Origin: a virus
Strand: one strand, 5' to 3'
Virus record (IMG/VR): IMGVR_UViG_3300034095_002511
Coordinates: 28,978 to 92,977 of that record
Length of the DNA: 64,000 bases
The notes below the pieces were generated by a model. That model saw nothing but the letters and a program-made list of their open reading frames with translations, had not been told where the DNA came from and searched no databases. Numbering within the stretch: position 1 is the first letter of the stretch; the number at the start of each line of letters is the position of its first letter. The translations under genes and the position numbers were made by a program. This document shows, piece by piece, positions 1 through 64,000 of the stretch.

Positions 1-531
1 TTTGGTTGCAATAAAGGGATACAAGAATCACAATTCGATTTGATCGCAAGAATGGATGCAGATGATTTTTCTCTTCCAAAAAGACTTTTTAAGCAATTTG
101 ATTATTTGCAAAGAAATCCAAATGTTGATTTGGTTGGAAGTAATCTTACATTTATGGTCGCAAATAATACAAGATGGATACTAAAGAACAAAACAGATCA
201 TCCTCATATAATCACTAAAAAAATCGCCAATTCAAGCCTTTGGTTTATAAACCATCCAACAGTTTTGTTTAAAAAAAAATCTGTATTAGATGTTGGTGGG
301 TATGACGAATCTCCAAATTGTATAGTTGAGGATTATGAACTTTGGATTAGAATGCTGCAAAACGATAAGATATTGCACAATATGCCAGAATCCTTACTTT
401 ATTACAGGCAACACGATAAGAGCTATACAAAAAGTTTTCGTGTAAATCAAAAACTATGGCAAATTCAAATACAGAAAAAATTATTTGAATACACTGATTT
501 TAAACAATATAAAAGAATTACTATTTTATAA
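1..531 (+). CDS. Family 2 glycosyltransferase, 5' end outside window
   Basis: The frame is open from the first base, so the N-terminus is missing; about 176 residues remain. The block IARMDADDFSLPKRL carries the DxD-type metal and nucleotide-sugar site of GT-A family 2 enzymes, and the later GGYDE and VEDYELWIRM blocks form the acceptor-side part of the fold. Enzymes of this type add sugars to surface polysaccharide or protein glycans in the cytoplasm. It is the first of about eight glycosyltransferase-like genes here. The fold is clear; donor and acceptor cannot be told. Confidence 0.9.
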   Translation, partial: FGCNKGIQESQFDLIARMDADDFSLPKRLFKQFDYLQRNPNVDLVGSNLTFMVANNTRWILKNKTDHPHIITKKIANSSLWFINHPTVLFKKKSVLDVGGYDESPNCIVEDYELWIRMLQNDKILHNMPESLLYYRQHDKSYTKSFRVNQKLWQIQIQKKLFEYTDFKQYKRITIL

Positions 532-552
532 AAGAACTAGAGGTATCAAATT

Positions 553-783
553 ATGTCTGATGAGTTTAACATTAAGCAAATTTTTGCAATTAGCATTGCT
601 GTTGTGTGTTTGGTAATTATTTACGCTGTCATATTAACCTTGCCAGTTTGGTGGTTGTGGAATTCTTTAATACCAGAAATAACACAAGGAAGATTGACCG
701 AAATTACTTTTACACAGGCACTTAAAATGAATTTATTATTTGGTTTTTGTTTTAGGATATGGTTTCCTTATACAAAAAAATAG
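553..783 (+). CDS. Small membrane protein, function unknown
   Basis: A strong hydrophobic helix (about residues 9-32) runs into a Trp-rich stretch VWWLWNSLIPEI. A second, weaker hydrophobic segment TQALKMNLLFGFCF follows near the C-terminus. This layout resembles small orphan membrane proteins of large phages, but I cannot name a family. AGAGG lies nine bases before the ATG. It follows the glycosyltransferase by 21 bases and may be co-transcribed with it. Confidence 0.65.
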   Translation: MSDEFNIKQIFAISIAVVCLVIIYAVILTLPVWWLWNSLIPEITQGRLTEITFTQALKMNLLFGFCFRIWFPYTKK

Positions 784-791
784 AAATTCAT

Positions 792-820
792 TTTACTTTC
801 GTTTAAGTGTTTGGTATATT
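792..820 (+). promoter_or_regulatory. Possible sigma-70 promoter for the Cys-rich protein gene
   Basis: TTTACT (792-797) and TATATT (815-820) are separated by 17 bases and lie 45 bases before the start at 866. The 14-base string around the -35 (790-803) recurs exactly at 6520-6533 upstream of the ParB-like gene. Confidence 0.4.
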
Positions 821-865
821 GTTTGTGGTTAGTTTGTTTCCTACTTTTTTTCAAAGGAGTGAAAG

Positions 866-1150
866 ATGAAGTATCTTTCAGTTTTGGTTTTGGCAGTTGC
901 TTTTAGTGTAAGTTCCGCTGAAGCAGGATGTCGTGGCGGTTTGCTTGGTGGCAAGTTGCGAAGTAAGTCATGTGGTTCTTCTTGCAAGACCACAACTTCT
1001 TGCAAGACTACAACTTCTGGTTGTGGAGCAAAACTGCTTCATGGTCGTAGCTCTTGTGGCTCTAGTGGGTGTTCTACCGAACCTGCTAAAGCAGCAGAGG
1101 CTCCAAAGGGTGCAGAAAAGCCAAAAGTCGTTGCACCTAGCACTAAGTAA
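866..1150 (+). CDS. Small secreted Cys-rich protein
   Basis: Residues 1-20 form a typical Sec signal peptide ending in SSAEAG, with cleavage likely before Cys21. The mature part is rich in Cys, Ser, Thr and Gly and includes a duplicated SCKTTT unit, then a low-complexity Ala/Pro/Lys tail. There is no catalytic domain. AAAGGAG six bases before the ATG fixes the start, and a strong terminator follows, so it looks like a single-gene unit. Small exported proteins of this composition are common in Planctomycetes, which is one of the host hints. A structural or envelope role is possible but not shown. Confidence 0.8.
   Translation: MKYLSVLVLAVAFSVSSAEAGCRGGLLGGKLRSKSCGSSCKTTTSCKTTTSGCGAKLLHGRSSCGSSGCSTEPAKAAEAPKGAEKPKVVAPSTK
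980..1015 (+). repeat. Two tandem 18-bp units coding SCKTTT
   Basis: Units 980-997 and 998-1015 differ at one base and give SCKTTT twice inside the Cys-rich secreted protein. Confidence 0.85.
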
Positions 1151-1176
1151 TTTTTGTTGTTAAAAATTGTCAAACC

Positions 1177-1207
1177 AAGGAGTGTTGAAAAACGCTCCTT
1201 TTTTTTT
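1177..1207 (+). terminator. Intrinsic terminator
   Basis: AAGGAGTG (1177-1184) pairs with CGCTCCTT (1193-1200), with one G-U pair and an 8-base loop, followed by seven T. It ends the Cys-rich protein gene. Confidence 0.85.
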
Positions 1208-1215
1208 GTTTCATG

Positions 1216-1223
1216 CATAAATA
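1216..1223 (+). promoter_or_regulatory. ATAAATA late-promoter-like box
   Basis: CATAAATA ends four bases before the ATG at 1228, just after a terminator and with no Shine-Dalgarno sequence. It resembles the T4 late box TATAAATA. Transcription would start at or next to the ATG. Confidence 0.4.
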
Positions 1224-1227
1224 ATAT

Positions 1228-1584
1228 ATGAAAGATTTTTCGTTTAAAAACTGGTTTAAAATCAATGAAGGTAAAACATCTGGAAAAACTGGTTTGTACC
1301 CTCTAGGGTATGGAGGCATTGGACTTTACCCATTGCAAACATATTTGCCTAGTTCTGCTGATGCTCTTTTGTATATTAGTTTGGACAATAGGCTTTACGA
1401 TAACGGTGATGGCCCTCCATTTAGTATTAAGCACATACCAGGAGAGCCAAAGAATTATGGCGATGGCAATAATGGCACTAAAGCCCCATTTGATATAAGA
1501 CATATATCAGGACCAGAGCCAATTAAGAAGTTTTATACAGCAAAGGATAACTATCCTTTTTCAATAACTCATATTAAAAAATAA
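1228..1584 (+). CDS. Head-targeting-tagged small protein with PFxIxHI repeats
   Basis: The N-terminus MKDFSFKNWFKINEG fits the head-targeting tag, with I-N-E as the predicted cleavage site. The rest is rich in Gly, Tyr and Pro. It carries three copies of a short motif, PFSIKHI, PFDIRHI and PFSITHI, spaced by 25-45 residues. I know no family with this motif. It begins just after a terminator and has its own late-type box. It is convergent with, and abuts, the next minus-strand gene. A packaged virion protein is the inference. Confidence 0.65.
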   Translation: MKDFSFKNWFKINEGKTSGKTGLYPLGYGGIGLYPLQTYLPSSADALLYISLDNRLYDNGDGPPFSIKHIPGEPKNYGDGNNGTKAPFDIRHISGPEPIKKFYTAKDNYPFSITHIKK

Positions 1585-1875
1585 TTATCTTTTTTCGAAC
1601 AAAAAAGTAATATTTTGATCTTGATTAGAAATCCAAATAACATCTTTATTGCTCTCATTTTGCGACTTCCCAGCATGAATGGTTTCCATGTTAGAAAATT
1701 GATTTTGATAAGATTTTGGAATTAAGGATAATGCGGCATCCAATTCAATTCTTTGGCTTGTTTCTTTCAAGTTTGGGAATTGATCATTGTTGTATGTTCC
1801 TATAAAGGCATAATCGCCTTCTGGTGCTTCTACAGCTTGTCTAAAGCTCATCCATTCATAAAAATTTGTCAACAT
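1585..1875 (-). CDS. Hypothetical protein, possibly tagged
   Basis: A 96-residue protein without a recognisable domain. The start MLTNFYEWMSFRQAVEA has the aromatic spacing of the head-targeting tag but lacks a clean [LI]xE site. An AGAAGG-like ribosome site lies nine bases before the ATG. It ends immediately next to the stop of the plus-strand gene before it. Function unknown. Confidence 0.55.
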   Translation of the reverse strand: MLTNFYEWMSFRQAVEAPEGDYAFIGTYNNDQFPNLKETSQRIELDAALSLIPKSYQNQFSNMETIHAGKSQNESNKDVIWISNQDQNITFLFEKR

Positions 1876-1938
1876 AATGTGCCTTCTCTTATAATAAAAA
1901 ACAATTGCTTACTTAGTTATTGCGAGGAATATATTTAA

Positions 1939-2916
1939 ATGAATAAAATTATGAAAATTTCCGATTCTAGATGGGCAAAAACACCAGAAAAGAAGAAGAA
2001 AATTAGCCAAGATAGAAAGTATATTTGGCTAGATACTGAAAATAATTGGGAAGAAGTAGAGATTCGCAAATTTGAAACATCTCCATCTTATGGCGAATTA
2101 ACCATAAAATCTCCATGGGAAGGATCATGTGATAAAAAGCCTTGGGAATATAAAGCAACAGCGGTCATACCTTGCTTGAATACATCAGAAACATTGAGGA
2201 CTTGCATTGAGTTGTTGCGATTGCAAACAGAAAGACCATACATCATGATCATTGATACTGGAAGTAGAAGCGATCATTTGGATAGTGTATTGGATCTTCG
2301 AGATGAGGATGTAGAGGTTCATACAATTGCTTTGAACGGAGTTATGCATCCAAGTGATTACCCAGCCATGGCTATGGATTTGGCTATGACATTATGTAGA
2401 ACTCCATATTTGTTTGCCACACATGCCGATGTATTTTTAAAGCGTAATGATTTTATAGATTATTTATTGAATATATGTAATGAGAAAACTCCAGTCGTAG
2501 GCTATGAAATAACTCCAAGAAAGCATGATGATTGGAGAGGTATGATTTCACACACTGCAAGCATGTATCACATGAAAACCATGGATAAAATTGGTTTTGC
2601 GTGGAGTTTGCGTAGACTTTGTAATGAATATAATATTGTTGATTACAAGCCAGATCCAATGAGACCAAACTGGCCAGATACAGAAATACTTGGTAATTAC
2701 ATATTAAGAAAAAATAATATTGAAACAATTATAATTGGACATGAAGAAAATGAAAAAAGAACCAATGATTCCAATATAGATCACTTTAGAAGTTACACAT
2801 CTGGAAAAATGTATAGTCCTCCTCATTTTAAGAAAACTAAAGAATGGTTTGAAGATGCCATGAAATTGGCAAGAATTAGAATTAAAGAATGGTCTAATTG
2901 TGATTTAAAATTATAG
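1939..2916 (+). CDS. Family 2-like glycosyltransferase
   Basis: After an N-terminal extension of about 70 residues comes a GT-A core: AVIPCLNTSETL, then IIDTGSRSDH (the nucleotide-binding Asp) and FATHADVF, a DxD-like metal site. At 325 residues it is a full-length single-domain enzyme and has no membrane segment. It is followed after seven bases by the HNH gene. Sugar and acceptor are unknown; surface or virion glycosylation is the usual role. Confidence 0.8.
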   Translation: MNKIMKISDSRWAKTPEKKKKISQDRKYIWLDTENNWEEVEIRKFETSPSYGELTIKSPWEGSCDKKPWEYKATAVIPCLNTSETLRTCIELLRLQTERPYIMIIDTGSRSDHLDSVLDLRDEDVEVHTIALNGVMHPSDYPAMAMDLAMTLCRTPYLFATHADVFLKRNDFIDYLLNICNEKTPVVGYEITPRKHDDWRGMISHTASMYHMKTMDKIGFAWSLRRLCNEYNIVDYKPDPMRPNWPDTEILGNYILRKNNIETIIIGHEENEKRTNDSNIDHFRSYTSGKMYSPPHFKKTKEWFEDAMKLARIRIKEWSNCDLKL

Positions 2917-2923
2917 ATACAAT

Positions 2924-3541
2924 ATGATACAAAATAGAAAAGTTTTAGTTTTAAACAAGTCGTGGCGACCAATTACTATTCTAACGCTTGAAAAAGCTCT
3001 AATAAAATTATTCAGTGAACATAAAGATGGTGAGCCAAAAGCTATAATTGTAGATTGTGCCAACGGATTTCAAACTCTTACTTGGGAAGATTGGTCTAAA
3101 GTAAGACCACAAGACGATGAAGAAAAGCTTAGAAGTGTAAATGCATCATTCAGAATACCATCAGTTATTCAGCTTACAAGATACGATAAAGTTCCAGCAA
3201 AAAAAGTTCATTATTGTAGAAAGACAATTTACAAAAGAGACGAATACAAGTGCCAATATTGTGGTCAGAAGCCTAGCACAGAAGAATTATCTATAGATCA
3301 TGTTATTCCTAGAAGTCATGGCGGTTTGACCACTTGGGAAAATTGCGTTTTAGCTTGTGTAAAGTGTAACACCAAAAAAGCGAATAGAAATCCGTTACAA
3401 GCCAATATGAAACTTTTAAAAGTACCTAAGAAGCCTAAAATGAATGCTTTGAGATGTGATTATAAAATAAAAGATTGGGAAAGTTTTTTAGGTGTGGCTT
3501 ATTGGATGATCGAATTAGATAATGATAACGATGAAAAATAG
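2924..3541 (+). CDS. HNH endonuclease
   Basis: Residues about 5-20 (VLVLNKSWRPITI) are the N-terminal signature of a widespread free-standing HNH family. The nuclease core follows, with a CxxC zinc pair (CQYCG), the catalytic block IDHVIPRSHGG, then NCVLACVKCNTKKANR with the second CxxC pair. It is a metal-dependent DNA-nicking enzyme and may be a homing or genome-competition nuclease. It sits seven bases after the glycosyltransferase gene. The domain is certain, the role is not. Confidence 0.9.
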   Translation: MIQNRKVLVLNKSWRPITILTLEKALIKLFSEHKDGEPKAIIVDCANGFQTLTWEDWSKVRPQDDEEKLRSVNASFRIPSVIQLTRYDKVPAKKVHYCRKTIYKRDEYKCQYCGQKPSTEELSIDHVIPRSHGGLTTWENCVLACVKCNTKKANRNPLQANMKLLKVPKKPKMNALRCDYKIKDWESFLGVAYWMIELDNDNDEK

Positions 3542-3543
3542 AT

Positions 3544-4419
3544 TCACGCCTTTAATTCAAAGTCAATAAACTCTACTTCTAATTTTTCTAATAAGTTTTT
3601 ATCTATTTTGGTGAACTTTTTAATTCTTTCTAAAACAACTTGGTTTTTAAGAAATGACACTTCTATTGATTTGGTGTAAATCTTATGGTTTAAAACTTTT
3701 AAATTTGATTCTTCAAAAAATCTTTTATATGAATCCATATCATCGGTTATTTTTCTTGTGAATTTATTGGATACACCTAGAGTTCCCAATTCATCATCTG
3801 AAAATATGAGATGCAAGAAAGCTTTGTTCATTTGTTGTGATAGGTGTGTTCCATTTCTTGATAGCCATGGATGACAACGAACAAACATTCTTCCTGTTTC
3901 TTTAGAAAGCATTTTTGCTAATTGTTTAATCCAGAAAACTGGCTTTTCTAAATGATCAATAACATCATTTAGAATGATAATATCAAATGGAGCTATCTGT
4001 TGGGCGACACGGAAATTGTCTGTGAAAATTACATTTGGGTCTAAAAGATTGGTGTCTGTAGACTGACAATCATCTAATTTGAAAGCAACAACAGTTTTGG
4101 CTCCAAATTTACTTTTTAACAATGATGATAAATCACAATCACAACATCCAAATTCTAATATATTTTTATTTTTAACTGGTGTAGAAATTAATTCTCCAAA
4201 TAATTTCATACTTTTTTGAGATTGTGTAAGTTTTGGACTTTCGGCTTCTGGCCAAGTATCTTTTTTGATTTCGTACCTTAAATCAGTCAATTCTTTCAGC
4301 TTATCTTCTTTTGATAAAGATCTAATACCAAGCGTATCAGTATCAAGAAACTTGGTGAAAAACTTAATCATATGTTCACAAGCTTTAATATATTGCTTTA
4401 TTTGTTCTCTATTTTCCAT
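3544..4419 (-). CDS. SAM-dependent methyltransferase
   Basis: The start at 4419 (MENREQIKQ) is chosen because AAAGGA lies seven bases upstream; an upstream in-frame ATG at 4467 has no such site. A helical N-terminal region of about 75 residues precedes a class I methyltransferase core: ILEFGCCDCD (motif I, SAM binding), FDIIILNDVIDHLEKP (motif IV region) and RMFVRCHPWLSRNGTHL. The last block is shared with the protein at 18190-19074, so the two are paralogues. The substrate is unknown; sugar methylation fits the neighbouring glycosyltransferases. Confidence 0.8.
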   Translation of the reverse strand: MENREQIKQYIKACEHMIKFFTKFLDTDTLGIRSLSKEDKLKELTDLRYEIKKDTWPEAESPKLTQSQKSMKLFGELISTPVKNKNILEFGCCDCDLSSLLKSKFGAKTVVAFKLDDCQSTDTNLLDPNVIFTDNFRVAQQIAPFDIIILNDVIDHLEKPVFWIKQLAKMLSKETGRMFVRCHPWLSRNGTHLSQQMNKAFLHLIFSDDELGTLGVSNKFTRKITDDMDSYKRFFEESNLKVLNHKIYTKSIEVSFLKNQVVLERIKKFTKIDKNLLEKLEVEFIDFELKA

Positions 4420-4430
4420 TTTTTGTTCCT

Positions 4431-4458
4431 TTGTTTCTCTACTATTAAATAGTATAAT
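4431..4458 (+). promoter_or_regulatory. Possible sigma-70 promoter
   Basis: TTGTTT (4431-4436), a 16-base spacer and TATAAT (4453-4458) lie just before the gene at 4470, in the gap between divergent genes. The predicted RNA start would be very near the ATG. Confidence 0.4.
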
Positions 4459-4469
4459 GGAGAACAAAA

Positions 4470-5000
4470 ATGATTGATGGATTTGAAAAACAGATATACA
4501 TTGGGATTGTTTTTGATATACATGATTTCACATATAATAAAGATTCTGGTCTTAAATTCATAAAAAAAACATTTATGGATTTTTTTTCAAATATTGGAAG
4601 CAGTTCAAAGCTTTATGTTTCTGGGAATTCCAAATTACCGACTACTCATGGAGAAAGTGTAGCTCAATTAAATTCTTATCAGATAAAGGACAATGATTTG
4701 TTTGAAAAATCATTTAGAGATACTTTATTTGGTGTTGGATCTCAAGAGGGTTGCAAAAAAATTATTTTTGTTTGTACCAATAAATTCAAACCTAATAACA
4801 CCTATGCGTACAAAAACATTTTAAGAATGAATGAAGATAAAAATTTTAATTGTTCCGTTCATGTCCTTGAATTTTCCAAAAACTCGAAAGAACTTCAAGA
4901 AGCTGTAGAAGATAAAAAATCAAATTATTATTGCATTTTAGAAATGAATTATTTTAATTCTATTTTGAAAGATATTACAAAGGAAATTAAAAATGGATGA
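4470..5000 (+). CDS. Hypothetical protein upstream of glycosyltransferase
   Basis: No family is recognised. The order of strands and helices (IGIVFDIHDF near the start, then a central KKIIFVCTNKF strand) resembles a von Willebrand A or Rossmann-like fold, but the metal-site DxSxS motif is absent, so I do not assign it. GGAG lies seven bases before the ATG. It overlaps the next gene by eight bases, so the two are translationally coupled and probably act together. Confidence 0.65.
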   Translation: MIDGFEKQIYIGIVFDIHDFTYNKDSGLKFIKKTFMDFFSNIGSSSKLYVSGNSKLPTTHGESVAQLNSYQIKDNDLFEKSFRDTLFGVGSQEGCKKIIFVCTNKFKPNNTYAYKNILRMNEDKNFNCSVHVLEFSKNSKELQEAVEDKKSNYYCILEMNYFNSILKDITKEIKNG

Positions 5001-5820
5001 TTTAGAAACAGAAGAAAAAGAGAAGGTTACAAAATATGATATTGCAATGGATGGTTTTTCTAGCATAGATCCAAGAAATATGAAATCTGTAGAAATCATC
5101 ATTCCTTTTTACAATACTTATTCGTCTGTTGCCAAATTGTTAGAAGCAATTTTTTCGACTATAAGAACAAATAGGTATCAAGTGACATTGGTTGATGATG
5201 GTTCAAAAAATAAATCATTCATAAAAGATTTATCTAAGAAGAAAATTGCTGGCCTTAATTGCTTGCAAAAAGAAGAAAACCAAGGATTTGGTGCTGCTGT
5301 AAATTACGCATTAAAAAATTCAAATAATCCATGGATTCCATATGTGTGTATCCTGCATTCCGATGTCCTTCCAGATGATACAAATTGGCTGACAAATATT
5401 GGATCGTGTTTGCAAAGATTAAAATCTCAAAATGTAAAGATGGTATCTGCCAGAAGTAATTGCTTCAATGATGATCTTAGGCATCTTGAGACGAAAAAAG
5501 AACAAAAGTCAGAGGATTATATTTTGAACATTAATGAATATCTTCCAATGTTTTGTTCAATTTGTCATAGGGATTTGTTTAAGTTTTCCGGTTATTTTCA
5601 AGAGTACAAGTATGCTGGATGTGAATCACAAGAATATGCATTGACGATGAATAAAAATGGTTTTAAACAAGCCATAGCTGGAAATAGCTGGATTCATCAT
5701 GATGGCAAAGGAACTATAAATACATTGTCACCAAAATCGAAAGAAATTTTGCGAAAAGACCATGATGTTTTTAAAGATTCTTTAAATAAATATTTATCAA
5801 CTCTAAATATTGTTGTCTGA
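4993..5820 (+). CDS. Family 2 glycosyltransferase
   Basis: The GT-A core starts at about residue 31 (VEIIIPFYNTYSSV). LVDDGSKNKS holds the first nucleotide-sugar Asp pair, QGFGAAVNYALKNS follows, and ILHSDVLPDD is the DxD-like site. A late WIHHDGKGT block is usual for this family. Length 275 residues, no membrane segment. It overlaps the previous gene by eight bases. Donor and acceptor unknown. Confidence 0.87.
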   Translation: MDDLETEEKEKVTKYDIAMDGFSSIDPRNMKSVEIIIPFYNTYSSVAKLLEAIFSTIRTNRYQVTLVDDGSKNKSFIKDLSKKKIAGLNCLQKEENQGFGAAVNYALKNSNNPWIPYVCILHSDVLPDDTNWLTNIGSCLQRLKSQNVKMVSARSNCFNDDLRHLETKKEQKSEDYILNINEYLPMFCSICHRDLFKFSGYFQEYKYAGCESQEYALTMNKNGFKQAIAGNSWIHHDGKGTINTLSPKSKEILRKDHDVFKDSLNKYLSTLNIVV

Positions 5821-5853
5821 ATTTCGCTTCTCATTTTATAAAATGGAGGAATC

Positions 5854-6015
5854 ATGTTTCGTTGCAAAAAGAGTGATTCGACATATACTAATGTTACTTG
5901 GAGATTTTTTTACCCCCAGTGTAGCAGAGCAAACATTGCTTCTGGTACATGCAATGGTCGTGCTGGTGCTTATGTAGCAGCAGTTACAGTTTGTGGCCAA
6001 TCTTTGTTCGCATAA
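5854..6015 (+). CDS. Very small Cys-containing protein (53 aa)
   Basis: ATGGAGGA lies just before the ATG, and a perfect terminator starts 20 bases after the stop, so this is a self-contained unit despite its size. The protein starts MFRCKKSDSTYTNVTW, has four Cys spread along its length (positions 4, 23, 33, 48), an Ala-rich stretch and no signal peptide. I do not recognise it. Flanking expression signals on both sides argue that it is a real gene. Confidence 0.65.
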   Translation: MFRCKKSDSTYTNVTWRFFYPQCSRANIASGTCNGRAGAYVAAVTVCGQSLFA

Positions 6016-6034
6016 TCAAAATATATATTTTGAT

Positions 6035-6065
6035 AAGGCAGCAGGTAATCCTGCTGCCTTTTTTT
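6035..6065 (+). terminator. Strong intrinsic terminator
   Basis: A perfect 11-bp stem (6035-6045 with 6050-6060), loop TAAT, then five T. Confidence 0.93.
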
Positions 6066-6079
6066 GTTTTGATTAAGAC

Positions 6080-6108
6080 TTGTTTTTATTTAAAATTTAA
6101 ATTATAGT
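6080..6108 (+). promoter_or_regulatory. Sigma-70-type promoter for csrA
   Basis: TTGTTT (6080-6085), 17-base spacer, TATAGT (6103-6108), just after a terminator and 39 bases before the csrA ATG. Confidence 0.6.
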
Positions 6109-6146
6109 AATTAAAGATCAATTTATTTTTTCAAGGAAGATATGAA

Positions 6147-6347
6147 ATGCTGATATTATCGAGAAAAATCAATGAGAGTCTTGTGATAAACAATAATATT
6201 ATTATTACTGTTGTGGAGGTTGGTAGGGGCAAAGTTAGAATAGGTATAGAAGCCCCAAGTGAAATACCTGTCCATAGGCAAGAAGTTTATGATGCTATAA
6301 AATTAGGTGAAATAGATGTCAAAGGCAAGAAGCTGTCCAAATTGTAA
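6147..6347 (+). CDS. csrA: CsrA-family RNA-binding regulator
   Basis: A 66-residue protein with the full CsrA pattern: MLILSRKINESLVI at the start, the VRIGIEAPSEIPVHRQE core including the RNA-contacting Arg of the last strand, and a short helix. CsrA dimers bind GGA in mRNA leaders and block or stabilise translation. AAGGAAG precedes the ATG. It has its own promoter and is followed by a zinc-ribbon gene whose start overlaps its end by 32 bases. A second csrA lies at 8354-8539. Its target may be host or phage mRNA. Confidence 0.95.
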   Translation: MLILSRKINESLVINNNIIITVVEVGRGKVRIGIEAPSEIPVHRQEVYDAIKLGEIDVKGKKLSKL

Positions 6348-6507
6348 AAAGTTTTTGAAAGATCGTGATTATTCGATTGATAATGATTTCAATGTTATTT
6401 GCAATCATTGTAATGATTTTGTTTTTAGAGCAAAAGAATCAAAAGAATCAAAAGAATTTAATCCAACCAATGACTTTTCCGAAAAATTTAACGCCAACAA
6501 AATGTAA
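6316..6507 (+). CDS. Small zinc-ribbon protein overlapping csrA
   Basis: It starts inside csrA in another frame. Two CxxC pairs (CPNC near residue 7 and CNHC near residue 30) form a zinc ribbon, followed by a charged tail with a KESKESKE repeat. The 32-base overlap suggests translational coupling with csrA. Function unknown. The zinc pairs support a real protein. Confidence 0.65.
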   Translation: MSKARSCPNCKKFLKDRDYSIDNDFNVICNHCNDFVFRAKESKESKEFNPTNDFSEKFNANKM

Positions 6508-6654
6508 ATTTAATCATCAATTTTACTTTCGTTGATAACGAGGTAAATTGAACCTATGAAGTTAATTATTCTAATTTAAGTCTAAATTAATCATAATTCT
6601 ATTTCATTTTTTAAAAATATGAAGTTTGGTTAATTTGGATAATTTGGGTCATAT

Positions 6655-6692
6655 GGTTTACGAAAAAATTATTTAAATTGTTGTCGTAAACC
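6655..6692. promoter_or_regulatory. Inverted repeat beside the ParB-like gene promoter
   Basis: GGTTTACGA (6655-6663) and TCGTAAACC (6684-6692) are perfect 9-bp arms, 20 bases apart, ending two bases before the -35 box. The position suits an operator or partition site. The core TTTACGA/TCGTAAA recurs as an inverted repeat at 8642-8698. Confidence 0.6.
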
Positions 6693-6694
6693 TG

Positions 6695-6723
6695 TTGACA
6701 GGGATTTTAATTTCTGATATTTT
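6695..6723 (+). promoter_or_regulatory. Consensus sigma-70 promoter for the ParB-like gene
   Basis: TTGACA (6695-6700), exactly 17 bases, TATTTT (6718-6723). The predicted RNA start near 6730 leaves a short leader to the SD at 6753-6759. Confidence 0.75.
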
Positions 6724-6766
6724 TCGCCTTGGAATGGAAGTCATCATCTCATTAAGGAGTTTGTCT

Positions 6767-8005
6767 ATGTCTTTTGATTTGCCCGAAAGTGTTAAAAATC
6801 TTCATGGAACTTTGTTTTTGGTGCCTTTCAATCTGATTGAGGTTCCCGAAGCCGATCAATCAGCAGGTAATTATCAATTTTATAATCCTAGATTGATAAC
6901 CGAATCTGGCCAGAATGATCTTATTGATGCAGATCTTTCAAAGATTTTGAAAGAGGATATTAAAAATAAAACCATGATGGTTCCTTTGATTTGTCGCTAT
7001 ATCCATGAAACCAAATCAATCCAATTGGTTGGTGGAGATAGGAGATATCGTGCGTTGTCGCAACTAATACAAAAACATGAAATGGTTAGAGATCCATCTT
7101 GTATTGTTGAGGGCGATAATGGAAAAGAAGAATATGCTTGGAAGGTTGCTGACGAAGTTTATAAAGATGTAATATGTCAGATTTATAATGCCGATAGCGA
7201 TCTTGATGCTTTAGCATATTCATATTCGGAAAATGCTTGCCGTAAGAATTTAAATGATGGTCATGATGTTGCCTTGCTGATGGAATTGCGTAAATTCAAG
7301 GCCACAGATGATCAAATTTTGAGCATTCTTCAAAAAAACAAGCTTTGGCTTCGTGATACTGATCACCTCGTAAAAAAGCTTGATCCTTCTACTTTAAACG
7401 ACTTGCTTGAAGGCAGAATAAATAGGCTTGCTGCGATAAAGTTAGCAGAAATTGACGATGTTGAAGAAAGAAGTCAAATTCGTGAAACTGCGAATGAAAT
7501 TGCAGAAAGTAGAAATGAACAGAAAACCATGCGTGATGCTCGAAGATTGAATAGGGCTACTAAGGAAAAGCAAATTGCCGAAGTAGAAATTCAATTGGCA
7601 GATCAAAACGATGAAATTGAGATCGAAATTGCACAGGCTAATTTGGATGTGGCCAATTTAAAGGTTTCAGATGCTGTTTCTCGTCAGCGTGAAAATAAAA
7701 ACTCAACCAAAGGAAAGGATATTGATGCCGCTTCAAAACTGGTAAATGGTGAGGATGCTGAAGAATCCAAACCAAAGGCTTTAAAGCAGCAAATAATAGA
7801 AGAAAATTATATTCGATATCTTACCAAGGTTTATAAAAATGATGCAAATTGTCTTGAAGAAGACCCTTTGTTCTGCATACCTAAGCAAGTTCCCAAGAAA
7901 GATGTTGTAATGGTTGCCATTAGAATAGCCAAAGCTATACATGATGGCGAAGAAAATTGTTACAAAGTCTTGAAAAAGTGTTTTTCTAAGCAAGATAAGA
8001 AGTAA
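6767..8005 (+). CDS. ParB/RepB-like DNA-binding protein
   Basis: The start at 6767 (MSFDLPESV) is set by TAAGGAG seven bases upstream; the in-frame extension upstream would cover the promoter. The N-terminal half is a ParB-like domain: FNLIEVPEAD, then VPLICRYIHETKSIQLVGGDRRYRAL with the GGDRRYRA phosphate/nucleotide motif. A helical region (ENACRKNLNDGHDVALLMEL) like the ParB HTH area follows, then a long charged coiled-coil part (about residues 240-330). ParB proteins bind centromere-like sites for partition or act as regulators. The adjoining inverted repeat is a candidate site. No ParA is in the window, so a regulatory role is possible. Confidence 0.8.
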   Translation: MSFDLPESVKNLHGTLFLVPFNLIEVPEADQSAGNYQFYNPRLITESGQNDLIDADLSKILKEDIKNKTMMVPLICRYIHETKSIQLVGGDRRYRALSQLIQKHEMVRDPSCIVEGDNGKEEYAWKVADEVYKDVICQIYNADSDLDALAYSYSENACRKNLNDGHDVALLMELRKFKATDDQILSILQKNKLWLRDTDHLVKKLDPSTLNDLLEGRINRLAAIKLAEIDDVEERSQIRETANEIAESRNEQKTMRDARRLNRATKEKQIAEVEIQLADQNDEIEIEIAQANLDVANLKVSDAVSRQRENKNSTKGKDIDAASKLVNGEDAEESKPKALKQQIIEENYIRYLTKVYKNDANCLEEDPLFCIPKQVPKKDVVMVAIRIAKAIHDGEENCYKVLKKCFSKQDKK

Positions 8006-8021
8006 AAATTCTTTATTTTGT

Positions 8022-8053
8022 AAAAACCCCATCTTTATGATGGGGTTTTTTCT
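8022..8053 (+). terminator. Strong intrinsic terminator after the ParB-like gene
   Basis: A perfect 12-bp stem (8022-8033 with 8039-8050), five-base loop, T-rich end. Confidence 0.93.
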
Positions 8054-8060
8054 TTTCCAG

Positions 8061-8068
8061 CATAAATA
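8061..8068 (+). promoter_or_regulatory. ATAAATA late-promoter-like box
   Basis: CATAAATA lies eight bases before the ATG at 8077 and directly after a terminator. Confidence 0.35.
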
Positions 8069-8076
8069 TTATTGAG

Positions 8077-8373
8077 ATGATTTATGTCTGTCCTAATTGC
8101 GGTCAAAGTCTATCCCATCCACTAGTGGATGGAATTTGCATTTGCACTTCTTGTTCTAATTTATTTGATTCTAGCAATCAATCAAGACTGTTATCGGCAG
8201 CTTGGATTGCCAGAAAAAAGAACTACACTGTCGAAAAATTAAAAAGCAAACTATCCTTATCCGAATCTGAAGCAGATTTGATTTCTGATAAAGTTATCGT
8301 GGAATCGTATTCGCATGAAGAATTTTTAAAGTATTTGCAAAAAATCAAAATTTCTAATCGTTGCTATCTATAA
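8077..8373 (+). CDS. Zinc-ribbon protein, function unknown
   Basis: Two CxxC pairs (CPNC at residues 5-8 and CTSC at about 23-26) form an N-terminal zinc ribbon. A helical C-terminal part with an SLSESEADLI segment follows. Because of the ribbon, a nucleic-acid or protein-adaptor role is possible. It overlaps the 3' end of the minus-strand csrA by 20 bases, so the two transcripts would be antisense at their ends. Confidence 0.7.
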   Translation: MIYVCPNCGQSLSHPLVDGICICTSCSNLFDSSNQSRLLSAAWIARKKNYTVEKLKSKLSLSESEADLISDKVIVESYSHEEFLKYLQKIKISNRCYL

Positions 8374-8539
8374 TTGATCGATCTAACTCAGATCGTAGAA
8401 CAGTTATGTCTTTGTCGGCTTCAATTCCAATGCGTACTCTATTTTTGTTGTCAATCCTAACAATGGTTATCTTTATGTCAGGCATATCAGGACATTTTAG
8501 TATAATCTTTTCATCTTTTTTTCTACTAAGTACAAGCAT
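8354..8539 (-). CDS. csrA: Second CsrA-family RNA-binding regulator
   Basis: A 61-residue CsrA with MLVLSRKKDEKIIL at the start and the VRIGIEADKDITVLRSE core. AAAGGA lies eight bases before the ATG. It differs from the first copy in the middle (an extra PDMPDI stretch), so it is not a recent duplicate. It points against the surrounding genes and overlaps the 3' end of the zinc-ribbon gene. Two CsrA types may have different RNA targets or form mixed dimers. Confidence 0.93.
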   Translation of the reverse strand: MLVLSRKKDEKIILKCPDMPDIKITIVRIDNKNRVRIGIEADKDITVLRSELDRSIIDSND

Positions 8540-8641
8540 GTTTAATTCCTTTTATTACGAATGTTAATTACGATTTACAGCTTATTGATAAAAGAGCTTG
8601 TATGACTATTTTTTAATCGTATAAATAATTTTTATTAAATC

Positions 8642-8698
8642 TCTTTACGATGATAAAACATTTCAGTAAGTTAAATTGTAGACAAATGATCGTAAAGA
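8642..8698. repeat. Inverted repeat with TTTACGA core
   Basis: TCTTTACGAT (8642-8651) and ATCGTAAAGA (8689-8698) are perfect 10-bp arms, 37 bases apart, in the gap between the minus-strand csrA and the gene at 8754. The core is the same as in the repeat at 6655-6692. Confidence 0.55.
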
Positions 8699-8753
8699 TT
8701 TAGTCATTGCTTTAAGATCAATTACAAAAATGACTTTGTTTATGGAGTTCATG

Positions 8754-9221
8754 ATGTCAGTTAACACACTGGAGAGAATCGCTGCTCTCAAACAACAGCG
8801 AGAATTTATTGATGGTCTTATTTCCAAGCTTGAAGAAGTTACAGTTTTTGAAAGTAGATTGGCATCTCTTTCAAATGGATCTTCAACAACGGCAGTTTTA
8901 TCGATTTCGACATCGCAAGTTTTGGAATCTTGCAATCAAGAAGATAATTCACTTGCTCCTAAGCACAATAAGGCAAAAAAAGAAATTGTCGCAAAAAATG
9001 ACAAGCCTATGTCTTTGGGTTCTTTAGTATGTAAAATTATACATGAATCAAAGGAGCCAATATCTTTGAAAGAAGTAGCTGGTGTAGCTCAAAAACTTGG
9101 CTACAAGAGCGATGCTAAAAACTTTGCCAATAATGTTTATCAAGCAGTAAACAAATTGGTTAAGGCAAAAGACCTTAAGCAAAAAAGAGATAATGGCGAA
9201 ATCTTGTATTTTGCAGTATAG
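8754..9221 (+). CDS. Winged-helix-like DNA-binding protein
   Basis: GGAG six bases before 8754 selects this start (MSVNTLERIAAL). The N-terminal part is a predicted coiled coil (about residues 1-35). The middle is low-complexity Ser/Lys. The C-terminal 70 residues (LGSLVCKIIHESKEPISLKE onward) have the helix-helix-strand pattern of a winged helix, ending in the wing GEILYFAV. A transcription regulator is likely. It is followed after seven bases by another small gene. Confidence 0.65.
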   Translation: MSVNTLERIAALKQQREFIDGLISKLEEVTVFESRLASLSNGSSTTAVLSISTSQVLESCNQEDNSLAPKHNKAKKEIVAKNDKPMSLGSLVCKIIHESKEPISLKEVAGVAQKLGYKSDAKNFANNVYQAVNKLVKAKDLKQKRDNGEILYFAV

Positions 9222-9228
9222 GTGTAAC

Positions 9229-9552
9229 ATGCAAAAAGACACTGTCGGAAATAAAAGCAAAATCGTTAGGCAAATATTGCAAGAAATTGGAGCCGTATCA
9301 GAAAATCCACCAAAAGATTGGAAGGACACAATGATACAAAGGCTTAAGGATTTAAATATTGACATAAAAAAAGTTAATATTTATGCTATACGCTCCAAAG
9401 AGATTGGAAAATTAAATCAGGAAGAAAACAATTCAATTGATTTGCAAAATTATGGTTCGATTTTGATTGAGCTTCGAAGTTTTGCCCAAAAGGTTGGCGG
9501 AATTGATAAACTGCTTGAATTTATCAATTTGTTAAAAGAATTGAAAAATTAA
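9229..9552 (+). CDS. Hypothetical protein, possible regulator
   Basis: The ATG at 9229 (MQKDTVGNK) is preferred to an upstream one inside the previous gene. The region SKIVRQILQEIGAVSENPPKDWKDTMIQRL looks helical and HTH-like, and the C-terminal 40 residues are leucine-rich helical. It ends just before a terminator, so it is the last gene of a two-gene unit with the winged-helix protein. Function not assigned. Confidence 0.6.
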   Translation: MQKDTVGNKSKIVRQILQEIGAVSENPPKDWKDTMIQRLKDLNIDIKKVNIYAIRSKEIGKLNQEENNSIDLQNYGSILIELRSFAQKVGGIDKLLEFINLLKELKN

Positions 9553-9568
9553 TTCACATATTAATTTT

Positions 9569-9602
9569 AAAAAAGCGTAGATTTTTCTACGCTTTTTTTT
9601 TA
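9569..9602 (+). terminator. Intrinsic terminator
   Basis: A 13-bp A/T-flanked stem with core GCGTAGA/TCTACGC (9569-9581 with 9586-9598), four-base loop and a T run. Confidence 0.9.
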
Positions 9603-9612
9603 TAATTGGTGT

Positions 9613-10371
9613 ATGAATGATGTCATATTTAGAATCGAAAGATACAGTCAAAAGATTCTAGCAGAGTTGGATTGCATGTCAAATTACCAATATGTTTCCA
9701 AAGACATTTTGATAATTGTCCACAATCAGCTTTTTTATCTTAAAAAATGTGTCGAATCAATTAGAAAAAATACAAAAAATTATCAAATTTATATTTGGAA
9801 TAATAATTCAGATCAAGAAACAAAAAGTTGGATAGAAAGTCAAAAAGACATAATTTGTTCTCATCATGATCAAAATATTGGTTTCATCAAGCCAAACAAT
9901 GAATTGATGAAAATTTCTAAAAATCCATATGCAATTTTATTGAATTCTGATACCGAAGTGTTGCCAAACTGGGATAAGGCAATGATTGGTCAAATTCAAC
10001 AATATGGCTATGCACAAGTTGGATATCTTGGTGGAAAAATAAACGAATCTGGTAAAGGAACAATTTTTAATTTTGGCAGCGATATTGATTACATTTGTGG
10101 TTGGTGCTTTTGTATTCCTAGATTTATTTATGAAAAATATGGTTTGTTTGACGAAGAACATTTACAGTTTGCCTATTGTGAAGACAGTGATTTTTCTTTA
10201 AGACTGACAGAATTCAAGGAAAGAATTTACGCTTTACATCTTGGATTGGTAACACATCATGAAAATAAAACGATTAAAGAAGTCATGAAAACTATTGATT
10301 GTGAGTCTAGCTTTACTCATAATCATGAAATTATAAAAAAAAGATGGTCTCATAGATTTTTAAAATCTTAA
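9613..10371 (+). CDS. Family 2 glycosyltransferase (rhamnosyltransferase-like)
   Basis: ILIIVHNQLFYLKKCVESI opens the GT-A fold, IWNNNSDQET carries the nucleotide-binding Asp, and QNIGFIKPNNE and LLNSDTEVLPNW (DxD-like) complete the core. The block YCEDSDFSLRL is the usual catalytic ED region of rhamnosyltransferase-like family 2 enzymes. Length 252 residues. It stands alone between a terminator and the clpX promoter. Acceptor unknown. Confidence 0.87.
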   Translation: MNDVIFRIERYSQKILAELDCMSNYQYVSKDILIIVHNQLFYLKKCVESIRKNTKNYQIYIWNNNSDQETKSWIESQKDIICSHHDQNIGFIKPNNELMKISKNPYAILLNSDTEVLPNWDKAMIGQIQQYGYAQVGYLGGKINESGKGTIFNFGSDIDYICGWCFCIPRFIYEKYGLFDEEHLQFAYCEDSDFSLRLTEFKERIYALHLGLVTHHENKTIKEVMKTIDCESSFTHNHEIIKKRWSHRFLKS

Positions 10372-10374
10372 ATA

Positions 10375-10403
10375 TTGCTTGATGTTAAGGTTCATGGTAT
10401 AAT
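10375..10403 (+). promoter_or_regulatory. Sigma-70 promoter for clpX
   Basis: TTGCTT (10375-10380), 17 bases, TATAAT (10398-10403), with an extended -10 TGG just before it. Confidence 0.75.
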
Positions 10404-10431
10404 ATTTTTTTATTTCACGGAGGATTGTTGA

Positions 10432-11685
10432 ATGTCTAAAGTTTTTTATTGTGAGTTTTGCGAAAAGAATGATGCTGTTATTATTGAGGGTGCATCATTG
10501 GCAAGGCCGAGAAATGGAAGAAAAAAAGGTGATAGGGCTTACATTTGTTCGAATTGTATAAATTTAATGCATGTATCTTTGTCCACTGCAAACCCCGATG
10601 ATTTTAAAAAGTCATCAAAATTAAAAAAAGAAATTCAATTTTCTGAAAAGATTAGTCCTAAAAAGGTTGTCGAATTTTTAGATCAACATGTTATAGGTCA
10701 AGATCGAGCAAAAAAACTGTTGGCAATTGCTGTTTGTAACCATTATAAACGCATAAACGATAAGACCAATCAATCGAAAATTCCAAAAAAACTTCAAGAT
10801 GTAACGATAGAAAAATCCAACATCTTATTTTTAGGGCCGACAGGTTGTGGAAAAACATTACTCGCAAAAACCTTGGCCAAATTTCTTGGAGTTCCATTTG
10901 CTATCGGAGATGCCACAGTCCTTACCCAAGCTGGATATGTTGGAGAAGATGTTGAAAATCTTATAGTTAAACTTCTTCGTGAAACAAATTATGATGTTGA
11001 TAAGGCACAAATGGGAATTATTTACATCGATGAGATAGACAAAATAGCCAAAACATCAAAGAATATGTCGATAACAAGAGATGTGAGTGGAGAAGGAGTT
11101 CAGCAATCACTTCTTAAAATAATAGAGGGAACAGTTTGTAATGTTCCGCCCCAAGGAGGAAGAAAGCATCCAGAGCAACATTTTATACAAGTCGATACAT
11201 CAAACATACTTTTTATATGTGGCGGAACTTTTGTTGGTATTGAAGATACAATCAGAAGAAGAATTGGAAAAAGTAAAATTGGATTTGTAAATTCAACAGG
11301 TGTTGAAAATTCAGATCATGAAATTCTTAAAAGCGTCACTGATGAAGATTTTATACAATATGGAATGATTCCTGAATTCGTAGGAAGATTGCCAATACAA
11401 GTTGCTTTGGATCATATGACTGAAAGCCATTTAATTTCAATTTTGACTGAACCTAAAAATTCAATTTTAAAACAATATCAAAAATTATTTTTTTATGATG
11501 ATATTGATTTGAAATTTACCGATGGAGCAATAAAAGAAATTGCAAATGTGGCTTTTAAAAAGGGAACAGGGGCAAGAGCTTTAAGGTCGGTTGTGGAAAA
11601 TTTCATGAGCGACATAATGTTCAACGCTTCCGACAATGACTCTAATTCAATTACAATTGATGAAATGTTAATTAAAAAGGTTTGA
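10432..11685 (+). CDS. clpX: ClpX, ATP-dependent protein unfoldase
   Basis: Full length (417 aa; E. coli 424). The N-terminal zinc domain has Cys7, Cys10, Cys39 and Cys42. The AAA+ core has Walker A GPTGCGKT (135-142), pore loop GYVG (168-171), Walker B with D200-E201, and a sensor-2 Arg in GTGARALRS (Arg382). ClpX hexamers unfold tagged proteins and feed ClpP. No clpP is in the window, so it may use host ClpP or act alone. GGAGGA lies seven bases before the ATG and it has its own strong promoter. ClpX is known from huge phages; redirecting host proteolysis is the likely use. Confidence 0.96.
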
Positions 11686-11715
11686 AAAACACAACAGAAC
11701 AAGTGGTACAAAAAT

Positions 11716-12222
11716 ATGAAAATATATAGTATTTATATAAAAAATAAGTCTTATGATTGGATGAATCAATACAAGGATGAAGGTCATGAGATTGCCATTC
11801 TTGGTGTTGAACCTTTGATTTCAGAAATCGAAGGAATACCAACAATAGTGGATGACATTTACAAGACACTAAGTTTTACAAAAGATCCTGTGATATTAAC
11901 AGATTCGTATAAAGATATAAAAAATATTGACTTTAAAGATAGGATTATTGTCAATGAGGTTTTTCAAGAAGATAAAAAATTATTGGTTTTTCCAATAGTA
12001 AACATTTTAAAACAAGTTTATTTCTATGAATATTTTCAAGAAAGGCTTGTTTATGATGTTGGTTTTATATTTGCACCTCAAATGTTTTGGGAGCAGGTTC
12101 GTAGAATATACGCCAAATGGCTCGTTCATGATTTTATAGAAAACAAAAATTATAATCATGAGTTAATTTGTAATTTTTGTTTATCTTTTTATGAACATAA
12201 AGTAAGTCTCATTGAAAGGTAG
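11716..12222 (+). CDS. Hypothetical protein
   Basis: A 168-residue protein starting 30 bases after clpX, probably on the same transcript. Predicted alternating strands and helices in the first half (ISEIEGIPTIVDDI, KDPVILTDSY) and aromatic-rich helices in the second. No motif is recognised. Followed after six bases by the cyclotransferase-like gene. Confidence 0.6.
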   Translation: MKIYSIYIKNKSYDWMNQYKDEGHEIAILGVEPLISEIEGIPTIVDDIYKTLSFTKDPVILTDSYKDIKNIDFKDRIIVNEVFQEDKKLLVFPIVNILKQVYFYEYFQERLVYDVGFIFAPQMFWEQVRRIYAKWLVHDFIENKNYNHELICNFCLSFYEHKVSLIER

Positions 12223-12228
12223 CAAATT

Positions 12229-12648
12229 ATGGAAGATTATCATTTGATTTTTGTTTATGGAACCTTAAAAAATGGCCATTCAAGGCATTATATTTTGGAA
12301 GAACAAAGATACATAGGAATTGCTAAAACAATCGGGCAATATTTTATGTTTAAAACAATTTCGTATCCATGTTTGGTCGAGTCGAAAGATAAATTCGCTG
12401 GTAAAAAAATATATGGGGAATTATACGAAGTAGATACAGAATGTTTGCGTGTTTTAGATGATATTGAAGGGGTGGAATACAATGTTTTTCAAAGGCGTGA
12501 AATTCTATTGGATGAAATCACAATTGTAAATTTGCCACTTTTTAATGAAACTCTTACTAAATTATACAGGAAGACTGCCGAAGCTTATTTTTATCAAAAA
12601 GATGTAAGCGGGTGCAAAGAAGCTGGATTTTTTTGGCCCATAAGGTGA
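12229..12648 (+). CDS. Gamma-glutamylcyclotransferase-like (AIG2) protein
   Basis: The motif FVYGTLKNG (8-16) is the ligand-binding signature of the AIG2/GGCT fold. LDDIEGVEYNVFQRR later supplies the catalytic Glu. The 139-residue size is normal for the family. These enzymes release 5-oxoproline from gamma-glutamyl amino acids or gamma-glutamylamines. It lies in the clpX downstream cluster, and its phage role is unclear. Confidence 0.85.
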   Translation: MEDYHLIFVYGTLKNGHSRHYILEEQRYIGIAKTIGQYFMFKTISYPCLVESKDKFAGKKIYGELYEVDTECLRVLDDIEGVEYNVFQRREILLDEITIVNLPLFNETLTKLYRKTAEAYFYQKDVSGCKEAGFFWPIR

Positions 12649-12651
12649 TTG

Positions 12652-12978
12652 ATGGAAATTTTACTAACAATTCTTATAGCATTATTCATATTTGGTTTAT
12701 CGATTGGATATTTGTTACTTTCAATTCTAATGACAGAAAATAGAAAACTTAGAAACTATCAGCAAAAAACATTGCAAGAGTATTTAGAATTGGCGACTAT
12801 GGATCAGTTTTTTGAAGAAATTAAAAATCGTGAAACACCTTTAATTATAATAAAAACATCTACTAATGGAATATTAGTAGATTGCTTTAATATACCGCCA
12901 GCTTTATCTATAAGTATACTAGAATCATCTGCCGATCTTGTACGAAATAAAATAAAAAAGGAAATGGAAGATTTGTAA
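12652..12978 (+). CDS. Single-span membrane protein, function unknown
   Basis: A strong N-terminal membrane helix (about residues 3-26, with ILIALFIFGLSIGYLLLSIL) is followed by a soluble helical part. The ATG at 12652 is preferred to the TTG one codon upstream. It begins three bases after the cyclotransferase stop, so it is in the same operon. The short hydrophobic anchor could also be a signal anchor. No family recognised. Confidence 0.6.
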   Translation: MEILLTILIALFIFGLSIGYLLLSILMTENRKLRNYQQKTLQEYLELATMDQFFEEIKNRETPLIIIKTSTNGILVDCFNIPPALSISILESSADLVRNKIKKEMEDL

Positions 12979-13053
12979 TAGATTTATCTTGCAATATTAA
13001 AATTTATAAATTAAAATAAATCATGTTTATTTTTATAATTTAGAGGTCTAAAA

Positions 13054-13977
13054 ATGCAAGCGATTGAAGAAAGGAAAGAATCTATATTAAAGACAAACTT
13101 AAAGTATTTTCATCATGTTGATTTTGATAAAAAGATTACAAGTAAAAAAATATTAGGCGATATACCAGACAAACATAAATTCGATTTGGAATCAAAGAAA
13201 GTTTTAAATCTTAGAAATACAAACAAACAACCAGAAATGAGACCTTGTTACGAAGAGCCTCTTCTAACGAGGGAACAAGAATATCATCTTTTTAAACAAC
13301 TTAATTTTCTCAAATTCAAAGCTAAAAATTTAATTGAAAAATTGAATTGCAAAAAATCAATCAAAACAAAAATAGAAAAAATAGAAAATCTCCAAATTAA
13401 AATATATGATTTGCGTAACAAGATAGCAAGTTCTAATTTTCGTTTGGCAACACACATTTTGAAAAACGATTTTAAAAGTTATAGAGAAAAACGCAATCTG
13501 GATAACTATTTGTCAGATGCTTATATGGATGTGATAAAATCTGTTGATTATTTCAATTACACTCTTGGAAATAAGTTTAGTACATATTGTGTTTGGGTTC
13601 TCCGTAAAAACTTCTTCAGAATGATTAATCTTAAAAAAAATAAAAAAAATGAATTTTATAGTATTGACGATAATCAAACAGAAATTCAAAATTCGGCAGA
13701 AATATTCCTTACATCAGAAGTGCATCAAAAAGAAAATGCAATATTTATCAATCGTGTTATTGAAACTGCAAAAAAAAGACTTAATACAAGAGATATCAAT
13801 AGGCAGATTTTAATCATTGAGCATTATTTTGGAATTAATGGAAAAGAAAGAAAAAATCTTGAAGAAATAAGCGGTTTATTGGAAATAACGAAGGAAAGAG
13901 TAAGGCAGTTAAAAGAGAAATTTTTGATTTCTATGCGTGAAACTGTAAGGAACACGGATTGTAAAAATGTACTCTAA
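13054..13977 (+). CDS. Sigma-70 family RNA polymerase sigma factor
   Basis: An N-terminal extension leads to LLTREQEYHLFKQLNFLKFKA (about residues 70-90), then region 2 from about residue 125 (SNFRLATHIL to FSTYCVWVLRKNFFR, core binding and -10 recognition). Region 4 is at about 252-300 (LEEISGLLEITKERVRQLKEK, the -35 HTH). Region 3 seems shortened. The LTREQEYHLF block resembles planctomycete sigma-70 proteins. AGAGG precedes the ATG and a weak TTAAAA-17-TATAAT lies at 13011-13039. It overlaps the next gene by 11 bases. It probably redirects RNA polymerase to phage promoters. Confidence 0.88.
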   Translation: MQAIEERKESILKTNLKYFHHVDFDKKITSKKILGDIPDKHKFDLESKKVLNLRNTNKQPEMRPCYEEPLLTREQEYHLFKQLNFLKFKAKNLIEKLNCKKSIKTKIEKIENLQIKIYDLRNKIASSNFRLATHILKNDFKSYREKRNLDNYLSDAYMDVIKSVDYFNYTLGNKFSTYCVWVLRKNFFRMINLKKNKKNEFYSIDDNQTEIQNSAEIFLTSEVHQKENAIFINRVIETAKKRLNTRDINRQILIIEHYFGINGKERKNLEEISGLLEITKERVRQLKEKFLISMRETVRNTDCKNVL

Positions 13978-14827
13978 TAAAACAGAAATTGAATATTCAA
14001 GCTCCAAAGATTGGGGCGAAGATGCGATTGTTAAGATAAAAGAATCTGAAATAAATTATTTGAAGTATAAAAATCTTTATTCAAAAAAAGATAAAAAAGA
14101 CAAGTATTTATTTGCTGCCAATATACAAATCCCAGAAAGTATAAATTTACCAAACATATTTATACTTGAAAAATGGCAAAGGCCAAGAATATGGATTACA
14201 GGAAGAGGTAAGAAAATTGAAATTGCTGAGGATGATGCATATGATAATTTTCAAAAAATAAAATCTTGTAATCATGATTTTTACAATGAAAGTCAAAATG
14301 ATTTGGTTGGCGATGGCATTTGTAGAAAATGTAAGGTTTTTGTTCAGGAATATTTTATAAATCAAGATATTAGAAAATCAAAGTATGAGTCTTTAGAATT
14401 ACATAAAGATGATGTGTTTTTTGGAAACATCCCATTAAAAAATCATTTGTACTCCATGACACAGGAGGCTGCATATGATATAAATTTAAAACCAAATGAA
14501 AAAGTAGATTTAATGTGCGCTGGATGGTTACACCATTCAAATGGACAGCTACATTCAAATGATTGTGTCGAAAATATTTTGAAATATTTCTACTTAGAAC
14601 CTAAAAAAATGTACGAATCTTTAATTCTTCAATATTATGATTTGGTAGATAACATTAAAATCCTTGTTCAATTGAATAACAATCATGAAAAGTTAAATAA
14701 AATAAACGAGGATGCAAAAGTTTTACTCCGAGAAATGGAACAAAAAAGTTTGCCAAATGCTTATTTTTTGCAGTCTTGGATATTAATGGCAGACCAAACA
14801 CTTCTTATTTCTGCGAATAATTTTTGA
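13967..14827 (+). CDS. Hypothetical protein coupled to sigma factor
   Basis: A 286-residue protein that overlaps the end of the sigma gene by 11 bases, so translation is coupled. A possible zinc site is formed by CNHDF and CRKC about 20 residues apart (about 100-125). The C-terminal third is helical. No family recognised. Because of the coupling, an accessory role in transcription is a reasonable guess only. Confidence 0.6.
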   Translation: MYSNKTEIEYSSSKDWGEDAIVKIKESEINYLKYKNLYSKKDKKDKYLFAANIQIPESINLPNIFILEKWQRPRIWITGRGKKIEIAEDDAYDNFQKIKSCNHDFYNESQNDLVGDGICRKCKVFVQEYFINQDIRKSKYESLELHKDDVFFGNIPLKNHLYSMTQEAAYDINLKPNEKVDLMCAGWLHHSNGQLHSNDCVENILKYFYLEPKKMYESLILQYYDLVDNIKILVQLNNNHEKLNKINEDAKVLLREMEQKSLPNAYFLQSWILMADQTLLISANNF

Positions 14828-14932
14828 AAAATATATTTTCCCCACCTTACTTTTAAATTTATTTCCATATAGTGACCTTAGCGATGGCAATGGGCCAGAG
14901 CAACAAATGGTTATAATATGAGGTAATGTATC

Positions 14933-15826
14933 ATGGCTAAAAAAGCCACAAAGTCTGTGTCTGTATCCAAATCTTCTACTACAGAATCTGTAGCAAGTGT
15001 TTTAGAATCTTTAGTTGCATCTCTCCCTCCAATCACCCCAACAGTAAAGGGCAAGGCTTCTAAGTGGAAAATATCCCTAGACGAAGAAGCACAAGAGGTG
15101 TTTACTCGTTGGATTTCTGCAAAAATTGTAGCTGAACCAGTTATGCAGCGATTAGAAAATTCAAAAGACATTTTGAATGAAATATGTCTACAAGAATTTT
15201 GTATAAAATATTTTGAATCTAGATCAAGACCTTCTAATCCCCAACTACAAACTGAAAAAAATAACACTGTTGACCATACCGCAAGTTGGTTGTTTACCGA
15301 TAAATTTAAGGTAAAGCTCCCAGAAGTTGCTGAGGGACTTGATGCAAAAAGTGTTTATATTTCGGCATTTACTGATTCTGGCCTACATCCGCATGATGCC
15401 GAATCTTTGGTAAATAACGAATTAATTTTAAATCCAGTAATTGGTGTTCGCCCTATTACTGATCTATTGACTGGTCATTATGGAAGTGGTAGGGAATTTG
15501 TGCCAGCGACTGAGATTGAAAAATCTGCTGGTAAAAAGCTAGCTATATTTTTAACGGCATCTGGAAAGACAACGATTGAAGGTCTTACCGATGATGAAAA
15601 GATCGCTCTTATTCATCGTGATTCTGGTGTCACTGTTAGGGATGGATTTTTGGAAAGGGTCTGTGCATACGCAAAGAGTGTGGATCAATTGATCGCAATC
15701 TTTAATTTAATCAGACCAGTATCTTATCCCGCATATCCAAAGTTTGCGGTTGGCGATAATCCAGTCGAACAAAGCAATCGAAAAATTGCTGCTGCTGCTG
15801 ATATTCTTGGTACAAACGCAGATTAA
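14933..15826 (+). CDS. Hypothetical protein, conserved-looking
   Basis: A low-complexity Lys/Ser/Thr N-terminus (about 1-45) precedes a globular part of about 250 residues with mixed helices and strands. It has no motif I can name. GAGG lies ten bases before the ATG. Its codon and amino-acid use (more Gly, Ala, Pro) is less AT-driven than that of many neighbours, suggesting good expression. It is followed by a 13-bp hairpin without a clear T run. Confidence 0.65.
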   Translation: MAKKATKSVSVSKSSTTESVASVLESLVASLPPITPTVKGKASKWKISLDEEAQEVFTRWISAKIVAEPVMQRLENSKDILNEICLQEFCIKYFESRSRPSNPQLQTEKNNTVDHTASWLFTDKFKVKLPEVAEGLDAKSVYISAFTDSGLHPHDAESLVNNELILNPVIGVRPITDLLTGHYGSGREFVPATEIEKSAGKKLAIFLTASGKTTIEGLTDDEKIALIHRDSGVTVRDGFLERVCAYAKSVDQLIAIFNLIRPVSYPAYPKFAVGDNPVEQSNRKIAAAADILGTNAD

Positions 15827-15837
15827 TTTTTGAACGA

Positions 15838-15874
15838 ATAAGAATCACAAGTCATCTTGATTTGTGATTCTTAT
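15838..15874 (+). terminator. Hairpin after the 14933-15826 gene
   Basis: A perfect 13-bp stem (15838-15850 with 15862-15874) with an 11-base loop starts 12 bases after the stop. No T run follows, so it may be an RNA-stability hairpin instead of a terminator. Confidence 0.6.
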
Positions 15875-15914
15875 CAAAAATATATTTATGTAATTTTACA
15901 TTGATGGGAATCGT

Positions 15915-16268
15915 ATGAAAATTCTTGAAAATACTTTATCTTTAGAAATAGACATTTGGGAAGACCCTGGTGATTATCCATCGAATGCAGGGCAATTTCC
16001 TTTGCCTAGTAGTTACCAATTAGAAGATATTACAGGACATTTAATTATTCAAATTGAGCCATCTGATCGAGAAATGGATGGTTGGCATGAACAGGGAATA
16101 GAACTCAATTTGTGCATGATGATGGAAGATCATAAAATTACTGTTCAAGGTGTTAGAATTACTAGTTGGCAGTTGCATCCAGAAATGGATTTAAAAGCAG
16201 ATTATACAATTCTAGACACATGGAAGATTATTCCTTACGAGTGGGATGATTCTGATTTTTCGCCATAA
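15915..16268 (+). CDS. Hypothetical protein
   Basis: A 117-residue acidic protein rich in strand-forming stretches (GHLIIQIEPSD, HKITVQGVRITSWQL). It may be a small beta-sandwich. No membrane segment, no catalytic motif. Its end overlaps the 3' end of the minus-strand HNH gene by 34 bases. Confidence 0.6.
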   Translation: MKILENTLSLEIDIWEDPGDYPSNAGQFPLPSSYQLEDITGHLIIQIEPSDREMDGWHEQGIELNLCMMMEDHKITVQGVRITSWQLHPEMDLKADYTILDTWKIIPYEWDDSDFSP

Positions 16269-16825
16269 TGTTCTTTTCTATGACAATTCGCACATAGCAA
16301 TATACATTTTGATATTTCATTCATTATATGTTCAAGACTACATCTGGAGCTTGATACTTTGCTTATTTCAAATTTTTTATCAGACAGGTGATGAAAATCT
16401 AGTGCGACTGGATTTGATTCTTTGCATATCTTGCATTTATTGATTGATTTGAAATTGTTTATTTTTTCACGATTGTTTATGGTTTTATTTTCCTTTTTGT
16501 CGTGATGTTCTTTCCTGTGACAATTCGCACACAAAACTATACATTTGGACATCTCATCCACTATTTTTTTTAGGTTATATCCAGAAGAGATACCAGCACG
16601 AATTCCAAATTTTTTATCAGACAGGTGATGAAAATCTAGTGCGACTGGATTTGATTCTTTGCATATCTTGCATTTATTGGTTGATTTAAAATTGGCCACT
16701 TCTTTGTAGATTTCAACTTTTCTTTTTTTTATTTGTTTTTTTCTATTTTCCTTGTTCATATCATACCAATCTTTATGATATTTTTTTTGATACTTTTTAT
16801 AATCTTCTTTATCTTTGTATGGCAT
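16235..16825 (-). CDS. Tandem HNH/zinc-finger nuclease-like protein
   Basis: A basic N-terminus (about 1-50, Lys/Tyr rich) is followed by two copies of the same HNH-like unit. Each has CKICKESNPVALDFHHLSD, with a CxxC zinc pair and the FHH catalytic His pair, and ends in LCANCHRKEH with the second CxxC. The copies are 79 codons apart. One unit is already a normal HNH domain, so this is a recent internal duplication. It probably acts as a DNA endonuclease. Confidence 0.85.
   Translation of the reverse strand: MPYKDKEDYKKYQKKYHKDWYDMNKENRKKQIKKRKVEIYKEVANFKSTNKCKICKESNPVALDFHHLSDKKFGIRAGISSGYNLKKIVDEMSKCIVLCANCHRKEHHDKKENKTINNREKINNFKSINKCKICKESNPVALDFHHLSDKKFEISKVSSSRCSLEHIMNEISKCILLCANCHRKEHYGEKSESSHS
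16370..16679. repeat. 73-bp exact direct repeat from duplication inside the HNH gene
   Basis: Bases 16370-16442 and 16607-16679 are identical and 237 bases apart (79 codons), inside the HNH gene. Flanking bases are similar but diverged. Confidence 0.9.
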
Positions 16826-16934
16826 TATATTTCACCAAAAAGTTATTTGTTTAATTTTAAGATTCCATAAAAATAAAAACAAATATTTTTATTGTTATTA
16901 TTTTCTCTTATAATTTGTCTGTAGGAGAATTTTC

Positions 16935-17372
16935 ATGACTAAGATAAATTTGTCTTCTGGAGAAGGATACAAAGTATACAAGCAGTGCTTTGATGCTGAT
17001 AATATCTATTTGCAACTTGAAGAAGTCGAGGTTTTGAAAAATGACACTAATCATGTGGTCATTATTCCTGTATGGATGTGGGAAAATATCAGAAAGGTTT
17101 CTTTGCCTATTGATGTCGATCTTGTTGTTATGACTGAGGAAGAAATTCAAAAAAAAGCAAGTGAAGAGGTGGATATTAGAATTAGAGAGCTTAGTTTGTT
17201 TGGCGGGGAAGATAATATGGCCAAGCTTATAAAAATGGAGAATTATGCAATTTTTGGAGATGTGAGAGAATCTAAGGAAAATCAAATAAAAAAGGGAATA
17301 AGTTACTATCTCAAACAAAGAGACAAGCAAAAAAATATTTTAAGAAAAATAAATTTTAATTCACAGCCATGA
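16935..17372 (+). CDS. Hypothetical protein
   Basis: A 145-residue protein. Strand-rich N-terminal half (VVIIPVWMWENIRKVSLPID), charged helical C-terminal half. TAGGAG lies ten bases before the ATG and TATAAT (16909-16914) is a possible -10 box. Its stop overlaps the next ATG (ATGA), so it is coupled to the heptosyltransferase-like gene. No family recognised. Confidence 0.6.
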   Translation: MTKINLSSGEGYKVYKQCFDADNIYLQLEEVEVLKNDTNHVVIIPVWMWENIRKVSLPIDVDLVVMTEEEIQKKASEEVDIRIRELSLFGGEDNMAKLIKMENYAIFGDVRESKENQIKKGISYYLKQRDKQKNILRKINFNSQP

Positions 17373-18115
17373 TAAAATTGAAACGAAATGATGGTAAAGT
17401 ATATTTGCGGTTTATGCATCTTGGTGATATAATTACAAGTTTTAATATTTTGTATAATTTGGCTATACAAGAAGGCATAAAGATAGGAATTTTGGGAGAA
17501 AGTCCTGAAATTTATTCTCAGCTTTTTAAAATATTTAATTATAATGGTCACATTTATTTGAGTAATTATTTCCATCCTTGGAAACCTGAATTTAATACTG
17601 TTTCTTTTGAAAATTATCTTCCTTATTCTTATTTGAATATATGCTTTGGACTTAGTACGCTTAAAAAAATTAAATTGAAAAAATTTATCTTACCTGACAC
17701 ATTTCATGGCGTTAAAGAAAAAAAAGACTTTTTATGTTTTCATTTTTTGTGTAGATCAGTAGAAGCTAGAAAAAGTTTTACGAATAATGATGTAAGAAAT
17801 GCTTTTAGGGCATTTGAGAAGAAAAAATCAATATGCATAGGTGGAACAGAAACAAAAACTTATATAAAAGACCGTGAGTGTTTTTTTTCTGATTTGATCA
17901 ATCTATCAAAAAAACTAATGGAATCTTCTGGTTTTTTTGGAATAGATAGTGGAATGTCTCATTTGGCCGGAACTCTTAAAGTAGATGGCGATATTATAAT
18001 TCAGGCTAAATATGATGATTTTTTCAATAATGTTAAAAATTCTTTTAGCTACATGTATCCAACATTTAAAATGCATTCGAAAAAAAGCCTAGAACAAAAA
18101 TTACAATCACTTTAA
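17369..18115 (+). CDS. Heptosyltransferase-like (GT9/GT-B) protein
   Basis: The C-terminal half carries FFGIDSGMSHLAGTL, the conserved nucleotide-sugar site of ADP-heptose:LPS heptosyltransferases and related GT-B enzymes. The N-terminal half (RFMHLGDIITSFNIL) is the acceptor-binding Rossmann part. At 248 residues it is shorter than the usual 330-350, so it is a compact or reduced form. It is coupled by ATGA to the gene before it. Confidence 0.75.
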   Translation: MIKLKRNDGKVYLRFMHLGDIITSFNILYNLAIQEGIKIGILGESPEIYSQLFKIFNYNGHIYLSNYFHPWKPEFNTVSFENYLPYSYLNICFGLSTLKKIKLKKFILPDTFHGVKEKKDFLCFHFLCRSVEARKSFTNNDVRNAFRAFEKKKSICIGGTETKTYIKDRECFFSDLINLSKKLMESSGFFGIDSGMSHLAGTLKVDGDIIIQAKYDDFFNNVKNSFSYMYPTFKMHSKKSLEQKLQSL

Positions 18116-18189
18116 GGTTGAAATTTTTTTAAATTTTGTTTTATAATTTCTATTATAGAATAGGTAGGCTTTTATAAAGGATGGATTTC

Positions 18190-19074
18190 ATGAGCTTAGA
18201 TAAAATTATTCAGAATTTTGAAGATATTCTGACACAACTTAAAAAACTTGCTTTAATTTCTAATGATCAAAAAATAGAAAATATCTCGGAAATAGAAAAA
18301 AAATCTGATTTTGATGTTTTGAAATCACTTCTTATGTCAGAAGAATGGCCTCAAGCTGCCCCTGATTTTTTAATATGTGAAGAGAACGAACAAGATAAAA
18401 TTGATAGGGCCGAAGGTATTATTTCTTATTTAAGTCAGGATTTAAGAGATAAAAGCTTTTTGGATTTTGGATGTGGCGAAGGACATGTTGCACTTAATGC
18501 CTCTACATCTGGGGCGACTAAGTCTCATGGTTATGATATTTTGAAAAGTGGCAATTTAAATTGGGAAGAAAAAAAAGAAAGCTTTTTATTGACAAGTGAC
18601 TTTGAAAAAATTAAAAAAAATGCTCCTTACGATTTTGTTTTGCTTTATGATGTTTTAGATCATACCGAAAACCCAGTTGAAGTTTTAAATAAAATTCGTC
18701 AAATCGTTGATGATAATTCAAAAATATTTGTTCGTTGCCATCCTTTTTCATCAAGGCATGGAACTCATTTGTACAGAAAGTTAAATAAAGCTTATGTTCA
18801 ATTAGTTTTTACAGATGAAGAGTTGACGGAGCTTGGTCTTATTGGTGATATAAAACAGAAGACTTATTTTCCAATTAACGAAAACAATAAATGGTTTGAT
18901 GGTGCTAGGTTTAAGGTCGTTAGTCAAGATGGTGTTAAAACTCTAGTTGAAGATTTCTTCAAAGACAACAAATTGGTGTCATCAAGAATAACTAGGGATG
19001 ACTACAGCAAAGCATTCCCAGAACACCAGATGGCACAAGTGTTTAATGATTATGTACTTCAGATATTGCCTTAA
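18190..19074 (+). CDS. SAM-dependent methyltransferase
   Basis: The start at 18190 (MSLDKIIQN) is favoured because AAAGG is nine bases upstream; the ATG three codons earlier overlaps that site. A helical N-terminal part is followed by a class I core: SFLDFGCGEGHVALNA (motif I) and FVLLYDVLDHTENPVEVL (motif IV region). The shared FVRCHPFSSRHGTHL block shows it is a paralogue of the enzyme at 3544-4419. Substrate unknown. Confidence 0.83.
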   Translation: MSLDKIIQNFEDILTQLKKLALISNDQKIENISEIEKKSDFDVLKSLLMSEEWPQAAPDFLICEENEQDKIDRAEGIISYLSQDLRDKSFLDFGCGEGHVALNASTSGATKSHGYDILKSGNLNWEEKKESFLLTSDFEKIKKNAPYDFVLLYDVLDHTENPVEVLNKIRQIVDDNSKIFVRCHPFSSRHGTHLYRKLNKAYVQLVFTDEELTELGLIGDIKQKTYFPINENNKWFDGARFKVVSQDGVKTLVEDFFKDNKLVSSRITRDDYSKAFPEHQMAQVFNDYVLQILP

Positions 19075-19082
19075 GGAAGATA

Positions 19083-19340
19083 ATGGAAAAGTATTTGCCT
19101 GTGGTGAAAAAGGAAACGACATTTTCATTAATTGGAAATTTGCAAAACGCTGATGATGTTTTGTATATTGAAAATAAACTTAAAGAAATAGAAGAAGTAA
19201 ATCCAATTATAAGCACATGGATTAGGTCGTTTTCTAAAATAAATAAAAACAAATTGATTACAGCCTATTGTGGTCTTATGGTCTATGAGCTTTTATACAG
19301 TCAGGCCGAAGCAGATCATATGAATGAAGAGTTTCAATGA
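19083..19340 (+). CDS. Small hypothetical protein
   Basis: An 85-residue acidic helical protein eight bases after the methyltransferase. Its stop overlaps the ATG of the HNH gene by four bases. No motif. The tight spacing on both sides supports it as a real operon member. Confidence 0.6.
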   Translation: MEKYLPVVKKETTFSLIGNLQNADDVLYIENKLKEIEEVNPIISTWIRSFSKINKNKLITAYCGLMVYELLYSQAEADHMNEEFQ

Positions 19341-20251
19341 AATATGAAATTAAGGCGAGTATAAAATGGACAATAAAAAGCGGTGAATCTAAAGAATTTG
19401 TTCAACAAAAAGCATTTGATGAATTAACCAATGCCATTCGTGATTTGCATTTTCCAAATATTGATTTAGAAATAAAAGTCGAAGAATTAAAAAATAATAT
19501 AGAAATTCAAAGGATCAAGGAATATTCTTGGTCTTTTATATTAGATAAATTAAAAAAAACAAACAATAATTTTAAAGTTTCATTTCAAGGTAAAGAGTAC
19601 ATTGTAAAGATGAACTCGCAGAGATACTTTCTATTTAGAGAAAACAATAAATGTGTTTGTTGTGGCATTGAAGGCACAAAGGTCATATTAGAAAAAAACT
19701 TGAATGATGTTACTCCTCATTTTAATCTTTATGCTAAAAGTCAAGATGGCCTTGTCCTCTTGACTAAAGATCACATTACACCTAAGTGTGTGGGAGGAAC
19801 AGATAGACATTCAAATTATCAAACTATGTGTTCAATATGCAATGGATTAAAAGGACATTCAAATATTTCAATTGAAAATTTGCACAACATAAGAAAAATT
19901 TATGAAAAAAATAAATACGGAGATAAAAAGGTATTGCATAATCTCATAGACGCAGAAAAAATGAAACTTTCTACCAAAATCAACACACAAGAATATCAAT
20001 CTCAAAATTACATAAAAAGCTTATCCAAAGATGCCATCAAAACAAGATGTGATTTATCAGTGTATAAAGATAAAGAAAAATATATTGCAATTTCAATGTA
20101 TGATAGTCCAAAAAAAAATCTACATTATATTGGAAATATAAGAAGAGGAATTTATTTAGAGCCTCTTTTCTCTTATAAGAAAAAATATGAATGTCAAATT
20201 TATAACAATATGGTCATATCTATACATAAAAGCCTATTAAGGCACAAATAA
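19337..20251 (+). CDS. HNH endonuclease with long N-terminal part
   Basis: About 100 N-terminal residues of unknown type (possibly DNA-binding) precede an HNH core: CVCCG, then LTKDHITPKCVGGTDRHSNY (catalytic DH and GGTD blocks) and MCSICNGLKG with the second CxxC. The C-terminal 120 residues are Lys-rich. The larger non-nuclease parts set it apart from the other HNH proteins here. It overlaps the preceding gene by four bases. Confidence 0.85.
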   Translation: MKYEIKASIKWTIKSGESKEFVQQKAFDELTNAIRDLHFPNIDLEIKVEELKNNIEIQRIKEYSWSFILDKLKKTNNNFKVSFQGKEYIVKMNSQRYFLFRENNKCVCCGIEGTKVILEKNLNDVTPHFNLYAKSQDGLVLLTKDHITPKCVGGTDRHSNYQTMCSICNGLKGHSNISIENLHNIRKIYEKNKYGDKKVLHNLIDAEKMKLSTKINTQEYQSQNYIKSLSKDAIKTRCDLSVYKDKEKYIAISMYDSPKKNLHYIGNIRRGIYLEPLFSYKKKYECQIYNNMVISIHKSLLRHK

Positions 20252-20263
20252 TTTGGGGGATAT

Positions 20264-20740
20264 ATGGAATCATGGGAAAAAGAACTTGAAAATGAAATAT
20301 TAAATAAATCAAAAAAAATTATCGTAAAGAAAAAAAGTAATTTTTTTTTATACTTTGTAATTATTGCACTTTCTTTTATGTCAATTGGACTTCTCTTTAA
20401 AAAAAATGAAAAATTTAGATATTTTATTGTTGAACATTTTAAAATTAAAAGTAACAAAAAACCAATTGGAGATGAATCTGTCACTGGTACAATTGTAAAT
20501 AAAGATGAATCTATCACTGGCAGAATTATAAATATCGAAGCAGAATTGAAAAAAAATTCTCAAAGAATAAACAACTTGGGAATAGGCTTTAATGAAAATT
20601 TTTCCATAATAGAAAAAAACAACCAAGAAAAAAACTTCATTTTCTTAAATCACGATTGGTCTTTGAATAGAAAGCCAGAAAATATAACTGTAAATCCAGA
20701 AGATCAGTCTTTCATTGATCGAAATATTAAAAATCAATAG
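20264..20740 (+). CDS. Single-span membrane protein, function unknown
   Basis: A charged N-terminus is followed by one membrane helix (about residues 28-46, FFLYFVIIALSFMSIGLLF). The soluble part after it holds a short tandem repeat, DESVTGTIVNK / DESITGRIINI. GGGGGA lies just upstream of the ATG. Its end overlaps the convergent amidohydrolase-like gene by seven bases. No family recognised. Confidence 0.6.
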   Translation: MESWEKELENEILNKSKKIIVKKKSNFFLYFVIIALSFMSIGLLFKKNEKFRYFIVEHFKIKSNKKPIGDESVTGTIVNKDESITGRIINIEAELKKNSQRINNLGIGFNENFSIIEKNNQEKNFIFLNHDWSLNRKPENITVNPEDQSFIDRNIKNQ

Positions 20741-21423
20741 CTTTTATATTTTTTATCTGGTACGAAATCAGTCACACCAATAAGATCACTAATGCAAGTA
20801 GCCAAGTAATCACTAAATAACATGCACATTTCTTTATCTGATCTTAATTCATGTGCTATTTCTAATTGTAATGCCTGTACGCTATTGTCAAAATTCCATT
20901 TGCGAAATAATTGATTCATATTGTTCCTTGACCATCCACTAAAAGGACCTCCAGATTTGCCTTCGTATGCATTAATTCCAAAACTTAAAAGTCTATGCAT
21001 AAAGAAATCTTTTCTCCAAATATCCATACTGTAGCTTGCTGGATTGCCCTCTCCATAGCCAATGACCATATCGATCTTATCATTTATTTTACTTCTATGC
21101 TTATTGCTCATTCCATGAATGTTATAAAGAAAAACTGTATCACCAAGGGCTTTTGCTTTTTTTGTAAATTTAAGCATAGGTTCTAGTATTTCTTCATCAA
21201 CAACTTCTGTGTGGCAATGATCAACATTGTTACAATCAGCTTTATCTCTGATGCAGTCAACTGTGTCTGCTCTTTCCCATCCTTTGTTTATGACCGCAAA
21301 TGCAGATATTTGCCTCGCAATGTTTTCTGCGATAATTGCAGTGTTTTCATCATTGCCTTGAAATCCATGAGGAGCAAAAATAACTACTGGTATTTGGCCT
21401 TCAATTAAACTTACTCTTTCCAT
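20734..21423 (-). CDS. N-formylglutamate amidohydrolase-like protein
   Basis: The N-terminal VVIFAPHGFQGNDENTAIIA, then FAVINKGWERAD, an FLYNIHGM block, and QLEIAHELRSD near the C-terminus follow the order of the zinc-hydrolase fold of N-formylglutamate amidohydrolases. HG and the later IHG would supply metal ligands. The family cleaves amide bonds of small acyl-amino acids or peptides. Its start codon shares a base with the stop of the upstream HAD gene. Substrate not predictable; family call moderate. Confidence 0.5.
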   Translation of the reverse strand: MERVSLIEGQIPVVIFAPHGFQGNDENTAIIAENIARQISAFAVINKGWERADTVDCIRDKADCNNVDHCHTEVVDEEILEPMLKFTKKAKALGDTVFLYNIHGMSNKHRSKINDKIDMVIGYGEGNPASYSMDIWRKDFFMHRLLSFGINAYEGKSGGPFSGWSRNNMNQLFRKWNFDNSVQALQLEIAHELRSDKEMCMLFSDYLATCISDLIGVTDFVPDKKYKSY

Positions 21424-21827
21424 TAAACTTCCTTATATTCCACTTTTATAGTTTTTATGCCGTGATCTTTGGCACTTTCTAATTCTTCATCTTTATCGTC
21501 ATAATGCAATTTTACATTTAATTTTTTTAAAATTGGGCCTTTTGGCTCATGGTTGGTGAAAAATATTTTCTCAATTGGTATTTGATGTTTTTTTAAGAAT
21601 TTAATTATAGTAGTACGATTTGGTTGATTTTCTTGCCACCATTCCTCTGATTCATGCTCATGATTCCTTGCGGTTACTATTATGCATGTACAGCCTTCAC
21701 GATGGTAATTTTTGAGAATTTTAACAATTTCTTCATTTGGAACGCCATATTTTAAGCATAAAGTATCGTCAAAGTCAAAGCTTATTATATCTGGCTGTTC
21801 CCACTCAAAAAAATGAATAATGTTCAT
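21423..21827 (-). CDS. HAD-like phosphatase
   Basis: SFDFDDTLCL contains the nucleophile Asp18 and acid/base Asp20 of the HAD superfamily. CIIVTARNHE is motif II (Thr), and LHYDDKDEEL is the motif IV acidic pair. At 134 residues it is a cap-less HAD like polynucleotide-kinase or small-molecule phosphatases. The first residues MNIIHFFEWEQ are slightly tag-like but without a clean cleavage site. It is coupled to the downstream amidohydrolase-like gene. A perfect TATAAATA box lies five bases before the ATG. Confidence 0.8.
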   Translation of the reverse strand: MNIIHFFEWEQPDIISFDFDDTLCLKYGVPNEEIVKILKNYHREGCTCIIVTARNHEHESEEWWQENQPNRTTIIKFLKKHQIPIEKIFFTNHEPKGPILKKLNVKLHYDDKDEELESAKDHGIKTIKVEYKEV

Positions 21828-21832
21828 GGCTT

Positions 21833-21840
21833 TATTTATA
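21833..21840 (-). promoter_or_regulatory. TATAAATA late-promoter-like box
   Basis: Read on the minus strand this is TATAAATA, five bases before the ATG of the HAD gene. It is the exact T4 late -10 consensus. Confidence 0.45.
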
Positions 21841-21927
21841 AGTTTTTAAAATCAATTTGTCAAAAATTTTTATCATTAGGATAAATTTCTTGAAATAAAT
21901 TGGCAGCAACAACGAACAACTATATGT

Positions 21928-21972
21928 AAGGGTAAAAGATCAGGTTGAGTTTCGGACAAATCTTTTTACCTT
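21928..21972 (+). promoter_or_regulatory. Leader hairpin with GGA loop abutting a start codon
   Basis: AAGGGTAAAAGAT (21928-21940) nearly pairs with ATCTTTTTACCTT (21960-21972), which ends right at the ATG. The 19-base loop contains GGA (21954-21956), the CsrA-binding triplet. No other ribosome site is visible. Confidence 0.4.
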
Positions 21973-22917
21973 ATGTTTGTAGTCGGTAAACAATCACAAC
22001 AAGAAAGGTTGGTTGAAGCAGCAATGAGTTACAAATATAATATTCTTTCTGAGGAAAATAAGTCTTTCATAAAAGAAAAGATAAAGAAAAGCTCAGAATT
22101 AATGAAAAAATGGTCATCTTTTTATCCTCGTAAGGAAAAAGTAGCTTTCAGATGGTCAGTACTAAGCGATAAGCCAAACACTGATAAAATTCCAGAAAAT
22201 TTAATTGCAGAATTTGAAAATGATCGCAAAACAATCTTAATTCCTAAAAAGGTAATATTCTCAGAATTAGGAAATAAGACTATCGAAGTTGCAGTTATTG
22301 AAGGACATATTCCTTTGCTGTACAAATGGTCATATGGCGATGCAGATATCATGCAAGAATTGTTTCTAAAGTCCATCTTTGCTCTTTATTACTTTACGGA
22401 TGAAACTAAAGAAATAACTTCATTTTTGCGTAGGGTTGCTTCAAGATATAGATCGCACCATATCAATAAGAATCGTCTTATAGTTTCTCCTTCTAGGCAT
22501 TATGTGCTTAAGAATATAGTTGAACAAAATATGCTTCAAAATCCAAATAAAACGAGAGAAGATGTTTTTGAGGATTTAAAACTTAACTCCAAACAAAGAA
22601 GAAATGTAAATAGTCATATCACAAAGTGTGTGGTTGAGAGCTTGTATGATTCTGATGGTCTAAGGTTTGATCCGGTTGCAAGGCAAAATGAATCGGAAGT
22701 TACATTTAATGTTTCTGAAATCGATAATTTGCCACTATCAGATTTAGAGCGTAAATGTATCATCGCTTCCCTTAATGGTAAGCATGGATGGAAGTCAGAA
22801 CTTGCAAGATCATTGGTTAATCCTTCTACCAAAAGACCTTACTCAAAAATGACCATTACACATGCGTTTAAAACGGCTGTAAGTGTAATAAAAAAACATT
22901 GGAGTTTAAATGAGTAA
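21973..22917 (+). CDS. Divergent sigma-factor-like protein
   Basis: The middle (DIMQELFLKSIFALYYFTDE to FLRRVASRYRSHHINKNR) has the length and pattern of sigma region 2 (DLxQEgf...FsTYa...). The C-terminal part (LPLSDLERKCIIASLNGKHG through MTITHAFKTAVSVIKKHW) looks like region 4 with its HTH. Similarity is weak, so this is a pattern call. The start is uncertain (another ATG at 22024). A hairpin just upstream may control translation. It heads an operon with overlapping genes. A phage late sigma, analogous to T4 gp55, is the interesting option. Confidence 0.5.
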   Translation: MFVVGKQSQQERLVEAAMSYKYNILSEENKSFIKEKIKKSSELMKKWSSFYPRKEKVAFRWSVLSDKPNTDKIPENLIAEFENDRKTILIPKKVIFSELGNKTIEVAVIEGHIPLLYKWSYGDADIMQELFLKSIFALYYFTDETKEITSFLRRVASRYRSHHINKNRLIVSPSRHYVLKNIVEQNMLQNPNKTREDVFEDLKLNSKQRRNVNSHITKCVVESLYDSDGLRFDPVARQNESEVTFNVSEIDNLPLSDLERKCIIASLNGKHGWKSELARSLVNPSTKRPYSKMTITHAFKTAVSVIKKHWSLNE

Positions 22918-23233
22918 TAGTTTAGCTGTGGTTCCAATCATCAGAAAGAATGATAGTTGGATATTTCCTGAGTGGAATATCCAACTTGATTCTGAAATTT
23001 TTAAAATATTTATTGAACATTCAAAGGAAGTGTGCAATGATGGTATTTCATTAGTGATATCATCGGGAAAAATTCCTAATTACGATATGTTCATTAAGCT
23101 TATTTCCAAAAATGATAATTTCATATTGTATGCTACTGAATCTAATGTTATAAAACTTCCTGTAGAGTTGCAGGATAAACTTCCTAATATTGATTTTTTA
23201 TATGTAACAGTGAAAGGTCTGAACTATGAATGA
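22910..23233 (+). CDS. Hypothetical protein in sigma-like operon
   Basis: A 107-residue protein overlapping the sigma-like gene by eight bases. Alternating strands and helices (GISLVISSGKIPNYD, NFILYATESNVIKLP). No motif. Coupling suggests a related function. Confidence 0.6.
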   Translation: MSNSLAVVPIIRKNDSWIFPEWNIQLDSEIFKIFIEHSKEVCNDGISLVISSGKIPNYDMFIKLISKNDNFILYATESNVIKLPVELQDKLPNIDFLYVTVKGLNYE

Positions 23234-23444
23234 ATTTAACCCTAGATCCAAAAAAAATAATGATTTTGAAGACAATAGAAATAAGCCTAAAGATCCATCA
23301 TTTTCCATTAAGCATCGTGTTGATGTCGATTTAGATCTTAATCTGGCTTTAGACATTGGGGATTTTATTGTGGCTTGCAAATCTACTAATCCAGCTATTA
23401 TGGCTTTTGGCTTACAGTTACAGAACTTAGTACCACCGAGTTGA
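23226..23444 (+). CDS. Small hypothetical protein in sigma-like operon
   Basis: A 72-residue protein, overlap of eight bases with the gene before it. Charged N-terminal half, then VDVDLDLNLALDIGDFIVA. No domain recognised. Confidence 0.55.
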   Translation: MNEFNPRSKKNNDFEDNRNKPKDPSFSIKHRVDVDLDLNLALDIGDFIVACKSTNPAIMAFGLQLQNLVPPS

Positions 23445-23446
23445 TT

Positions 23447-24289
23447 ATGTTTGATTTTATTTTCACGGAAGAAAAAAATATTTTTAATTTTGCCCAGAAA
23501 TTTAAAGAATATTGGTCATCGCACTCTAAATCAATTTCAACACCTTCTTTTTTAATATTTGGAAAGAAAGGTTCTCCGTCTTGTATTGTTTTTTCTAAAA
23601 ATGATTATGAGATTGCATCAATTGTCAAACTGTTCAAAGTTGGTGCCTCAATAGATCAAGTGTGCATTTGTGTTGATGGAAATATCAATACAGAAAAAAA
23701 AGATTCGTCATTTTCGATTTTGTTTTATAACGACAATTCATTTGATGGAAAATGCTTTGATTATAAATGCGATAGTGATTACAAAATAACTTGGAATGAT
23801 GAATCTCCAATCAATCTGGAAAATAAGAATTCATGGTTGTTAATACAAAGTATTATAAAATCAAAGCCAGAAGACCAAGATGACTCTGCTTTTTTGAACC
23901 GTATTGGATTCAGCGAAGATAGACAGTATTTGCACAATATTAGAAGTGTTTATTCTTTCGTGTCTTCCAAATATGATTTGTTTATCATTGACTTGATTTC
24001 GGCAAAACACCCTGATTGGTGTGACGCTTCAACGAAAATGAAAAAATTATGCAAATATCTTTTAGTTAACAAATTAATTTCTGATGAATGCTTTTTGCAA
24101 CTTTTAGAAACAATGCCACTTCTTGGAACTGTAAAGTTTATTGATGGTGTGACTAGCATTGTTAAAGAAAATATTAAAAATTGCGATATTAATGTCATTA
24201 TAAGTCCAGAACACTTTGCCGAAAACTTGCAAAGGAAAATATTTGATTTTAATTTTGATTTGTATAAATCTGATTTTTATTCTTGGTGA
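23447..24289 (+). CDS. Hypothetical protein, last of sigma-like operon
   Basis: The ATG at 23447 (MFDFIFTEEK) is preferred to the TTG two codons earlier that overlaps the previous stop. The 280-residue protein is mixed alpha/beta with a helical C-terminal half. No recognisable motif. It ends the four-gene coupled set 21973-24289. Confidence 0.6.
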   Translation: MFDFIFTEEKNIFNFAQKFKEYWSSHSKSISTPSFLIFGKKGSPSCIVFSKNDYEIASIVKLFKVGASIDQVCICVDGNINTEKKDSSFSILFYNDNSFDGKCFDYKCDSDYKITWNDESPINLENKNSWLLIQSIIKSKPEDQDDSAFLNRIGFSEDRQYLHNIRSVYSFVSSKYDLFIIDLISAKHPDWCDASTKMKKLCKYLLVNKLISDECFLQLLETMPLLGTVKFIDGVTSIVKENIKNCDINVIISPEHFAENLQRKIFDFNFDLYKSDFYSW

Positions 24290-24325
24290 CTATTAGTCTT
24301 CTTTACTGTTCGTGAAATGTTGGTA

Positions 24326-24334
24326 TGGTATAAT
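24326..24334 (+). promoter_or_regulatory. Extended -10 promoter
   Basis: TGGTATAAT is an extended -10 element, the same string as before clpX. No good -35 is seen. Confidence 0.45.
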
Positions 24335-24349
24335 TATGGAGTTTATACT

Positions 24350-24580
24350 GTGAAAAAAAATAATCTTGAAATCAAAAAGAAGATTATGAATTTTTTAAAT
24401 TCTATTATAAAATCAGCATCATCAAATGAAGAAGATGAAGTTAATGTAGCTATTGATTTGTTGGCATTAACTTTTGATTTTTTACCAGATGAAAGAAAGC
24501 AACAAATACTTGATTTTATAGGAGAAGAATACAAAGTTGTTCCTCCAAAGTTTTTTACAATTGACGAATTACCCTTTTAG
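24350..24580 (+). CDS. Small hypothetical protein
   Basis: About 76 residues if it starts at the GTG 24350, which has GGAG eight bases upstream. An in-frame ATG at 24317 lies before the -10 box and is unlikely. Helical, acidic middle (EEDEVNVAIDLLALTFDFL). First gene of a run of small coupled genes up to 25677. No family. Confidence 0.5.
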   Translation: MKKNNLEIKKKIMNFLNSIIKSASSNEEDEVNVAIDLLALTFDFLPDERKQQILDFIGEEYKVVPPKFFTIDELPF

Positions 24581-24584
24581 AGAA

Positions 24585-24785
24585 ATGAAAATGAAAAAAA
24601 TAATTTTTGATACCTCAGATGGTGTTCATGTCGAAGCAGAGAGGTTGTCACCCAATTATCCTTGGGATGTTGCCCATGATTTTGGAGATTTTAGATTCTA
24701 CGGAACTAAAGCAGAGATGCTTAGTGAGGTAGAAAAAGTATTGAAGATGATTATCGAAATAGACAAAAAGGCAGGGTACAATTAA
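24585..24785 (+). CDS. Small hypothetical protein
   Basis: A 66-residue protein starting MKMKKIIFDTSDGVHV, four bases after the previous stop, with its own stop sharing a base with the next ATG. Two strands then helices. No motif. The tight coupling supports it. Confidence 0.55.
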   Translation: MKMKKIIFDTSDGVHVEAERLSPNYPWDVAHDFGDFRFYGTKAEMLSEVEKVLKMIIEIDKKAGYN

Positions 24786-25219
24786 TGAAAATTAAACCAA
24801 TATATAAAAAAATATTTGAAAGCGTATACATCAATTGGTGCTATATAGGAGAGGCAAAAAGAAAAGAATCTGATATGGAAACTAATATTCACACCAAAGT
24901 AACCTTTGACGAAGATACGAAAAGGATAGAATTGCTTGCTTGTCCATCGAGAAATGAAATTGTTGGAGGAGCAAGAGATGGCAAAACATTCTATTACAAT
25001 TTTGCCTTCGATGTTGCTGGTTGTATCGAGAATCTAATATCAAAAAAGATTGAAATTCATAATATTTTATACGCATCTAAAAGTAAATCTTTAGAGTGCG
25101 ATATGATTATATTTGTACTCAATTATAGAAAAGAAGAAGTGGTTCTGAAAGTTTTTTCTAGACCAGCTAAAGATATTGAAAAAATAAAGATAACACAAAA
25201 CAAATTTAAGGACTGCTAA
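24785..25219 (+). CDS. Hypothetical protein
   Basis: A 144-residue protein coupled on both sides by one-base overlaps. The first residues MKIKPIYKKIFES are basic and aromatic but do not fit the head-targeting tag well. The centre is strand-rich (KTFYYNFAFDVAGC). No family recognised. Confidence 0.6.
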   Translation: MKIKPIYKKIFESVYINWCYIGEAKRKESDMETNIHTKVTFDEDTKRIELLACPSRNEIVGGARDGKTFYYNFAFDVAGCIENLISKKIEIHNILYASKSKSLECDMIIFVLNYRKEEVVLKVFSRPAKDIEKIKITQNKFKDC

Positions 25220-25677
25220 TGAGTGTTTTAAATGAATTTGATAATAGTGATTACGAAAAAATTGGAGTAAGAACATTCTTTGTTTTGAAAAGAGACAATA
25301 GATGGATGTTTGAAAAAAATGGAGAATTTTATGATTTTGCACCAGCACAAATTACAGATATGGCATTATCTCCAGTGGTTGTTGGAACAGACAGATTGAT
25401 AAATATAGGATGCAAGCTTAAAAAATTATCAGATTATAAAAATGGCTTTATTCTTTTGGTATCAGATAATTATTTTCCATCATGTGATGTTAAAATGATT
25501 TACAAAGAGCCATTGTATGATGGTTGGCTTTATGATGTCCATGAGGAAAATCTCAAAGGTATGATGTCTGATCAAGGGGCTTGGATTTGTCCTTATATAA
25601 AGTTTTATTACAAAGAACCACCTAAGAATTTATATTTAAAAATGGAATCAGTCACCAAAAACAGTACACCAATATAG
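25219..25677 (+). CDS. Hypothetical protein, possible DUF6717 relative
   Basis: A 152-residue protein with AAGGA before the ATG. RWMFEKNGEFYDF near residue 28 and GAWICPYIKFYYKEPPKNLY near the C-terminus resemble the pattern I recall for DUF6717 (W-x-F-D-D... and GW-x-CP-x4-Y-x3-AP). That family is common in Planctomycetes. The link is tentative. Its 3' end overlaps the convergent CAP gene by 30 bases. Confidence 0.5.
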   Translation: MSVLNEFDNSDYEKIGVRTFFVLKRDNRWMFEKNGEFYDFAPAQITDMALSPVVVGTDRLINIGCKLKKLSDYKNGFILLVSDNYFPSCDVKMIYKEPLYDGWLYDVHEENLKGMMSDQGAWICPYIKFYYKEPPKNLYLKMESVTKNSTPI

Positions 25678-26148
25678 ACTTCCATCTTTTGCTGATGCGA
25701 CACCAAATCCAACTTTGGAAAAACTTCTATTCAGGATATTTGCACGATGACCAGAAGAATTCATCCATGAATTTGTCACTTCATCCTCGTCTTCTTGATT
25801 CCAAGCTATGTTTTCACCAGCAGTATGATATTTACCCATTAAAACAGATATATCAGAATGAGTAAGGTTGTTTTTTTTAGCCATCCATTCAGCATGCTTT
25901 TGTGCGTAATTTATAAGAGTTTTATCTAAATCTAATCCAACCCTGCCTTTGTACTCTCTTTGTTTATTATGCAGCTTTAAGAGCTTTAGATTTGATTCGG
26001 AATATTCATTTTTATAATCTATATTTTGACTAGGTTTTTCTTCTACAGGATTTTGCTTTATTTTATTTGAATTATCATTAGTTGTTTTTGGGCAACCACA
26101 TAAAAATAATGTAAAAAAAAAAGAAATTTTAAATAAACTATTGATAAT
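25648..26148 (-). CDS. CAP/SCP-domain lipoprotein with non-AUG start
   Basis: The C-terminal part is a CAP (SCP/PR-1-like) domain: HAEWMAKKNNL, YHTAGENIAW (His and Glu of the cavity) and WMNSSGHRANIL. The frame is open far upstream of the only ATG (25884), which would cut the domain. Translating it gives a hydrophobic segment and a lipobox LFLCGC, so an N-terminal lipoprotein signal exists. AGGAG lies four bases before an ATT (26146-26148) and seven before an ATC; one of these is the likely start. CAP proteins are exported and bind lipids or act on cell walls. Confidence 0.7.
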   Translation of the reverse strand: MINSLFKISFFFTLFLCGCPKTTNDNSNKIKQNPVEEKPSQNIDYKNEYSESNLKLLKLHNKQREYKGRVGLDLDKTLINYAQKHAEWMAKKNNLTHSDISVLMGKYHTAGENIAWNQEDEDEVTNSWMNSSGHRANILNRSFSKVGFGVASAKDGSLYWCTVFGD

Positions 26149-26160
26149 TCGACTCCTATT

Positions 26161-26679
26161 TTAAATATTTTCAAGATCTTTAAGTTCATGCTGTTGTGCT
26201 ATGTAGCTATTTCCGTGACCTAAATTACCCATTCTTTCTTCTTTTAAAAGCTCTTCACTTTTCATAAATCCTTTAAATGTATATGTTGGGAAAGTTCCTA
26301 TCATCAAAGCGAACAAATCGACATTTTGTTTCTTCCATCTCACAGCAAGTAGTCTTCCTGTTAAATATCTTGTGCTTTTTACATCGACAGTTCTTCCATC
26401 ACGCAGCACAGCATCGCCTTGATCTGTACCATCTATTGAAGATTTTACTTGTGCAGTTAGATCGGGATATACATTGAACATCTTACAAAACGCCAATTCA
26501 GATGAAACTCCTTCAAGATCAGTCTGCTCATTAGATTGATCGCCAATTTTAGAGTTTTTGACATTCATACTTCTTGAATTTTGATATCTTTTTTTGGCGA
26601 TAGCCTTGCAGATTAACTGTTCGGTTGGATCAAGAGTTATTGTGACTCCTAATGCCACTGGATTTTCAAGTTCATTCAT
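26161..26679 (-). CDS. PD-(D/E)xK nuclease-like protein
   Basis: AAAGGAG precedes the ATG. The central EGVSSELAFCKMF, then GDAVLRDGRTVDVKST, matches the E...D...(D/E)xK order of restriction-like nucleases (Asp-Val-Lys as the catalytic DxK). The 172-residue size fits single-domain phage nucleases. It lies just upstream of the CAP gene on the same strand. Nuclease activity is inferred from the motif only. Confidence 0.6.
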   Translation of the reverse strand: MNELENPVALGVTITLDPTEQLICKAIAKKRYQNSRSMNVKNSKIGDQSNEQTDLEGVSSELAFCKMFNVYPDLTAQVKSSIDGTDQGDAVLRDGRTVDVKSTRYLTGRLLAVRWKKQNVDLFALMIGTFPTYTFKGFMKSEELLKEERMGNLGHGNSYIAQQHELKDLENI

Positions 26680-26737
26680 AATTTTCTCCTTTGAATGAAG
26701 AGATTTTAAATCATTTCTAATATTAAAGCAAGATCGA

Positions 26738-26766
26738 TTGACAAATGAAACAAATCAAATTATTCT
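26738..26766 (+). promoter_or_regulatory. Sigma-70 promoter
   Basis: TTGACA (26738-26743), 17 bases, TATTCT (26761-26766). It excludes the longer reading of the next gene and supports its start at 26795. Confidence 0.65.
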
Positions 26767-26794
26767 TATGAAAACAAACTCAAGGAGAATTATT

Positions 26795-27262
26795 ATGTGT
26801 TCTTTATTTTCAGTTATATTTCTATTGTTGTCGCAAGATAAAATTGAAAACCCTATTGCTGTTGAGGTTTCAACTAAAAATTATTGGATTAAATTCAATG
26901 ATTTGATCCATGAATTCAATAAAAAGACAAATTCAAAACCATCAATTGCAACTAATGAAATTAAATACACTATTGCAGAAATTAGAAAGATACCAACTAA
27001 AAATGTTGATATGAAAGTTCTTAAATATTCTGAAAAAAGAATAGGTTTTGCCGTAGATTATAGTGCCTTTTTAGATTCCATTGATATAGCAGATGATATC
27101 CAATACTATAAAACTGAATTTCCAATTAAGAAAAAAAGAGAAACATTCCAAGAAATGCAGAAAAGATATGAAATACTTTTCGACAAAAATAAGACTTTGG
27201 ATGAAGAACAAAAAGAATTGCTTGCTTATTTGCAAGAAAAATACAAAATATTAGATAAATAA
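26795..27262 (+). CDS. Exported protein, function unknown
   Basis: AAGGAG seven bases before 26795 selects this start. The first residues MCSLFSVIFLLLSQD look like a short signal peptide. The mature part (about 140 aa) is charged and helical, ending in a coiled-coil-like EEQKELLAYLQEKYKILDK. It has its own sigma-70 promoter and is followed at once by a tagged gene whose late box overlaps its stop codon. Role unknown. Confidence 0.6.
   Translation: MCSLFSVIFLLLSQDKIENPIAVEVSTKNYWIKFNDLIHEFNKKTNSKPSIATNEIKYTIAEIRKIPTKNVDMKVLKYSEKRIGFAVDYSAFLDSIDIADDIQYYKTEFPIKKKRETFQEMQKRYEILFDKNKTLDEEQKELLAYLQEKYKILDK
27254..27261 (+). promoter_or_regulatory. ATAAATA late-promoter-like box
   Basis: GATAAATA overlaps the stop codon of the previous gene and ends four bases before the ATG at 27266. 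Confidence 0.35.
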
Positions 27263-27265
27263 TGT

Positions 27266-28024
27266 ATGTTCAAATTGAATTTTAAAAATTACCTTATTGA
27301 AGATTTGTTGCAAGAAGTTTCGTTTAATTGGACTGATCCCATAACTGGGAAAACATATCCAGCGATGCAAGCACCACTTAATTCTGTCAAGTTGTCTAAT
27401 TTTGGTACTGGTTTTGGATATCAATTTAAATCAAAAGAATATGATATTGAGCATTCTGACAATTATGAAGTTCAATTTGAAAATTTCGGCAGAAGATTAT
27501 CGGCTGAAATTGCTAAGATATTTCTCGCAAAACTTTCAATCGATAAGAATTCTGATTTAGGTAAAAAAATTATTGATATATTTTTAAATAATCTAAAATC
27601 AATTTTCAAATTAGATTTATATAGCGAAAAAAGTAATTTTACTCCAAAATTTGGTAAATTTGAAGAAAGCGATCCATTATTTGTATATGCCAATGTGATT
27701 GTTGCAACCAGAAAGGTTATCGAGGAAAAGAATCCTGATGCGTTTTGGATATCTCCCAGTGATCAAGACCCAAGCTTAATATCAATATATGATAGATTTT
27801 ACAAACATTATCTTCACACCCAATACGCTTTTGTTGGATCTGACTTTTATATAAAGAAAGAAAAAATTGATAGCATAATAAGAGATTCAAGAAAAATAGA
27901 TCAATCTTTACCAGATAAACTCATTAAAATAATACAAGATGTAGATTTAGAAAAGAAATCTTATGTTTCTAAAATAAGAAAATTTAAAATGTCTCATAAA
28001 AATAAAGCATCTTCAATATCATAA
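27266..28024 (+). CDS. Head-targeting-tagged protein, family A
   Basis: The N-terminus MFKLNFKNYLIEDLLQE has the tag with two possible cleavage sites, L-I-E and L-Q-E. The C-terminal half shares a pattern with the proteins at 28458 and 38098: a VYANVIVATRKVIEEKNP block, then IYDRFYKHYL, and an FYIKKEKIDSI tail. The three form a paralogous family of unknown fold. A packaged internal head protein is the inference. Confidence 0.7.
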   Translation: MFKLNFKNYLIEDLLQEVSFNWTDPITGKTYPAMQAPLNSVKLSNFGTGFGYQFKSKEYDIEHSDNYEVQFENFGRRLSAEIAKIFLAKLSIDKNSDLGKKIIDIFLNNLKSIFKLDLYSEKSNFTPKFGKFEESDPLFVYANVIVATRKVIEEKNPDAFWISPSDQDPSLISIYDRFYKHYLHTQYAFVGSDFYIKKEKIDSIIRDSRKIDQSLPDKLIKIIQDVDLEKKSYVSKIRKFKMSHKNKASSIS

Positions 28025-28025
28025 T

Positions 28026-28415
28026 TTATTTTAGAAATTTTAATTTGTAAATAGTTTGAAAAGTCAAACCCATAATCTCATCAAGTATATTATGCAAATG
28101 AGTGTCATCTTCATTTAAGTTTTTTCTATTCGATTTGATTACATTGGCAAAATCTTCAAGGTATTTGACAATATCTGATTCTTTTTCAATACTCATGCTT
28201 TCATACCCACTAATAATTCCATATTGGCCTTGGTATGTTTCAATGAATGTATCTGCTAAATCAAGTAGGTCGTTGTAAAAAGAATTTAAAGCTTTATGTT
28301 CGGCATAACTTTTTGTTTGTAAATGAGCAGTATGAGAGACTTGTCTTGCTTCAAATAATTTATAAACTAAGTCTTTAATTTTTCCGCTTGCCTTAAATTC
28401 ATTAATACTTTTCAT
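28026..28415 (-). CDS. Phage protein resembling DUF5856
   Basis: LFEARQVSHTAHLQTKSYAE followed by HKALNSFYNDLLDLADTFIE and QGQYG matches, as I recall it, the conserved core of DUF5856, a helical family seen in large phages. The His/Glu pattern resembles a ferritin-like bundle. The start MKSINEFKASG is weakly tag-like. AGAGG lies before the ATG. It is one of the better arguments for a phage genome. Function unknown. Confidence 0.6.
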   Translation of the reverse strand: MKSINEFKASGKIKDLVYKLFEARQVSHTAHLQTKSYAEHKALNSFYNDLLDLADTFIETYQGQYGIISGYESMSIEKESDIVKYLEDFANVIKSNRKNLNEDDTHLHNILDEIMGLTFQTIYKLKFLK

Positions 28416-28457
28416 TATAACCTCTTGAGAATGCCTTGGTTAAATATATATACATTC

Positions 28458-29075
28458 ATGAAATCGTTTTATCAATATATAAATGAATTGCGGTCTGTTT
28501 TATCAGATTTCAAGCCAGTGGCATTGCAAGGAAGTAAATGGCAATACGACTACCATTTCTATGCTTCTGAAAATGAAAAATATAAAATGAATTTTATAAG
28601 GCATCCAAGAGGAGTCAAAGACTTTCTATTCCAAAAAATGCCAGACTTATTCAAATATGAAAACAAATTTAAAGACGAATTAACAAGACCAACCTATGTT
28701 GTTTTTATGACATTAGAAGGTGCTAAAGATGAACTTTCTCCTAGTGGAAAAAGCATGAATCCATATAAAGTATATTCAGAAGCCTTGAAGTCAATAAAGA
28801 CTGTAATAGACAAGGAAAATCCTGTTGCTTTAGAATTTAGCACTGAATTTGCATCTTTGAAAATTATGTATCATGATTTTTACAAAAGGTTTTCTAGTGA
28901 GTTTGGACTTGTAAAGTTAGGAACTTTTTACATCGATTATAAATTAATTGATAAGATTTTAATGTCTATACCAGAAAATTTAAAAGAAAAATTTATGGAT
29001 CTGATCAAACAAGATTATGAAAAAAGTTCTTCTAACATTAAAAATTTAAAAAGAATAAAAAGAATTGGATTATGA
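28458..29075 (+). CDS. Head-targeting-tagged protein, family A
   Basis: The ATG at 28458 is chosen because it gives the tag MKSFYQYINELRS with an I-N-E cleavage site. The in-frame upstream extension has no ribosome site. The blocks VYSEALKSIKTVIDKENPVA and IMYHDFYKRFSSEF align with the proteins at 27266 and 38098. Its last bases overlap the convergent GT4 gene. A virion internal protein is inferred. Confidence 0.7.
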   Translation: MKSFYQYINELRSVLSDFKPVALQGSKWQYDYHFYASENEKYKMNFIRHPRGVKDFLFQKMPDLFKYENKFKDELTRPTYVVFMTLEGAKDELSPSGKSMNPYKVYSEALKSIKTVIDKENPVALEFSTEFASLKIMYHDFYKRFSSEFGLVKLGTFYIDYKLIDKILMSIPENLKEKFMDLIKQDYEKSSSNIKNLKRIKRIGL

Positions 29076-30107
29076 AAGTAATCTGCAATTTTCCCTTTCT
29101 TTTTTTGCCACTACATCTTTAATTGTTTTGTACCAATTTTTGGCCGATTTTTCTATAGATCCAAACTCTTCATATATGCTATAATTATTATTTGTATATC
29201 TTTTTAAATTTTCTTTTCCTAATGAATGCATGATTTTTATAACTTCTATTAAATCTTTAACATCTCTTACAAAGAAAGAATTGTAACTATTGCACAATTC
29301 TTTTGTAAATCCGCAATCTGTATATATCAACGGAACTTTCATATAAGATGATTCGAATAAGGTTGTTGGCCCTCCTTCACTTCTTGACAATATACAAAAA
29401 GCATCCATGGCCAGATACCAATTTGCAACATCATCTTGATGACCGACAAACAAACAATTTCTTACATTCATATTTTTAAGTTTTTTTAAATCTTTTCCTC
29501 CACCAACAAAAACTGCTTTTATTTTTTCTGAATTTATTTTTTGAATTGCCTCCATAAGCCAAAATTGTCTTTTGTTTTCTCCAATTCTTGAAATCATACC
29601 AACTAAAAAATCATCATCGCCAAGACCCATTTTTTTTCTTTGCGAATCTCTAGTTTCTGTTGGCGTTAGTCTTATTTCATCAAATCCAGGGTAAATTACT
29701 GTATATGGTATATTGCCACACGAATTAAGTGCCGTTCTCTTTGATGTCGCAATGCAATGTGTAATATAGCTTGAATTATTGGAAACTATATTAGGCTCTT
29801 CGCTGCACACGAACAATATGCAAACTTTTGGTTTTGGAATATCTAGATTATTTAATTGGATGTCTCCCCAAAATAAAATTATATCTTCATTTTCAATTGC
29901 TTTAGTTATTTCGTTTTTTCCACCAAGATATACAGGATGAGGAAATGTTTCGCAAAATTCTTTATCATAAAAATTTCTATCGATGCATAAACTTTGTCTG
30001 AATTGCAAATCGCCTTGAAACATCTCATGTGATGAAATGCTTCTTAAAAGGATTTCAGCACCACCATTCCTTAAAAATTTGCGACCTATGTGTGTTATGT
30101 ATTTCAT
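29070..30107 (-). CDS. Family 4 (GT-B) glycosyltransferase
   Basis: The C-terminal Rossmann domain holds FLVGMISRIGENKRQFWLME, AVFVGGGKDL and the nucleotide-sugar block LSRSEGGPTTLFESSYMKVP with the catalytic Glu. The N-terminal domain (HIGRKFLRNGGAEILLRS) is the acceptor side. A full-size GT4 of 345 residues. It is divergent from the acetyltransferase gene at 30196. Confidence 0.88.
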   Translation of the reverse strand: MKYITHIGRKFLRNGGAEILLRSISSHEMFQGDLQFRQSLCIDRNFYDKEFCETFPHPVYLGGKNEITKAIENEDIILFWGDIQLNNLDIPKPKVCILFVCSEEPNIVSNNSSYITHCIATSKRTALNSCGNIPYTVIYPGFDEIRLTPTETRDSQRKKMGLGDDDFLVGMISRIGENKRQFWLMEAIQKINSEKIKAVFVGGGKDLKKLKNMNVRNCLFVGHQDDVANWYLAMDAFCILSRSEGGPTTLFESSYMKVPLIYTDCGFTKELCNSYNSFFVRDVKDLIEVIKIMHSLGKENLKRYTNNNYSIYEEFGSIEKSAKNWYKTIKDVVAKKERENCRLLS

Positions 30108-30124
30108 CGCAGTCCATTATCAGT

Positions 30125-30154
30125 TTGACAGTGACTCATTTATTTCTGTACAAT
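30125..30154 (+). promoter_or_regulatory. Sigma-70 promoter for the acetyltransferase-AAA operon
   Basis: TTGACA (30125-30130), 18 bases, TACAAT (30149-30154), in the divergent gap before the gene at 30196. Confidence 0.65.
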
Positions 30155-30195
30155 ATGCATGATTATTTTGATTTGATCAAGAGGAGATTTTTAAA

Positions 30196-30618
30196 TTGGA
30201 AATTAGATTATTTAGAAAATCAGATTTAAACAAAGGATTCATGGATTGCCTTAAGGTTTTGGGAGAAATATATTCTGAATCTAGTGATATTTCTCAAATT
30301 TTAAAACATAGAAGCAAATGTGGAATTAAAACTTTTGTTGTTGAATGCGATAATAGGATTGTAGCTACAGCCAGTTTGTTGTTAGAATCTAAATTTCGTT
30401 ATAAAGAAAAGTGTGGTCACATTGAAGATGTTTGCGTGGCCGAAGACTTTCAAAGAAAAGGAATTGGAAAAATTTTATTAGATTATGTTATTCTTCAAGC
30501 CAAACGAGAGACTTGCTATAAATTAGTTCTTTCTACCGATCAAAAAAATATTGGATTTTATAAAAATCTAGGTTTTTTCCAACATGAGTTAAATTTTCGA
30601 TTAGATTTGAGGAAATAA
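30196..30618 (+). CDS. GNAT N-acetyltransferase
   Basis: Starts at TTG with GAGGAG nine bases upstream and no usable ATG nearby. IEDVCVAEDFQRKGIGKILL is the acetyl-CoA-binding motif A (Q/RxxGxG/A), and NIGFYKNLGF is motif B. The order and 140-residue size resemble glucosamine-6-phosphate N-acetyltransferase (GNA1), which would suit the glycan genes, but the acceptor is not certain. It has its own promoter and is followed after two bases by the AAA gene. Confidence 0.85.
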   Translation: MEIRLFRKSDLNKGFMDCLKVLGEIYSESSDISQILKHRSKCGIKTFVVECDNRIVATASLLLESKFRYKEKCGHIEDVCVAEDFQRKGIGKILLDYVILQAKRETCYKLVLSTDQKNIGFYKNLGFFQHELNFRLDLRK

Positions 30619-30620
30619 AT

Positions 30621-31691
30621 ATGAACTGGATGACACCGATATTGGCATTGAGTGGAATTGCTGTTGGTATATGGGCAGTAATTAGATATTTGATTTTAGT
30701 AGAAATAAGAATCGACAATAACACATTCAGAACTCTTTATGACATTTGCAAAGATGAAAAAAAATTTATAATTGATGAAGAGTTTTTTACCGAGATAAGA
30801 CATCCGGTAGTTTACAGGGCTTTTTGTTTCAATAAAAATTTCCCATGGTTTTACATTAGTCATTACGAGAGATTGCTTCAAGCTGGATTTCAAGGCAAGG
30901 ACTTAGTTACTTCTATAATGTGTACTCGCTGGAATTACAAAAATATAAAAACTTTTTTAGAAGTTAGTCTCAAGGAATTGCAAATTAATTTGTTTGGTGT
31001 ACCAGTTAGAATAGCAACTCCATGGAACACAGATAAAATTGGAGCTATTAAATACGCCAATAATCCTATATTCCCAGAAAGTTTATGGAAAGACTTTGAT
31101 GATGAGATAGGAAATATATTGTTGAACAACTCTAAAACAGGAGCTATTTTGTATGGTGAACCAGGTAATGGAAAAACTTCTTATGTAAAATACCTTGCGG
31201 TTAAACATAATTTGCCAATAACAATTATCACATTCGTTCCCGAATTTACGAATATAGACATCATGTTCATGTTTTCTCAGATATCATCAGGTACGATTGT
31301 TCTTTTGGAAGATTTTGATAATTACTTTGATGGCAGAAAGTGCATCATAGGAGAAGGCAATAACGGAAGTAACAATATGGGAATCAAGTTTACATTTGAT
31401 GTAATACTTAATTGTTTAGATGGTGTTTATAACTCTTATGAAAAAGTTGTTTTTATATTGACTGCAAATAACATTGAAAAAATAGACGAGGCTTTAAGAA
31501 GTAGGCCTAGCAGATTTAAATATGTTAAATGTTTCTCAAACCCAGATTTGGAATTAAAAACTAAATTAATTGAAGACTGGGCTGAATCCGCTGGTAACTT
31601 AAATTTGGATCAAATTCTTAGATTGAAAGAATTCAAACAACTTGGATTTAGCTTAGAAGAATCTAAAAATAAAATGGATATTAACACATGA
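30621..31691 (+). CDS. BCS1-like AAA+ ATPase with N-terminal membrane helix
   Basis: A membrane helix (about residues 5-28) is followed by about 130 residues of a BCS1-type middle region, then an AAA+ core. The core has Walker A GEPGNGKTS (179-187), Walker B VLLEDFDN with E230-D231, and the second region NCLDGVYNSYEKVVFILTAN leading to the RPSRF arginine finger. In mitochondria BCS1 moves folded proteins through membranes; phage and bacterial homologues are less understood. GAGG lies eight bases before the ATG. Confidence 0.87.
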   Translation: MNWMTPILALSGIAVGIWAVIRYLILVEIRIDNNTFRTLYDICKDEKKFIIDEEFFTEIRHPVVYRAFCFNKNFPWFYISHYERLLQAGFQGKDLVTSIMCTRWNYKNIKTFLEVSLKELQINLFGVPVRIATPWNTDKIGAIKYANNPIFPESLWKDFDDEIGNILLNNSKTGAILYGEPGNGKTSYVKYLAVKHNLPITIITFVPEFTNIDIMFMFSQISSGTIVLLEDFDNYFDGRKCIIGEGNNGSNNMGIKFTFDVILNCLDGVYNSYEKVVFILTANNIEKIDEALRSRPSRFKYVKCFSNPDLELKTKLIEDWAESAGNLNLDQILRLKEFKQLGFSLEESKNKMDINT

Positions 31692-31710
31692 TTTGAACCA
31701 TATATAAGTC

Positions 31711-32037
31711 ATGTGGCATTACATTTTTGCTGGTATTTTTTACACGCTGGTAATGTTTTTGACTTTTTTTGATTCAACCAGAAAAAGCCATTGGTTTTTC
31801 ATTGTTTCAATTCTTTTAAACACTTGTGGAAGTGTAATTTGGTTTACGCTTGTTAAATCTTTAGATGATAAAGAAAAAATTCTCATTAATAGCATATATT
31901 GGGATTTTATGATTTTGGTAATTGGATATTGCATTCCCTTAATGATTTTTAAATTCTCATTCAACTATTTTCAAATGTTTGGATTGATTTTTATCATCTT
32001 GGGATTTATTCTGTTAAAAGGTTTTCACAGCCATTAA
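31711..32037 (+). CDS. Small multi-span membrane protein
   Basis: A 108-residue protein with three or four hydrophobic helices and almost no loops. The size resembles small multidrug-resistance type proteins, but no diagnostic residue is seen. It follows the AAA gene by 19 bases and may be its partner. It overlaps the convergent membrane protein by four bases. Confidence 0.6.
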   Translation: MWHYIFAGIFYTLVMFLTFFDSTRKSHWFFIVSILLNTCGSVIWFTLVKSLDDKEKILINSIYWDFMILVIGYCIPLMIFKFSFNYFQMFGLIFIILGFILLKGFHSH

Positions 32038-32348
32038 AAGAATAGTAGCCAACAAAATAAAAATATCTGAAATGCCAAAATACTAATTCCAATCGTAAAT
32101 CCATATTTTTGATTGCTTATCAATATTTTTTTCCAAATCATTAAACTTAAACATGTTCCAAACATTTTTACCGCTGAAAATAAAGCAACCGACCCAGAAT
32201 CTAGCCTTATTAGCCAAATGCCTACTATGTTCTTTTCTTCATGTATAAGCACATTTTGAAATCTTATTATAAGATACAGATCTAATGCACTTATTGATAA
32301 TATCATTGTAAATAAAAACCAAAATGCAATGTTTTTTCTTTTTGTCAT
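32034..32348 (-). CDS. Small multi-span membrane protein
   Basis: A 104-residue protein with three hydrophobic helices (about 9-28, 55-75, 85-104) and a basic N-terminus. Tail to tail with the previous membrane protein. No family recognised. Confidence 0.6.
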   Translation of the reverse strand: MTKRKNIAFWFLFTMILSISALDLYLIIRFQNVLIHEEKNIVGIWLIRLDSGSVALFSAVKMFGTCLSLMIWKKILISNQKYGFTIGISILAFQIFLFCWLLFF

Positions 32349-32412
32349 ACTTATTAGTTATAAAAAAACATATATAAAGCATATGTTTTTTTGATGTAGA
32401 TTAAGGAATAAT

Positions 32413-32907
32413 ATGATTGATTATAGGTTTTATAAGCTTTATAAAGAATATGTTTATTTGGAATCGTCTGGTTTGATGTACCATCCAGACCTAAAACAAG
32501 TGTCAGATGAAAATGAAGATGGTATTATTGATCAGAGCGATTTGGTATCAAGCGAAGATACCAAAAAAGAACTATCTGATTTAAGTCGCAAAGTACAGGA
32601 TGCGGTAGATTCATTCGATGATATGAGTAGTTCATCCAATACAGATAAAAATAAATTTATGGACAAGTTGTATAAAATTGCAATGAATGTTTTTAAATTA
32701 TTGAAGAAAAAAAGAAAAAACATGCAAGAAGAATTCATTTTTAAAGATTTATTCAATAAAATTTATGATATTTCACAAATTAATGTCGATAAAGAAGAAG
32801 ATGTGGTCGAAGTCAGGAAAAAAATTACATTGTTGCTAAAAGATATTGACTACCATCTAAATAAATTCCATAGAAGCTTTTTTACTGGAACTTATTCTTA
32901 CAACTAA
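32413..32907 (+). CDS. Hypothetical protein with a calcium-loop-like motif
   Basis: A 164-residue charged helical protein. DENEDGIIDQSDL (about residues 33-45) has the DxxxDGxIDxxDL spacing of an EF-hand or dockerin calcium loop. Single loops can be chance. AAGGA lies six bases before the ATG. The start MIDYRFYKLYKEYVYLES is faintly tag-like. It is followed by a terminator. Confidence 0.6.
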   Translation: MIDYRFYKLYKEYVYLESSGLMYHPDLKQVSDENEDGIIDQSDLVSSEDTKKELSDLSRKVQDAVDSFDDMSSSSNTDKNKFMDKLYKIAMNVFKLLKKKRKNMQEEFIFKDLFNKIYDISQINVDKEEDVVEVRKKITLLLKDIDYHLNKFHRSFFTGTYSYN

Positions 32908-32941
32908 CTTTACTTTGCCTTTTTTTTAAGTATATTTCATT

Positions 32942-32970
32942 ACCACGATTTTTAAAAATCGTGGTTTTTT
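32942..32970 (+). terminator. Intrinsic terminator
   Basis: ACCACGATT (32942-32950) pairs with AATCGTGGT (32957-32965), with extra A-T pairing toward the loop, then a T run. Confidence 0.88.
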
Positions 32971-33071
32971 GTTTTATTTTTGTTTTTTTGGATAATTTTG
33001 TGAAATATTAATATGGATGTGACGAAAGACATATAGGTTTACAATCATAATGTTTTTCGAAAGGGCAAAGA

Positions 33072-35849
33072 ATGTCTAATAAGATTGATGGATTTAATTG
33101 GAAGTCTTTGAATCACTCTACAATCATCGAAAATAACGATGAATATGTCAAAGAAAGAAATTGGCAGGTAGATTGCCGAAAACAGCTTCAAAACGAACAA
33201 TTGGCTGTTATAAATGCTCCCACTGGGTCTGGTAAGAGTATTGTCATCGCCAGCCTCGCTTGGAAAAAGGCTGCAAACAGTAACAAGAAAGTGATTATTT
33301 GTGTTCCAGAAACTCTTATCGCATCGAGCTTTGGCAAAAATATTAAAGTCCAATTGACTGATGGAACTAAAATAGATTGGAATCCAAAAACTAATCTATG
33401 TAACAAAAAAGGCATCAGAACTATTGGAGAGCTTCTGTCGTTTTTGAGTTCCAAAGAAATCAATGGCATTAACGAAAGAGTAATCATCTGTTGCCGTCAG
33501 ACATTGGTTTTATGTTGGGAAAAATTCAGAAATGAAAAGATTTGGAATAATTTAGTTCTTGTGGTAGATGAAGCACACCATGTGCAGCATAGTTCGAATA
33601 GAATTGGAGAAGTTGTCGAAAAACTCAGTCATAAAAATGACATTGTTTTAGTTACCGCAACTTTTTTCCGTGGCGACAAGCAACAGATTATATCTGCTGA
33701 ACTAGCATCTAAATTTTCAAAATATAGTCTCCCGCTCGATGTGTGGATAAATCAAATGAAACATTTTAAAAACTTTTCTTATGATTTTGTTTTTGGATCT
33801 AATACAGCCAAAACAACAAGCTATCTGTCTTCAGTAAGAAATTGCATTGACTCTCTTTTTTCTTCTGATCATAAAAAAATCATAATTTACATTCCCAACA
33901 GAATGAACAAAATGAAAACTGATTGCAAGAAAAACGAAGTACGAAGTATTGTGAAAATGCTTGCTAAGAAATTTGGTGCAAAAAAAATAAAAACTAATGA
34001 TTATGGGATCATAGAATTGATAAATGAAAAAGGAGAAAAATACAAAATACTAGATCTTGTAAGCGAAGAAAATAGACACTTAAGAAAAGATTATTTTTCT
34101 GGTGTCATTGGTGGTGTTAATATAAACAACGATAAAAATGCTCTTGATTGCATCATTTCATTGAACATGTTCAAGGAAGGTTGTGATTGGGAATTTGCAA
34201 ATGGCATGATAATAACAGGCATTAAAGAATCTGTTACTGATTTGATTCAAATGGTTGGTCGTGTAATCAGAGACAAGCAAGGCAAGCCGACTGCAAAGAT
34301 TATGCACATCATGCCTCTTATGTTAGATGACGAAATGGAAAATAAACTTAATACTTATTTTAAGTTAATTGCAGTCAACATGTTAATGGAAAATGCGATG
34401 AATCCAGTTTCGGAAATTAAAGATTCACCATTAAGTGTTGATCGAAAAGAAAGAAATGACAAAGTTGAATCTGCCTTAAGCAAGTTAGATGAAAATAGAA
34501 AAATATCTCTTTTGAACAATGTTTTTAAATACATTTTTTCAAAATATGATGCTAAAGACGATTCTGTAAATGTCATTGGAAAAATTAAAAAGTGTGTTGT
34601 TGAATTTTTTGGTGCAAACAAAATTACAAAAGGTGAAATCGAAGAAATTTCGTGTGAGATATTTTCGATTCTCTCAAGGAGGTCGTTGAAGATGAAGAAT
34701 GAAAATGTTTCAAATATTGATTGGGATATGATTGAAAAATGTAAAAACCCATCTGGTTTTGTACAGCACTACATTAGCTCTTTAGTGGACAAAGATTCTT
34801 TAAAATTGCTACGAGAAAGAATGAATAGCGGGGAGACAGAAGAAAATAAAATGGCCGAAGAAATTTGCGATTATTATAAAAAACATGGAATCATTCCATC
34901 TGTTGGTTCTAAAATTGGCAGGTGTATTTCATACATAAGAAAAAAAATTAGAGAAGGCGTATCACCATACGAATCTACAGTAAAAATGTTTAATAAAGCT
35001 GGAATTTGGAAAGAGGTCAGTTCTTTGAACATTCATGAAATTAGGGAGAATGAAATGGCTCAACAAGTTTGTTTATATTATAGAAAACATGGACACCTCC
35101 CATTATTTAAATTAAAATTGGGAAAATGGATCGGTGGATTAAGATTTAAAATAAAAAAAGGTGGATCACCATATGAATCCACAGTTGAAATTCTAAAGAA
35201 TGATGGGATTTTGGAAGAAGTCACTTGCATTAATATGCATGAAATTAGGGAGAATGAAATGGCCGAAAAGATTTGTGCTTATCATAAAAAACATGGACAC
35301 ATCCCATTAACCAGTTCTAAGTTGGGAGGATGGATTAGTGGCTTAAGAAAAAAAATCAGAGATGGCAGGTCGCCATACGAATCCACAGTAAAAATTCTAA
35401 AGAAGGCTGGTATTTTGGAAGAGGTTATTTGTCTTAACATTCATGAAATTAAAGAGAATCAAATAGCTGAAGAGATTTGTGTTTATTATAAAAAACATGG
35501 ACACATGCCATCAACTAAATTAAAATTGGGAAAATGGATCGGATCATTAAGATCTAAAATTAAAAAGGGTGGATCACCAGAAAAATCCACAGTTAAAATT
35601 CTAAAGAAAGCGGGGATATGGGAGGAAATAAGTTGTATCAACACTTACGAAATCAGAGAGAACAAAGCGGCTGAAAAAATTTGCGTGTATCATAAAAAAC
35701 ATGGACACATACCATCAACCAGTTCTCCATTGGGAGTGTGTGTTAGCGGACTAAGACACAAAATCAAAGAGGGTAGGTCGCCATACGAGTCCACAATAAA
35801 AATGTTTAAGAAAGCGGGGATTTGGAATTTGGTTATCAGAAAAGATTAA
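33072..35849 (+). CDS. Superfamily 2 helicase with five helicase-associated repeats
   Basis: The helicase core has Walker A APTGSGKS (49-56), DEAH box (166-169), motif III TAT, and motif VI QMVGRVIR (393-400). The core resembles type III restriction or UvrB-like DEAD/H enzymes. From residue 592 five 68-residue helicase-associated (HA) repeats follow, each with Y-x3-HG-x-xP and LG-x-W-x-x-x-LR-x-KI. HA repeats are thought to bind nucleic acid. At 925 residues it is the longest gene here. It stands alone after a terminator. A role in replication, repair or attack on host DNA is possible. Confidence 0.9.
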   Translation: MSNKIDGFNWKSLNHSTIIENNDEYVKERNWQVDCRKQLQNEQLAVINAPTGSGKSIVIASLAWKKAANSNKKVIICVPETLIASSFGKNIKVQLTDGTKIDWNPKTNLCNKKGIRTIGELLSFLSSKEINGINERVIICCRQTLVLCWEKFRNEKIWNNLVLVVDEAHHVQHSSNRIGEVVEKLSHKNDIVLVTATFFRGDKQQIISAELASKFSKYSLPLDVWINQMKHFKNFSYDFVFGSNTAKTTSYLSSVRNCIDSLFSSDHKKIIIYIPNRMNKMKTDCKKNEVRSIVKMLAKKFGAKKIKTNDYGIIELINEKGEKYKILDLVSEENRHLRKDYFSGVIGGVNINNDKNALDCIISLNMFKEGCDWEFANGMIITGIKESVTDLIQMVGRVIRDKQGKPTAKIMHIMPLMLDDEMENKLNTYFKLIAVNMLMENAMNPVSEIKDSPLSVDRKERNDKVESALSKLDENRKISLLNNVFKYIFSKYDAKDDSVNVIGKIKKCVVEFFGANKITKGEIEEISCEIFSILSRRSLKMKNENVSNIDWDMIEKCKNPSGFVQHYISSLVDKDSLKLLRERMNSGETEENKMAEEICDYYKKHGIIPSVGSKIGRCISYIRKKIREGVSPYESTVKMFNKAGIWKEVSSLNIHEIRENEMAQQVCLYYRKHGHLPLFKLKLGKWIGGLRFKIKKGGSPYESTVEILKNDGILEEVTCINMHEIRENEMAEKICAYHKKHGHIPLTSSKLGGWISGLRKKIRDGRSPYESTVKILKKAGILEEVICLNIHEIKENQIAEEICVYYKKHGHMPSTKLKLGKWIGSLRSKIKKGGSPEKSTVKILKKAGIWEEISCINTYEIRENKAAEKICVYHKKHGHIPSTSSPLGVCVSGLRHKIKEGRSPYESTIKMFKKAGIWNLVIRKD
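34845..35849 (+). repeat. Five tandem 204-bp coding repeats (HA domains)
   Basis: Units start at 34845, 35049, 35253, 35457 and 35661, exactly 204 bases apart, the last slightly shorter. Units 2 and 4, and units 3 and 5, are most alike, so a two-unit block seems to have been duplicated. Confidence 0.9.
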
Positions 35850-35893
35850 ATCTGATATTGCATTTAATTTTGAAAAAGATTAAATGTAACATC

Positions 35894-36166
35894 ATGAGAA
35901 AAATGATTGACAACTACTGTGAAGAAAATGGCATTGAAGGGGCTTTATTGCTCGATGGACACGACAATGCCATTATGGGTATCTCAACATGCTTTAACAG
36001 CATAAAGATCGTTTATAGCTATTCTAAAATAATAGCTAATTTGGAAAAAGATATGAACCATGAGGAAGCCGAAGAATTCTTCGAATTCAACATAAGGGGA
36101 GCATATCTTGGTGATGGTACTCCAATAATTATGCAAGATGATATAGATTGGAATGAATATGTTTGA
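35894..36166 (+). CDS. Small conserved phage-type protein
   Basis: The start at 35894 (MRKMIDNYCEENGIEG) avoids overlap with the helicase. GALLLDGHDNAIMGI, then IVYSYSKIIANL and a FFEFNIRGAYLGDGTPI tail form a pattern I recognise from small proteins common in large phages (LLxDGxDxAIxG and FNIxGAYxGxxTP), without a known function. The 3' end overlaps the next gene by 14 bases. Confidence 0.65.
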   Translation: MRKMIDNYCEENGIEGALLLDGHDNAIMGISTCFNSIKIVYSYSKIIANLEKDMNHEEAEEFFEFNIRGAYLGDGTPIIMQDDIDWNEYV

Positions 36167-36365
36167 TAAAATTTTTGTTATGGCATGTACAATTCAAGCA
36201 AGAGTTTGTCTTACTTGCTTTTTAATCTCATTATTTTCCATTTCTTGCATTTTGACTCAAGAAAGAAAAATGTCAGACCTTAAATCTGAAATAGATTTCT
36301 TAAATCAAGAAAAGAAAATGCTTGAACAAGAAATCGATATCATCACACATGGAATTGATAAATAG
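36153..36365 (+). CDS. Small membrane-anchored coiled-coil protein
   Basis: One hydrophobic helix (about residues 15-34) followed by a coiled coil (LKSEIDFLNQEKKMLEQEID). This layout is like an inner-membrane spanin or a small anchor. It overlaps the previous gene, and an alternative ATG lies two codons in. No partner spanin is visible, so the lysis role is only a possibility. Confidence 0.55.
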   Translation: MNMFDKIFVMACTIQARVCLTCFLISLFSISCILTQERKMSDLKSEIDFLNQEKKMLEQEIDIITHGIDK

Positions 36366-36450
36366 AAGTAATACAACCGAAAGTAAACTATTAGAAGACA
36401 AATCATTGAATAATTTGAATTGCATATTTTATTAGTCAAAGTAGCTTAGA

Positions 36451-38031
36451 TTAATAGTTGTCAATACCAATCTGATCAGTATTTAATGACGATTTAATTT
36501 TGTTTATTGCTTGCCCCATATTTGAAAGGGCTTCGATATTTGGAGTTCCACCAGCATTTTTAATGATTTTCATTGTTAATTCGGCAGCATTTCCTGTAGC
36601 ACCATTGCCAGCCAAGCTTGTGATATGCATATCTAATTTACTGTCAAAAACTCTTTTTCCAATAGGATCTAATAGTGGGAAAAATTTATTATGTGCATCT
36701 TTAATTGCTTTTTGTAAAGTTTCATAATCTGTAATATTTCCATCTCTAATGCTTTGAACGATATCTGCTTTGGCTTGTGCGACTGCATTGCCATAACTAA
36801 TTTTTGCACCAATAGCATTACTGAAATCTCCACCTTTACCAGAATATCCAGTATCTTTATGAATATCATTTATGTCAGTATCAGAAACACCAGAGTCTTT
36901 AGCGGCTTTTGTAATTTCTCCTATTTGGTCAGATGAAGGCTTATGAATGAAATTATTGATTGCTTGTGTTCCATAATGACCAATCATACTTCCAGCAGCA
37001 ATAGCCAATACCAATTTAGATGTTTTAACTGGATTGTTGGCCATAAACTTACCAACATTTGCAATACTCTTTTTAAGTACGCTCCAAATGTTTACAAAAG
37101 TTCCAGCACCTTTTCCCAAAACTCTTCCAGCCCTTTCTCCAGTTGCAGTTCCAAATCCTCTTTCTCCGACATCTTTTGCATAATCCTTTGCTCCTTGTGC
37201 AACATTACCAGCAAATTCACCAGCTTTCTTTGCACCTTTACCAACAAGTTGTTTTAACCAACTTGTTAATTCCATGTACATTTCTGGATCTCTAGACATG
37301 ATGTATTGTTCAAATGTAAGATTTCCAGAATTTTGAAAATGATCTTTAATTGATGCGGAATTTGCTGAGGGGTTCATTACATTAAATGTTCCAGCAGGAT
37401 CTGCCATCTTTGGAGAAGAAGCAGGGCTTGCCATCTTTGGAGCAGAGGCAGAGCTTCCTTGCCATGCAGCATCAGCTTGATCTACAGTCGTACCAGTTAA
37501 TTTTTCCCAAACTTTCTCAAATCCTTTATCGGCTAACCATGATCCACTTCTTCTTAATCCTATTGCTATTGCCATCATTGGAATTGCACCAAGACCACCA
37601 GTAGCACCAGCAGAAATAAGAACCGCTGCTGTTACTGGATCGACTTTATATTTTTGTGAAAAAGATTTTGCTAATTCTGATACTTCTTTTGCAATACTTT
37701 CTATTTTCTTTATTCCAGCTTCGCCTTCTGTGGCTTTATAACCTTGTTTGTATCCAGTAACCACACCTTTTGCCAAATTCCCAGTTCCTGTGGCAATATC
37801 CTGTAAACTCATATCTTTATTATTGGCCCAATTCCATGCCTTTCCAGCATATTCCTTGGCTTTATTCCACCAATCGCCCCATGCTTCTAATATGATTGGA
37901 TCATTTCCAAATTTACAAATCATGTTATAGAAAAGTTCTTTGGAATCTTCAAATTGTTGATGATTACTTTCTAGAAAAAATGTCACATCATTTTTTTGTT
38001 GTGCTATAAAAAATTCAGAAAATGTATTCAT
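36451..38031 (-). CDS. Large tagged hydrophobic internal protein, family B
   Basis: N-terminal tag MNTFSEFFIAQQ. Middle hydrophobic hairpin DPVTAAVLISAGATGGLG onward (about 125-160), then FEKVWEKLTGTTVDQAD. A second tag-like motif, LTFEQYIMSRDPEMYMEL (about 238-255), sits inside the chain, followed by an Ala/Gly amphipathic part and another hydrophobic segment (MANNPVKTSKLVLAIAAG). The protein at 61889 has the same order and the one at 53704 a shorter version. It may form or insert into a membrane channel during ejection. Confidence 0.7.
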   Translation of the reverse strand: MNTFSEFFIAQQKNDVTFFLESNHQQFEDSKELFYNMICKFGNDPIILEAWGDWWNKAKEYAGKAWNWANNKDMSLQDIATGTGNLAKGVVTGYKQGYKATEGEAGIKKIESIAKEVSELAKSFSQKYKVDPVTAAVLISAGATGGLGAIPMMAIAIGLRRSGSWLADKGFEKVWEKLTGTTVDQADAAWQGSSASAPKMASPASSPKMADPAGTFNVMNPSANSASIKDHFQNSGNLTFEQYIMSRDPEMYMELTSWLKQLVGKGAKKAGEFAGNVAQGAKDYAKDVGERGFGTATGERAGRVLGKGAGTFVNIWSVLKKSIANVGKFMANNPVKTSKLVLAIAAGSMIGHYGTQAINNFIHKPSSDQIGEITKAAKDSGVSDTDINDIHKDTGYSGKGGDFSNAIGAKISYGNAVAQAKADIVQSIRDGNITDYETLQKAIKDAHNKFFPLLDPIGKRVFDSKLDMHITSLAGNGATGNAAELTMKIIKNAGGTPNIEALSNMGQAINKIKSSLNTDQIGIDNY

Positions 38032-38097
38032 TTTTAGTCCAATATATAAAAGTTACTAAATATATATATTATTGAATTACAATATTGAAAGATAAAA

Positions 38098-39021
38098 ATG
38101 AGATTTAAAAATTGGATAATTATAAATGAATTAGAAGACCCATTTAAAGCTGATACATCTTCCGTTAAATTTGATACTTATATGTCTAGAAGTGGAGAAA
38201 GTGGCTATAAATCAGATTTTGTTTCTGATGATGGCAAACATACTATCTTTTTTACTGAAAAGAGTAGAACTGGCTTTCCAAATATGAAGTGTTATGATGT
38301 CAATCTTACAGATCCTTATGGCGGTTATAATCTTACTAATAAAAGTAGAAACCCATCTGCCGTTTATTCAAGCTTGGTTAAGATAGTATTGGCTTTTGTA
38401 AATCAATTTAAACCAGAACTTATTTCTTTCTTGTCTTCTGATCCAAATATGGAAGTTATGTATAAAAGATTTTACGATAGATATATGAAAGACATGTATC
38501 CGATAGTTCAATATGGCTTATTTCTTAGAAAAGATCTTTTTGACAGAATGAAAAATAAAGAAAAATCAGAAAAAGCTTTAAAAGATTGGGATACAATAGC
38601 TGGAGAAGCAAAGGAAACCAAAAGGGTTATTCAAAGATTTTTGAAAAGTCTACCTTTGTTACAAAACAATTTTGTAAAAAAATACATAACTTTAGATCCA
38701 TCTAAAATTGCACATACTGGAATGATAGACAAAGATTTTCCCAAAAAACCATTTGTTATAGTTCCAACTGGTGTAAAAATGGAAGATGAATTTGTGGTCG
38801 TCAAGTTTTATTTCATCTCAAAAAATAAAAGATTAGATTTTGCAAAGGCTTATTTTGTTGTGCCTAATTTCTTTTCTGCATTTAAGAATACTATAGAAAA
38901 AAGGAAGTCTTCATTTTTAAAATTGTCACTGTTGGACAAACATAGGATTTCATCAACAGTAACAACACCAGATCAAATACCTTTGGCCGATTTTACAAAT
39001 GTAATAAAAGAATTGTCTTAA
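38098..39021 (+). CDS. Head-targeting-tagged protein, family A
   Basis: The tag MRFKNWIIINELED has an I-N-E cleavage site. The middle carries VYSSLVKIVLAFVNQFKPEL and VMYKRFYDRYMKDM, aligned with the proteins at 27266 and 28458. The C-terminal 130 residues (from about 175) are an extra part absent from those two. No enzyme motif. Divergent from the family B gene at 36451-38031, with AT-rich sequence between. Confidence 0.7.
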   Translation: MRFKNWIIINELEDPFKADTSSVKFDTYMSRSGESGYKSDFVSDDGKHTIFFTEKSRTGFPNMKCYDVNLTDPYGGYNLTNKSRNPSAVYSSLVKIVLAFVNQFKPELISFLSSDPNMEVMYKRFYDRYMKDMYPIVQYGLFLRKDLFDRMKNKEKSEKALKDWDTIAGEAKETKRVIQRFLKSLPLLQNNFVKKYITLDPSKIAHTGMIDKDFPKKPFVIVPTGVKMEDEFVVVKFYFISKNKRLDFAKAYFVVPNFFSAFKNTIEKRKSSFLKLSLLDKHRISSTVTTPDQIPLADFTNVIKELS

Positions 39022-39070
39022 ATGTAAATTAATTTTTTATTTTAACAACATGAATAAATTGTTTGTTAAA

Positions 39071-39078
39071 TCTAAATA
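39071..39078 (+). promoter_or_regulatory. TAAATA late-promoter-like box
   Basis: TCTAAATA ends four bases before the ATG at 39083; no ribosome site is present. Confidence 0.35.
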
Positions 39079-39082
39079 AGTT

Positions 39083-39595
39083 ATGCAATTTAAAAATTGG
39101 TTACTTCAAGAAGAAATTAGTATTAGAATTAAAAAACAATCACATGATCATGATTGCGGTCCTGCTGCTCTTTTTTCTATTTTATCTTATTTTAATATTA
39201 AAAAAATCGAATATAAAAAGTTAGTTTCATTGTGCAAAACAAATAAAAACAAAGGAACTAGCCCTGATAATATTATAGCAGTAGCTAAAAATTTCGGCCT
39301 AAAGGTAAATAAATATAATAAGATGAGTTTGAATAAGTTGCAAGATTTTACAAATCAAAAAAAGCCAGTATTAGTACCAATTCAATCTTGGGGCAATGAT
39401 AAAAATAAAAAATTATTTAATAGTGGCCATTATGTTATTGTTACCAAAGTAGATGAAAAATTTGTTTATTTTAAAGATCCTTATTATAAAAGCAAAGACA
39501 ATAGAAAGATGCAAAAAAGTGAATTTTTTAGTATTTGGGTAGATAAATTGAATGATAAAAAAATACACCAATTTGGAATAGTTTTTGAACATTGA
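39083..39595 (+). CDS. Tagged C39-family cysteine peptidase
   Basis: The tag MQFKNWLLQEE (L-Q-E site) is fused to a peptidase C39 domain: HDHDCGPAALFSIL with catalytic Cys25, GHYVIV with His116 and FKDP with Asp132. C39 domains usually cut leader peptides after double Gly at ABC exporters, but here there is no transporter part. The domain fills the whole chain (170 aa). After tag removal the enzyme would be packed in the head and perhaps injected. The peptidase call is strong, the packaging is inferred. Confidence 0.85.
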   Translation: MQFKNWLLQEEISIRIKKQSHDHDCGPAALFSILSYFNIKKIEYKKLVSLCKTNKNKGTSPDNIIAVAKNFGLKVNKYNKMSLNKLQDFTNQKKPVLVPIQSWGNDKNKKLFNSGHYVIVTKVDEKFVYFKDPYYKSKDNRKMQKSEFFSIWVDKLNDKKIHQFGIVFEH

Positions 39596-39674
39596 TTAAC
39601 AGCGAAAAAAGTTTGTGTTGATAACAATGAAATTTTTTTGTAAAAAGGTATAAATTAGCTTTTTTTTAAAACTA

Positions 39675-39717
39675 AAAAATACACCTAAATCTCACAAGTA
39701 GATTTAGGTGTATTTTT
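39675..39717. terminator. Bidirectional terminator between convergent genes
   Basis: A perfect 18-bp stem (39675-39692 with 39700-39717), seven-base loop, A and T runs at both ends. Confidence 0.93.
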
Positions 39718-39746
39718 GTGAACGGTTTTTAAATTCTTTACCAATA

Positions 39747-40361
39747 TTACCTTGCAACTCTACCTTGTTGTGGCATTTGTTCTGCTCCTGTTGACACTCC
39801 TCTAGAGAATGAAATGTTGGATGGAGCAGGTGCAGAGGCACGAGCAGCAGGTGGTCTTCCTTTTGCTGCATTGGTGAAGTAATCATCTGCACTCTTTTGA
39901 ATCGCTTTATTTTGTCCAGGCTTACTTGCACCAGCAGACTTAGCTTGTGCAGTCTGTTGTTGTTTGTCTAAATGATCTTTAGCTGCCTTATAATGCTTAT
40001 CGTAATTTTTAACAATTGAACCCATAAACAACTTGAATGCTGGGTCTGTAGATTTATTGATGATATCATTTACTCTGTTTAGATCAATTTTGCTATAAGC
40101 ATCTGCTGTACCTTTAGCAAAGTCTTTAGCACCTTGAATGACAGTTTGTCCAGTTGCAGAAATGGCCTTATCACCAAGATTTAGTGCTGCTCTTCCTACA
40201 TCCCCAGCACCTTTTAGTGCTGCTTTTCCAGCACCCAAAAGACCAGAGCCTAATCCTTGGGCAGCAGCACCAGCAGCACCAACAAGGCCACCAAACATAC
40301 TTTCATCTACATTATAATCATCACGCATTTCGACATATTCATGGAAAGACTTCATTCTCAT
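39747..40361 (-). CDS. Tagged Ala/Gly-rich internal protein
   Basis: The start at 40361 (MRMKSFHEYVEMRDD) is chosen from the GAGG six bases before it. The tag is followed by a YNVDES element and a Gly/Ala-rich, membrane-active-looking stretch (FGGLVGAAGAAAQGLGSGLL). The RD...DES pattern also occurs in the protein at 53234. The C-terminal half is a low-complexity Ala/Gln/Pro/Ser region. It is probably an internal head protein. Confidence 0.65.
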   Translation of the reverse strand: MRMKSFHEYVEMRDDYNVDESMFGGLVGAAGAAAQGLGSGLLGAGKAALKGAGDVGRAALNLGDKAISATGQTVIQGAKDFAKGTADAYSKIDLNRVNDIINKSTDPAFKLFMGSIVKNYDKHYKAAKDHLDKQQQTAQAKSAGASKPGQNKAIQKSADDYFTNAAKGRPPAARASAPAPSNISFSRGVSTGAEQMPQQGRVAR

Positions 40362-40543
40362 TTTATACCTCAAATTTCACTTATGTTAATTTAAATTTAC
40401 AATAAATAAAGGAGACTAATATTTCTCCTGTATTAAAAATACCTAATAGTAGTTATTACACTTTATGTCTTTTTTAACAAAAATTAAAAATATTTGATAC
40501 TACTTTAAATTATCTTATTTTTTCAATAAAAAAGGTGATTATT

Positions 40544-40846
40544 ATGATTTCAACAGTAAAAAACTTTTTTCAAAGTAAAATCAACAAATCTAATTCTTTA
40601 AAAAATGAAAACGAACAGTTGAAAAGTGATAGTTTGTCTTTACACGATGAAATCGAAAGATTGAATCTTCAAATAAATGATTTATATGAAAAAATAGAAA
40701 TTCTTAAAAAAGATAAATTAAATTTACAAGTTGAAATTGAAAATCAATCTATGGATTTGAAATCCGAAAATATAGATCTTATTTCCGAAGTTGAATCTTT
40801 AAGGTCTAAAATTAGTGAAATAAATAGAATCATTATTACGAAATAA
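40544..40846 (+). CDS. Coiled-coil protein
   Basis: About 100 residues, starting at 40544 with AAAGGTGA six bases upstream. Nearly all of the chain after residue 20 is a long heptad coiled coil (LKNENEQLKSDSLSLHDEI onward). No other domain. A structural or scaffold role is possible. Confidence 0.65.
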   Translation: MISTVKNFFQSKINKSNSLKNENEQLKSDSLSLHDEIERLNLQINDLYEKIEILKKDKLNLQVEIENQSMDLKSENIDLISEVESLRSKISEINRIIITK

Positions 40847-40848
40847 TT

Positions 40849-41574
40849 TTAAATTGTAACCATATCGACAGTGTATTTGTTTTCTTTCATAAAGAATACA
40901 AATTCATCTCTTGTTTTTCCTTTTGGTATATCAAAAATAGTTAACTCTTTTTCACGATTTTTCCAAGAATTTATTTTATTGTTTTTTATTATTTTTGCAT
41001 TAGATCTAAGGAAGTTAGCAAGTGAATCATATGGATAATCTTCAATTCTTATTTTTATTTTTTCAATTTTACTTTTTTCGATCATCCTGTTCCAATCTAT
41101 GATATACCTACAAGTTTTTTCAATTATGGTTTTTTCCATTTCAATATGTGGCATATGCCTGTAAACGAAAGAATTCCAAGGCTTCTGACCTTCAGATTTA
41201 GGATCAAAAAATTTAGCATCTAGAAAAAAAGAACTTAAAACTTTTAAAGGATTGCGAACAACATGAATTAATCTAGCATCAGAAAAACATGAATGATTCA
41301 GAAAAGGAGCAGCCAAGTAACTTGATTCCGCCATTATGTTATTTGCAGAAAACCAATTTTCTATGGGCTTAGATCTCAGTAGGTCAAATCTAGAACAATG
41401 ACTCGTCTCAATTGAAGCATTACCATTAATTCTTTTAAGTGCTATGTCTAGGCCATGGTTATCAAAAATGGCTTCATGACCGCAATTAATCCCAATTTCT
41501 GTGAAAAATCTAGCCATATAAACTGTTCCACAACGACCAGTTCCACTTATGATGTATTTTAAATTTATTTTCAT
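40849..41574 (-). CDS. Sulfotransferase
   Basis: GTGRCGT at residues 11-17 is the 5'-phosphosulfate loop that binds PAPS, and HVVRNPLKVLSSFF is the 3'-phosphate motif with its Arg. Size 241 residues, single domain. It transfers sulfate to a sugar or small acceptor. It is the last gene of the minus-strand set 40849-43662, next to the methyltransferases and the adenylate-forming enzyme, so the acceptor is probably the same glycan. Confidence 0.85.
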   Translation of the reverse strand: MKINLKYIISGTGRCGTVYMARFFTEIGINCGHEAIFDNHGLDIALKRINGNASIETSHCSRFDLLRSKPIENWFSANNIMAESSYLAAPFLNHSCFSDARLIHVVRNPLKVLSSFFLDAKFFDPKSEGQKPWNSFVYRHMPHIEMEKTIIEKTCRYIIDWNRMIEKSKIEKIKIRIEDYPYDSLANFLRSNAKIIKNNKINSWKNREKELTIFDIPKGKTRDEFVFFMKENKYTVDMVTI

Positions 41575-41604
41575 GATATTATTATATCAATTTTCATCGA
41601 TTTG

Positions 41605-42186
41605 TTAAATCAATTTTATATTTTTATTGGTAAGAACGCATTGATATTGAGATTGTTTAAATGAAAAATTTTTGTTCTTTAGAAAAAATTCATAAATTGC
41701 TTTTTCAATGCCTTTAAAATGATAATCATCAAATAAAATTATACCATTATGAACAATGATTTTAGAAAAGCAATCTAATGTTGCTTTTGCCCCAGCATAA
41801 GTATCAGTATCACTGTGGACAAAAATAAATTTTTCTTTTTCTTCTTTGAAAGTAAAAGGGAAAATTCCTTTTTTATATATGACATTATCGGTTCCGAGGA
41901 AATCTTTCGTTTTTTCTATCGAACAATTAAAATCTCCATTTTTATGAAAATCTATATTAGAGTCTGAAAGAGCTACACCTTCAAAGGTATCGTAACAATA
42001 ATGATTTTTATCTTCATGGAATAAATGTATTAATTTTGAAGTTTTTCCCTTGTATACTCCTACTTCTGCTGTGTTTCCATTTAAATTTTTAGTAGTTTTC
42101 AATTCATCGTAAAGATTTTTACTTTTCTCATAGCCCATCAAATTGTCTTCTTTAATGTAATCCCATAATTCTTCAAAATTTTTCAT
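41605..42186 (-). CDS. TylF/MycF-like methyltransferase
   Basis: NTAEVGVYKGKTSKLIH is the SAM-binding motif I, CYDTFEGV follows, and FVHSDTDTYAGAKATLD plus ILFDDYHF give the metal-binding Asp residues typical of TylF-like sugar O-methyltransferases. 193 residues. Its start overlaps the stop of the upstream CapK-like gene by four bases. A sugar O-methyltransferase is the best guess. Confidence 0.8.
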   Translation of the reverse strand: MKNFEELWDYIKEDNLMGYEKSKNLYDELKTTKNLNGNTAEVGVYKGKTSKLIHLFHEDKNHYCYDTFEGVALSDSNIDFHKNGDFNCSIEKTKDFLGTDNVIYKKGIFPFTFKEEKEKFIFVHSDTDTYAGAKATLDCFSKIIVHNGIILFDDYHFKGIEKAIYEFFLKNKNFSFKQSQYQCVLTNKNIKLI

Positions 42187-43217
42187 TTGTCCGCCAAAGA
42201 AATAAACTCCTCATGTTTATAGTTTGGAAAAGAATAAACATATTTAATAGTTATATTTATTGGCGATTGTAACCATTCTAAAATTAAATCCTTTAATTCT
42301 TTTTCTTTTTCTTCAAGTGGCTCACATATGATTTGCAATTCCAATTGATCAATCGATGTTTGAATTGCTTTGTATTTTTTTATACCAAATCTACTATGGT
42401 AGTCTCTACTTCCAATTAATGGCCATTTTTTATCTCCATTTGGAAGCACAAACATATTTCTTACCCTTCCATTTATTTTTGTAATGGTTTGTAATGTTCT
42501 TCCACAAGTGCATTCTCCAAGCTCTATATGATCGCCATTTTTATATCTTCTAATGTAAGGGTTTGTCATGGTACTTATAATCATGCTACCATCAGTATCG
42601 ACTTCAACCATTTGATTTTCCATGACATGATAATTGTTTTTGTTATCAGGACATTGTATCGCTATAGTTCCACACTCTTCGGATGAAAACATAGTTCCGC
42701 CTAATTCTCCTGTGCCTTTTACATCAATTAGATTTGTTACTTTTGATAAATCGATTTGTTTTAAAATAGATGGATAACAGTGAATGTAATGTGGATTTTT
42801 TTCTTCCAACCAAGATTGAATTACACTTATAGGTGCGAAATTCATTTTGTATGTCATGCCTTGTATCGGTGCTATGAATTTTGGTAATCCCCAAGTTTCT
42901 AAATCTTCCACTTTATTGTCGCCTCTAATTATTGCGACATTTTTTGTGAAATCCCACTTACGCCAAAGAAATTCTCTTACTGTAGTTGCCATATACCAGA
43001 TGTAATCTTCATATGTTTTTTCTACCGATACTGGTTCTCCTGTAGATCCAGATGTGCTGCATGTAAATAGATGTTTTTTCATTTCTACTTTTCGAAGACA
43101 TTCTTTACTCATGATTGGAAATTTAGAAATGATGTTGAAGTTTGGCTTATATGACCATTGACCTATTTCGAATTTTTCTAAGGTTACTTTAAGATCAGAT
43201 TCTTCCATTTGATTCAT
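42183..43217 (-). CDS. CapK/PaaK-like adenylate-forming enzyme
   Basis: FTCSTSGSTGEPVSV is the AMP-binding loop of the phenylacetate-CoA ligase/CapK family, and GELGGTMFSSEECGTIA is the second adenylate motif. The C-terminal lid region (GRTLQTITKINGRVRN) is present. Length 344, shorter than PaaK (about 430). CapK-type enzymes occur in capsule and surface-polysaccharide clusters. It overlaps genes on both sides. Confidence 0.83.
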   Translation of the reverse strand: MNQMEESDLKVTLEKFEIGQWSYKPNFNIISKFPIMSKECLRKVEMKKHLFTCSTSGSTGEPVSVEKTYEDYIWYMATTVREFLWRKWDFTKNVAIIRGDNKVEDLETWGLPKFIAPIQGMTYKMNFAPISVIQSWLEEKNPHYIHCYPSILKQIDLSKVTNLIDVKGTGELGGTMFSSEECGTIAIQCPDNKNNYHVMENQMVEVDTDGSMIISTMTNPYIRRYKNGDHIELGECTCGRTLQTITKINGRVRNMFVLPNGDKKWPLIGSRDYHSRFGIKKYKAIQTSIDQLELQIICEPLEEKEKELKDLILEWLQSPINITIKYVYSFPNYKHEEFISLADK

Positions 43218-43662
43218 TTTTAAAATTCCATATAAAAAAGTTGTAATCTTGATGTTTTAAGATTTTACTTGGTTTCAATGCGAAGTCGTTTTCTGTTGGG
43301 AAATAATTTGCGATTTTCATATTTGGCAATTTCTTATTGAAAGATCTAACAATTAAAGCCTCAGTATATCTTTGAGACATTTTAATGATTTTTTCTGTCA
43401 AATCTTTAGTAAAGTTCAAAACTCCATCGCCAATCATATTGTTGTAGAAATTATCATTATCGACCCAATCTTTGACAATTACAGTAGGTGCTTCATACCA
43501 AGGATCTATGTCCATCTGAAAGTCGCTCAATGGTAACAATTTATGAGTGCATCCAAGTAAAAGTGTAGTTCCTTTTTTTCTATTGTCTTTATATGTATTT
43601 ACATCCTCGTAAGATGGCGAGTATGGATGCAACAATTCAATTGACCAATAATTTTTATTCAT
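43195..43662 (-). CDS. Small SAM-methyltransferase-like protein
   Basis: The start at 43662 (MNKNYWSIELLHPYS) avoids overlap with the divergent gene at 43737. LLLGCTHKLLPLS looks like motif I, and MDIDPW the following acidic position. It is compact at 155 residues and first in the operon. It overlaps the CapK-like gene by 23 bases. The methyltransferase fold is likely but the activity is uncertain. Confidence 0.6.
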   Translation of the reverse strand: MNKNYWSIELLHPYSPSYEDVNTYKDNRKKGTTLLLGCTHKLLPLSDFQMDIDPWYEAPTVIVKDWVDNDNFYNNMIGDGVLNFTKDLTEKIIKMSQRYTEALIVRSFNKKLPNMKIANYFPTENDFALKPSKILKHQDYNFFIWNFKNESNGRI

Positions 43663-43736
43663 ATTCAATAATTTAGCGTCAAACGATTTAAATCTTTTGT
43701 TAAAAATATTATATATATTTAAACGAGGATAACATA

Positions 43737-44042
43737 ATGAAAACTTTTTATCAGTATCTTGAAGGATTGTTTGACTTTGCACCACATGTGAACCCAATTA
43801 GGGCTATGGATGATGAATTTATCAACAAAACTATAGCACAATTTAAAAATGTGCCAGTAACTATTTTGCAGGATTATGTCCAAGCTAAATTGAAAAACGA
43901 TAAAGTCAAAATAGAAAAATTAACAATTCCATTAATGCTTGCTTGCAAATCTTTGCCTTTATATCGACAAATAAATAGTTATATTGATATTGAATTGAAA
44001 AAAAGAAGAGAAGAAAGTCATGCTGCTTGGAATAGCAAATAA
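43737..44042 (+). CDS. Small head-targeting-tagged protein
   Basis: The tag MKTFYQYLEGLFD is clear, with cleavage possible after L-E. GAGGA lies eight bases before the ATG. The remaining 85 residues are helical and basic, without a known domain. Divergent from the glycan operon. Confidence 0.6.
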   Translation: MKTFYQYLEGLFDFAPHVNPIRAMDDEFINKTIAQFKNVPVTILQDYVQAKLKNDKVKIEKLTIPLMLACKSLPLYRQINSYIDIELKKRREESHAAWNSK

Positions 44043-44120
44043 TTAACATTGACATAATGTTACAATAAAATTACAATTATTTTTTGAAAATCAATCAATT
44101 TATGAAAAGCATAAGGTTTC

Positions 44121-44378
44121 ATGAGTAACAAGAAAAGTGTATATGTGTTGGCCATCCAAAAGAATAACGAAGTATCTGTTCTTGGTTGTTTTTATTCCTT
44201 GGAAGTTTTAGTAACTCATTTCATAAAATTTTGCAAAAGTAAATTTAACAGGATTCCAGATGCTGCTATGTGCAAAAAAGTTGTTCAAATGCAAGCTTCT
44301 GAAGAGTGGCATCCTCTTGGTCATGGATATGAAGAAAAAATGAAAATTTTCTATTCTGTTCTTTATATTTCCGAATGA
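44121..44378 (+). CDS. Small hypothetical protein
   Basis: An 85-residue protein with AAGG five bases before the ATG. Mixed strands and helices, EEWHPLGHGYEE near the C-terminus. No domain recognised. Confidence 0.55.
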   Translation: MSNKKSVYVLAIQKNNEVSVLGCFYSLEVLVTHFIKFCKSKFNRIPDAAMCKKVVQMQASEEWHPLGHGYEEKMKIFYSVLYISE

Positions 44379-44398
44379 ATGTTCAACGCAAAAAAATC

Positions 44399-45070
44399 TT
44401 ATCTGTAATTATTTTTTTTTAAGATTACACAATCTTTTCCAACAATACATTCCTTTTCACAATATTGCAATAAATAATTTAAACCTTTTTCTGTTGATAT
44501 ATTTTTTCCGTTTTCACTCCAAGATGTATCATCAAAGAATATGTATCCACCTTTTTTAACCTTTGGAAAATAACTTACAGAGTCTTGATAGGCAAGTTTT
44601 TCGCAGTGATTTCCATCAATGTGTAAAATATCAATAGATTCATCTTTAAATTCATTTATTACATTTTCTGATTTATCTCTATAGATTTTACAAAATGAAT
44701 CCACTTTATAAAATTTTAATTGGCTAGTAAAATTTTTATAAATTTCATCTAGATTTATTTTTGACCACCATTCTTTATTCTCATCTTTTTCCATGTCTTC
44801 TAATGCAGCATCATGTGTCCAAGGATCGATACCAACTACGATTCCATCATTATTATCTTTCATCGCAAGAGCTTGTGGAATTAAAGACGAACCTCCAAAA
44901 ACTCCAATTTCTACACATAATTTTGCCTTAGATTCTGTAATGATATCGTAAAATTTTTGTGCCTTATCTTCATCGCACCAACCAAGAATTTTTTTGTGTT
45001 CATTTTTAATAAATTCAGAAAATGTCATTGTTGCTTGATTTACCAAATTTTTATAAATTTGGAAGGACAT
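44399..45070 (-). CDS. Class I SAM methyltransferase
   Basis: CVEIGVFGGSSLIPQAL is motif I, VVGIDPW the SAM-ribose position, and ILHIDGNHCEKLAYQDS plus YIFFDDTSW the metal and active-site region, as in Methyltransf_24 proteins of glycan clusters. The start is uncertain: 45070, or 45028 giving MTFSEFIKNEHKK, which looks slightly tag-like. Divergent from the glycosyltransferase at 45171. Confidence 0.8.
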   Translation of the reverse strand: MSFQIYKNLVNQATMTFSEFIKNEHKKILGWCDEDKAQKFYDIITESKAKLCVEIGVFGGSSLIPQALAMKDNNDGIVVGIDPWTHDAALEDMEKDENKEWWSKINLDEIYKNFTSQLKFYKVDSFCKIYRDKSENVINEFKDESIDILHIDGNHCEKLAYQDSVSYFPKVKKGGYIFFDDTSWSENGKNISTEKGLNYLLQYCEKECIVGKDCVILKKNNYR

Positions 45071-45154
45071 CCTTTATTGCCCAATTAAGAATTAGTTATC
45101 ATTATTGTATCATATTTTTTTGTTTTTTAAAAATTATATTTTTTTGATTAGCCT

Positions 45155-45163
45155 ACATAAATA
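45155..45163 (+). promoter_or_regulatory. ATAAATA late-promoter-like box
   Basis: ACATAAATA ends seven bases before the ATG at 45171. Confidence 0.35.
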
Positions 45164-45170
45164 AGTTATT

Positions 45171-46277
45171 ATGACAAATCTTACAGTAGGAATGACACCA
45201 TCTTTCTTCTTTGAAGGAGATTATCTTTTTAAAGCACAATTGAAATGCTTGTCTGAACAAAATTATAAAGATTTTGATGTTTATGCTATAGACCCTCACT
45301 ACTCTAAAAGAAAAGATCTTATTCCGCAATATGCAAATCATTATAAATTAAACATCATTCATGTTCCTTACAAACCTAATTTGAATATAGCTAAAAGATT
45401 AGACTGTGCAATATTTAATGCTCCATATGTGTATTCGGAATCAAATAGAATAGTAAGATTGTCTTGCTGGAGATTTGTAACACCAGACTTCACAAAAATT
45501 TGTGCCGAATCAACCACTAATTGCGATTTTTATTTTCACAATTGCGAACCTAAGAGCGTATTGGATGCTCACCCACAAACGGGTCATTCTATTTCCATTT
45601 GGGATATGAATAGCGATAATGTTAATTGGAATTCTATTCCAAAGATAAATGAATCTGGATGCTCTTGGACAGAACATAGCGAAATTAATGAATCAGCGAA
45701 ATTAATGCCACTTAATTGTTATGGCAATTATATGATTTTTAGAAATGAATGGTTGGAAATTAATGGTTGTGATGAAGTATTTACAAATAATGAGCATTGG
45801 GAAGATCAGGATTTTTGCTTAAGGGCAAGAAAATTTGGGTCTACTTGTGCAAGATTTTCTAAAAAAATGTTTAGATTGCATCATTATTACGGATCACATT
45901 CTGGTAGATCTAATATTGTTCCTGATCATGTATTTAAAAAGCCATGTGAGGCTTGCGATAAAGCACAATATACTTATGAGCCAAATAGATTTGATATAAA
46001 AAATAGAATAGAAAAAGGAGAAATAGAAATTTTTGAGGAAGATCAAATCTGGATCTGCAAAAAATGTCATTTGTCTTCTTTCATTTGGCACAATGATTTT
46101 TCTGAATCATATGATTTTATTCGAAATAAAAGTTCTTATAAATCAACTATTATACCTAAATATAAAATAGGCAGGAATTTACAAATATTAGCAGAAGATA
46201 TGAAAGGCAAAACAATTCAAGAAAAAGTAGATATTTATAACGATTCTTGGACAAACGGGAGATATTATGTTAAGTGA
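45171..46277 (+). CDS. Glycosyltransferase with zinc knuckle
   Basis: The N-terminal half follows the GT-A pattern: MTPSFFFEGDYL, DVYAIDPHYSK, and a late NNEHWEDQDFCLRARK block with the catalytic ED pair. Two CxxC pairs (CEAC at about 262-265 and CKKC at about 301-304) in the C-terminal third form a likely zinc site, unusual for this family. Length 368. It overlaps the methyltransferase at 46267 by 11 bases. Confidence 0.75.
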   Translation: MTNLTVGMTPSFFFEGDYLFKAQLKCLSEQNYKDFDVYAIDPHYSKRKDLIPQYANHYKLNIIHVPYKPNLNIAKRLDCAIFNAPYVYSESNRIVRLSCWRFVTPDFTKICAESTTNCDFYFHNCEPKSVLDAHPQTGHSISIWDMNSDNVNWNSIPKINESGCSWTEHSEINESAKLMPLNCYGNYMIFRNEWLEINGCDEVFTNNEHWEDQDFCLRARKFGSTCARFSKKMFRLHHYYGSHSGRSNIVPDHVFKKPCEACDKAQYTYEPNRFDIKNRIEKGEIEIFEEDQIWICKKCHLSSFIWHNDFSESYDFIRNKSSYKSTIIPKYKIGRNLQILAEDMKGKTIQEKVDIYNDSWTNGRYYVK

Positions 46278-46866
46278 AAATTTTAAAAATAGAGTAGAAC
46301 TACTTGAGTATATCGATAAAAAATTTCCAAATGGGATTGGAGTAGAAATTGGCGTTGCAGCAGGTCACTTTACAAAGCAAATTGTTGATTCTTGGAAAAC
46401 ATGTCAAAAGTTATTTGCAATTGATTTTTGGGAAAATCAAAGTGAAGGATACAATGACCCATGTAATTTATCGAACGAAGTTCAAATTACAAGATATCAC
46501 CAAGTTTTAAAAGATTTTAAGAATCACAAACATGTTTCATTTTTAAAAATGTGGTCAAATGTTGCTGTAAATCAGTTTTATGACAACCATATTGATTTTA
46601 TTTATTTAGATGCAAATCACAGTTATCAAGGTTGTCTCAACGATTTAAACATTTGGTATCCTAAGATTAAGAAGGGTGGAATTTTTGCTGGTCATGACTA
46701 TGCCTCTGGACCTGATGAAAGCTATAATGTAAAAAGATCCGTAGATGAATTTACTGCATCAAAGGGAATAAAATTATTTCATACTTCGGATGATAACTCA
46801 CCAAAAAGAGCCGTTTATGGTTCTGGATGGGAAGGTTATAGCTTTTACTTTGAAAAACCAGACTAA
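46267..46866 (+). CDS. Class I SAM methyltransferase
   Basis: GVEIGVAAGHFTKQIVDSW is motif I, FAIDFWE the following acidic position, and DFIYLDANHSYQGCLNDL plus IFAGHDYA the C-terminal motifs, as in Methyltransf_24. Start overlaps the previous gene, with GGGAG upstream. It probably acts on the product of that glycosyltransferase. Confidence 0.82.
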   Translation: MLSENFKNRVELLEYIDKKFPNGIGVEIGVAAGHFTKQIVDSWKTCQKLFAIDFWENQSEGYNDPCNLSNEVQITRYHQVLKDFKNHKHVSFLKMWSNVAVNQFYDNHIDFIYLDANHSYQGCLNDLNIWYPKIKKGGIFAGHDYASGPDESYNVKRSVDEFTASKGIKLFHTSDDNSPKRAVYGSGWEGYSFYFEKPD

Positions 46867-46877
46867 AAATTTTTGAT

Positions 46878-47978
46878 TTATTTGTCGTTTACCTTAACCA
46901 TCATGCTCATGACATCATCTAAGGATGATTCAAGTATTTTTACACAAGAATCATTGTCGCCATAACTTATAATGACTTTGTTATCTTTAAGGATCATTCC
47001 AATTGGAAATGTACACAGTATAAGACCAGATTTTCTATAATGAGGTTCTGTAGCATCTTCTGCTTTTAAATATGTTTTTTCAGACATATGCGTCACTACA
47101 AATGGTGGCTTGCCTTCAAAAATATAAAAACCATTATCATAATAATGTAAATTTTTGTTTCTTGCAACTGTGTGAAATGTTGTCAAATAATTGCCATCTG
47201 GCAAGATAACTGCATTTGTATTACCTCTCAATTCAGTCTGCATAAACCATTTATTTTTAAATGATGTTACATATTTTTTTTCTGATTTTATGATGCTTCC
47301 TGTGTGGACTTCATAAATCTCATGTGGATGTATGTTTGCAATAAAGTATAATTTTTTTTCATGAACAAAAGGCATCCAATTTTTTTGCCTTCTTACAATT
47401 TCTTTTGGGCTTATCCTAATTGTTTCAGCTTCAAAAATTTCAGTATCTGATTTACTTAGATCCATTATAATTGTTCCTGCAATACTTTCAGCATTACAAT
47501 TGTCAAATTTCATTGAATAAGACATTAGAACTTTATTATCAGGAGTTCTAATTATTCTTGGATCGGTAACACCATACATTTTAAATTTATAATAAAAATT
47601 GTTTATAACTTTATATTCATAATTTAAAAAACAAGCTACGAATTCATATTCATTTGATCTATAAACGCATAATATTTTATTGCCTAAATCTAATATTCCC
47701 GCATTAAAGCTACCAGCTTCTGGCAAATCAAGCCTTACCATTTTAGATGGTATGGTTGTTAAGAATTGAATTTCTTTTTCTCTTTTGAAATTCTGATTTT
47801 GTGATTCTAAATTTGTAAAAATAGATTTTTTATTTCTTACATTATTATGAATTTCTATTTTTTTATTTTTCTGAAATATCTTTGCATTTTCTGGGATTAT
47901 ACGAAGATATGGATTATTAGCTTTTTTCGCTAATGCCTCTTGTATTTTTACTTGATTTTTTAAATTTTTATGACGCAT
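46878..47978 (-). CDS. GH130-like five-bladed beta-propeller protein
   Basis: The propeller motifs are in the order seen in GH130 beta-mannoside phosphorylases: GVTDPRII, QKNWMPF, GNTNAVILPDGNYLTTFHT and CTFPIGMILKDNKVIISYGDND. The first 85 residues are an unrelated charged extension. GH130 enzymes cleave mannosides with phosphate. Catalytic activity is not certain, since the key Asp in DP needs structural checking. It lies inside the glycan block. Confidence 0.65.
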   Translation of the reverse strand: MRHKNLKNQVKIQEALAKKANNPYLRIIPENAKIFQKNKKIEIHNNVRNKKSIFTNLESQNQNFKREKEIQFLTTIPSKMVRLDLPEAGSFNAGILDLGNKILCVYRSNEYEFVACFLNYEYKVINNFYYKFKMYGVTDPRIIRTPDNKVLMSYSMKFDNCNAESIAGTIIMDLSKSDTEIFEAETIRISPKEIVRRQKNWMPFVHEKKLYFIANIHPHEIYEVHTGSIIKSEKKYVTSFKNKWFMQTELRGNTNAVILPDGNYLTTFHTVARNKNLHYYDNGFYIFEGKPPFVVTHMSEKTYLKAEDATEPHYRKSGLILCTFPIGMILKDNKVIISYGDNDSCVKILESSLDDVMSMMVKVNDK

Positions 47979-47992
47979 TTAGTTCACTGATT

Positions 47993-48355
47993 TTAATATT
48001 GTTTTTTTTGCAAGGATTGATTAATTTTTTGATTTTCTTTTACCCTTTTTAAATGATTTTCACAATCTTCTATTACAAAAGGGTTATAAAGTGACCAGTT
48101 GTGCGAATGGCCAAAAACAAAATGACATGTTGCACACAAAGTACATAGATTATCTTCAATAAGCTCTTTACTTTCATCAATATGAACCGGAATCTTATGG
48201 TGTACATGAAGTGAACTTTTTTTTCCACAAGCTATACAACTATCATTTTCTGTCAGCCATTTTTTTCTACGACCATTCCACCTACCGGATCTAAGATCGA
48301 ATAGATTTCTGATACTAGACCTAAGTCCGAATAGATTTTTGATAAATGATATCAT
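47993..48355 (-). CDS. HNH endonuclease
   Basis: CIACGKKSSLHVHHKIPVHI gives the first CxxC and the catalytic HH, and NLCTLCATCHFVFGH the second CxxC and His. The N-terminus has a short duplicated LFGLRSS/LFDLRSG element. 120 residues, a small free-standing HNH. It lies between the GH130-like and tagged genes and may be mobile. Confidence 0.87.
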   Translation of the reverse strand: MISFIKNLFGLRSSIRNLFDLRSGRWNGRRKKWLTENDSCIACGKKSSLHVHHKIPVHIDESKELIEDNLCTLCATCHFVFGHSHNWSLYNPFVIEDCENHLKRVKENQKINQSLQKKQY

Positions 48356-48363
48356 CGTTGAGG

Positions 48364-48768
48364 TTATTGTCCTTTAAATTCTTGACCTTCTTCTGCTGAT
48401 TCTTCTTCTGGAACTTCTTGAAAAGCTGCTTTAATTTCTTTCATAAGCATAGTTCTTGCACTTGAATCTTGAATTCCTTCATCATCTACCATTGCTTTGT
48501 GTAATGAGTTTATCAAGGTTTTTGCCAAGTTTTTTAAATTTGCTCTAGTTAAATCAGTTTTATCTAATCCATCTAAAAATATTTTTAACTTTCTGTCTAA
48601 ACCATGACCTATTTTCATTTCATCTTCTGGTGATTGTGATGGTGATGGTGCTGGTGCGTCCATATCTTCGTACAAATTAGGATTTTTGCTTACATTTCCA
48701 AGTTGATCCATCACACTTGCCCACCATGTCGCTTCACTGATAGGTTTTTGATTAAAATATTGACTCAT
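48364..48768 (-). CDS. Small protein with variant head-targeting tag
   Basis: MSQYFNQKPISEATWW matches the N-terminus of the 522-residue protein at 61889 (MSHYTNQRIITEQEWW). I-S-E is a good prohead-protease site. AAAGGA is seven bases upstream. The middle is Pro/Ser-rich and the C-terminal half helical and acidic. Possibly a scaffold-like or internal head protein. Confidence 0.6.
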   Translation of the reverse strand: MSQYFNQKPISEATWWASVMDQLGNVSKNPNLYEDMDAPAPSPSQSPEDEMKIGHGLDRKLKIFLDGLDKTDLTRANLKNLAKTLINSLHKAMVDDEGIQDSSARTMLMKEIKAAFQEVPEEESAEEGQEFKGQ

Positions 48769-48780
48769 GACTTTTCCTTT

Positions 48781-49953
48781 TTATAGAATGTTTTGTGATA
48801 ATATATATTCTTTTAAAATCTTAATTTTTTCCAATACTTTTGCAATATCGAATTTTTCTCCATACTTTTCTCCAGCTTTGATTGATTGCAAATGGGCCAA
48901 ACTAATTCCAGAACCTGTACCTTCTGGATCTACTTTTTGCAAAAATCCCTTTTCTTTGTCAATCATGTCTCTTGTATTGCTTTTTACTTTGTATGGGTTT
49001 ATTTTAAATTCTTGATCATTAACATTTAATTTTATTTTATTTGAATCGCCAATGTCATTAGATTTTATAATTTTGTCATTTACTATTTTGCACCAATCAT
49101 CCCACATGATTTTAGAAATGCTATCGCCATATAAGTCTTGCAAGGCATCAAGAAAACTAACATATCCTTTCAAACCAATACCACTTGTTTTTACATTTGT
49201 ATCAGTGACGGTATTACCTTTTTTGTCGGTTATATTTACAAAATTACCAAGAGCGTCTTTTTTGGTCTTACTTTTTTTAGTGGTTAAACTAAAGCCAGAT
49301 TTTTTTGGGTCTTTTTCTATATCGGCACGAATCATTTTGTCATACGCTCTCATATTAACAGAATCTACACATCCATATTTTCCTATGATTAATTGAGTTG
49401 CAAAAGCAGCTTTTACAGCAGCAAGTCCTTTTATGTTGTCTACAATATACTCGAAAATTTTAAAATCAGAAGAATCTGATAAGGAAGTAGATTCACCTTT
49501 ATTCATGAGCGATGTTATACCATTATAAATAGTATCTTTTTTTTCCCATAATTCTTCGAGATATCTCGCCTTACTTTCTCCTTTTTTGGAACCAAGTAGA
49601 TTTGCCTGTTTTGCAAACGATTGGCCAGCATAATCCCAAGCATTTATCTTATTTTTTTTTGTTTTATGTATCGCATCTTCAAAAACCCATTTTAAAAAAT
49701 CTGGAAATGTTTGATGAACTATCTGCCACTCTTTTTGAATTGTGTAAAAAACAAATGCAAAAACTATAAACATATTTGTTGAATTTTTTTGAGCAAATGC
49801 ATTTATTTCTGGATTGTGTAGACAAAAACCACTTACTTTACTGCTTTTTGGCTGACCCAATTTTATTTCATCGGAAGACCCATAAGGATAAATTTTCTCT
49901 TTATCTAATGTGGCTATCTCCATTTCGTTAAAAAACCATTGTTTAAAATTCAT
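48781..49953 (-). CDS. Large head-targeting-tagged protein
   Basis: Tag MNFKQWFFNEMEI (F-N-E site), GAAGGG before the ATG. The middle segment LAAVKAAFATQLIIGKYGCV recalls a helix-hairpin-helix DNA-glycosylase-like element, but the catalytic residues are not clear. 390 residues. It is divergent from the tagged gene at 50010 and begins the dense tagged block. Confidence 0.65.
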   Translation of the reverse strand: MNFKQWFFNEMEIATLDKEKIYPYGSSDEIKLGQPKSSKVSGFCLHNPEINAFAQKNSTNMFIVFAFVFYTIQKEWQIVHQTFPDFLKWVFEDAIHKTKKNKINAWDYAGQSFAKQANLLGSKKGESKARYLEELWEKKDTIYNGITSLMNKGESTSLSDSSDFKIFEYIVDNIKGLAAVKAAFATQLIIGKYGCVDSVNMRAYDKMIRADIEKDPKKSGFSLTTKKSKTKKDALGNFVNITDKKGNTVTDTNVKTSGIGLKGYVSFLDALQDLYGDSISKIMWDDWCKIVNDKIIKSNDIGDSNKIKLNVNDQEFKINPYKVKSNTRDMIDKEKGFLQKVDPEGTGSGISLAHLQSIKAGEKYGEKFDIAKVLEKIKILKEYILSQNIL

Positions 49954-50009
49954 AATTTTTCCCTTCTTAATATTTGATTTTATATATGATCAAAACAATA
50001 TATAAAATT

Positions 50010-50510
50010 ATGAAAAGCTTTAAAAATTGGTTTAATGAAAATTTCGATAATGTCTTTATGCATCCTAATCGTAAAAGGGCTGTAAGTGTATTGGATAGCT
50101 CTAATGGATTAGTTTACAAGACTAAAAATCCACCAATAGAATCATTACCAGAAGGTGCAACAGAAATAAGCAACCCTCACATAACATTAATAGATCCTAG
50201 CGAAATGCAAGAATTTAAAAAGAAAATTAAAGAACTATTAGAAAAAGATTATCCAGAATTGCAAGACTTGCCAAAGCCAGTCTTTGGAAGACAAGTTGTA
50301 ATTACTCGCCATAATGGAAATCAATTTGTTATTGCAGATATATCTAATCAAGAAGATTTTCACAATTATGTTTCAAAGATATGGAGAAAGTTAGAAGTTC
50401 CTAACAAAGAAAGAAAATATTTTTACATGACACTTGCTAATAATAGTAATGGAGATCCATTGGTTCTTACAGGAGACATTACTAAAAGAAACTTTGAGGA
50501 AAAATCATGA
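50010..50510 (+). CDS. Tagged 2H-phosphoesterase-like protein
   Basis: The ATG at 50010 gives the tag MKSFKNWFNENFD (F-N-E). NPHITLID provides a first HxT motif (His57, Thr59). The second expected HxT is FYMTLANN, with Tyr in place of His, so activity is uncertain. The fold fits 2'-5' RNA ligase and tRNA-end phosphoesterases. A TATAAAAT box lies directly before the ATG. It overlaps the next gene by four bases. Confidence 0.6.
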   Translation: MKSFKNWFNENFDNVFMHPNRKRAVSVLDSSNGLVYKTKNPPIESLPEGATEISNPHITLIDPSEMQEFKKKIKELLEKDYPELQDLPKPVFGRQVVITRHNGNQFVIADISNQEDFHNYVSKIWRKLEVPNKERKYFYMTLANNSNGDPLVLTGDITKRNFEEKS

Positions 50511-50941
50511 ATTTTAAAAATTGGATTGAAAGCGAACAACCTTTAAAATCTATAAAAGAAATAGAATCTTTAAAGCCAATGATAATATCAAAAGCTCAAC
50601 ATATTTATGATAATTGGAAACAAGATGATCAAGGACATGATGAAGAATATGGTGGTGGTGGCATTTGTCATAATATCGCAGATGAAATCGCAAGTGTTTT
50701 AAATGATAATGGAATTGATGCAGCTACAGTTTCTGCTACAGTTGGAACACAACATGTTTACACAATTGGAAAATTTCAAGAGGGTGTTTATGAAATTGAT
50801 ATTTATCCAAGCACATATGAGACTGGTGCAGCTTATACTTGGAAAAAAATACCTAATGTTAAATTCGACAATGATGACATTGTTGTTAGCAGAATAGATA
50901 GTGATCCAGAATCATTTGATACTTACATGGAAGATTTTTAA
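50507..50941 (+). CDS. Tagged papain/transglutaminase-like protein
   Basis: The tag MNFKNWIESEQ is followed by YGGGGICHNIADEIASVL with Cys54, GTQHVYTIG with His83 and VYEIDIYPSTYETG with Asp98, the Cys-His-Asp order of transglutaminase/papain-like hydrolases. 144 residues. Translationally coupled to the 2H-like gene. The exact activity (peptidase, amidase or transglutaminase) is open. Confidence 0.65.
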   Translation: MNFKNWIESEQPLKSIKEIESLKPMIISKAQHIYDNWKQDDQGHDEEYGGGGICHNIADEIASVLNDNGIDAATVSATVGTQHVYTIGKFQEGVYEIDIYPSTYETGAAYTWKKIPNVKFDNDDIVVSRIDSDPESFDTYMEDF

Positions 50942-50946
50942 ATATT

Positions 50947-50971
50947 TTATAAACCATTTCCACCATTGTTG
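50947..50971. repeat. Left copy of 25-bp direct repeat
   Basis: Identical to 52357-52381. Read on the minus strand it is the last codons (NNGGNGL and stop) of the Gly-rich gene, so it is a copy of that gene's end. Confidence 0.9.
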
Positions 50972-51009
50972 GCTAGATAACATATCTAAAAAATAATTGA
51001 TGAGGCAAT

Positions 51010-51804
51010 ATGATTAATATGAAAAGTTTTAATTTGTACTTGGTTGAGAAACAATTCGTTAAATTAAACTCTTTAAAAATGAAAGATATCTATTGTTTGA
51101 ATGAATCAGATCAAGTAAATGAAATTCTATCGTTAGCTGCAATTGGTGCGTACAAAACGGCAAAGGCTGGTTTGTCAGCAGCATATAATGTAACGAAATT
51201 CGGAATGTCAGTTTTAAAAAAAATAATTGGAATAAAACCCCAAAAAATAGAAGAAGAAATTAAAGACAAAGATAAAAAAATTGTTATCAAAGAATTTTTG
51301 AAAAGTGCAGTAAAAAAATTAGGTATAGTTGTAGTTGTTGGAGCATTGTTATATCTTGGATTGCAACATGGAGTTATCACAGATTTACTCAGTTGGACGG
51401 GGCAAATGGCTTACAAAGCATTGATGTATATTTTGGGTCTTGGAGGAAACACCATTTGGAAAATATTAATGGAAGCTTGGAATGCAATAAAAGATTTTGC
51501 TGGTGCTATTGGTGATTATATTGGTGCTATTGTTTCAAAAACTGGAGAGCTTGCGGAAGATCAAATGGAAAAAGTAGGTCAATATATGAAGGATTTATTT
51601 AAGAAAACTGGTGGAACATTTGGGAATCCCGATGGTGGTAATCCTTGGGAAAACCCACAAGAAAAAGATTGGCAAGGCAATCAGCGTACTGTTTTAACAC
51701 CAAAAGAAAGCCCAAAACCAATAGACTGGGATGGATTAAAAGATACTTTTGGCTCAGACAAAAAAAAATTAGATCCAAATATTTTAAATTTTAAAAGTAA
51801 TTAA
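51010..51804 (+). CDS. Tagged membrane-active protein
   Basis: MINMKSFNLYLVEKQ contains the tag with an L-V-E site. TGAGG lies four bases before the ATG. Hydrophobic segments follow at about 40-65 and 100-150 (LGIVVVVGALLYLGLQHGVI), then a soluble Gly/Pro/Asp-rich tail. Like the other hydrophobic tagged proteins it could insert into membranes on ejection. First gene of the cassette between the two 25-bp repeats. Confidence 0.65.
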   Translation: MINMKSFNLYLVEKQFVKLNSLKMKDIYCLNESDQVNEILSLAAIGAYKTAKAGLSAAYNVTKFGMSVLKKIIGIKPQKIEEEIKDKDKKIVIKEFLKSAVKKLGIVVVVGALLYLGLQHGVITDLLSWTGQMAYKALMYILGLGGNTIWKILMEAWNAIKDFAGAIGDYIGAIVSKTGELAEDQMEKVGQYMKDLFKKTGGTFGNPDGGNPWENPQEKDWQGNQRTVLTPKESPKPIDWDGLKDTFGSDKKKLDPNILNFKSN

Positions 51805-51813
51805 TGAGGCGAT

Positions 51814-52356
51814 ATGATTACATTTCAGTCTTTTTTAAAAAAACAAATTTTAATAGAAAAGATAAATATTGATGCCTTTCAATTTCCGCCATTAGCATAT
51901 GGAAGTTTTGGCAAATACTTTATAGCAGGTGATGGAGAAATACATTATCAAGTTGCAGGAGAAGGCGGAAATCAAAATGGAATCGCTCATGTAAATAACT
52001 TCTTGCCAATATATCAAAAATTCTTTTCTCAACATATAACACCAGAAATGGCAAAACAATTTAAAGAAAAATATACAAAAAACATGGCAGATGAAAAAGA
52101 TGAGATATCAAAAAACAATTTGCCATTCCCAGAAATTTTTAATTCGCCATTTGCGAAGTGGATTGTAGATAATGATGAAGTAATTTATAAAATAAAAACA
52201 GCACAGGGAGAACAACAAGGGATTTCTTCAATCAAGGAATTTGATGCTTACTATAAACAAAATATTGCTAACTTCGGAAACAATCAATTGGCAAATATAA
52301 ATCCAGAAGAAAAAGAATCTATCAAACAAAAGTTGAATAAAGAAATCGAAAAATAA
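51814..52356 (+). CDS. Head-targeting-tagged hypothetical protein
   Basis: Tag MITFQSFLKKQILIEK with an L-I-E site. The leader is almost the same as that of the gene at 51010 (20 of 22 bases). The protein has two YKI/YQV-type repeats (EIHYQVAGEGGNQNGIAHV and EVIYKIKTAQGEQQGISSI), an internal duplication. No known domain. It ends directly at the right 25-bp repeat. Confidence 0.6.
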   Translation: MITFQSFLKKQILIEKINIDAFQFPPLAYGSFGKYFIAGDGEIHYQVAGEGGNQNGIAHVNNFLPIYQKFFSQHITPEMAKQFKEKYTKNMADEKDEISKNNLPFPEIFNSPFAKWIVDNDEVIYKIKTAQGEQQGISSIKEFDAYYKQNIANFGNNQLANINPEEKESIKQKLNKEIEK

Positions 52357-52381
52357 TTATAAACCATTTCCACCATTGTTG
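52357..52381. repeat. Right copy of 25-bp direct repeat
   Basis: Identical to 50947-50971; here it is the genuine 3' end of the Gly-rich gene. Confidence 0.9.
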
Positions 52382-53202
52382 AAACCACCACCAAATTGAC
52401 CAAATCCATTACCGCCCATATTTCCACCGCCAAATTGACCAAATCCACCACCCATATTCCCACCACCAAATTGACCTTGCATATTTTGTCCGCCCATATT
52501 CCCACCGCTACCACTCTGAAATGCTAAACCACCTACACCAGACATAATACCCTGCATTGCCATTTGATAAAAAGGATTGTTCATACCTACAGCTTGGCCG
52601 CCAGTGCCTCCAAATTGACCGAATCCACCACCTTGACCGAATCCACCACCCATAGTTGTATTGACACCACCACCGCCAAATTGACCACCGCCAAATTGAC
52701 CACCGCCAAATTGACCACCGCCAAATTGACCACCGCCAAATTGACCACCGCCAAATTGACCACCGCCAAATTGACCACCGCCAAATTGACCACCACCAAA
52801 TTGACCACCACCAAATTGACCACCACCAAATTGACCACCACCAAATTGACCACCACCAAATTGACCAAAACCGCCACCCATGTTACTACCACCTGTAGAA
52901 AGTGGAATTTGATAAAGTTGCGAGATTTGCATGCCTAGGGTATTATTTTGTGTGTATTGGGCAGTGCCTTGAATCCCACCTGTATTTTGTTGAAAGCCAC
53001 CACCTCCAAAACCGCCACCAAATCCACTACTACTTCCAGTATTGAAATTAATGTTTTGATTAGAAATCTGTGCTTTAACTGTATTGTTTAATGCTGGTGG
53101 TGCTGGCGGAGCAGGAGGTAATATAAATCTATATCTTGGTTCTTGAGATATAGCAAAATTTGAAACAAAAGTTAAAAAGCCAATTGTCAATAATTTGTTC
53201 AT
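52357..53202 (-). CDS. Secreted Gly-rich repeat protein
   Basis: A signal peptide (MNKLLTIGFLTFVSNFAISQ) is followed by a Pro/Ala segment and a long Gly/Phe/Gln-rich region. Its centre is 12 FGGGQ units plus a final FGGGG. AAAGGA lies eight bases before the ATG. The unusual composition suggests a fibrous surface or adhesion protein. The coding repeat can expand or contract. It is minus-strand, between tagged plus-strand genes, and has no tag. Phage signal-peptide proteins are rare, so export by the host is implied. Confidence 0.75.
   Translation of the reverse strand: MNKLLTIGFLTFVSNFAISQEPRYRFILPPAPPAPPALNNTVKAQISNQNINFNTGSSSGFGGGFGGGGFQQNTGGIQGTAQYTQNNTLGMQISQLYQIPLSTGGSNMGGGFGQFGGGQFGGGQFGGGQFGGGQFGGGQFGGGQFGGGQFGGGQFGGGQFGGGQFGGGQFGGGQFGGGGVNTTMGGGFGQGGGFGQFGGTGGQAVGMNNPFYQMAMQGIMSGVGGLAFQSGSGGNMGGQNMQGQFGGGNMGGGFGQFGGGNMGGNGFGQFGGGFNNGGNGL
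52673..52867. repeat. Minisatellite: 13 units of 15 bp inside the Gly-rich gene
   Basis: Thirteen units of CCGCCAAATTGACCA or CCACCAAATTGACCA; the first eight use the G variant, the last five the A variant, and the protein repeat is FGGGQ. It is in coding phase. Confidence 0.95.
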
Positions 53203-53233
53203 GTTTATTTCCTTTTATTTTATATATAAATTT

Positions 53234-53689
53234 ATGAAAGAATATACATTTAAAAAGTTCTTAGAACAAAGAGATCCTAAGTTTTATGACGAATCACTTA
53301 TGGATATAGCAACTGCTGGAATAGAATCTGGAATTTCTGGTGTCGGTTCTGGACTTTGGGATTTCGTTAAAAAACTTTCAACCAATTCTTTGAAAGCTGC
53401 TGATTATGCTTTTGGTTATGAATTCGAAAGAAATTATAATCGTGAAATACCTACAGACACAAGCTTCGACAGAACCATGAATGTTTTGAAAAAAATAGTA
53501 GAACCATTTTATTCTGGTTTGAAAACTGGTATTGGAAAAACTATGTCTAAGTTTGATGAAATAAGAATCAAACAATTAGAAGAAATATCAAAAGATCCAA
53601 AGGCCAAGAACATGTTAAATCAATTTGTTCAAAAAAACCCAGAAACAAAAAAAGAATTAGATAAATTTGTATATAAATTAGCCAATTAA
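53234..53689 (+). CDS. Head-targeting-tagged protein
   Basis: The ATG at 53234 gives MKEYTFKKFLEQRDPKFYDES, the tag with the RDP..Y.ES extension also seen inside the 36451 protein. A TATAAATT box lies one base before the ATG. A Gly-rich stretch (ATAGIESGISGVGSGLWDF) follows, then helices. 151 residues. It is probably related to the protein at 39747. Confidence 0.65.
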   Translation: MKEYTFKKFLEQRDPKFYDESLMDIATAGIESGISGVGSGLWDFVKKLSTNSLKAADYAFGYEFERNYNREIPTDTSFDRTMNVLKKIVEPFYSGLKTGIGKTMSKFDEIRIKQLEEISKDPKAKNMLNQFVQKNPETKKELDKFVYKLAN

Positions 53690-53703
53690 TTTTTAGGATA
53701 AAT

Positions 53704-54549
53704 ATGAAAACATTTTCACAATATATTGAACATCGTAATGTTAACGAAGCTTTTTTTGATAAAATGAAACAAGGATTTCAAGCATCTTATCAAAGTGCAA
53801 AAGGTGATGAAAAAGAAAACGCAAGCCAAACAGATGAGCAATATAAAAAAGCAAAAGAAATTGCACATAAAGCAATAAATGTTGGAAAGTCAATGTCCGA
53901 TAAATTAAATAAGCTTGGTTTGTCTTTGCCTTTTGCTGCCACTTTAATAGCTGCTGGTATGACTGGTGGTGCTGCTGCAATTCCAATTGCTTTATTATCA
54001 AAAGTTGTAAGTGATGAAATAATTCATTACGCTGCAAAAGGATTCGATAAAGTTACTGATATGACAGTTGGAAAAGTTCCAGCAATGGCAGAATCATCTT
54101 TTATTGATAGAACTGGAAAAATGATTTCTGGTGCTATGGATAAAGCTGGCGAAACAATTGGTGGCGGTGCTGGATTCATTGCTGGAAAAACAAGTAAATA
54201 CTATTCAAAATTAAGAACAATGGCAGAAAAATCTATTGGTGATATTATGTTGTTTTTAGGAAATAACAAAAGATATTTGGCAAAAGCATTATTTTTGTTT
54301 GCTGTTGGACATGTGATTGGATCGGGTATTGGAAATGCAACTAATTTTTATGCCAAAGATAGTTTAGATTCTGTCGCATCTTCTCTTGCTGGTGTTGGAG
54401 GTGTTGATCAAAGTGAATTACTTTCAATCATGAAAAATGTTGGTAACGAGGTTTCTAAAGGAGTCGATATTGGTTTGCATGCTGCTCCTCATTTGCCTAG
54501 CAAGTTACCAAATTTGTCAGCACTTAAAAATGTGAGTCAAGAAATTTAA
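53704..54549 (+). CDS. Tagged hydrophobic internal protein, family B
   Basis: Tag MKTFSQYIEHRNVNEAFF. Hydrophobic hairpin LPFAATLIAAGMTGGAAAIP (about 75-95), then FDKVTDMTVGKV, a Gly-rich helix and a second hydrophobic segment (LAKALFLFAVGHVIGSGI). The order matches the larger proteins at 36451 and 61889. 281 residues. It is in a run of plus-strand tagged genes. Confidence 0.7.
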   Translation: MKTFSQYIEHRNVNEAFFDKMKQGFQASYQSAKGDEKENASQTDEQYKKAKEIAHKAINVGKSMSDKLNKLGLSLPFAATLIAAGMTGGAAAIPIALLSKVVSDEIIHYAAKGFDKVTDMTVGKVPAMAESSFIDRTGKMISGAMDKAGETIGGGAGFIAGKTSKYYSKLRTMAEKSIGDIMLFLGNNKRYLAKALFLFAVGHVIGSGIGNATNFYAKDSLDSVASSLAGVGGVDQSELLSIMKNVGNEVSKGVDIGLHAAPHLPSKLPNLSALKNVSQEI

Positions 54550-54550
54550 C

Positions 54551-55798
54551 ATGAAATTTAAACAATGGTTATTTTCTGAAGAATTAGAAACTATAGACAC
54601 TCAAATGTCGATCCCAGAGGAATTAGAAGAAATAGCACACATCATGAATGCACATGGCAAAACATGCTATGTAGTCGGTGGTGCTGTAAGGGATCATCTC
54701 TTTAATCATTTTCACGACATGAAAAAAGACATAAACGACTATGATCTAGCAACAGACGCACTTCCAGAAGAAACAAGAAAAATAATTCATAATACAACCA
54801 TAGCCAATGGAAGATTTAAATTAGAAATATTCGAGAAGGGAATAGACCAAGGAGTCCTTTCCATCATTGTTAAAGACATGGATGGAAAAAAGAAAGATGA
54901 ATTTGAAATAGCAACTTTCAGAAAGGAAGTCTATTCTGGCAATTCAAGAACACCAGAAAAAACAGAATTTGGAGCGACACCAGAAGAAGATACTAAAAGA
55001 AGAGACTTGAACTATAACGCTTTGTTCTATGATACAATAAACAAAAAAGTAAAAGATTATAATGACGGAAAAGGCATTAAAGACATAAAGAACAAACACA
55101 CAAGTGTGGTCGGAGATCCATTCCAAAGATTCTATGAAGACAAACTTAGAGTTCTGCGTGTAGTTAGATTCTTTAACAGATACAATCGTGACAATATAAT
55201 GAGTCATCTTGACGATAAAACCAAAATGGCAATAGCTGAATTCAAAAACTTAGAAAATGTCAGCAAGGAAAGAATCAACAAAGAATTTCTTTCTGGTTTA
55301 AAGCAAAGTCAATCTCCAGCTAATTTCATCAAGTCTTTAAAAGATTTGGATCTCATTCATAATATCATGCCAGAAAGAATAAAAATTCCAAAATTGGAAC
55401 CTCTTGATCAAATGAACAATAATCTTTCTGCTATGATTGCTTACATCCTTAGTGAAGAAGTTCCTAATAGGAAGCTGTCTGATATGCTGATACAATACAA
55501 ATTCGAACACGATGTTCTTACTCCTGCGATCATAATTTTAAAAGCATATAACATGTTCAAGAATCCAATGAGCCACGAATACAAAATTCATGATATATCC
55601 AGAGAAATGAAGAGAGTTACTTATAAGTCCATAGAATCATTCATGAGTCATTTCGGATTTGAGAATGAATCTAAGAGATTATTTGAACACAAGCCTAAAT
55701 ACACTGGTGCAGATGTGGCACACCTTGGATTAAAAGGAAAAGATATAAGCGATAAACTTGATCAAATGGAAAAGGACAACTTCTTCAATGTACAATAA
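54551..55798 (+). CDS. Tagged CCA-adding enzyme (tRNA nucleotidyltransferase)
   Basis: Tag MKFKQWLFSEELE. Class II nucleotidyltransferase head: GGAVRD (43-48), then DYDLATD with the catalytic Asp63 and Asp65, RRDLNYNALFYD and a helical neck. These enzymes add or repair the 3' CCA of tRNA. Phage copies are known, but a copy with a head-targeting tag is unusual. One base after the previous gene. It overlaps the next gene by 11 bases. Confidence 0.9.
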   Translation: MKFKQWLFSEELETIDTQMSIPEELEEIAHIMNAHGKTCYVVGGAVRDHLFNHFHDMKKDINDYDLATDALPEETRKIIHNTTIANGRFKLEIFEKGIDQGVLSIIVKDMDGKKKDEFEIATFRKEVYSGNSRTPEKTEFGATPEEDTKRRDLNYNALFYDTINKKVKDYNDGKGIKDIKNKHTSVVGDPFQRFYEDKLRVLRVVRFFNRYNRDNIMSHLDDKTKMAIAEFKNLENVSKERINKEFLSGLKQSQSPANFIKSLKDLDLIHNIMPERIKIPKLEPLDQMNNNLSAMIAYILSEEVPNRKLSDMLIQYKFEHDVLTPAIIILKAYNMFKNPMSHEYKIHDISREMKRVTYKSIESFMSHFGFENESKRLFEHKPKYTGADVAHLGLKGKDISDKLDQMEKDNFFNVQ

Positions 55799-56504
55799 AA
55801 ACTATCCTAATTACAAATTGTACCTAGCTGGTATTATTACAGAGAATCAATATTATGAATCGATTGATGTTTCTGAAATATGGAACCAAGAATTACCAGA
55901 TAATTTAAAGCCATTGATGAGATCTGTCGGTAACTACAATCGATACAGCGATAAAGATACTCTTTTTTACTTATTGCCAAAATATGATGATTTGAATGTA
56001 CAGTTGGATGCACATGGATTAGCTAAAATTAGTCTTGGTTTTCAAATAAAGTCACTAATAGAAATGCTTAAAAGAAACAAGGCACCAAATCATACAGCAC
56101 CACTAACAAATAATATAAATGGAGTAGGATCGGGACTTGGAGCTTCAACAGCTTACAGAGATGGGGCGTTCATTGTAGTGGCTCCATTTGGTAAAGAACT
56201 TAAAGACGGAATAAGATATATAATTGTTGATGGAAAAATTGCAGATATTAAGCCAATCGAAGGAAAGACTGCTACTCAAATATTGCAACAAGAATTGGGT
56301 CAGGGAGGAAAATATGAGTTTATCGATGGCGGGGAAAACAACAATCAATTGGATGCATTCTTTGCAAAATTTCCAAAGCCAAAATCAAATAAAAAACAAT
56401 TAAAAGATAAACAACCAGAAGTTTATTCTAAACCAAAACCAATAACTACATCTAAGACTTCAGCATGGGATGAGCCACCACCAATTATAGATTCTTTGTT
56501 TTAA
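55788..56504 (+). CDS. Hypothetical protein after the CCA-adding enzyme
   Basis: The start at 55788 (MYNKNYPNYKLY) overlaps the CCA gene by 11 bases, so it is coupled. 238 residues; the middle is Gly/Ala-rich with an ASTAYRDGAFIVVAPFGKEL strand pair. The C-terminal 50 residues are Lys/Pro-rich. No domain recognised. Confidence 0.6.
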   Translation: MYNKNYPNYKLYLAGIITENQYYESIDVSEIWNQELPDNLKPLMRSVGNYNRYSDKDTLFYLLPKYDDLNVQLDAHGLAKISLGFQIKSLIEMLKRNKAPNHTAPLTNNINGVGSGLGASTAYRDGAFIVVAPFGKELKDGIRYIIVDGKIADIKPIEGKTATQILQQELGQGGKYEFIDGGENNNQLDAFFAKFPKPKSNKKQLKDKQPEVYSKPKPITTSKTSAWDEPPPIIDSLF

Positions 56505-56588
56505 AACAAAAGGAAATTAACATGTACAATAAAAAATACCTAACTATAATACATCTACAAAAACTTAATTTCATGTTTTTAGGTGATT

Positions 56589-57365
56589 ATGAACAAAAAA
56601 ATAAAACTTGTGGGTGTTTGGTCTGATAATTTTAAAAATATTTATGACATTTACAATAAATCAATAGAAAAATATTTAGATTATTTTGAAGTTTGTTTGT
56701 GTAAAATTGATTTAAAAGAATTTAATGTATTTGGATTTGGAACTCCTTCTTGGTATGAAGCTGCGGTGCAAAAATTAGACTTTATAATAAAAAATTTAAA
56801 CGAATTAAGAGAGGGAGAATTATTGGTCTTTAATGATTTGGATATTCAATATTTAAACCCAATGAATACTTTTAGAGTTTTAGATTTTATGGAATGTAAA
56901 AAATTAGATTTCTGTGGAACAAAGGAATTTGACTCCGATAAATACAACGGTGGTTATTACATTTTAAGAAACACTAAAAATATAATTAAACTTATATGTT
57001 CTATAAAAGAAGAATTAAAATTAAAAAAACCTAAATATGCCGACCAAGATATCTTAAATGAGATTATTCACGATGCAAATGTAAATCACGCTTTGATGCC
57101 AAGAGAATTTTTTATAAATGGACCTCATGGCGGAATAACACAAGAAGCAATAATGCATCATACAACTTACGCAGATACTGTTCATGATAAAATAGTTCAA
57201 ATGAAAATGATTTATTCTAATTACTTCAAGACTAAGTATGCAGAAAGTGATGATTTTCCATTTGGCGATTCATTTGGCGAATTAAATAGAACAAATGGAA
57301 TTAAGCTTACTGATGACATTTATATTAACGATCCTTTTGTTTTATTGAAAAATAAATTGCTATGA
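56589..57365 (+). CDS. Nucleotide-diphospho-sugar transferase-like protein
   Basis: The ATG at 56589 is chosen over the GTG two codons before. LLVFNDLDIQYLNP carries a DxD motif, and YNGGYYILRNTKN and KYADQDILNEI the later donor-site residues, as in GT77-like or Nucleotid_trans enzymes. 258 residues. Acceptor unknown. It is the only sugar-transferase-like gene inside the tagged block. Confidence 0.7.
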   Translation: MNKKIKLVGVWSDNFKNIYDIYNKSIEKYLDYFEVCLCKIDLKEFNVFGFGTPSWYEAAVQKLDFIIKNLNELREGELLVFNDLDIQYLNPMNTFRVLDFMECKKLDFCGTKEFDSDKYNGGYYILRNTKNIIKLICSIKEELKLKKPKYADQDILNEIIHDANVNHALMPREFFINGPHGGITQEAIMHHTTYADTVHDKIVQMKMIYSNYFKTKYAESDDFPFGDSFGELNRTNGIKLTDDIYINDPFVLLKNKLL

Positions 57366-57506
57366 AATTGATAAAAAATATTCTATCATAAGTCTTAGAT
57401 AGGATGATGAGTTATTTTTAACAAATCGCACCAGAAGAAGGTTTTGATTAAGTTATTGAAATGAATAATAGACAAAAGTTAAAAGAATTATTGTAAAGGA
57501 AATAAA

Positions 57507-57851
57507 ATGGCAATTAAAATAACAGAAAAAGCAGTAAAAGAAATAAATCTTGCAATTGAAGAAGAAAGAAACCAAGGAGCTACAGAAGAAAAGCTTCATG
57601 TAAGAGTAAAAGTTGTTGGTGGTGGATGCTCTGGCTTCCAATCGAAACTAACAATAGAAAAAGAGGTAAATCAAAAATTAGACGAATTATATGAAATCAA
57701 AGGCATATCAGTAATAGTCGATAAAAGAAGTGCTATGTATATCGGAGATGCAACTATAGATTTTATTGATGATATGAATTCTCGTGGATTTAAAATAGAC
57801 AATCCACAAGCTAAGTCTACTTGTGGATGTGGCAGTTCTTTTTCCATGTAA
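57507..57851 (+). CDS. A-type iron-sulfur carrier protein (IscA/HesB-like)
   Basis: Conserved Cys41 in VVGGGCSGFQ and Cys106-Gly-Cys108 near the C-terminus are the cluster ligands of A-type carriers. 114 residues, normal for the family. It would help build or move Fe-S clusters. AAAGGA lies before the ATG. It stands alone among tagged genes. A phage copy suggests support of an Fe-S enzyme. Confidence 0.93.
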   Translation: MAIKITEKAVKEINLAIEEERNQGATEEKLHVRVKVVGGGCSGFQSKLTIEKEVNQKLDELYEIKGISVIVDKRSAMYIGDATIDFIDDMNSRGFKIDNPQAKSTCGCGSSFSM

Positions 57852-57887
57852 TTGTAATGGAAATATTAAAGTAGAATCTATTTTTTG

Positions 57888-59108
57888 TTAGATTTTTTCC
57901 TCTGGCATTTCTTTTGGTTTTTCAATGTCTGCAAACTTTTTGTACATTTCTTCTTCTGACAAAAAGTTATATGCAGTTCCATCAGCAGTTTTTATATTTT
58001 GAAAGTGTGTTGGGAATCTATAAAATCCTAAATTGTTTTTGTTAATATAACCTACAACTTGATGTTTTACATTGAATGAAGACTGGTCTGTAAAATTGAA
58101 ATTAAATCTACCTACAAGTTTTCCACCATCAATAGAAATTTCTATTGTTTTCATTGTAAAATCACTATTGTCTTTGGCCTTCTTATCAACAATTGGGCCT
58201 ATTTTATTGATCATTCTCGATTTGAAAAATCCCGACATTGAATCCCATCTATTTTTTGATAGCTTATTTACAATTTCATTTGTATTTTCTACTTTTTCTA
58301 TAGTCAAATTTTTATAGTCAAATTTGAAAAGCTCTAAAATATTAAAATACATAAATTGACGCATTATCTTTACCATATCATCTTTATTTGAAATTTTGTA
58401 ATTTTTTACTTTTTCAGAATTAATTTGAAATTTATTTAATAGATCGTTTTTATAACTTTCGATAAATTCTTGTTGTTTGCTTTCTAGCACTTGTTCGACT
58501 TGAGTCGATAATTTGCCCATTGCCATTTTTGATGCTAGAGGTCTCATGAACAATTCTTTTTTCTTGCGTTCCTCATCTTCACTTTTTTTCATCGCTTTAA
58601 AATCTGCTGGAGTCTTTACTTTTTCTTTAAGATCATCTATCTTTTTCTTGGCTTCTATATAATCCATAGAATATGCCAACATACCCTTACAGGCTTGTTG
58701 CACTTCTTCTGGGAATGAATCAATATATTTCTGATTTGATTTTTTAGTTAGCAAACTATATCTCTTAGAACCGCTTGCCCACCTTAAGTCGCTTATAAAA
58801 ACATGTTCCAGATTAGATTTTAATATGAAATGTGGAGCATAATTAGTGGGATCTAATTTATTTTTTTCATATTCTCTTTTATCATATTCTTTGGAAAATT
58901 TTGCAAACTCTTCAAGATATGGATCACTAGTTGAATCTTCAAATGTATCTTTCAACTTTCTATACTGATCTTTTGTAAGATGATTTGCACTTAATGCTTC
59001 TTCATATAATTGCTTTAACTTTTCAAATTTACCTTCAATTGCATATTTTTCCATTTTCTTAATGGCATCATTATTTTCGTCATTTTCTAACCAAATTTTG
59101 AATTTCAT
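57888..59108 (-). CDS. Large head-targeting-tagged protein
   Basis: The ATG at 59108 gives MKFKIWLENDENND, a clear tag. The rest (about 390 aa) is charged and helical, with a possible coiled coil at about 140-230 and a strand-rich C-terminus (GGKLVGRFNFNFTD). No enzyme motif. Divergent from the ADP-ribosyltransferase-like gene. Confidence 0.65.
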   Translation of the reverse strand: MKFKIWLENDENNDAIKKMEKYAIEGKFEKLKQLYEEALSANHLTKDQYRKLKDTFEDSTSDPYLEEFAKFSKEYDKREYEKNKLDPTNYAPHFILKSNLEHVFISDLRWASGSKRYSLLTKKSNQKYIDSFPEEVQQACKGMLAYSMDYIEAKKKIDDLKEKVKTPADFKAMKKSEDEERKKKELFMRPLASKMAMGKLSTQVEQVLESKQQEFIESYKNDLLNKFQINSEKVKNYKISNKDDMVKIMRQFMYFNILELFKFDYKNLTIEKVENTNEIVNKLSKNRWDSMSGFFKSRMINKIGPIVDKKAKDNSDFTMKTIEISIDGGKLVGRFNFNFTDQSSFNVKHQVVGYINKNNLGFYRFPTHFQNIKTADGTAYNFLSEEEMYKKFADIEKPKEMPEEKI

Positions 59109-59167
59109 AATTATCCCCACTCTTAACTTGTAATGACATTATTTAGTGGATTTTATCTTATTTGTTG

Positions 59168-59175
59168 TGTAAATA
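59168..59175 (+). promoter_or_regulatory. TAAATA late-promoter-like box
   Basis: TGTAAATA ends five bases before the ATG at 59181. Confidence 0.35.
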
Positions 59176-59180
59176 AATCT

Positions 59181-61352
59181 ATGAACTTTAAACATTGGCT
59201 ACTATCTGAAGAAATATTCCCCAATAAGACCGCAACTGTCTATCATAGAACATGTCAAGATTGCAATAAAGATGATAGCGTCAAAGCCGTATCAAGTATA
59301 CTCACAAAAGATTACAAAGTTGGCTCAGGTTGTATGTACGGTTGTGGTCTTTATACTACTTTTGCAATAGAAAGCCAATTTACCAATTATATGCAAACAT
59401 ATGGTCAAGCAGTAGTCAAATTTAAAGTGGAAGAACTAGACAAATATCTCATATTTCAATTATCTGTGGCAAAACAAATACATGGCAAGGATTATAAAAT
59501 AAGCGATCAATTAAAGAAATTAGGACTACTAAACAAACCAAATGTAAATGAAATTAAATTAAAATATTACGATGAACAACAAGAAAAAGAAAAATACTCA
59601 TCAGCTTTAGCAAAACAATTCTATGAACAAAATGGTTGGATAGTAAATTCGGTAAAAGGAATTATCTATTATGGGGCAAATGATGGTTATTGTTTAGTGA
59701 AATATCCAACAGTTAAAGATGGAACAATAACTATGTTGGGTTATGCAGTCGCAGAACCTAATAATATGAAAAAGATGGAAGAACTAAAAAGTAATATTGG
59801 TTGGATAAAATCGGTTGGAACATTAGGCACAGCTTTTAAAACTACCTACAAGGCTCCAGAAAAAATGAAAGAAAAACTTGCGTTTGGCAGCAATACTGAA
59901 ATTGAAAATGTCAAAAGTATTTTTTTGAATTCTAAAAACTTAGAACGAACAGCAAAAAAATTAGAATCAAATTTAAAAAAACTTTCTGATAAAGATATTT
60001 CTGATTTACTTGATAGAGCAAGTGACAAAGACCAAATGGCAGAAGTAATTATAAAATACATACCAGAACTTTATGGCGAAATTCTTGTTTCATTGTTTAG
60101 AAATGCAAAAGACAAAGACAAAGTTTCAGAACTAATTATAAACTACAACCCAAAATTTTCTCGTAATAATGTTTATCATTTGATTTCTTATTCAACTGAC
60201 AAAGACAAAATAGCACAACTTATTATTGAAAAGCATCAAGAAATTTCTGATAGTGATGTTTATAGTTTGGCTGTAAATACAAAAGACAGAGACAAAATAG
60301 CACAACTAATTATCCAAAAGAAATCAAACCTTTCTGACAAAAATGTTGGTGATTTGATTTATGCTGCAATCAACAAAGAAAAAATAGCAGAATTGATTAT
60401 TGAAAAGAAACCAGAACTTTCTGATAATAATGTTTTTAATTTGATTCAATTTGCAAATGATAAAGAAAAAATAGCAGAAATAATTCTAAACAAAAATCCA
60501 AAACTTTCTGATGATACTGTTGAAAATTTGCTTCTTAAGGCAAATGACAAAGAAAAAATGGCAGAATTAATTATAAGAAAAAAACCAGAACTTTCTAATA
60601 GCAATGTTTATAGTTTACTTGGTACTGCAACTGATAAAGACAAAATGTCAGATCTAATTATAAGATACAAAAAAACAAATCTTTCTAATAGTAATGTTTT
60701 TCATTTGCTTTTTTATTCAAAAGATAAAGACAAAATAGCAGAACGGTTAGGATCAGATAATATAAGCAAACTTTCTGATAAAAATATTTCTTCTTTGCTT
60801 GATAATGCAATTGATAGAAGAGAACAAATGGCAAAAATAATTATAAAATATAAAGAAAATCTTTCTGGTGATGATGTTTCTTATTTGACTTCTAATCTAA
60901 AAGATAATACTGAAATTTTAGAACTTATTTTAAATAATTTAAGACAAAGTAAATATCCAGTTCATGACAAAGTCATAGGATGGATTTTCGACAGATCAAA
61001 AGATAAAGATAAAACTATAAATGATATTATCCAAATTCTAAAAGAAAAAAATCAAGAAATTTCTATAGTGGCATTTCAATATTTTGTTCAATACGCAACA
61101 GACAAATTAAAAATGGCAATGACCTTGATTAAAATTAAAAAACAACTCAGTCTTGAAGAAGCTTCTATTTTGATCAGAAATGCAAAAGATATAAATGAAA
61201 TGGTAAAATTGATTGATAAGCCATATTCATTTTTGAAATCACTCACTAGTTTGGATGCCTTTAGATATAAGAAATCGCCAGAAGTACAAGATATGATAAA
61301 CCAAGAACTAAAAAGAAGAAAAAGAATTCGCTTCAGTAGTGACTTCGACTAA
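59181..61352 (+). CDS. Tagged ADP-ribosyltransferase-like protein with 29-residue repeats
   Basis: The ATG at 59181 gives the tag MNFKHWLLSEEIF (L-S-E). The next 200 residues carry TVYHRT (21-24 YHRT) and GSGCMYGCGLYTTF, a pattern like the H and Y motifs of PARP/ART folds; the final catalytic Glu is not certain. From about residue 266 there are at least ten 29-residue alpha repeats, each like LSDxxVxxLLxxAxDKDKxA followed by ELIIxKxPE. T4 Alt is a packaged ADP-ribosyltransferase with a similar tag, so an injected host-modifying enzyme is the attractive reading. 723 residues. Confidence 0.6.
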   Translation: MNFKHWLLSEEIFPNKTATVYHRTCQDCNKDDSVKAVSSILTKDYKVGSGCMYGCGLYTTFAIESQFTNYMQTYGQAVVKFKVEELDKYLIFQLSVAKQIHGKDYKISDQLKKLGLLNKPNVNEIKLKYYDEQQEKEKYSSALAKQFYEQNGWIVNSVKGIIYYGANDGYCLVKYPTVKDGTITMLGYAVAEPNNMKKMEELKSNIGWIKSVGTLGTAFKTTYKAPEKMKEKLAFGSNTEIENVKSIFLNSKNLERTAKKLESNLKKLSDKDISDLLDRASDKDQMAEVIIKYIPELYGEILVSLFRNAKDKDKVSELIINYNPKFSRNNVYHLISYSTDKDKIAQLIIEKHQEISDSDVYSLAVNTKDRDKIAQLIIQKKSNLSDKNVGDLIYAAINKEKIAELIIEKKPELSDNNVFNLIQFANDKEKIAEIILNKNPKLSDDTVENLLLKANDKEKMAELIIRKKPELSNSNVYSLLGTATDKDKMSDLIIRYKKTNLSNSNVFHLLFYSKDKDKIAERLGSDNISKLSDKNISSLLDNAIDRREQMAKIIIKYKENLSGDDVSYLTSNLKDNTEILELILNNLRQSKYPVHDKVIGWIFDRSKDKDKTINDIIQILKEKNQEISIVAFQYFVQYATDKLKMAMTLIKIKKQLSLEEASILIRNAKDINEMVKLIDKPYSFLKSLTSLDAFRYKKSPEVQDMINQELKRRKRIRFSSDFD

Positions 61353-61419
61353 CTTTACTATCAAAAATTAATTGCTATAGTTACTTAGGTAATTTATTTT
61401 TAACAGTATTGGGAAAAAC

Positions 61420-61830
61420 ATGCAATTTGTAAAACAAGGTTCTGGATGTATCATTTTGGCCAAAAACACAAAAAAAATACTGCTTCCTCATAGGTCTAAG
61501 CAAGTTGGTCAACCAAATACTTGGGGAACTTGGGGAGGTTTTTCTTCCCCTGATGAAATTCCACAAGAAACAGCAAAAAGAGAACTAAGAGAAGAATCTG
61601 GATATAATGGAAATATCGAACTAATCAAATTATCAACCATGAATTGGTTTGTATTTAAATATCACAATTTCTTGGGAATAATAGATGAAGAATTCACTCC
61701 ATGTTTAAATTGGGAAACTCAAGATTATAAATGGGTCGAATTTGGAAATTGGCCATCACCCATTCATTTTGGACTACAATGGCTATTAGAAAAAGATAGC
61801 AAAATTATAGAAAAATTAGTGCATATGTAA
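61420..61830 (+). CDS. Nudix hydrolase
   Basis: The Nudix box is complete: G40, E46, R54-E55, E58-E59 and G61 (GX5EX7REUXEEXGU). 136 residues, single domain, no tag. It hydrolyses nucleoside diphosphates linked to another group; substrate unknown. It may clean up or use nucleotide sugars or NAD-type compounds, which would fit the ART-like neighbour. Confidence 0.93.
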   Translation: MQFVKQGSGCIILAKNTKKILLPHRSKQVGQPNTWGTWGGFSSPDEIPQETAKRELREESGYNGNIELIKLSTMNWFVFKYHNFLGIIDEEFTPCLNWETQDYKWVEFGNWPSPIHFGLQWLLEKDSKIIEKLVHM

Positions 61831-61888
61831 CATTAATTTCCTTCATCGAACCACATAGATACCATATTATCAACAAATATGAGGATCT

Positions 61889-63457
61889 ATGTCACACTAC
61901 ACAAATCAAAGAATTATTACAGAACAAGAATGGTGGAATAGCTTAAGAAGTCAAATAGGACAAACTACTTATTCAGAATCTTATTGCGTTGATCTAAATG
62001 AAATGGATTTTCTCGATCCATCTAAATCACCAATTCTTCAAGGTGCTAAGAACTTTGCAGGTGGACTTTCTACAGGTCTAAAGCAAGGATATGACAAAGG
62101 TGCCAAAGATGTTGAGGAACTTGGAAAGTTTCTTACCCCAGGGATTTTAAAAACTATTGAAATAGTCGCAAATGTGTCACAAAAATTTGCAGACAAAGTT
62201 GGGATATCACCAGTTACAGCAGCTATGATTGTTGGTATTGCAGCAACTGCACCCGCTGCTCTTCCTGCATATATTCTCGCTTTATCACTAAGAAGAGTTG
62301 CGACAAATTTAGCCAACAAAATGTATGATACAGCATGGGAAAAACTAACTGGCAAAACAGTCGAAGAATTAGATAAAATGTGGGTAGATTGGAAAAGTAA
62401 AAACCCAACAGCCGCAACTCCTAAAGTAGTTGCAGATTCATTTGACTCATTCAATTCATTCTTAAGAAATAAAGATATAAACTTATACCAAAAAATTTAT
62501 TTGGAAAATGAGTACCAAGAAGATGCAAGAGGAGTTGGAGAATTTTTAGGTAAAGGTCTTGGTTATGGTGCTGGTGCTGGAGTTAGCATTATATCAAATT
62601 CAATTTCTAGTATCGCCAAATTATTTTCTAGTGTTATGAAAATGATAGCAAACAATCCGGTAGCTACTGGCAAAGTCTTGTTCGGTGTAATCATAGGTTA
62701 TTATGTCGGTAAACTTGGAGCTAAAGCAACAGAAAAAGTCACAGATATGATTCAAGGAAAATTGTCAGCAGCCGAAAGTGATGATATTAGAAAAGTTGCT
62801 GAAAAAGTTGGGGTTCCACAAAAAGAAACTGATGATATATTGGGAGACAAACTTCAGAATGCTGCAAATTCTCTTGATCCATCAAAGATATCAAATTTGA
62901 TTAGAAATCCAGATTTGATAGATGCAATGAAGAAAACAGATTTTTATGATAATACGCTTCATGCACAAATATTAAAACAAGCAATAACTGAAAAATCTGA
63001 CAAGGCGAAAGATGTTTTGTGGCATTTATTGTTTAAAATGGGAAATGATCAAGACCGAATAGCAGATTTAAAAGATGTTATATCAACCTACAATAGTTCT
63101 GAATTAATGAATCGTTTTAATGAATATCAATTGAAGCACAATTCTTTTGTAAATGGTATTTTCGTGAAATTAAAAGCTTTATCTTCTGCTGCTGGAGATT
63201 CTGGACTAAATCCAAAAGATGCTGAAGATGCAAGAAGGGAGGCTGTTAGTGCTGGTTATACCCTTCGATCATTTATATTTAGTTCTGATGAAATTAAAAA
63301 TTCTGGTGGTAGTGTTGCAAAAAGTGCATTAGATGTAGTGGCACCAGCAGTTAAGGCGGCAGCGAAGGTAGTCACAGATGATCCACGAGATATCTTTAAT
63401 TATAAAGGCCAAGAAGTTTCAGACTTTATTGATAGTTTGCCGACCCCTAAAAAATAA
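61889..63457 (+). CDS. Large tagged hydrophobic internal protein, family B
   Basis: Variant tag MSHYTNQRIITEQEWW with I-T-E; GAGG lies before the ATG. Same order as the 36451 protein: hydrophobic hairpin SPVTAAMIVGIAATAPAALP (about 110-130), then TAWEKLTGKTVEELD, a second tag-like element DSFNSFLRNKDINLY (about 186-200), a Gly-rich helix, and MIANNPVATGKVLFGVIIGY. The C-terminal third is helical. 522 residues. Confidence 0.7.
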   Translation: MSHYTNQRIITEQEWWNSLRSQIGQTTYSESYCVDLNEMDFLDPSKSPILQGAKNFAGGLSTGLKQGYDKGAKDVEELGKFLTPGILKTIEIVANVSQKFADKVGISPVTAAMIVGIAATAPAALPAYILALSLRRVATNLANKMYDTAWEKLTGKTVEELDKMWVDWKSKNPTAATPKVVADSFDSFNSFLRNKDINLYQKIYLENEYQEDARGVGEFLGKGLGYGAGAGVSIISNSISSIAKLFSSVMKMIANNPVATGKVLFGVIIGYYVGKLGAKATEKVTDMIQGKLSAAESDDIRKVAEKVGVPQKETDDILGDKLQNAANSLDPSKISNLIRNPDLIDAMKKTDFYDNTLHAQILKQAITEKSDKAKDVLWHLLFKMGNDQDRIADLKDVISTYNSSELMNRFNEYQLKHNSFVNGIFVKLKALSSAAGDSGLNPKDAEDARREAVSAGYTLRSFIFSSDEIKNSGGSVAKSALDVVAPAVKAAAKVVTDDPRDIFNYKGQEVSDFIDSLPTPKK

Positions 63458-63473
63458 ATAGGAAAAATTATAT

Positions 63474-64000
63474 ATGATTACATTTATTGAATGGTTATTA
63501 GAAAATACAGAACCACAAAGTTTTACATTAAGTGATAAGAACATTGTGCCAGAATGGGTTTACAATATTTTTGTTGAGTCTTATCTTAAATCAACAGGAA
63601 AAGCATGGGATATGAACACATTCCTTGGAAGATCAAGATCATGGACTTTTTTTGGAATACCACCAGAATCTGAACATGATCCAGCAGCAGGATTTGTTTG
63701 TGTTAGATTTCAAAATTCAGGTTTAGTAAAATTAACAGGAGTTGCAGGAAGTACTAGAGCTATTCTAAAAGGATTAAGTCTTGTTGATAATCTCAACAAA
63801 CCTGTTTGGGGTGCTGTAAGTGATAGTATAGCAAGCATGGCAGAAAAAAGAGGATTTATAGTGCCACCACCAGAAACTATGAAAATGATGGCAATGTTTA
63901 TACCAAACCTAAGTGTAAATGATTCTGGTGATGTACAAGCTCATGTTATTGGAGTTGGAGATGTAAATAAAAAAGTTATTGTTAATCAAAAATATATGGA
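63474..64000 (+). CDS. Tagged hypothetical protein, 3' end outside window
   Basis: Tag MITFIEWLLENTEP (L-L-E). The visible 175 residues include WTFFGIPPESEHDPAAGFV and SIASMAEKRGFIVPPPETM. The fold is not clear; the end VKLTGVAGSTRAI... could be an acyltransferase-like core, but no motif is decisive. It starts 16 bases after the family B gene and runs past the window end. Confidence 0.6.
   Translation, partial: MITFIEWLLENTEPQSFTLSDKNIVPEWVYNIFVESYLKSTGKAWDMNTFLGRSRSWTFFGIPPESEHDPAAGFVCVRFQNSGLVKLTGVAGSTRAILKGLSLVDNLNKPVWGAVSDSIASMAEKRGFIVPPPETMKMMAMFIPNLSVNDSGDVQAHVIGVGDVNKKVIVNQKYM

Follow-up and report, generated by a model that had tools for sequence, protein, structure and literature searches.

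The window analysed here (64,000 nt) is part of a huge-phage fragment that near-identical contigs lengthen to 184 kb. Roughly 230 genes lie on this fragment, and ~38 of them are tagged, i.e., they begin with a short common N-terminus of the core form M-x(1-4)-F-x-x-[WYF]-[LIVF]. The tagged genes of the window and three genes discussed with them are as follows (coordinates, strand, feature, N-terminus, basis).

1228..1584, +, tagged ORF, 118 aa, MKDFSFKNWFKINE; 14.7 bits; TAAATA 10 nt 5' of ATG
1585..1875, -, tagged ORF overlooked in the initial annotation, 96 aa, MLTNFYEWMSFRQAVE; 11.0 bits
27266..28024, +, tagged ORF, 252 aa, MFKLNFKNYLIEDLLQE; core and profile; TAAATA at -10
28458..29075, +, tagged ORF, 205 aa, MKSFYQYINE; core and profile
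36451..38031, -, tagged ORF, 526 aa, MNTFSEFFIAQQ; core and profile
38098..39021, +, tagged ORF, 307 aa, MRFKNWIIINE; core and profile
39083..39595, +, tagged C39-type cysteine peptidase domain, 170 aa, MQFKNWLLQEE; TAAATA at -10
39747..40355, -, tagged ORF, 202 aa, MKSFHEYVEMRD; core and profile
43737..44042, +, tagged ORF, 101 aa, MKTFYQYLEG; core and profile
48364..48768, -, earlier "variant" with another N-terminus, MSQYFNQKPISE..WW; not the tag
48781..49953, -, tagged ORF, 390 aa, MNFKQWFFNE; core and profile
50010..50510, +, tagged ORF, 166 aa, MKSFKNWFNE; core and profile
50507..50941, +, tagged ORF, 144 aa, MNFKNWIESE; core and profile
51019..51804, +, tagged ORF, 261 aa, MKSFNLYLVE; start 9 nt inside the earlier-listed 51010
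51814..52356, +, tagged ORF, 180 aa, MITFQSFLKKQILIE; 7.9 bits, the weakest of the listed set
53234..53689, +, tagged ORF, 151 aa, MKEYTFKKFLEQ; core and profile
53704..54549, +, tagged ORF, 281 aa, MKTFSQYIEHRNVNE; core and profile
54551..55798, +, tagged tRNA nucleotidyltransferase (CCA-adding type), 415 aa, MKFKQWLFSEE; core and profile
57888..59108, -, tagged ORF, 406 aa, MKFKIWLENDE; core and profile
59181..61352, +, tagged ORF, 723 aa, MNFKHWLLSEE; core and profile
61420..61830, +, untagged NUDIX-type protein; relatives' homologues tagged
61889..63457, +, earlier "variant", MSHYTNQRIITE..WW; N-terminus in common only with 48364-48768
63474..64000, +, tagged ORF, 190 aa, MITFIEWLLE; continues past the window end; tagged homologue in the 70.6-kb relative G020

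A detachable N-terminus on unrelated proteins

The shared N-termini proposed in the initial annotation are real: the core begins all 19 of the genes listed there. The pattern given at the time, M-[KNRQ]-x-F-x-x-[WYF]-[LIVF]-x-x-E, fails when read literally (0 matches among the ATGs of both strands), because the distance from Met to F ranges from 2 to 5 and Glu has no fixed position. Five of the listed coordinates (36451, 39747, 48781, 57888 and 48364) belong to minus-strand genes, of which they are the left ends and not the starts; the true starts are 38031, 40355, 49953, 59108 and 48768, respectively. The genes at 48364 and 61889 are not tag variants, as had been supposed, and share a different N-terminus, MSxYxNQxxIxExxWW, which was found only in the window phage.

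Scored with a profile trained exclusively on other phages, the 19 genes reach 7.9-21.2 bits each, and only 2/951 interior Met codons reach at least 7 bits in the same scan. When an E is required to follow, the strict pattern begins 36 of the 229 genes of the window phage vs. none of 667 interior Met-containing windows (p = 5e-23). Since synonymous codons vary, the similarity resides at the protein level and is not a DNA repeat. Two regex matches, at an internal Met in a PrkA-type gene and at a Met in the methyltransferase-like gene 44399-45028, whose G020 relative starts differently, were judged not to be tags. DNA polymerase III alpha and ThyX, both recognised as replication proteins, are untagged. 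Comparable excesses of N-terminal over interior matches occur in LR756511 (40/1018 vs. 9/1958) and in the IMG contigs G006 (19/247 vs. 0/777) and G009 (22/241 vs. 1/651), whereas neither a significant tag excess nor an S77 family match was found in phiKZ (no match to PF03420), G, SPO1, or CcrColossus.

The tag precedes otherwise unrelated proteins (170 body-homology clusters) and behaves as a detachable extension, as is evident from tagged/untagged homologue pairs of NUDIX, CCA-adding, and 2H-type proteins. The NUDIX-type protein 61420..61830 lacks the tag, while its homologues in the relatives L086 and L121, 58-65% identical, carry a 21-aa tag extension; the tag is therefore detachable. Likewise, the untagged Atu_ph07 homologue of the CCA-adding enzyme 54551..55798 is without the first ~19 aa. 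Homologues of tagged genes keep the tag in 29/38 cases, and those of untagged genes bear it in 5/248. One homologue (L071), with a tag-like stretch ~30 residues from its start, counts against the T4-type reading. Relatives' members of the small "YPLGYGGIGLYP" family (1228..1584) and the LR756511 homologue of the C39-type peptidase are also tagged.

A TAAATA element that precedes the ATG by 10-11 nt is common to tagged genes; in G006, tail genes have it as well. T4, unlike the huge-phage tagged genes, has no TAAATA peak at this distance. The T4 late sigma factor gp55 has a weak match in G006 only (E 4e-4) and none that is convincing in the window phage.

Likeness to the T4 targeting sequence and cleavage site

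When 251 T4 ORFs were ranked with a profile built with BLOSUM pseudocounts from relatives' tags only (T4 and window sequences being left out), the internal proteins IPI, IPII, and IPIII took ranks 1, 2, and 3. A first profile, based on the window phage alone with F fixed, was discarded; it placed IPI 2nd, IPII 13th, and IPIII outside the top 20. In T4 IPIII, residues 4 and 7 matter for targeting and residues 8 and 10 for processing (PMC9026906), and these match, in order, the two conserved aromatics, the aliphatic residue, and the Glu of the huge-phage tag.

The [LI]-x-E sites for gp21 that had been noticed in many tags proved to be enriched after the tag at exactly that spacing: 130 were observed vs. 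76.8 after column shuffling (z 8.7; z 7.0 in the strict non-redundant set of 164 tags), with p ≤ 0.006 in all five data sets, and 112/233 tags contain the site vs. 20 expected. In the pooled tags, column shuffling revealed no enrichment at [LI]-to-E spacings of 1, 3, or 4, nor of [AST]xE (37 observed vs. 48.7 expected); [ASG].E occurs in 30 tags vs. 25 expected. For the window phage alone the evidence is weaker: although [LI]xE reaches p 0.006, spacing 3 shows an equal enrichment, and ~7 of 33 tags have no [LIVMF]xE within the listed stretch.

What is shared with the T4 CTS and gp21 (S77) comprises the two aromatics at targeting positions, the aliphatic residue at 8, and the [LI]-x-E rule. There are also differences. 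Trp, and not Phe, is the commonest second aromatic in huge-phage tags, and their Met-F spacing is variable. Unlike the T4 tag set, the huge-phage cargo includes recognisable enzymes. The number of tagged genes, ~38 in the 184-kb fragment and ~36-50 in LR756511 vs. 3 in T4, is far above that of T4, as the initial annotation had maintained. Three internal proteins are known to bear the signal in T4, and at least ten internal proteins have been reported in related phages (PMC12373910). Some of the relatives' tagged proteins are ADP-ribosyltransferases, as is the head-packaged T4 Alt, although the N-terminus of Alt is without the huge-phage tag (rank 135 of 251).

Other known systems resemble the present one only in part. 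In SPN3US/phiKZ-like giant phages, many head proteins are likewise packaged and cut after Glu by a prohead protease (PMC5694885). However, their propeptides are mostly long, with A-x-E as the cleavage site in SPN3US and related motifs in phiKZ, and the huge-phage tags show no enrichment of [SAG]-x-E sites of this type. For polyvalent proteins (Iyer et al. 2017, PMC5512222), packaging and injection have been predicted, and their domain repertoire overlaps that of the tagged cargo (ART, GNAT, 2H, nucleotidyltransferase, peptidase), and ART-PolyVal is present on one tagged protein. Nonetheless, polyvalent proteins fuse many domains, whereas the tagged cargo consists mostly of separate proteins, each with the same short tag. 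Nor do the tagged proteins have two or more effector domains per polypeptide, as those with Pfam matches show single domain types; in the 59181 family, an N-domain is combined with helical repeats. No description of such a tag expansion was found in the literature searched.

Head genes and probable cargo

The initial annotation proposed to look for a prohead protease, capsid, and terminase in the rest of the genome and regarded the lack of a protease or capsid as refutation. The available 184 kb yielded neither a protease nor a portal, capsid, or terminase, and S77 and Gp23 searches of the window's record and four near-identical contigs gave no match. Literally, then, the refuting observation holds for these 184 kb, but the fragment is incomplete, because both ends stop, unassembled, in repeats. 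Protease and gp23-type head genes are present in LR756511, G020, and many relatives. The missing head contig was also sought via relatives' proteases, and no contig from the same samples was obtained.

With T4 as positive control, S77 proteases were detected in LR756511 (E 7e-28) and in eight IMG/VR contigs bearing the tag pattern; the His and Ser-x-Arg-Gly are invariant between these and T4 gp21. In related genomes the gp21-type (S77) protease adjoins gp20/gp23-type genes, and the head module of LR756511 follows the T4 order (terminase, portal, protease, a coiled scaffold-like protein, and a gp23-type MCP). Relatives thus share with T4 both the protease, with its invariant His and Ser, and the head gene order. 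G020 carries a head module and 21 tags among 86 ORFs on one contig, and has tagged families in common with the window. At loci picked by protease alone, 94/881 ORFs are tagged vs. 5/3488, and 61 of the 94 loci have tags. Possession of the protease is no guarantee of the tag, since the S77-bearing jumbo phages RaK2 and Atu_ph07 have no tags. Related proteases also lie on two GTDB MAG contigs (an actinomycete bin and a Neisseriaceae bin), which is uninformative on host.

Cargo recognised in the window phage includes the C39-type peptidase, the CCA-adding enzyme, NUDIX, and 2H-type proteins; in relatives it includes AAA_33 kinases, GNAT, HAD, FMN reductase, and ADP-ribosyltransferases (ART-PolyVal, E 2e-18; PARP, E 2e-4, under the curated cut-off). 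The 59181..61352 family, with three further tagged paralogues just outside the window, has an "ATVYHRT..GLYTTY" N-domain and a C-terminal helical repeat. This N-domain possibly has an ADP-ribosyltransferase fold, which is unproven. Its sequence profile has no match in the PDB, and AlphaFold models of two tagged families are confident mainly in the C-terminal helical repeats, for which PDB fold searches returned solenoids; the assignment is therefore a guess. Such an enzyme-rich cargo fits host takeover and counter-defence, as do the T4 internal proteins.

Proposed delivery with the DNA and its alternatives

The interpretation of the tag as a T4-type CTS, already put forward in the initial annotation, is supported by four tests that could have failed and did not: the ranking of the T4 internal proteins, the [LI]-x-E spacing, the T4-type head genes of tagged relatives, and the tag richness of protease-chosen loci. 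It is very probable that the shared N-terminus is such a signal and that the proteins are loaded, cut by a gp21-type protease, and delivered with the DNA. Under this model, the N-terminal 10-20 residues (aromatic-x-x-aromatic-aliphatic, followed by [LI]-x-E) would bring unrelated proteins into the assembling prohead, where the gp21-type S77 protease would cut after [LI]-x-E; the freed proteins would remain inside the head and accompany the DNA into the next host cell. That the window phage has the same head module, and that its own tagged proteins are packaged, cut, and delivered, is inferred, and no virion proteomics of this uncultured lineage was found.

It could be argued that the N-termini are alike merely through recent duplications or AT-rich codon bias (F, K, W, and L starts), and paralogous arrays of tagged genes do lie right of the window. 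This is scarcely credible, given that the 164 strictly non-redundant tags precede bodies without detectable homology, controls at interior Met codons of these genomes yield almost none, LR756511 has 42% G+C, and synonymous codons vary. The N-terminus might also direct proteins elsewhere (phage nucleus, infection vesicle, membrane, or replication complex), the T4 likeness being accidental. Jumbo phages are indeed known to sort proteins between compartments (PMC13282480), and some of those with S77 are without the tag. However, such an accident would have to account for the T4 internal proteins filling the top three ranks, the protease-specific [LI]xE spacing, the enrichment of tags at loci chosen by prohead protease, and the untagged replication proteins, which makes this reading highly improbable.

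It remains possible, although unlikely, that the tagged proteins belong to the prohead core or scaffold and, once packaged and cut, stay structural or are degraded, without being delivered as effectors. The T4 scaffold gp22 is degraded by gp21 (database record note), several tagged proteins are small and without domains, and tags occur within the head gene cluster too. Nonetheless, many tagged proteins are mutually unrelated enzymes (C39-type, CCA-adding, NUDIX, ART, kinases, GNAT), and the tagged set, unlike a scaffold, differs between relatives.

Since a short, removable label like that of three T4 head proteins precedes ~38 mostly unrelated proteins, the phage probably delivers a large enzyme kit to the bacterium along with its DNA. 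A tag on dozens of enzymes per genome provides a sequence rule predicting probable head-carried proteins from metagenomes alone, and what giant phages inject therefore becomes directly testable. The tagged set offers many candidate enzymes for counter-defence and host takeover, and the short tags could be tried for protein loading into phage heads. More broadly, it is reasonable to suppose, though far from assured, that in a widespread huge-phage lineage one swappable tag loads tens of effector enzymes per virion, the cargo genes being co-switched by the TAAATA late element. If true, swappable-tag loading would be the phage counterpart of a secretion-system effector repertoire.

The shared N-terminus

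All 19 genes listed in the initial annotation as sharing a tag, i.e., a short N-terminus read as a T4-type capsid targeting sequence, begin with the core M-x(1-4)-F-x-x-[WYF]-[LIVF]; the pattern as originally written has no match at all, because the Met-Phe spacing varies (2-5) and the position of the Glu is not fixed. Within the 184 kb available for this phage, in which genes were called simply as longest ORFs, the core and a following E occur at 36 of 229 gene N-termini and in none of 667 interior Met-containing windows (p = 5e-23). When scored with a profile derived from phages other than this one, approx. 38 genes are convincingly tagged, whereas only 2 of 951 interior Met codons reach 7 bits. 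Two genes previously regarded as variants of the tag (48364-48768, minus strand; 61889-63457, plus strand) have a different N-terminus, common to the two and to no other protein compared. This sequence, MSxYxNQxxIxExxWW, contains IxE, is seen only in the window phage, and may be another signal for the head.

The tag behaves as a module: it is present in 29 of 38 homologues of tagged genes vs. 5 of 248 homologues of untagged genes. The NUDIX-type protein at 61420 is untagged, and its 58-65% identical homologues bear a 21-residue tag extension; conversely, the CCA-adding enzyme at 54551 and, outside the window, a 2H-type protein are tagged, and both have untagged homologues in the jumbo phage Atu_ph07, without the extension. 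In a homologue of a tagged DUF6321 protein (L071:367, minus strand), the tag-like stretch begins only approx. 30 residues from the start and is preceded by a basic leader with Cys. A small conserved tagged family with a YPxGYGGxGxYP-like stretch occurs in the window (1228-1584), in the related huge phage LR756511 (71311 and 589654), and in the contigs G009 (97006), G020 (27674), and L118.

Likeness to T4 tags, predicted cleavage sites, and upstream signals

The T4 protease cuts after [LI]-x-E. The suggestion that many tags contain such a site is supported: after the tag, [LI] stands exactly two residues before E in 130 cases vs. 76.8 (sd 6.0) when each column was shuffled among sequences, which preserves the composition of every position. 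Under this null, the full set exhibits no enrichment at spacings 1, 3, and 4, nor of [AST]-x-E, which is near the rule of phiKZ-like phages. The enrichment persists with 164 tags whose bodies show no detectable homology (z = 7.0) and in each of five data sets alone (p <= 0.006). In the window phage alone, spacing 3 is also enriched, so these tags taken on their own do not single out [LI]-x-E.

Packaging of T4 IPIII requires only its first ten residues, among which residues 4 and 7 serve targeting and 8 and 10 serve processing (PMC9026906). The suggested likeness to T4 was supported by a profile for which LR756511 and IMG/VR contigs supplied 200 non-redundant tags, with T4 and the window phage left out, and which ranks the internal proteins IPI, IPII, and IPIII first, second, and third among 251 T4 ORFs. 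Because the tags of IPII and IPIII are identical, this counts as two independent successes, not three. Other processed T4 head proteins (Alt, gp67, gp68, gp22, and gp24) do not score with this profile, and the likeness is therefore specific to the internal proteins.

The T4 late promoter core, TATAAATA, ends in TAAATA. In LR756511, 18 of 60 tagged vs. 21 of 958 untagged genes have this element upstream of the ATG, beginning at a distance of 9-13 nt, in most cases 10-11 (p = 1e-13); at that distance it precedes 6 of 37 tagged vs. 4 of 192 untagged genes in the window phage, and 8 of 29 vs. 5 of 212 in G009. The excess at tagged genes is not significant in the related contig G006, where untagged genes with TAAATA include those for the tail tube protein and the tail sheath stabiliser. 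The signal is therefore common to tagged and virion genes. It may act either as a late promoter that yields leaderless transcripts or as a translation signal.

The source phage and head genes of its relatives

The window covers bases 28978-92977 of an IMG/VR viral record (92,977 bases, classed as linear), and it is prolonged on both sides by near-identical IMG/VR contigs (100% in matched proteins) to approx. 184 kb, with repeats terminating both ends of the assembly and a G+C content of 30%. The nearest named phage is LR756511 (595 kb, uncultured), with 59 genes in common and 50% polymerase identity. Scans of the 184 kb revealed DNA polymerase III alpha, ThyX, IF-3, ribosomal protein S21, tail-fibre, and collagen-like proteins. 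The translation initiation factor IF-3 and S21 are phage-encoded (L001:11432-11986 and further left-part genes), as are a PrkA kinase and a YeaH-type DUF444 protein in the left extension (L011, about 2117-5443), followed by a 1369-aa protein that is SpoVR-like by eye. These three look like a host stress operon in a phage, the SpoVR member being assigned by eye only.

A search for head genes in the rest of the genome had been proposed; neither terminase, portal, capsid, nor prohead protease was found by scans of the available 184 kb (for PHROG, among the matches listed, the best 25 families); they were found in relatives. A T4-type protease of the gp21 family, S77, is present in LR756511 and in 8 of 18 IMG/VR records picked for tag-pattern matches (T4 as positive control), and its His and Ser-x-Arg-Gly motif are invariant between these relatives and T4 gp21. 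LR756511 has its head genes in T4 order: terminase, portal, protease, scaffold-like protein, and gp23-type head protein. The 70.6-kb contig G020 combines this head module with 21 tagged ORFs among 86, and also has tagged and untagged homologues of window genes. At 94 loci picked by protease alone, 94 of 881 ORFs are tagged vs. 5 of 3488 interior windows. The converse, that protease implies tag, fails, since the jumbo phages RaK2 and Atu_ph07 have S77 and no tags; controls except T4 and LR756511 were samples (120-280 kb each), not complete genomes. Head packaging, cutting, and delivery of tagged proteins in this lineage are inferred, none of them having been observed.

Proposed tagged cargo

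Most tagged proteins of the window phage have no Pfam match. The remainder include a C39-type peptidase, the CCA-adding enzyme, NUDIX and L5 gp82-like proteins, and, more weakly, a 2H-type match and sub-threshold DUF6321 and DUF5872. Relatives add ART-PolyVal, PARP-like, AAA_33 kinases, GNAT, HAD, FMN reductase, and AAT. Tandem arrays of tagged paralogues occur in L014 (right of the window), L088, and L108, with two alternative N-domains joined to helical repeats of a similar kind, which in one L108 protein resemble ankyrin repeats on visual inspection; their build is modular and effector-like.

The domain repertoire of polyvalent proteins, which are predicted to be injected (PMC5512222), overlaps this cargo. 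In T4, the internal proteins act as inhibitors of GmrSD restriction enzymes (PMC12373910), so counter-defence is, by inference, most likely the common purpose of the tagged proteins.
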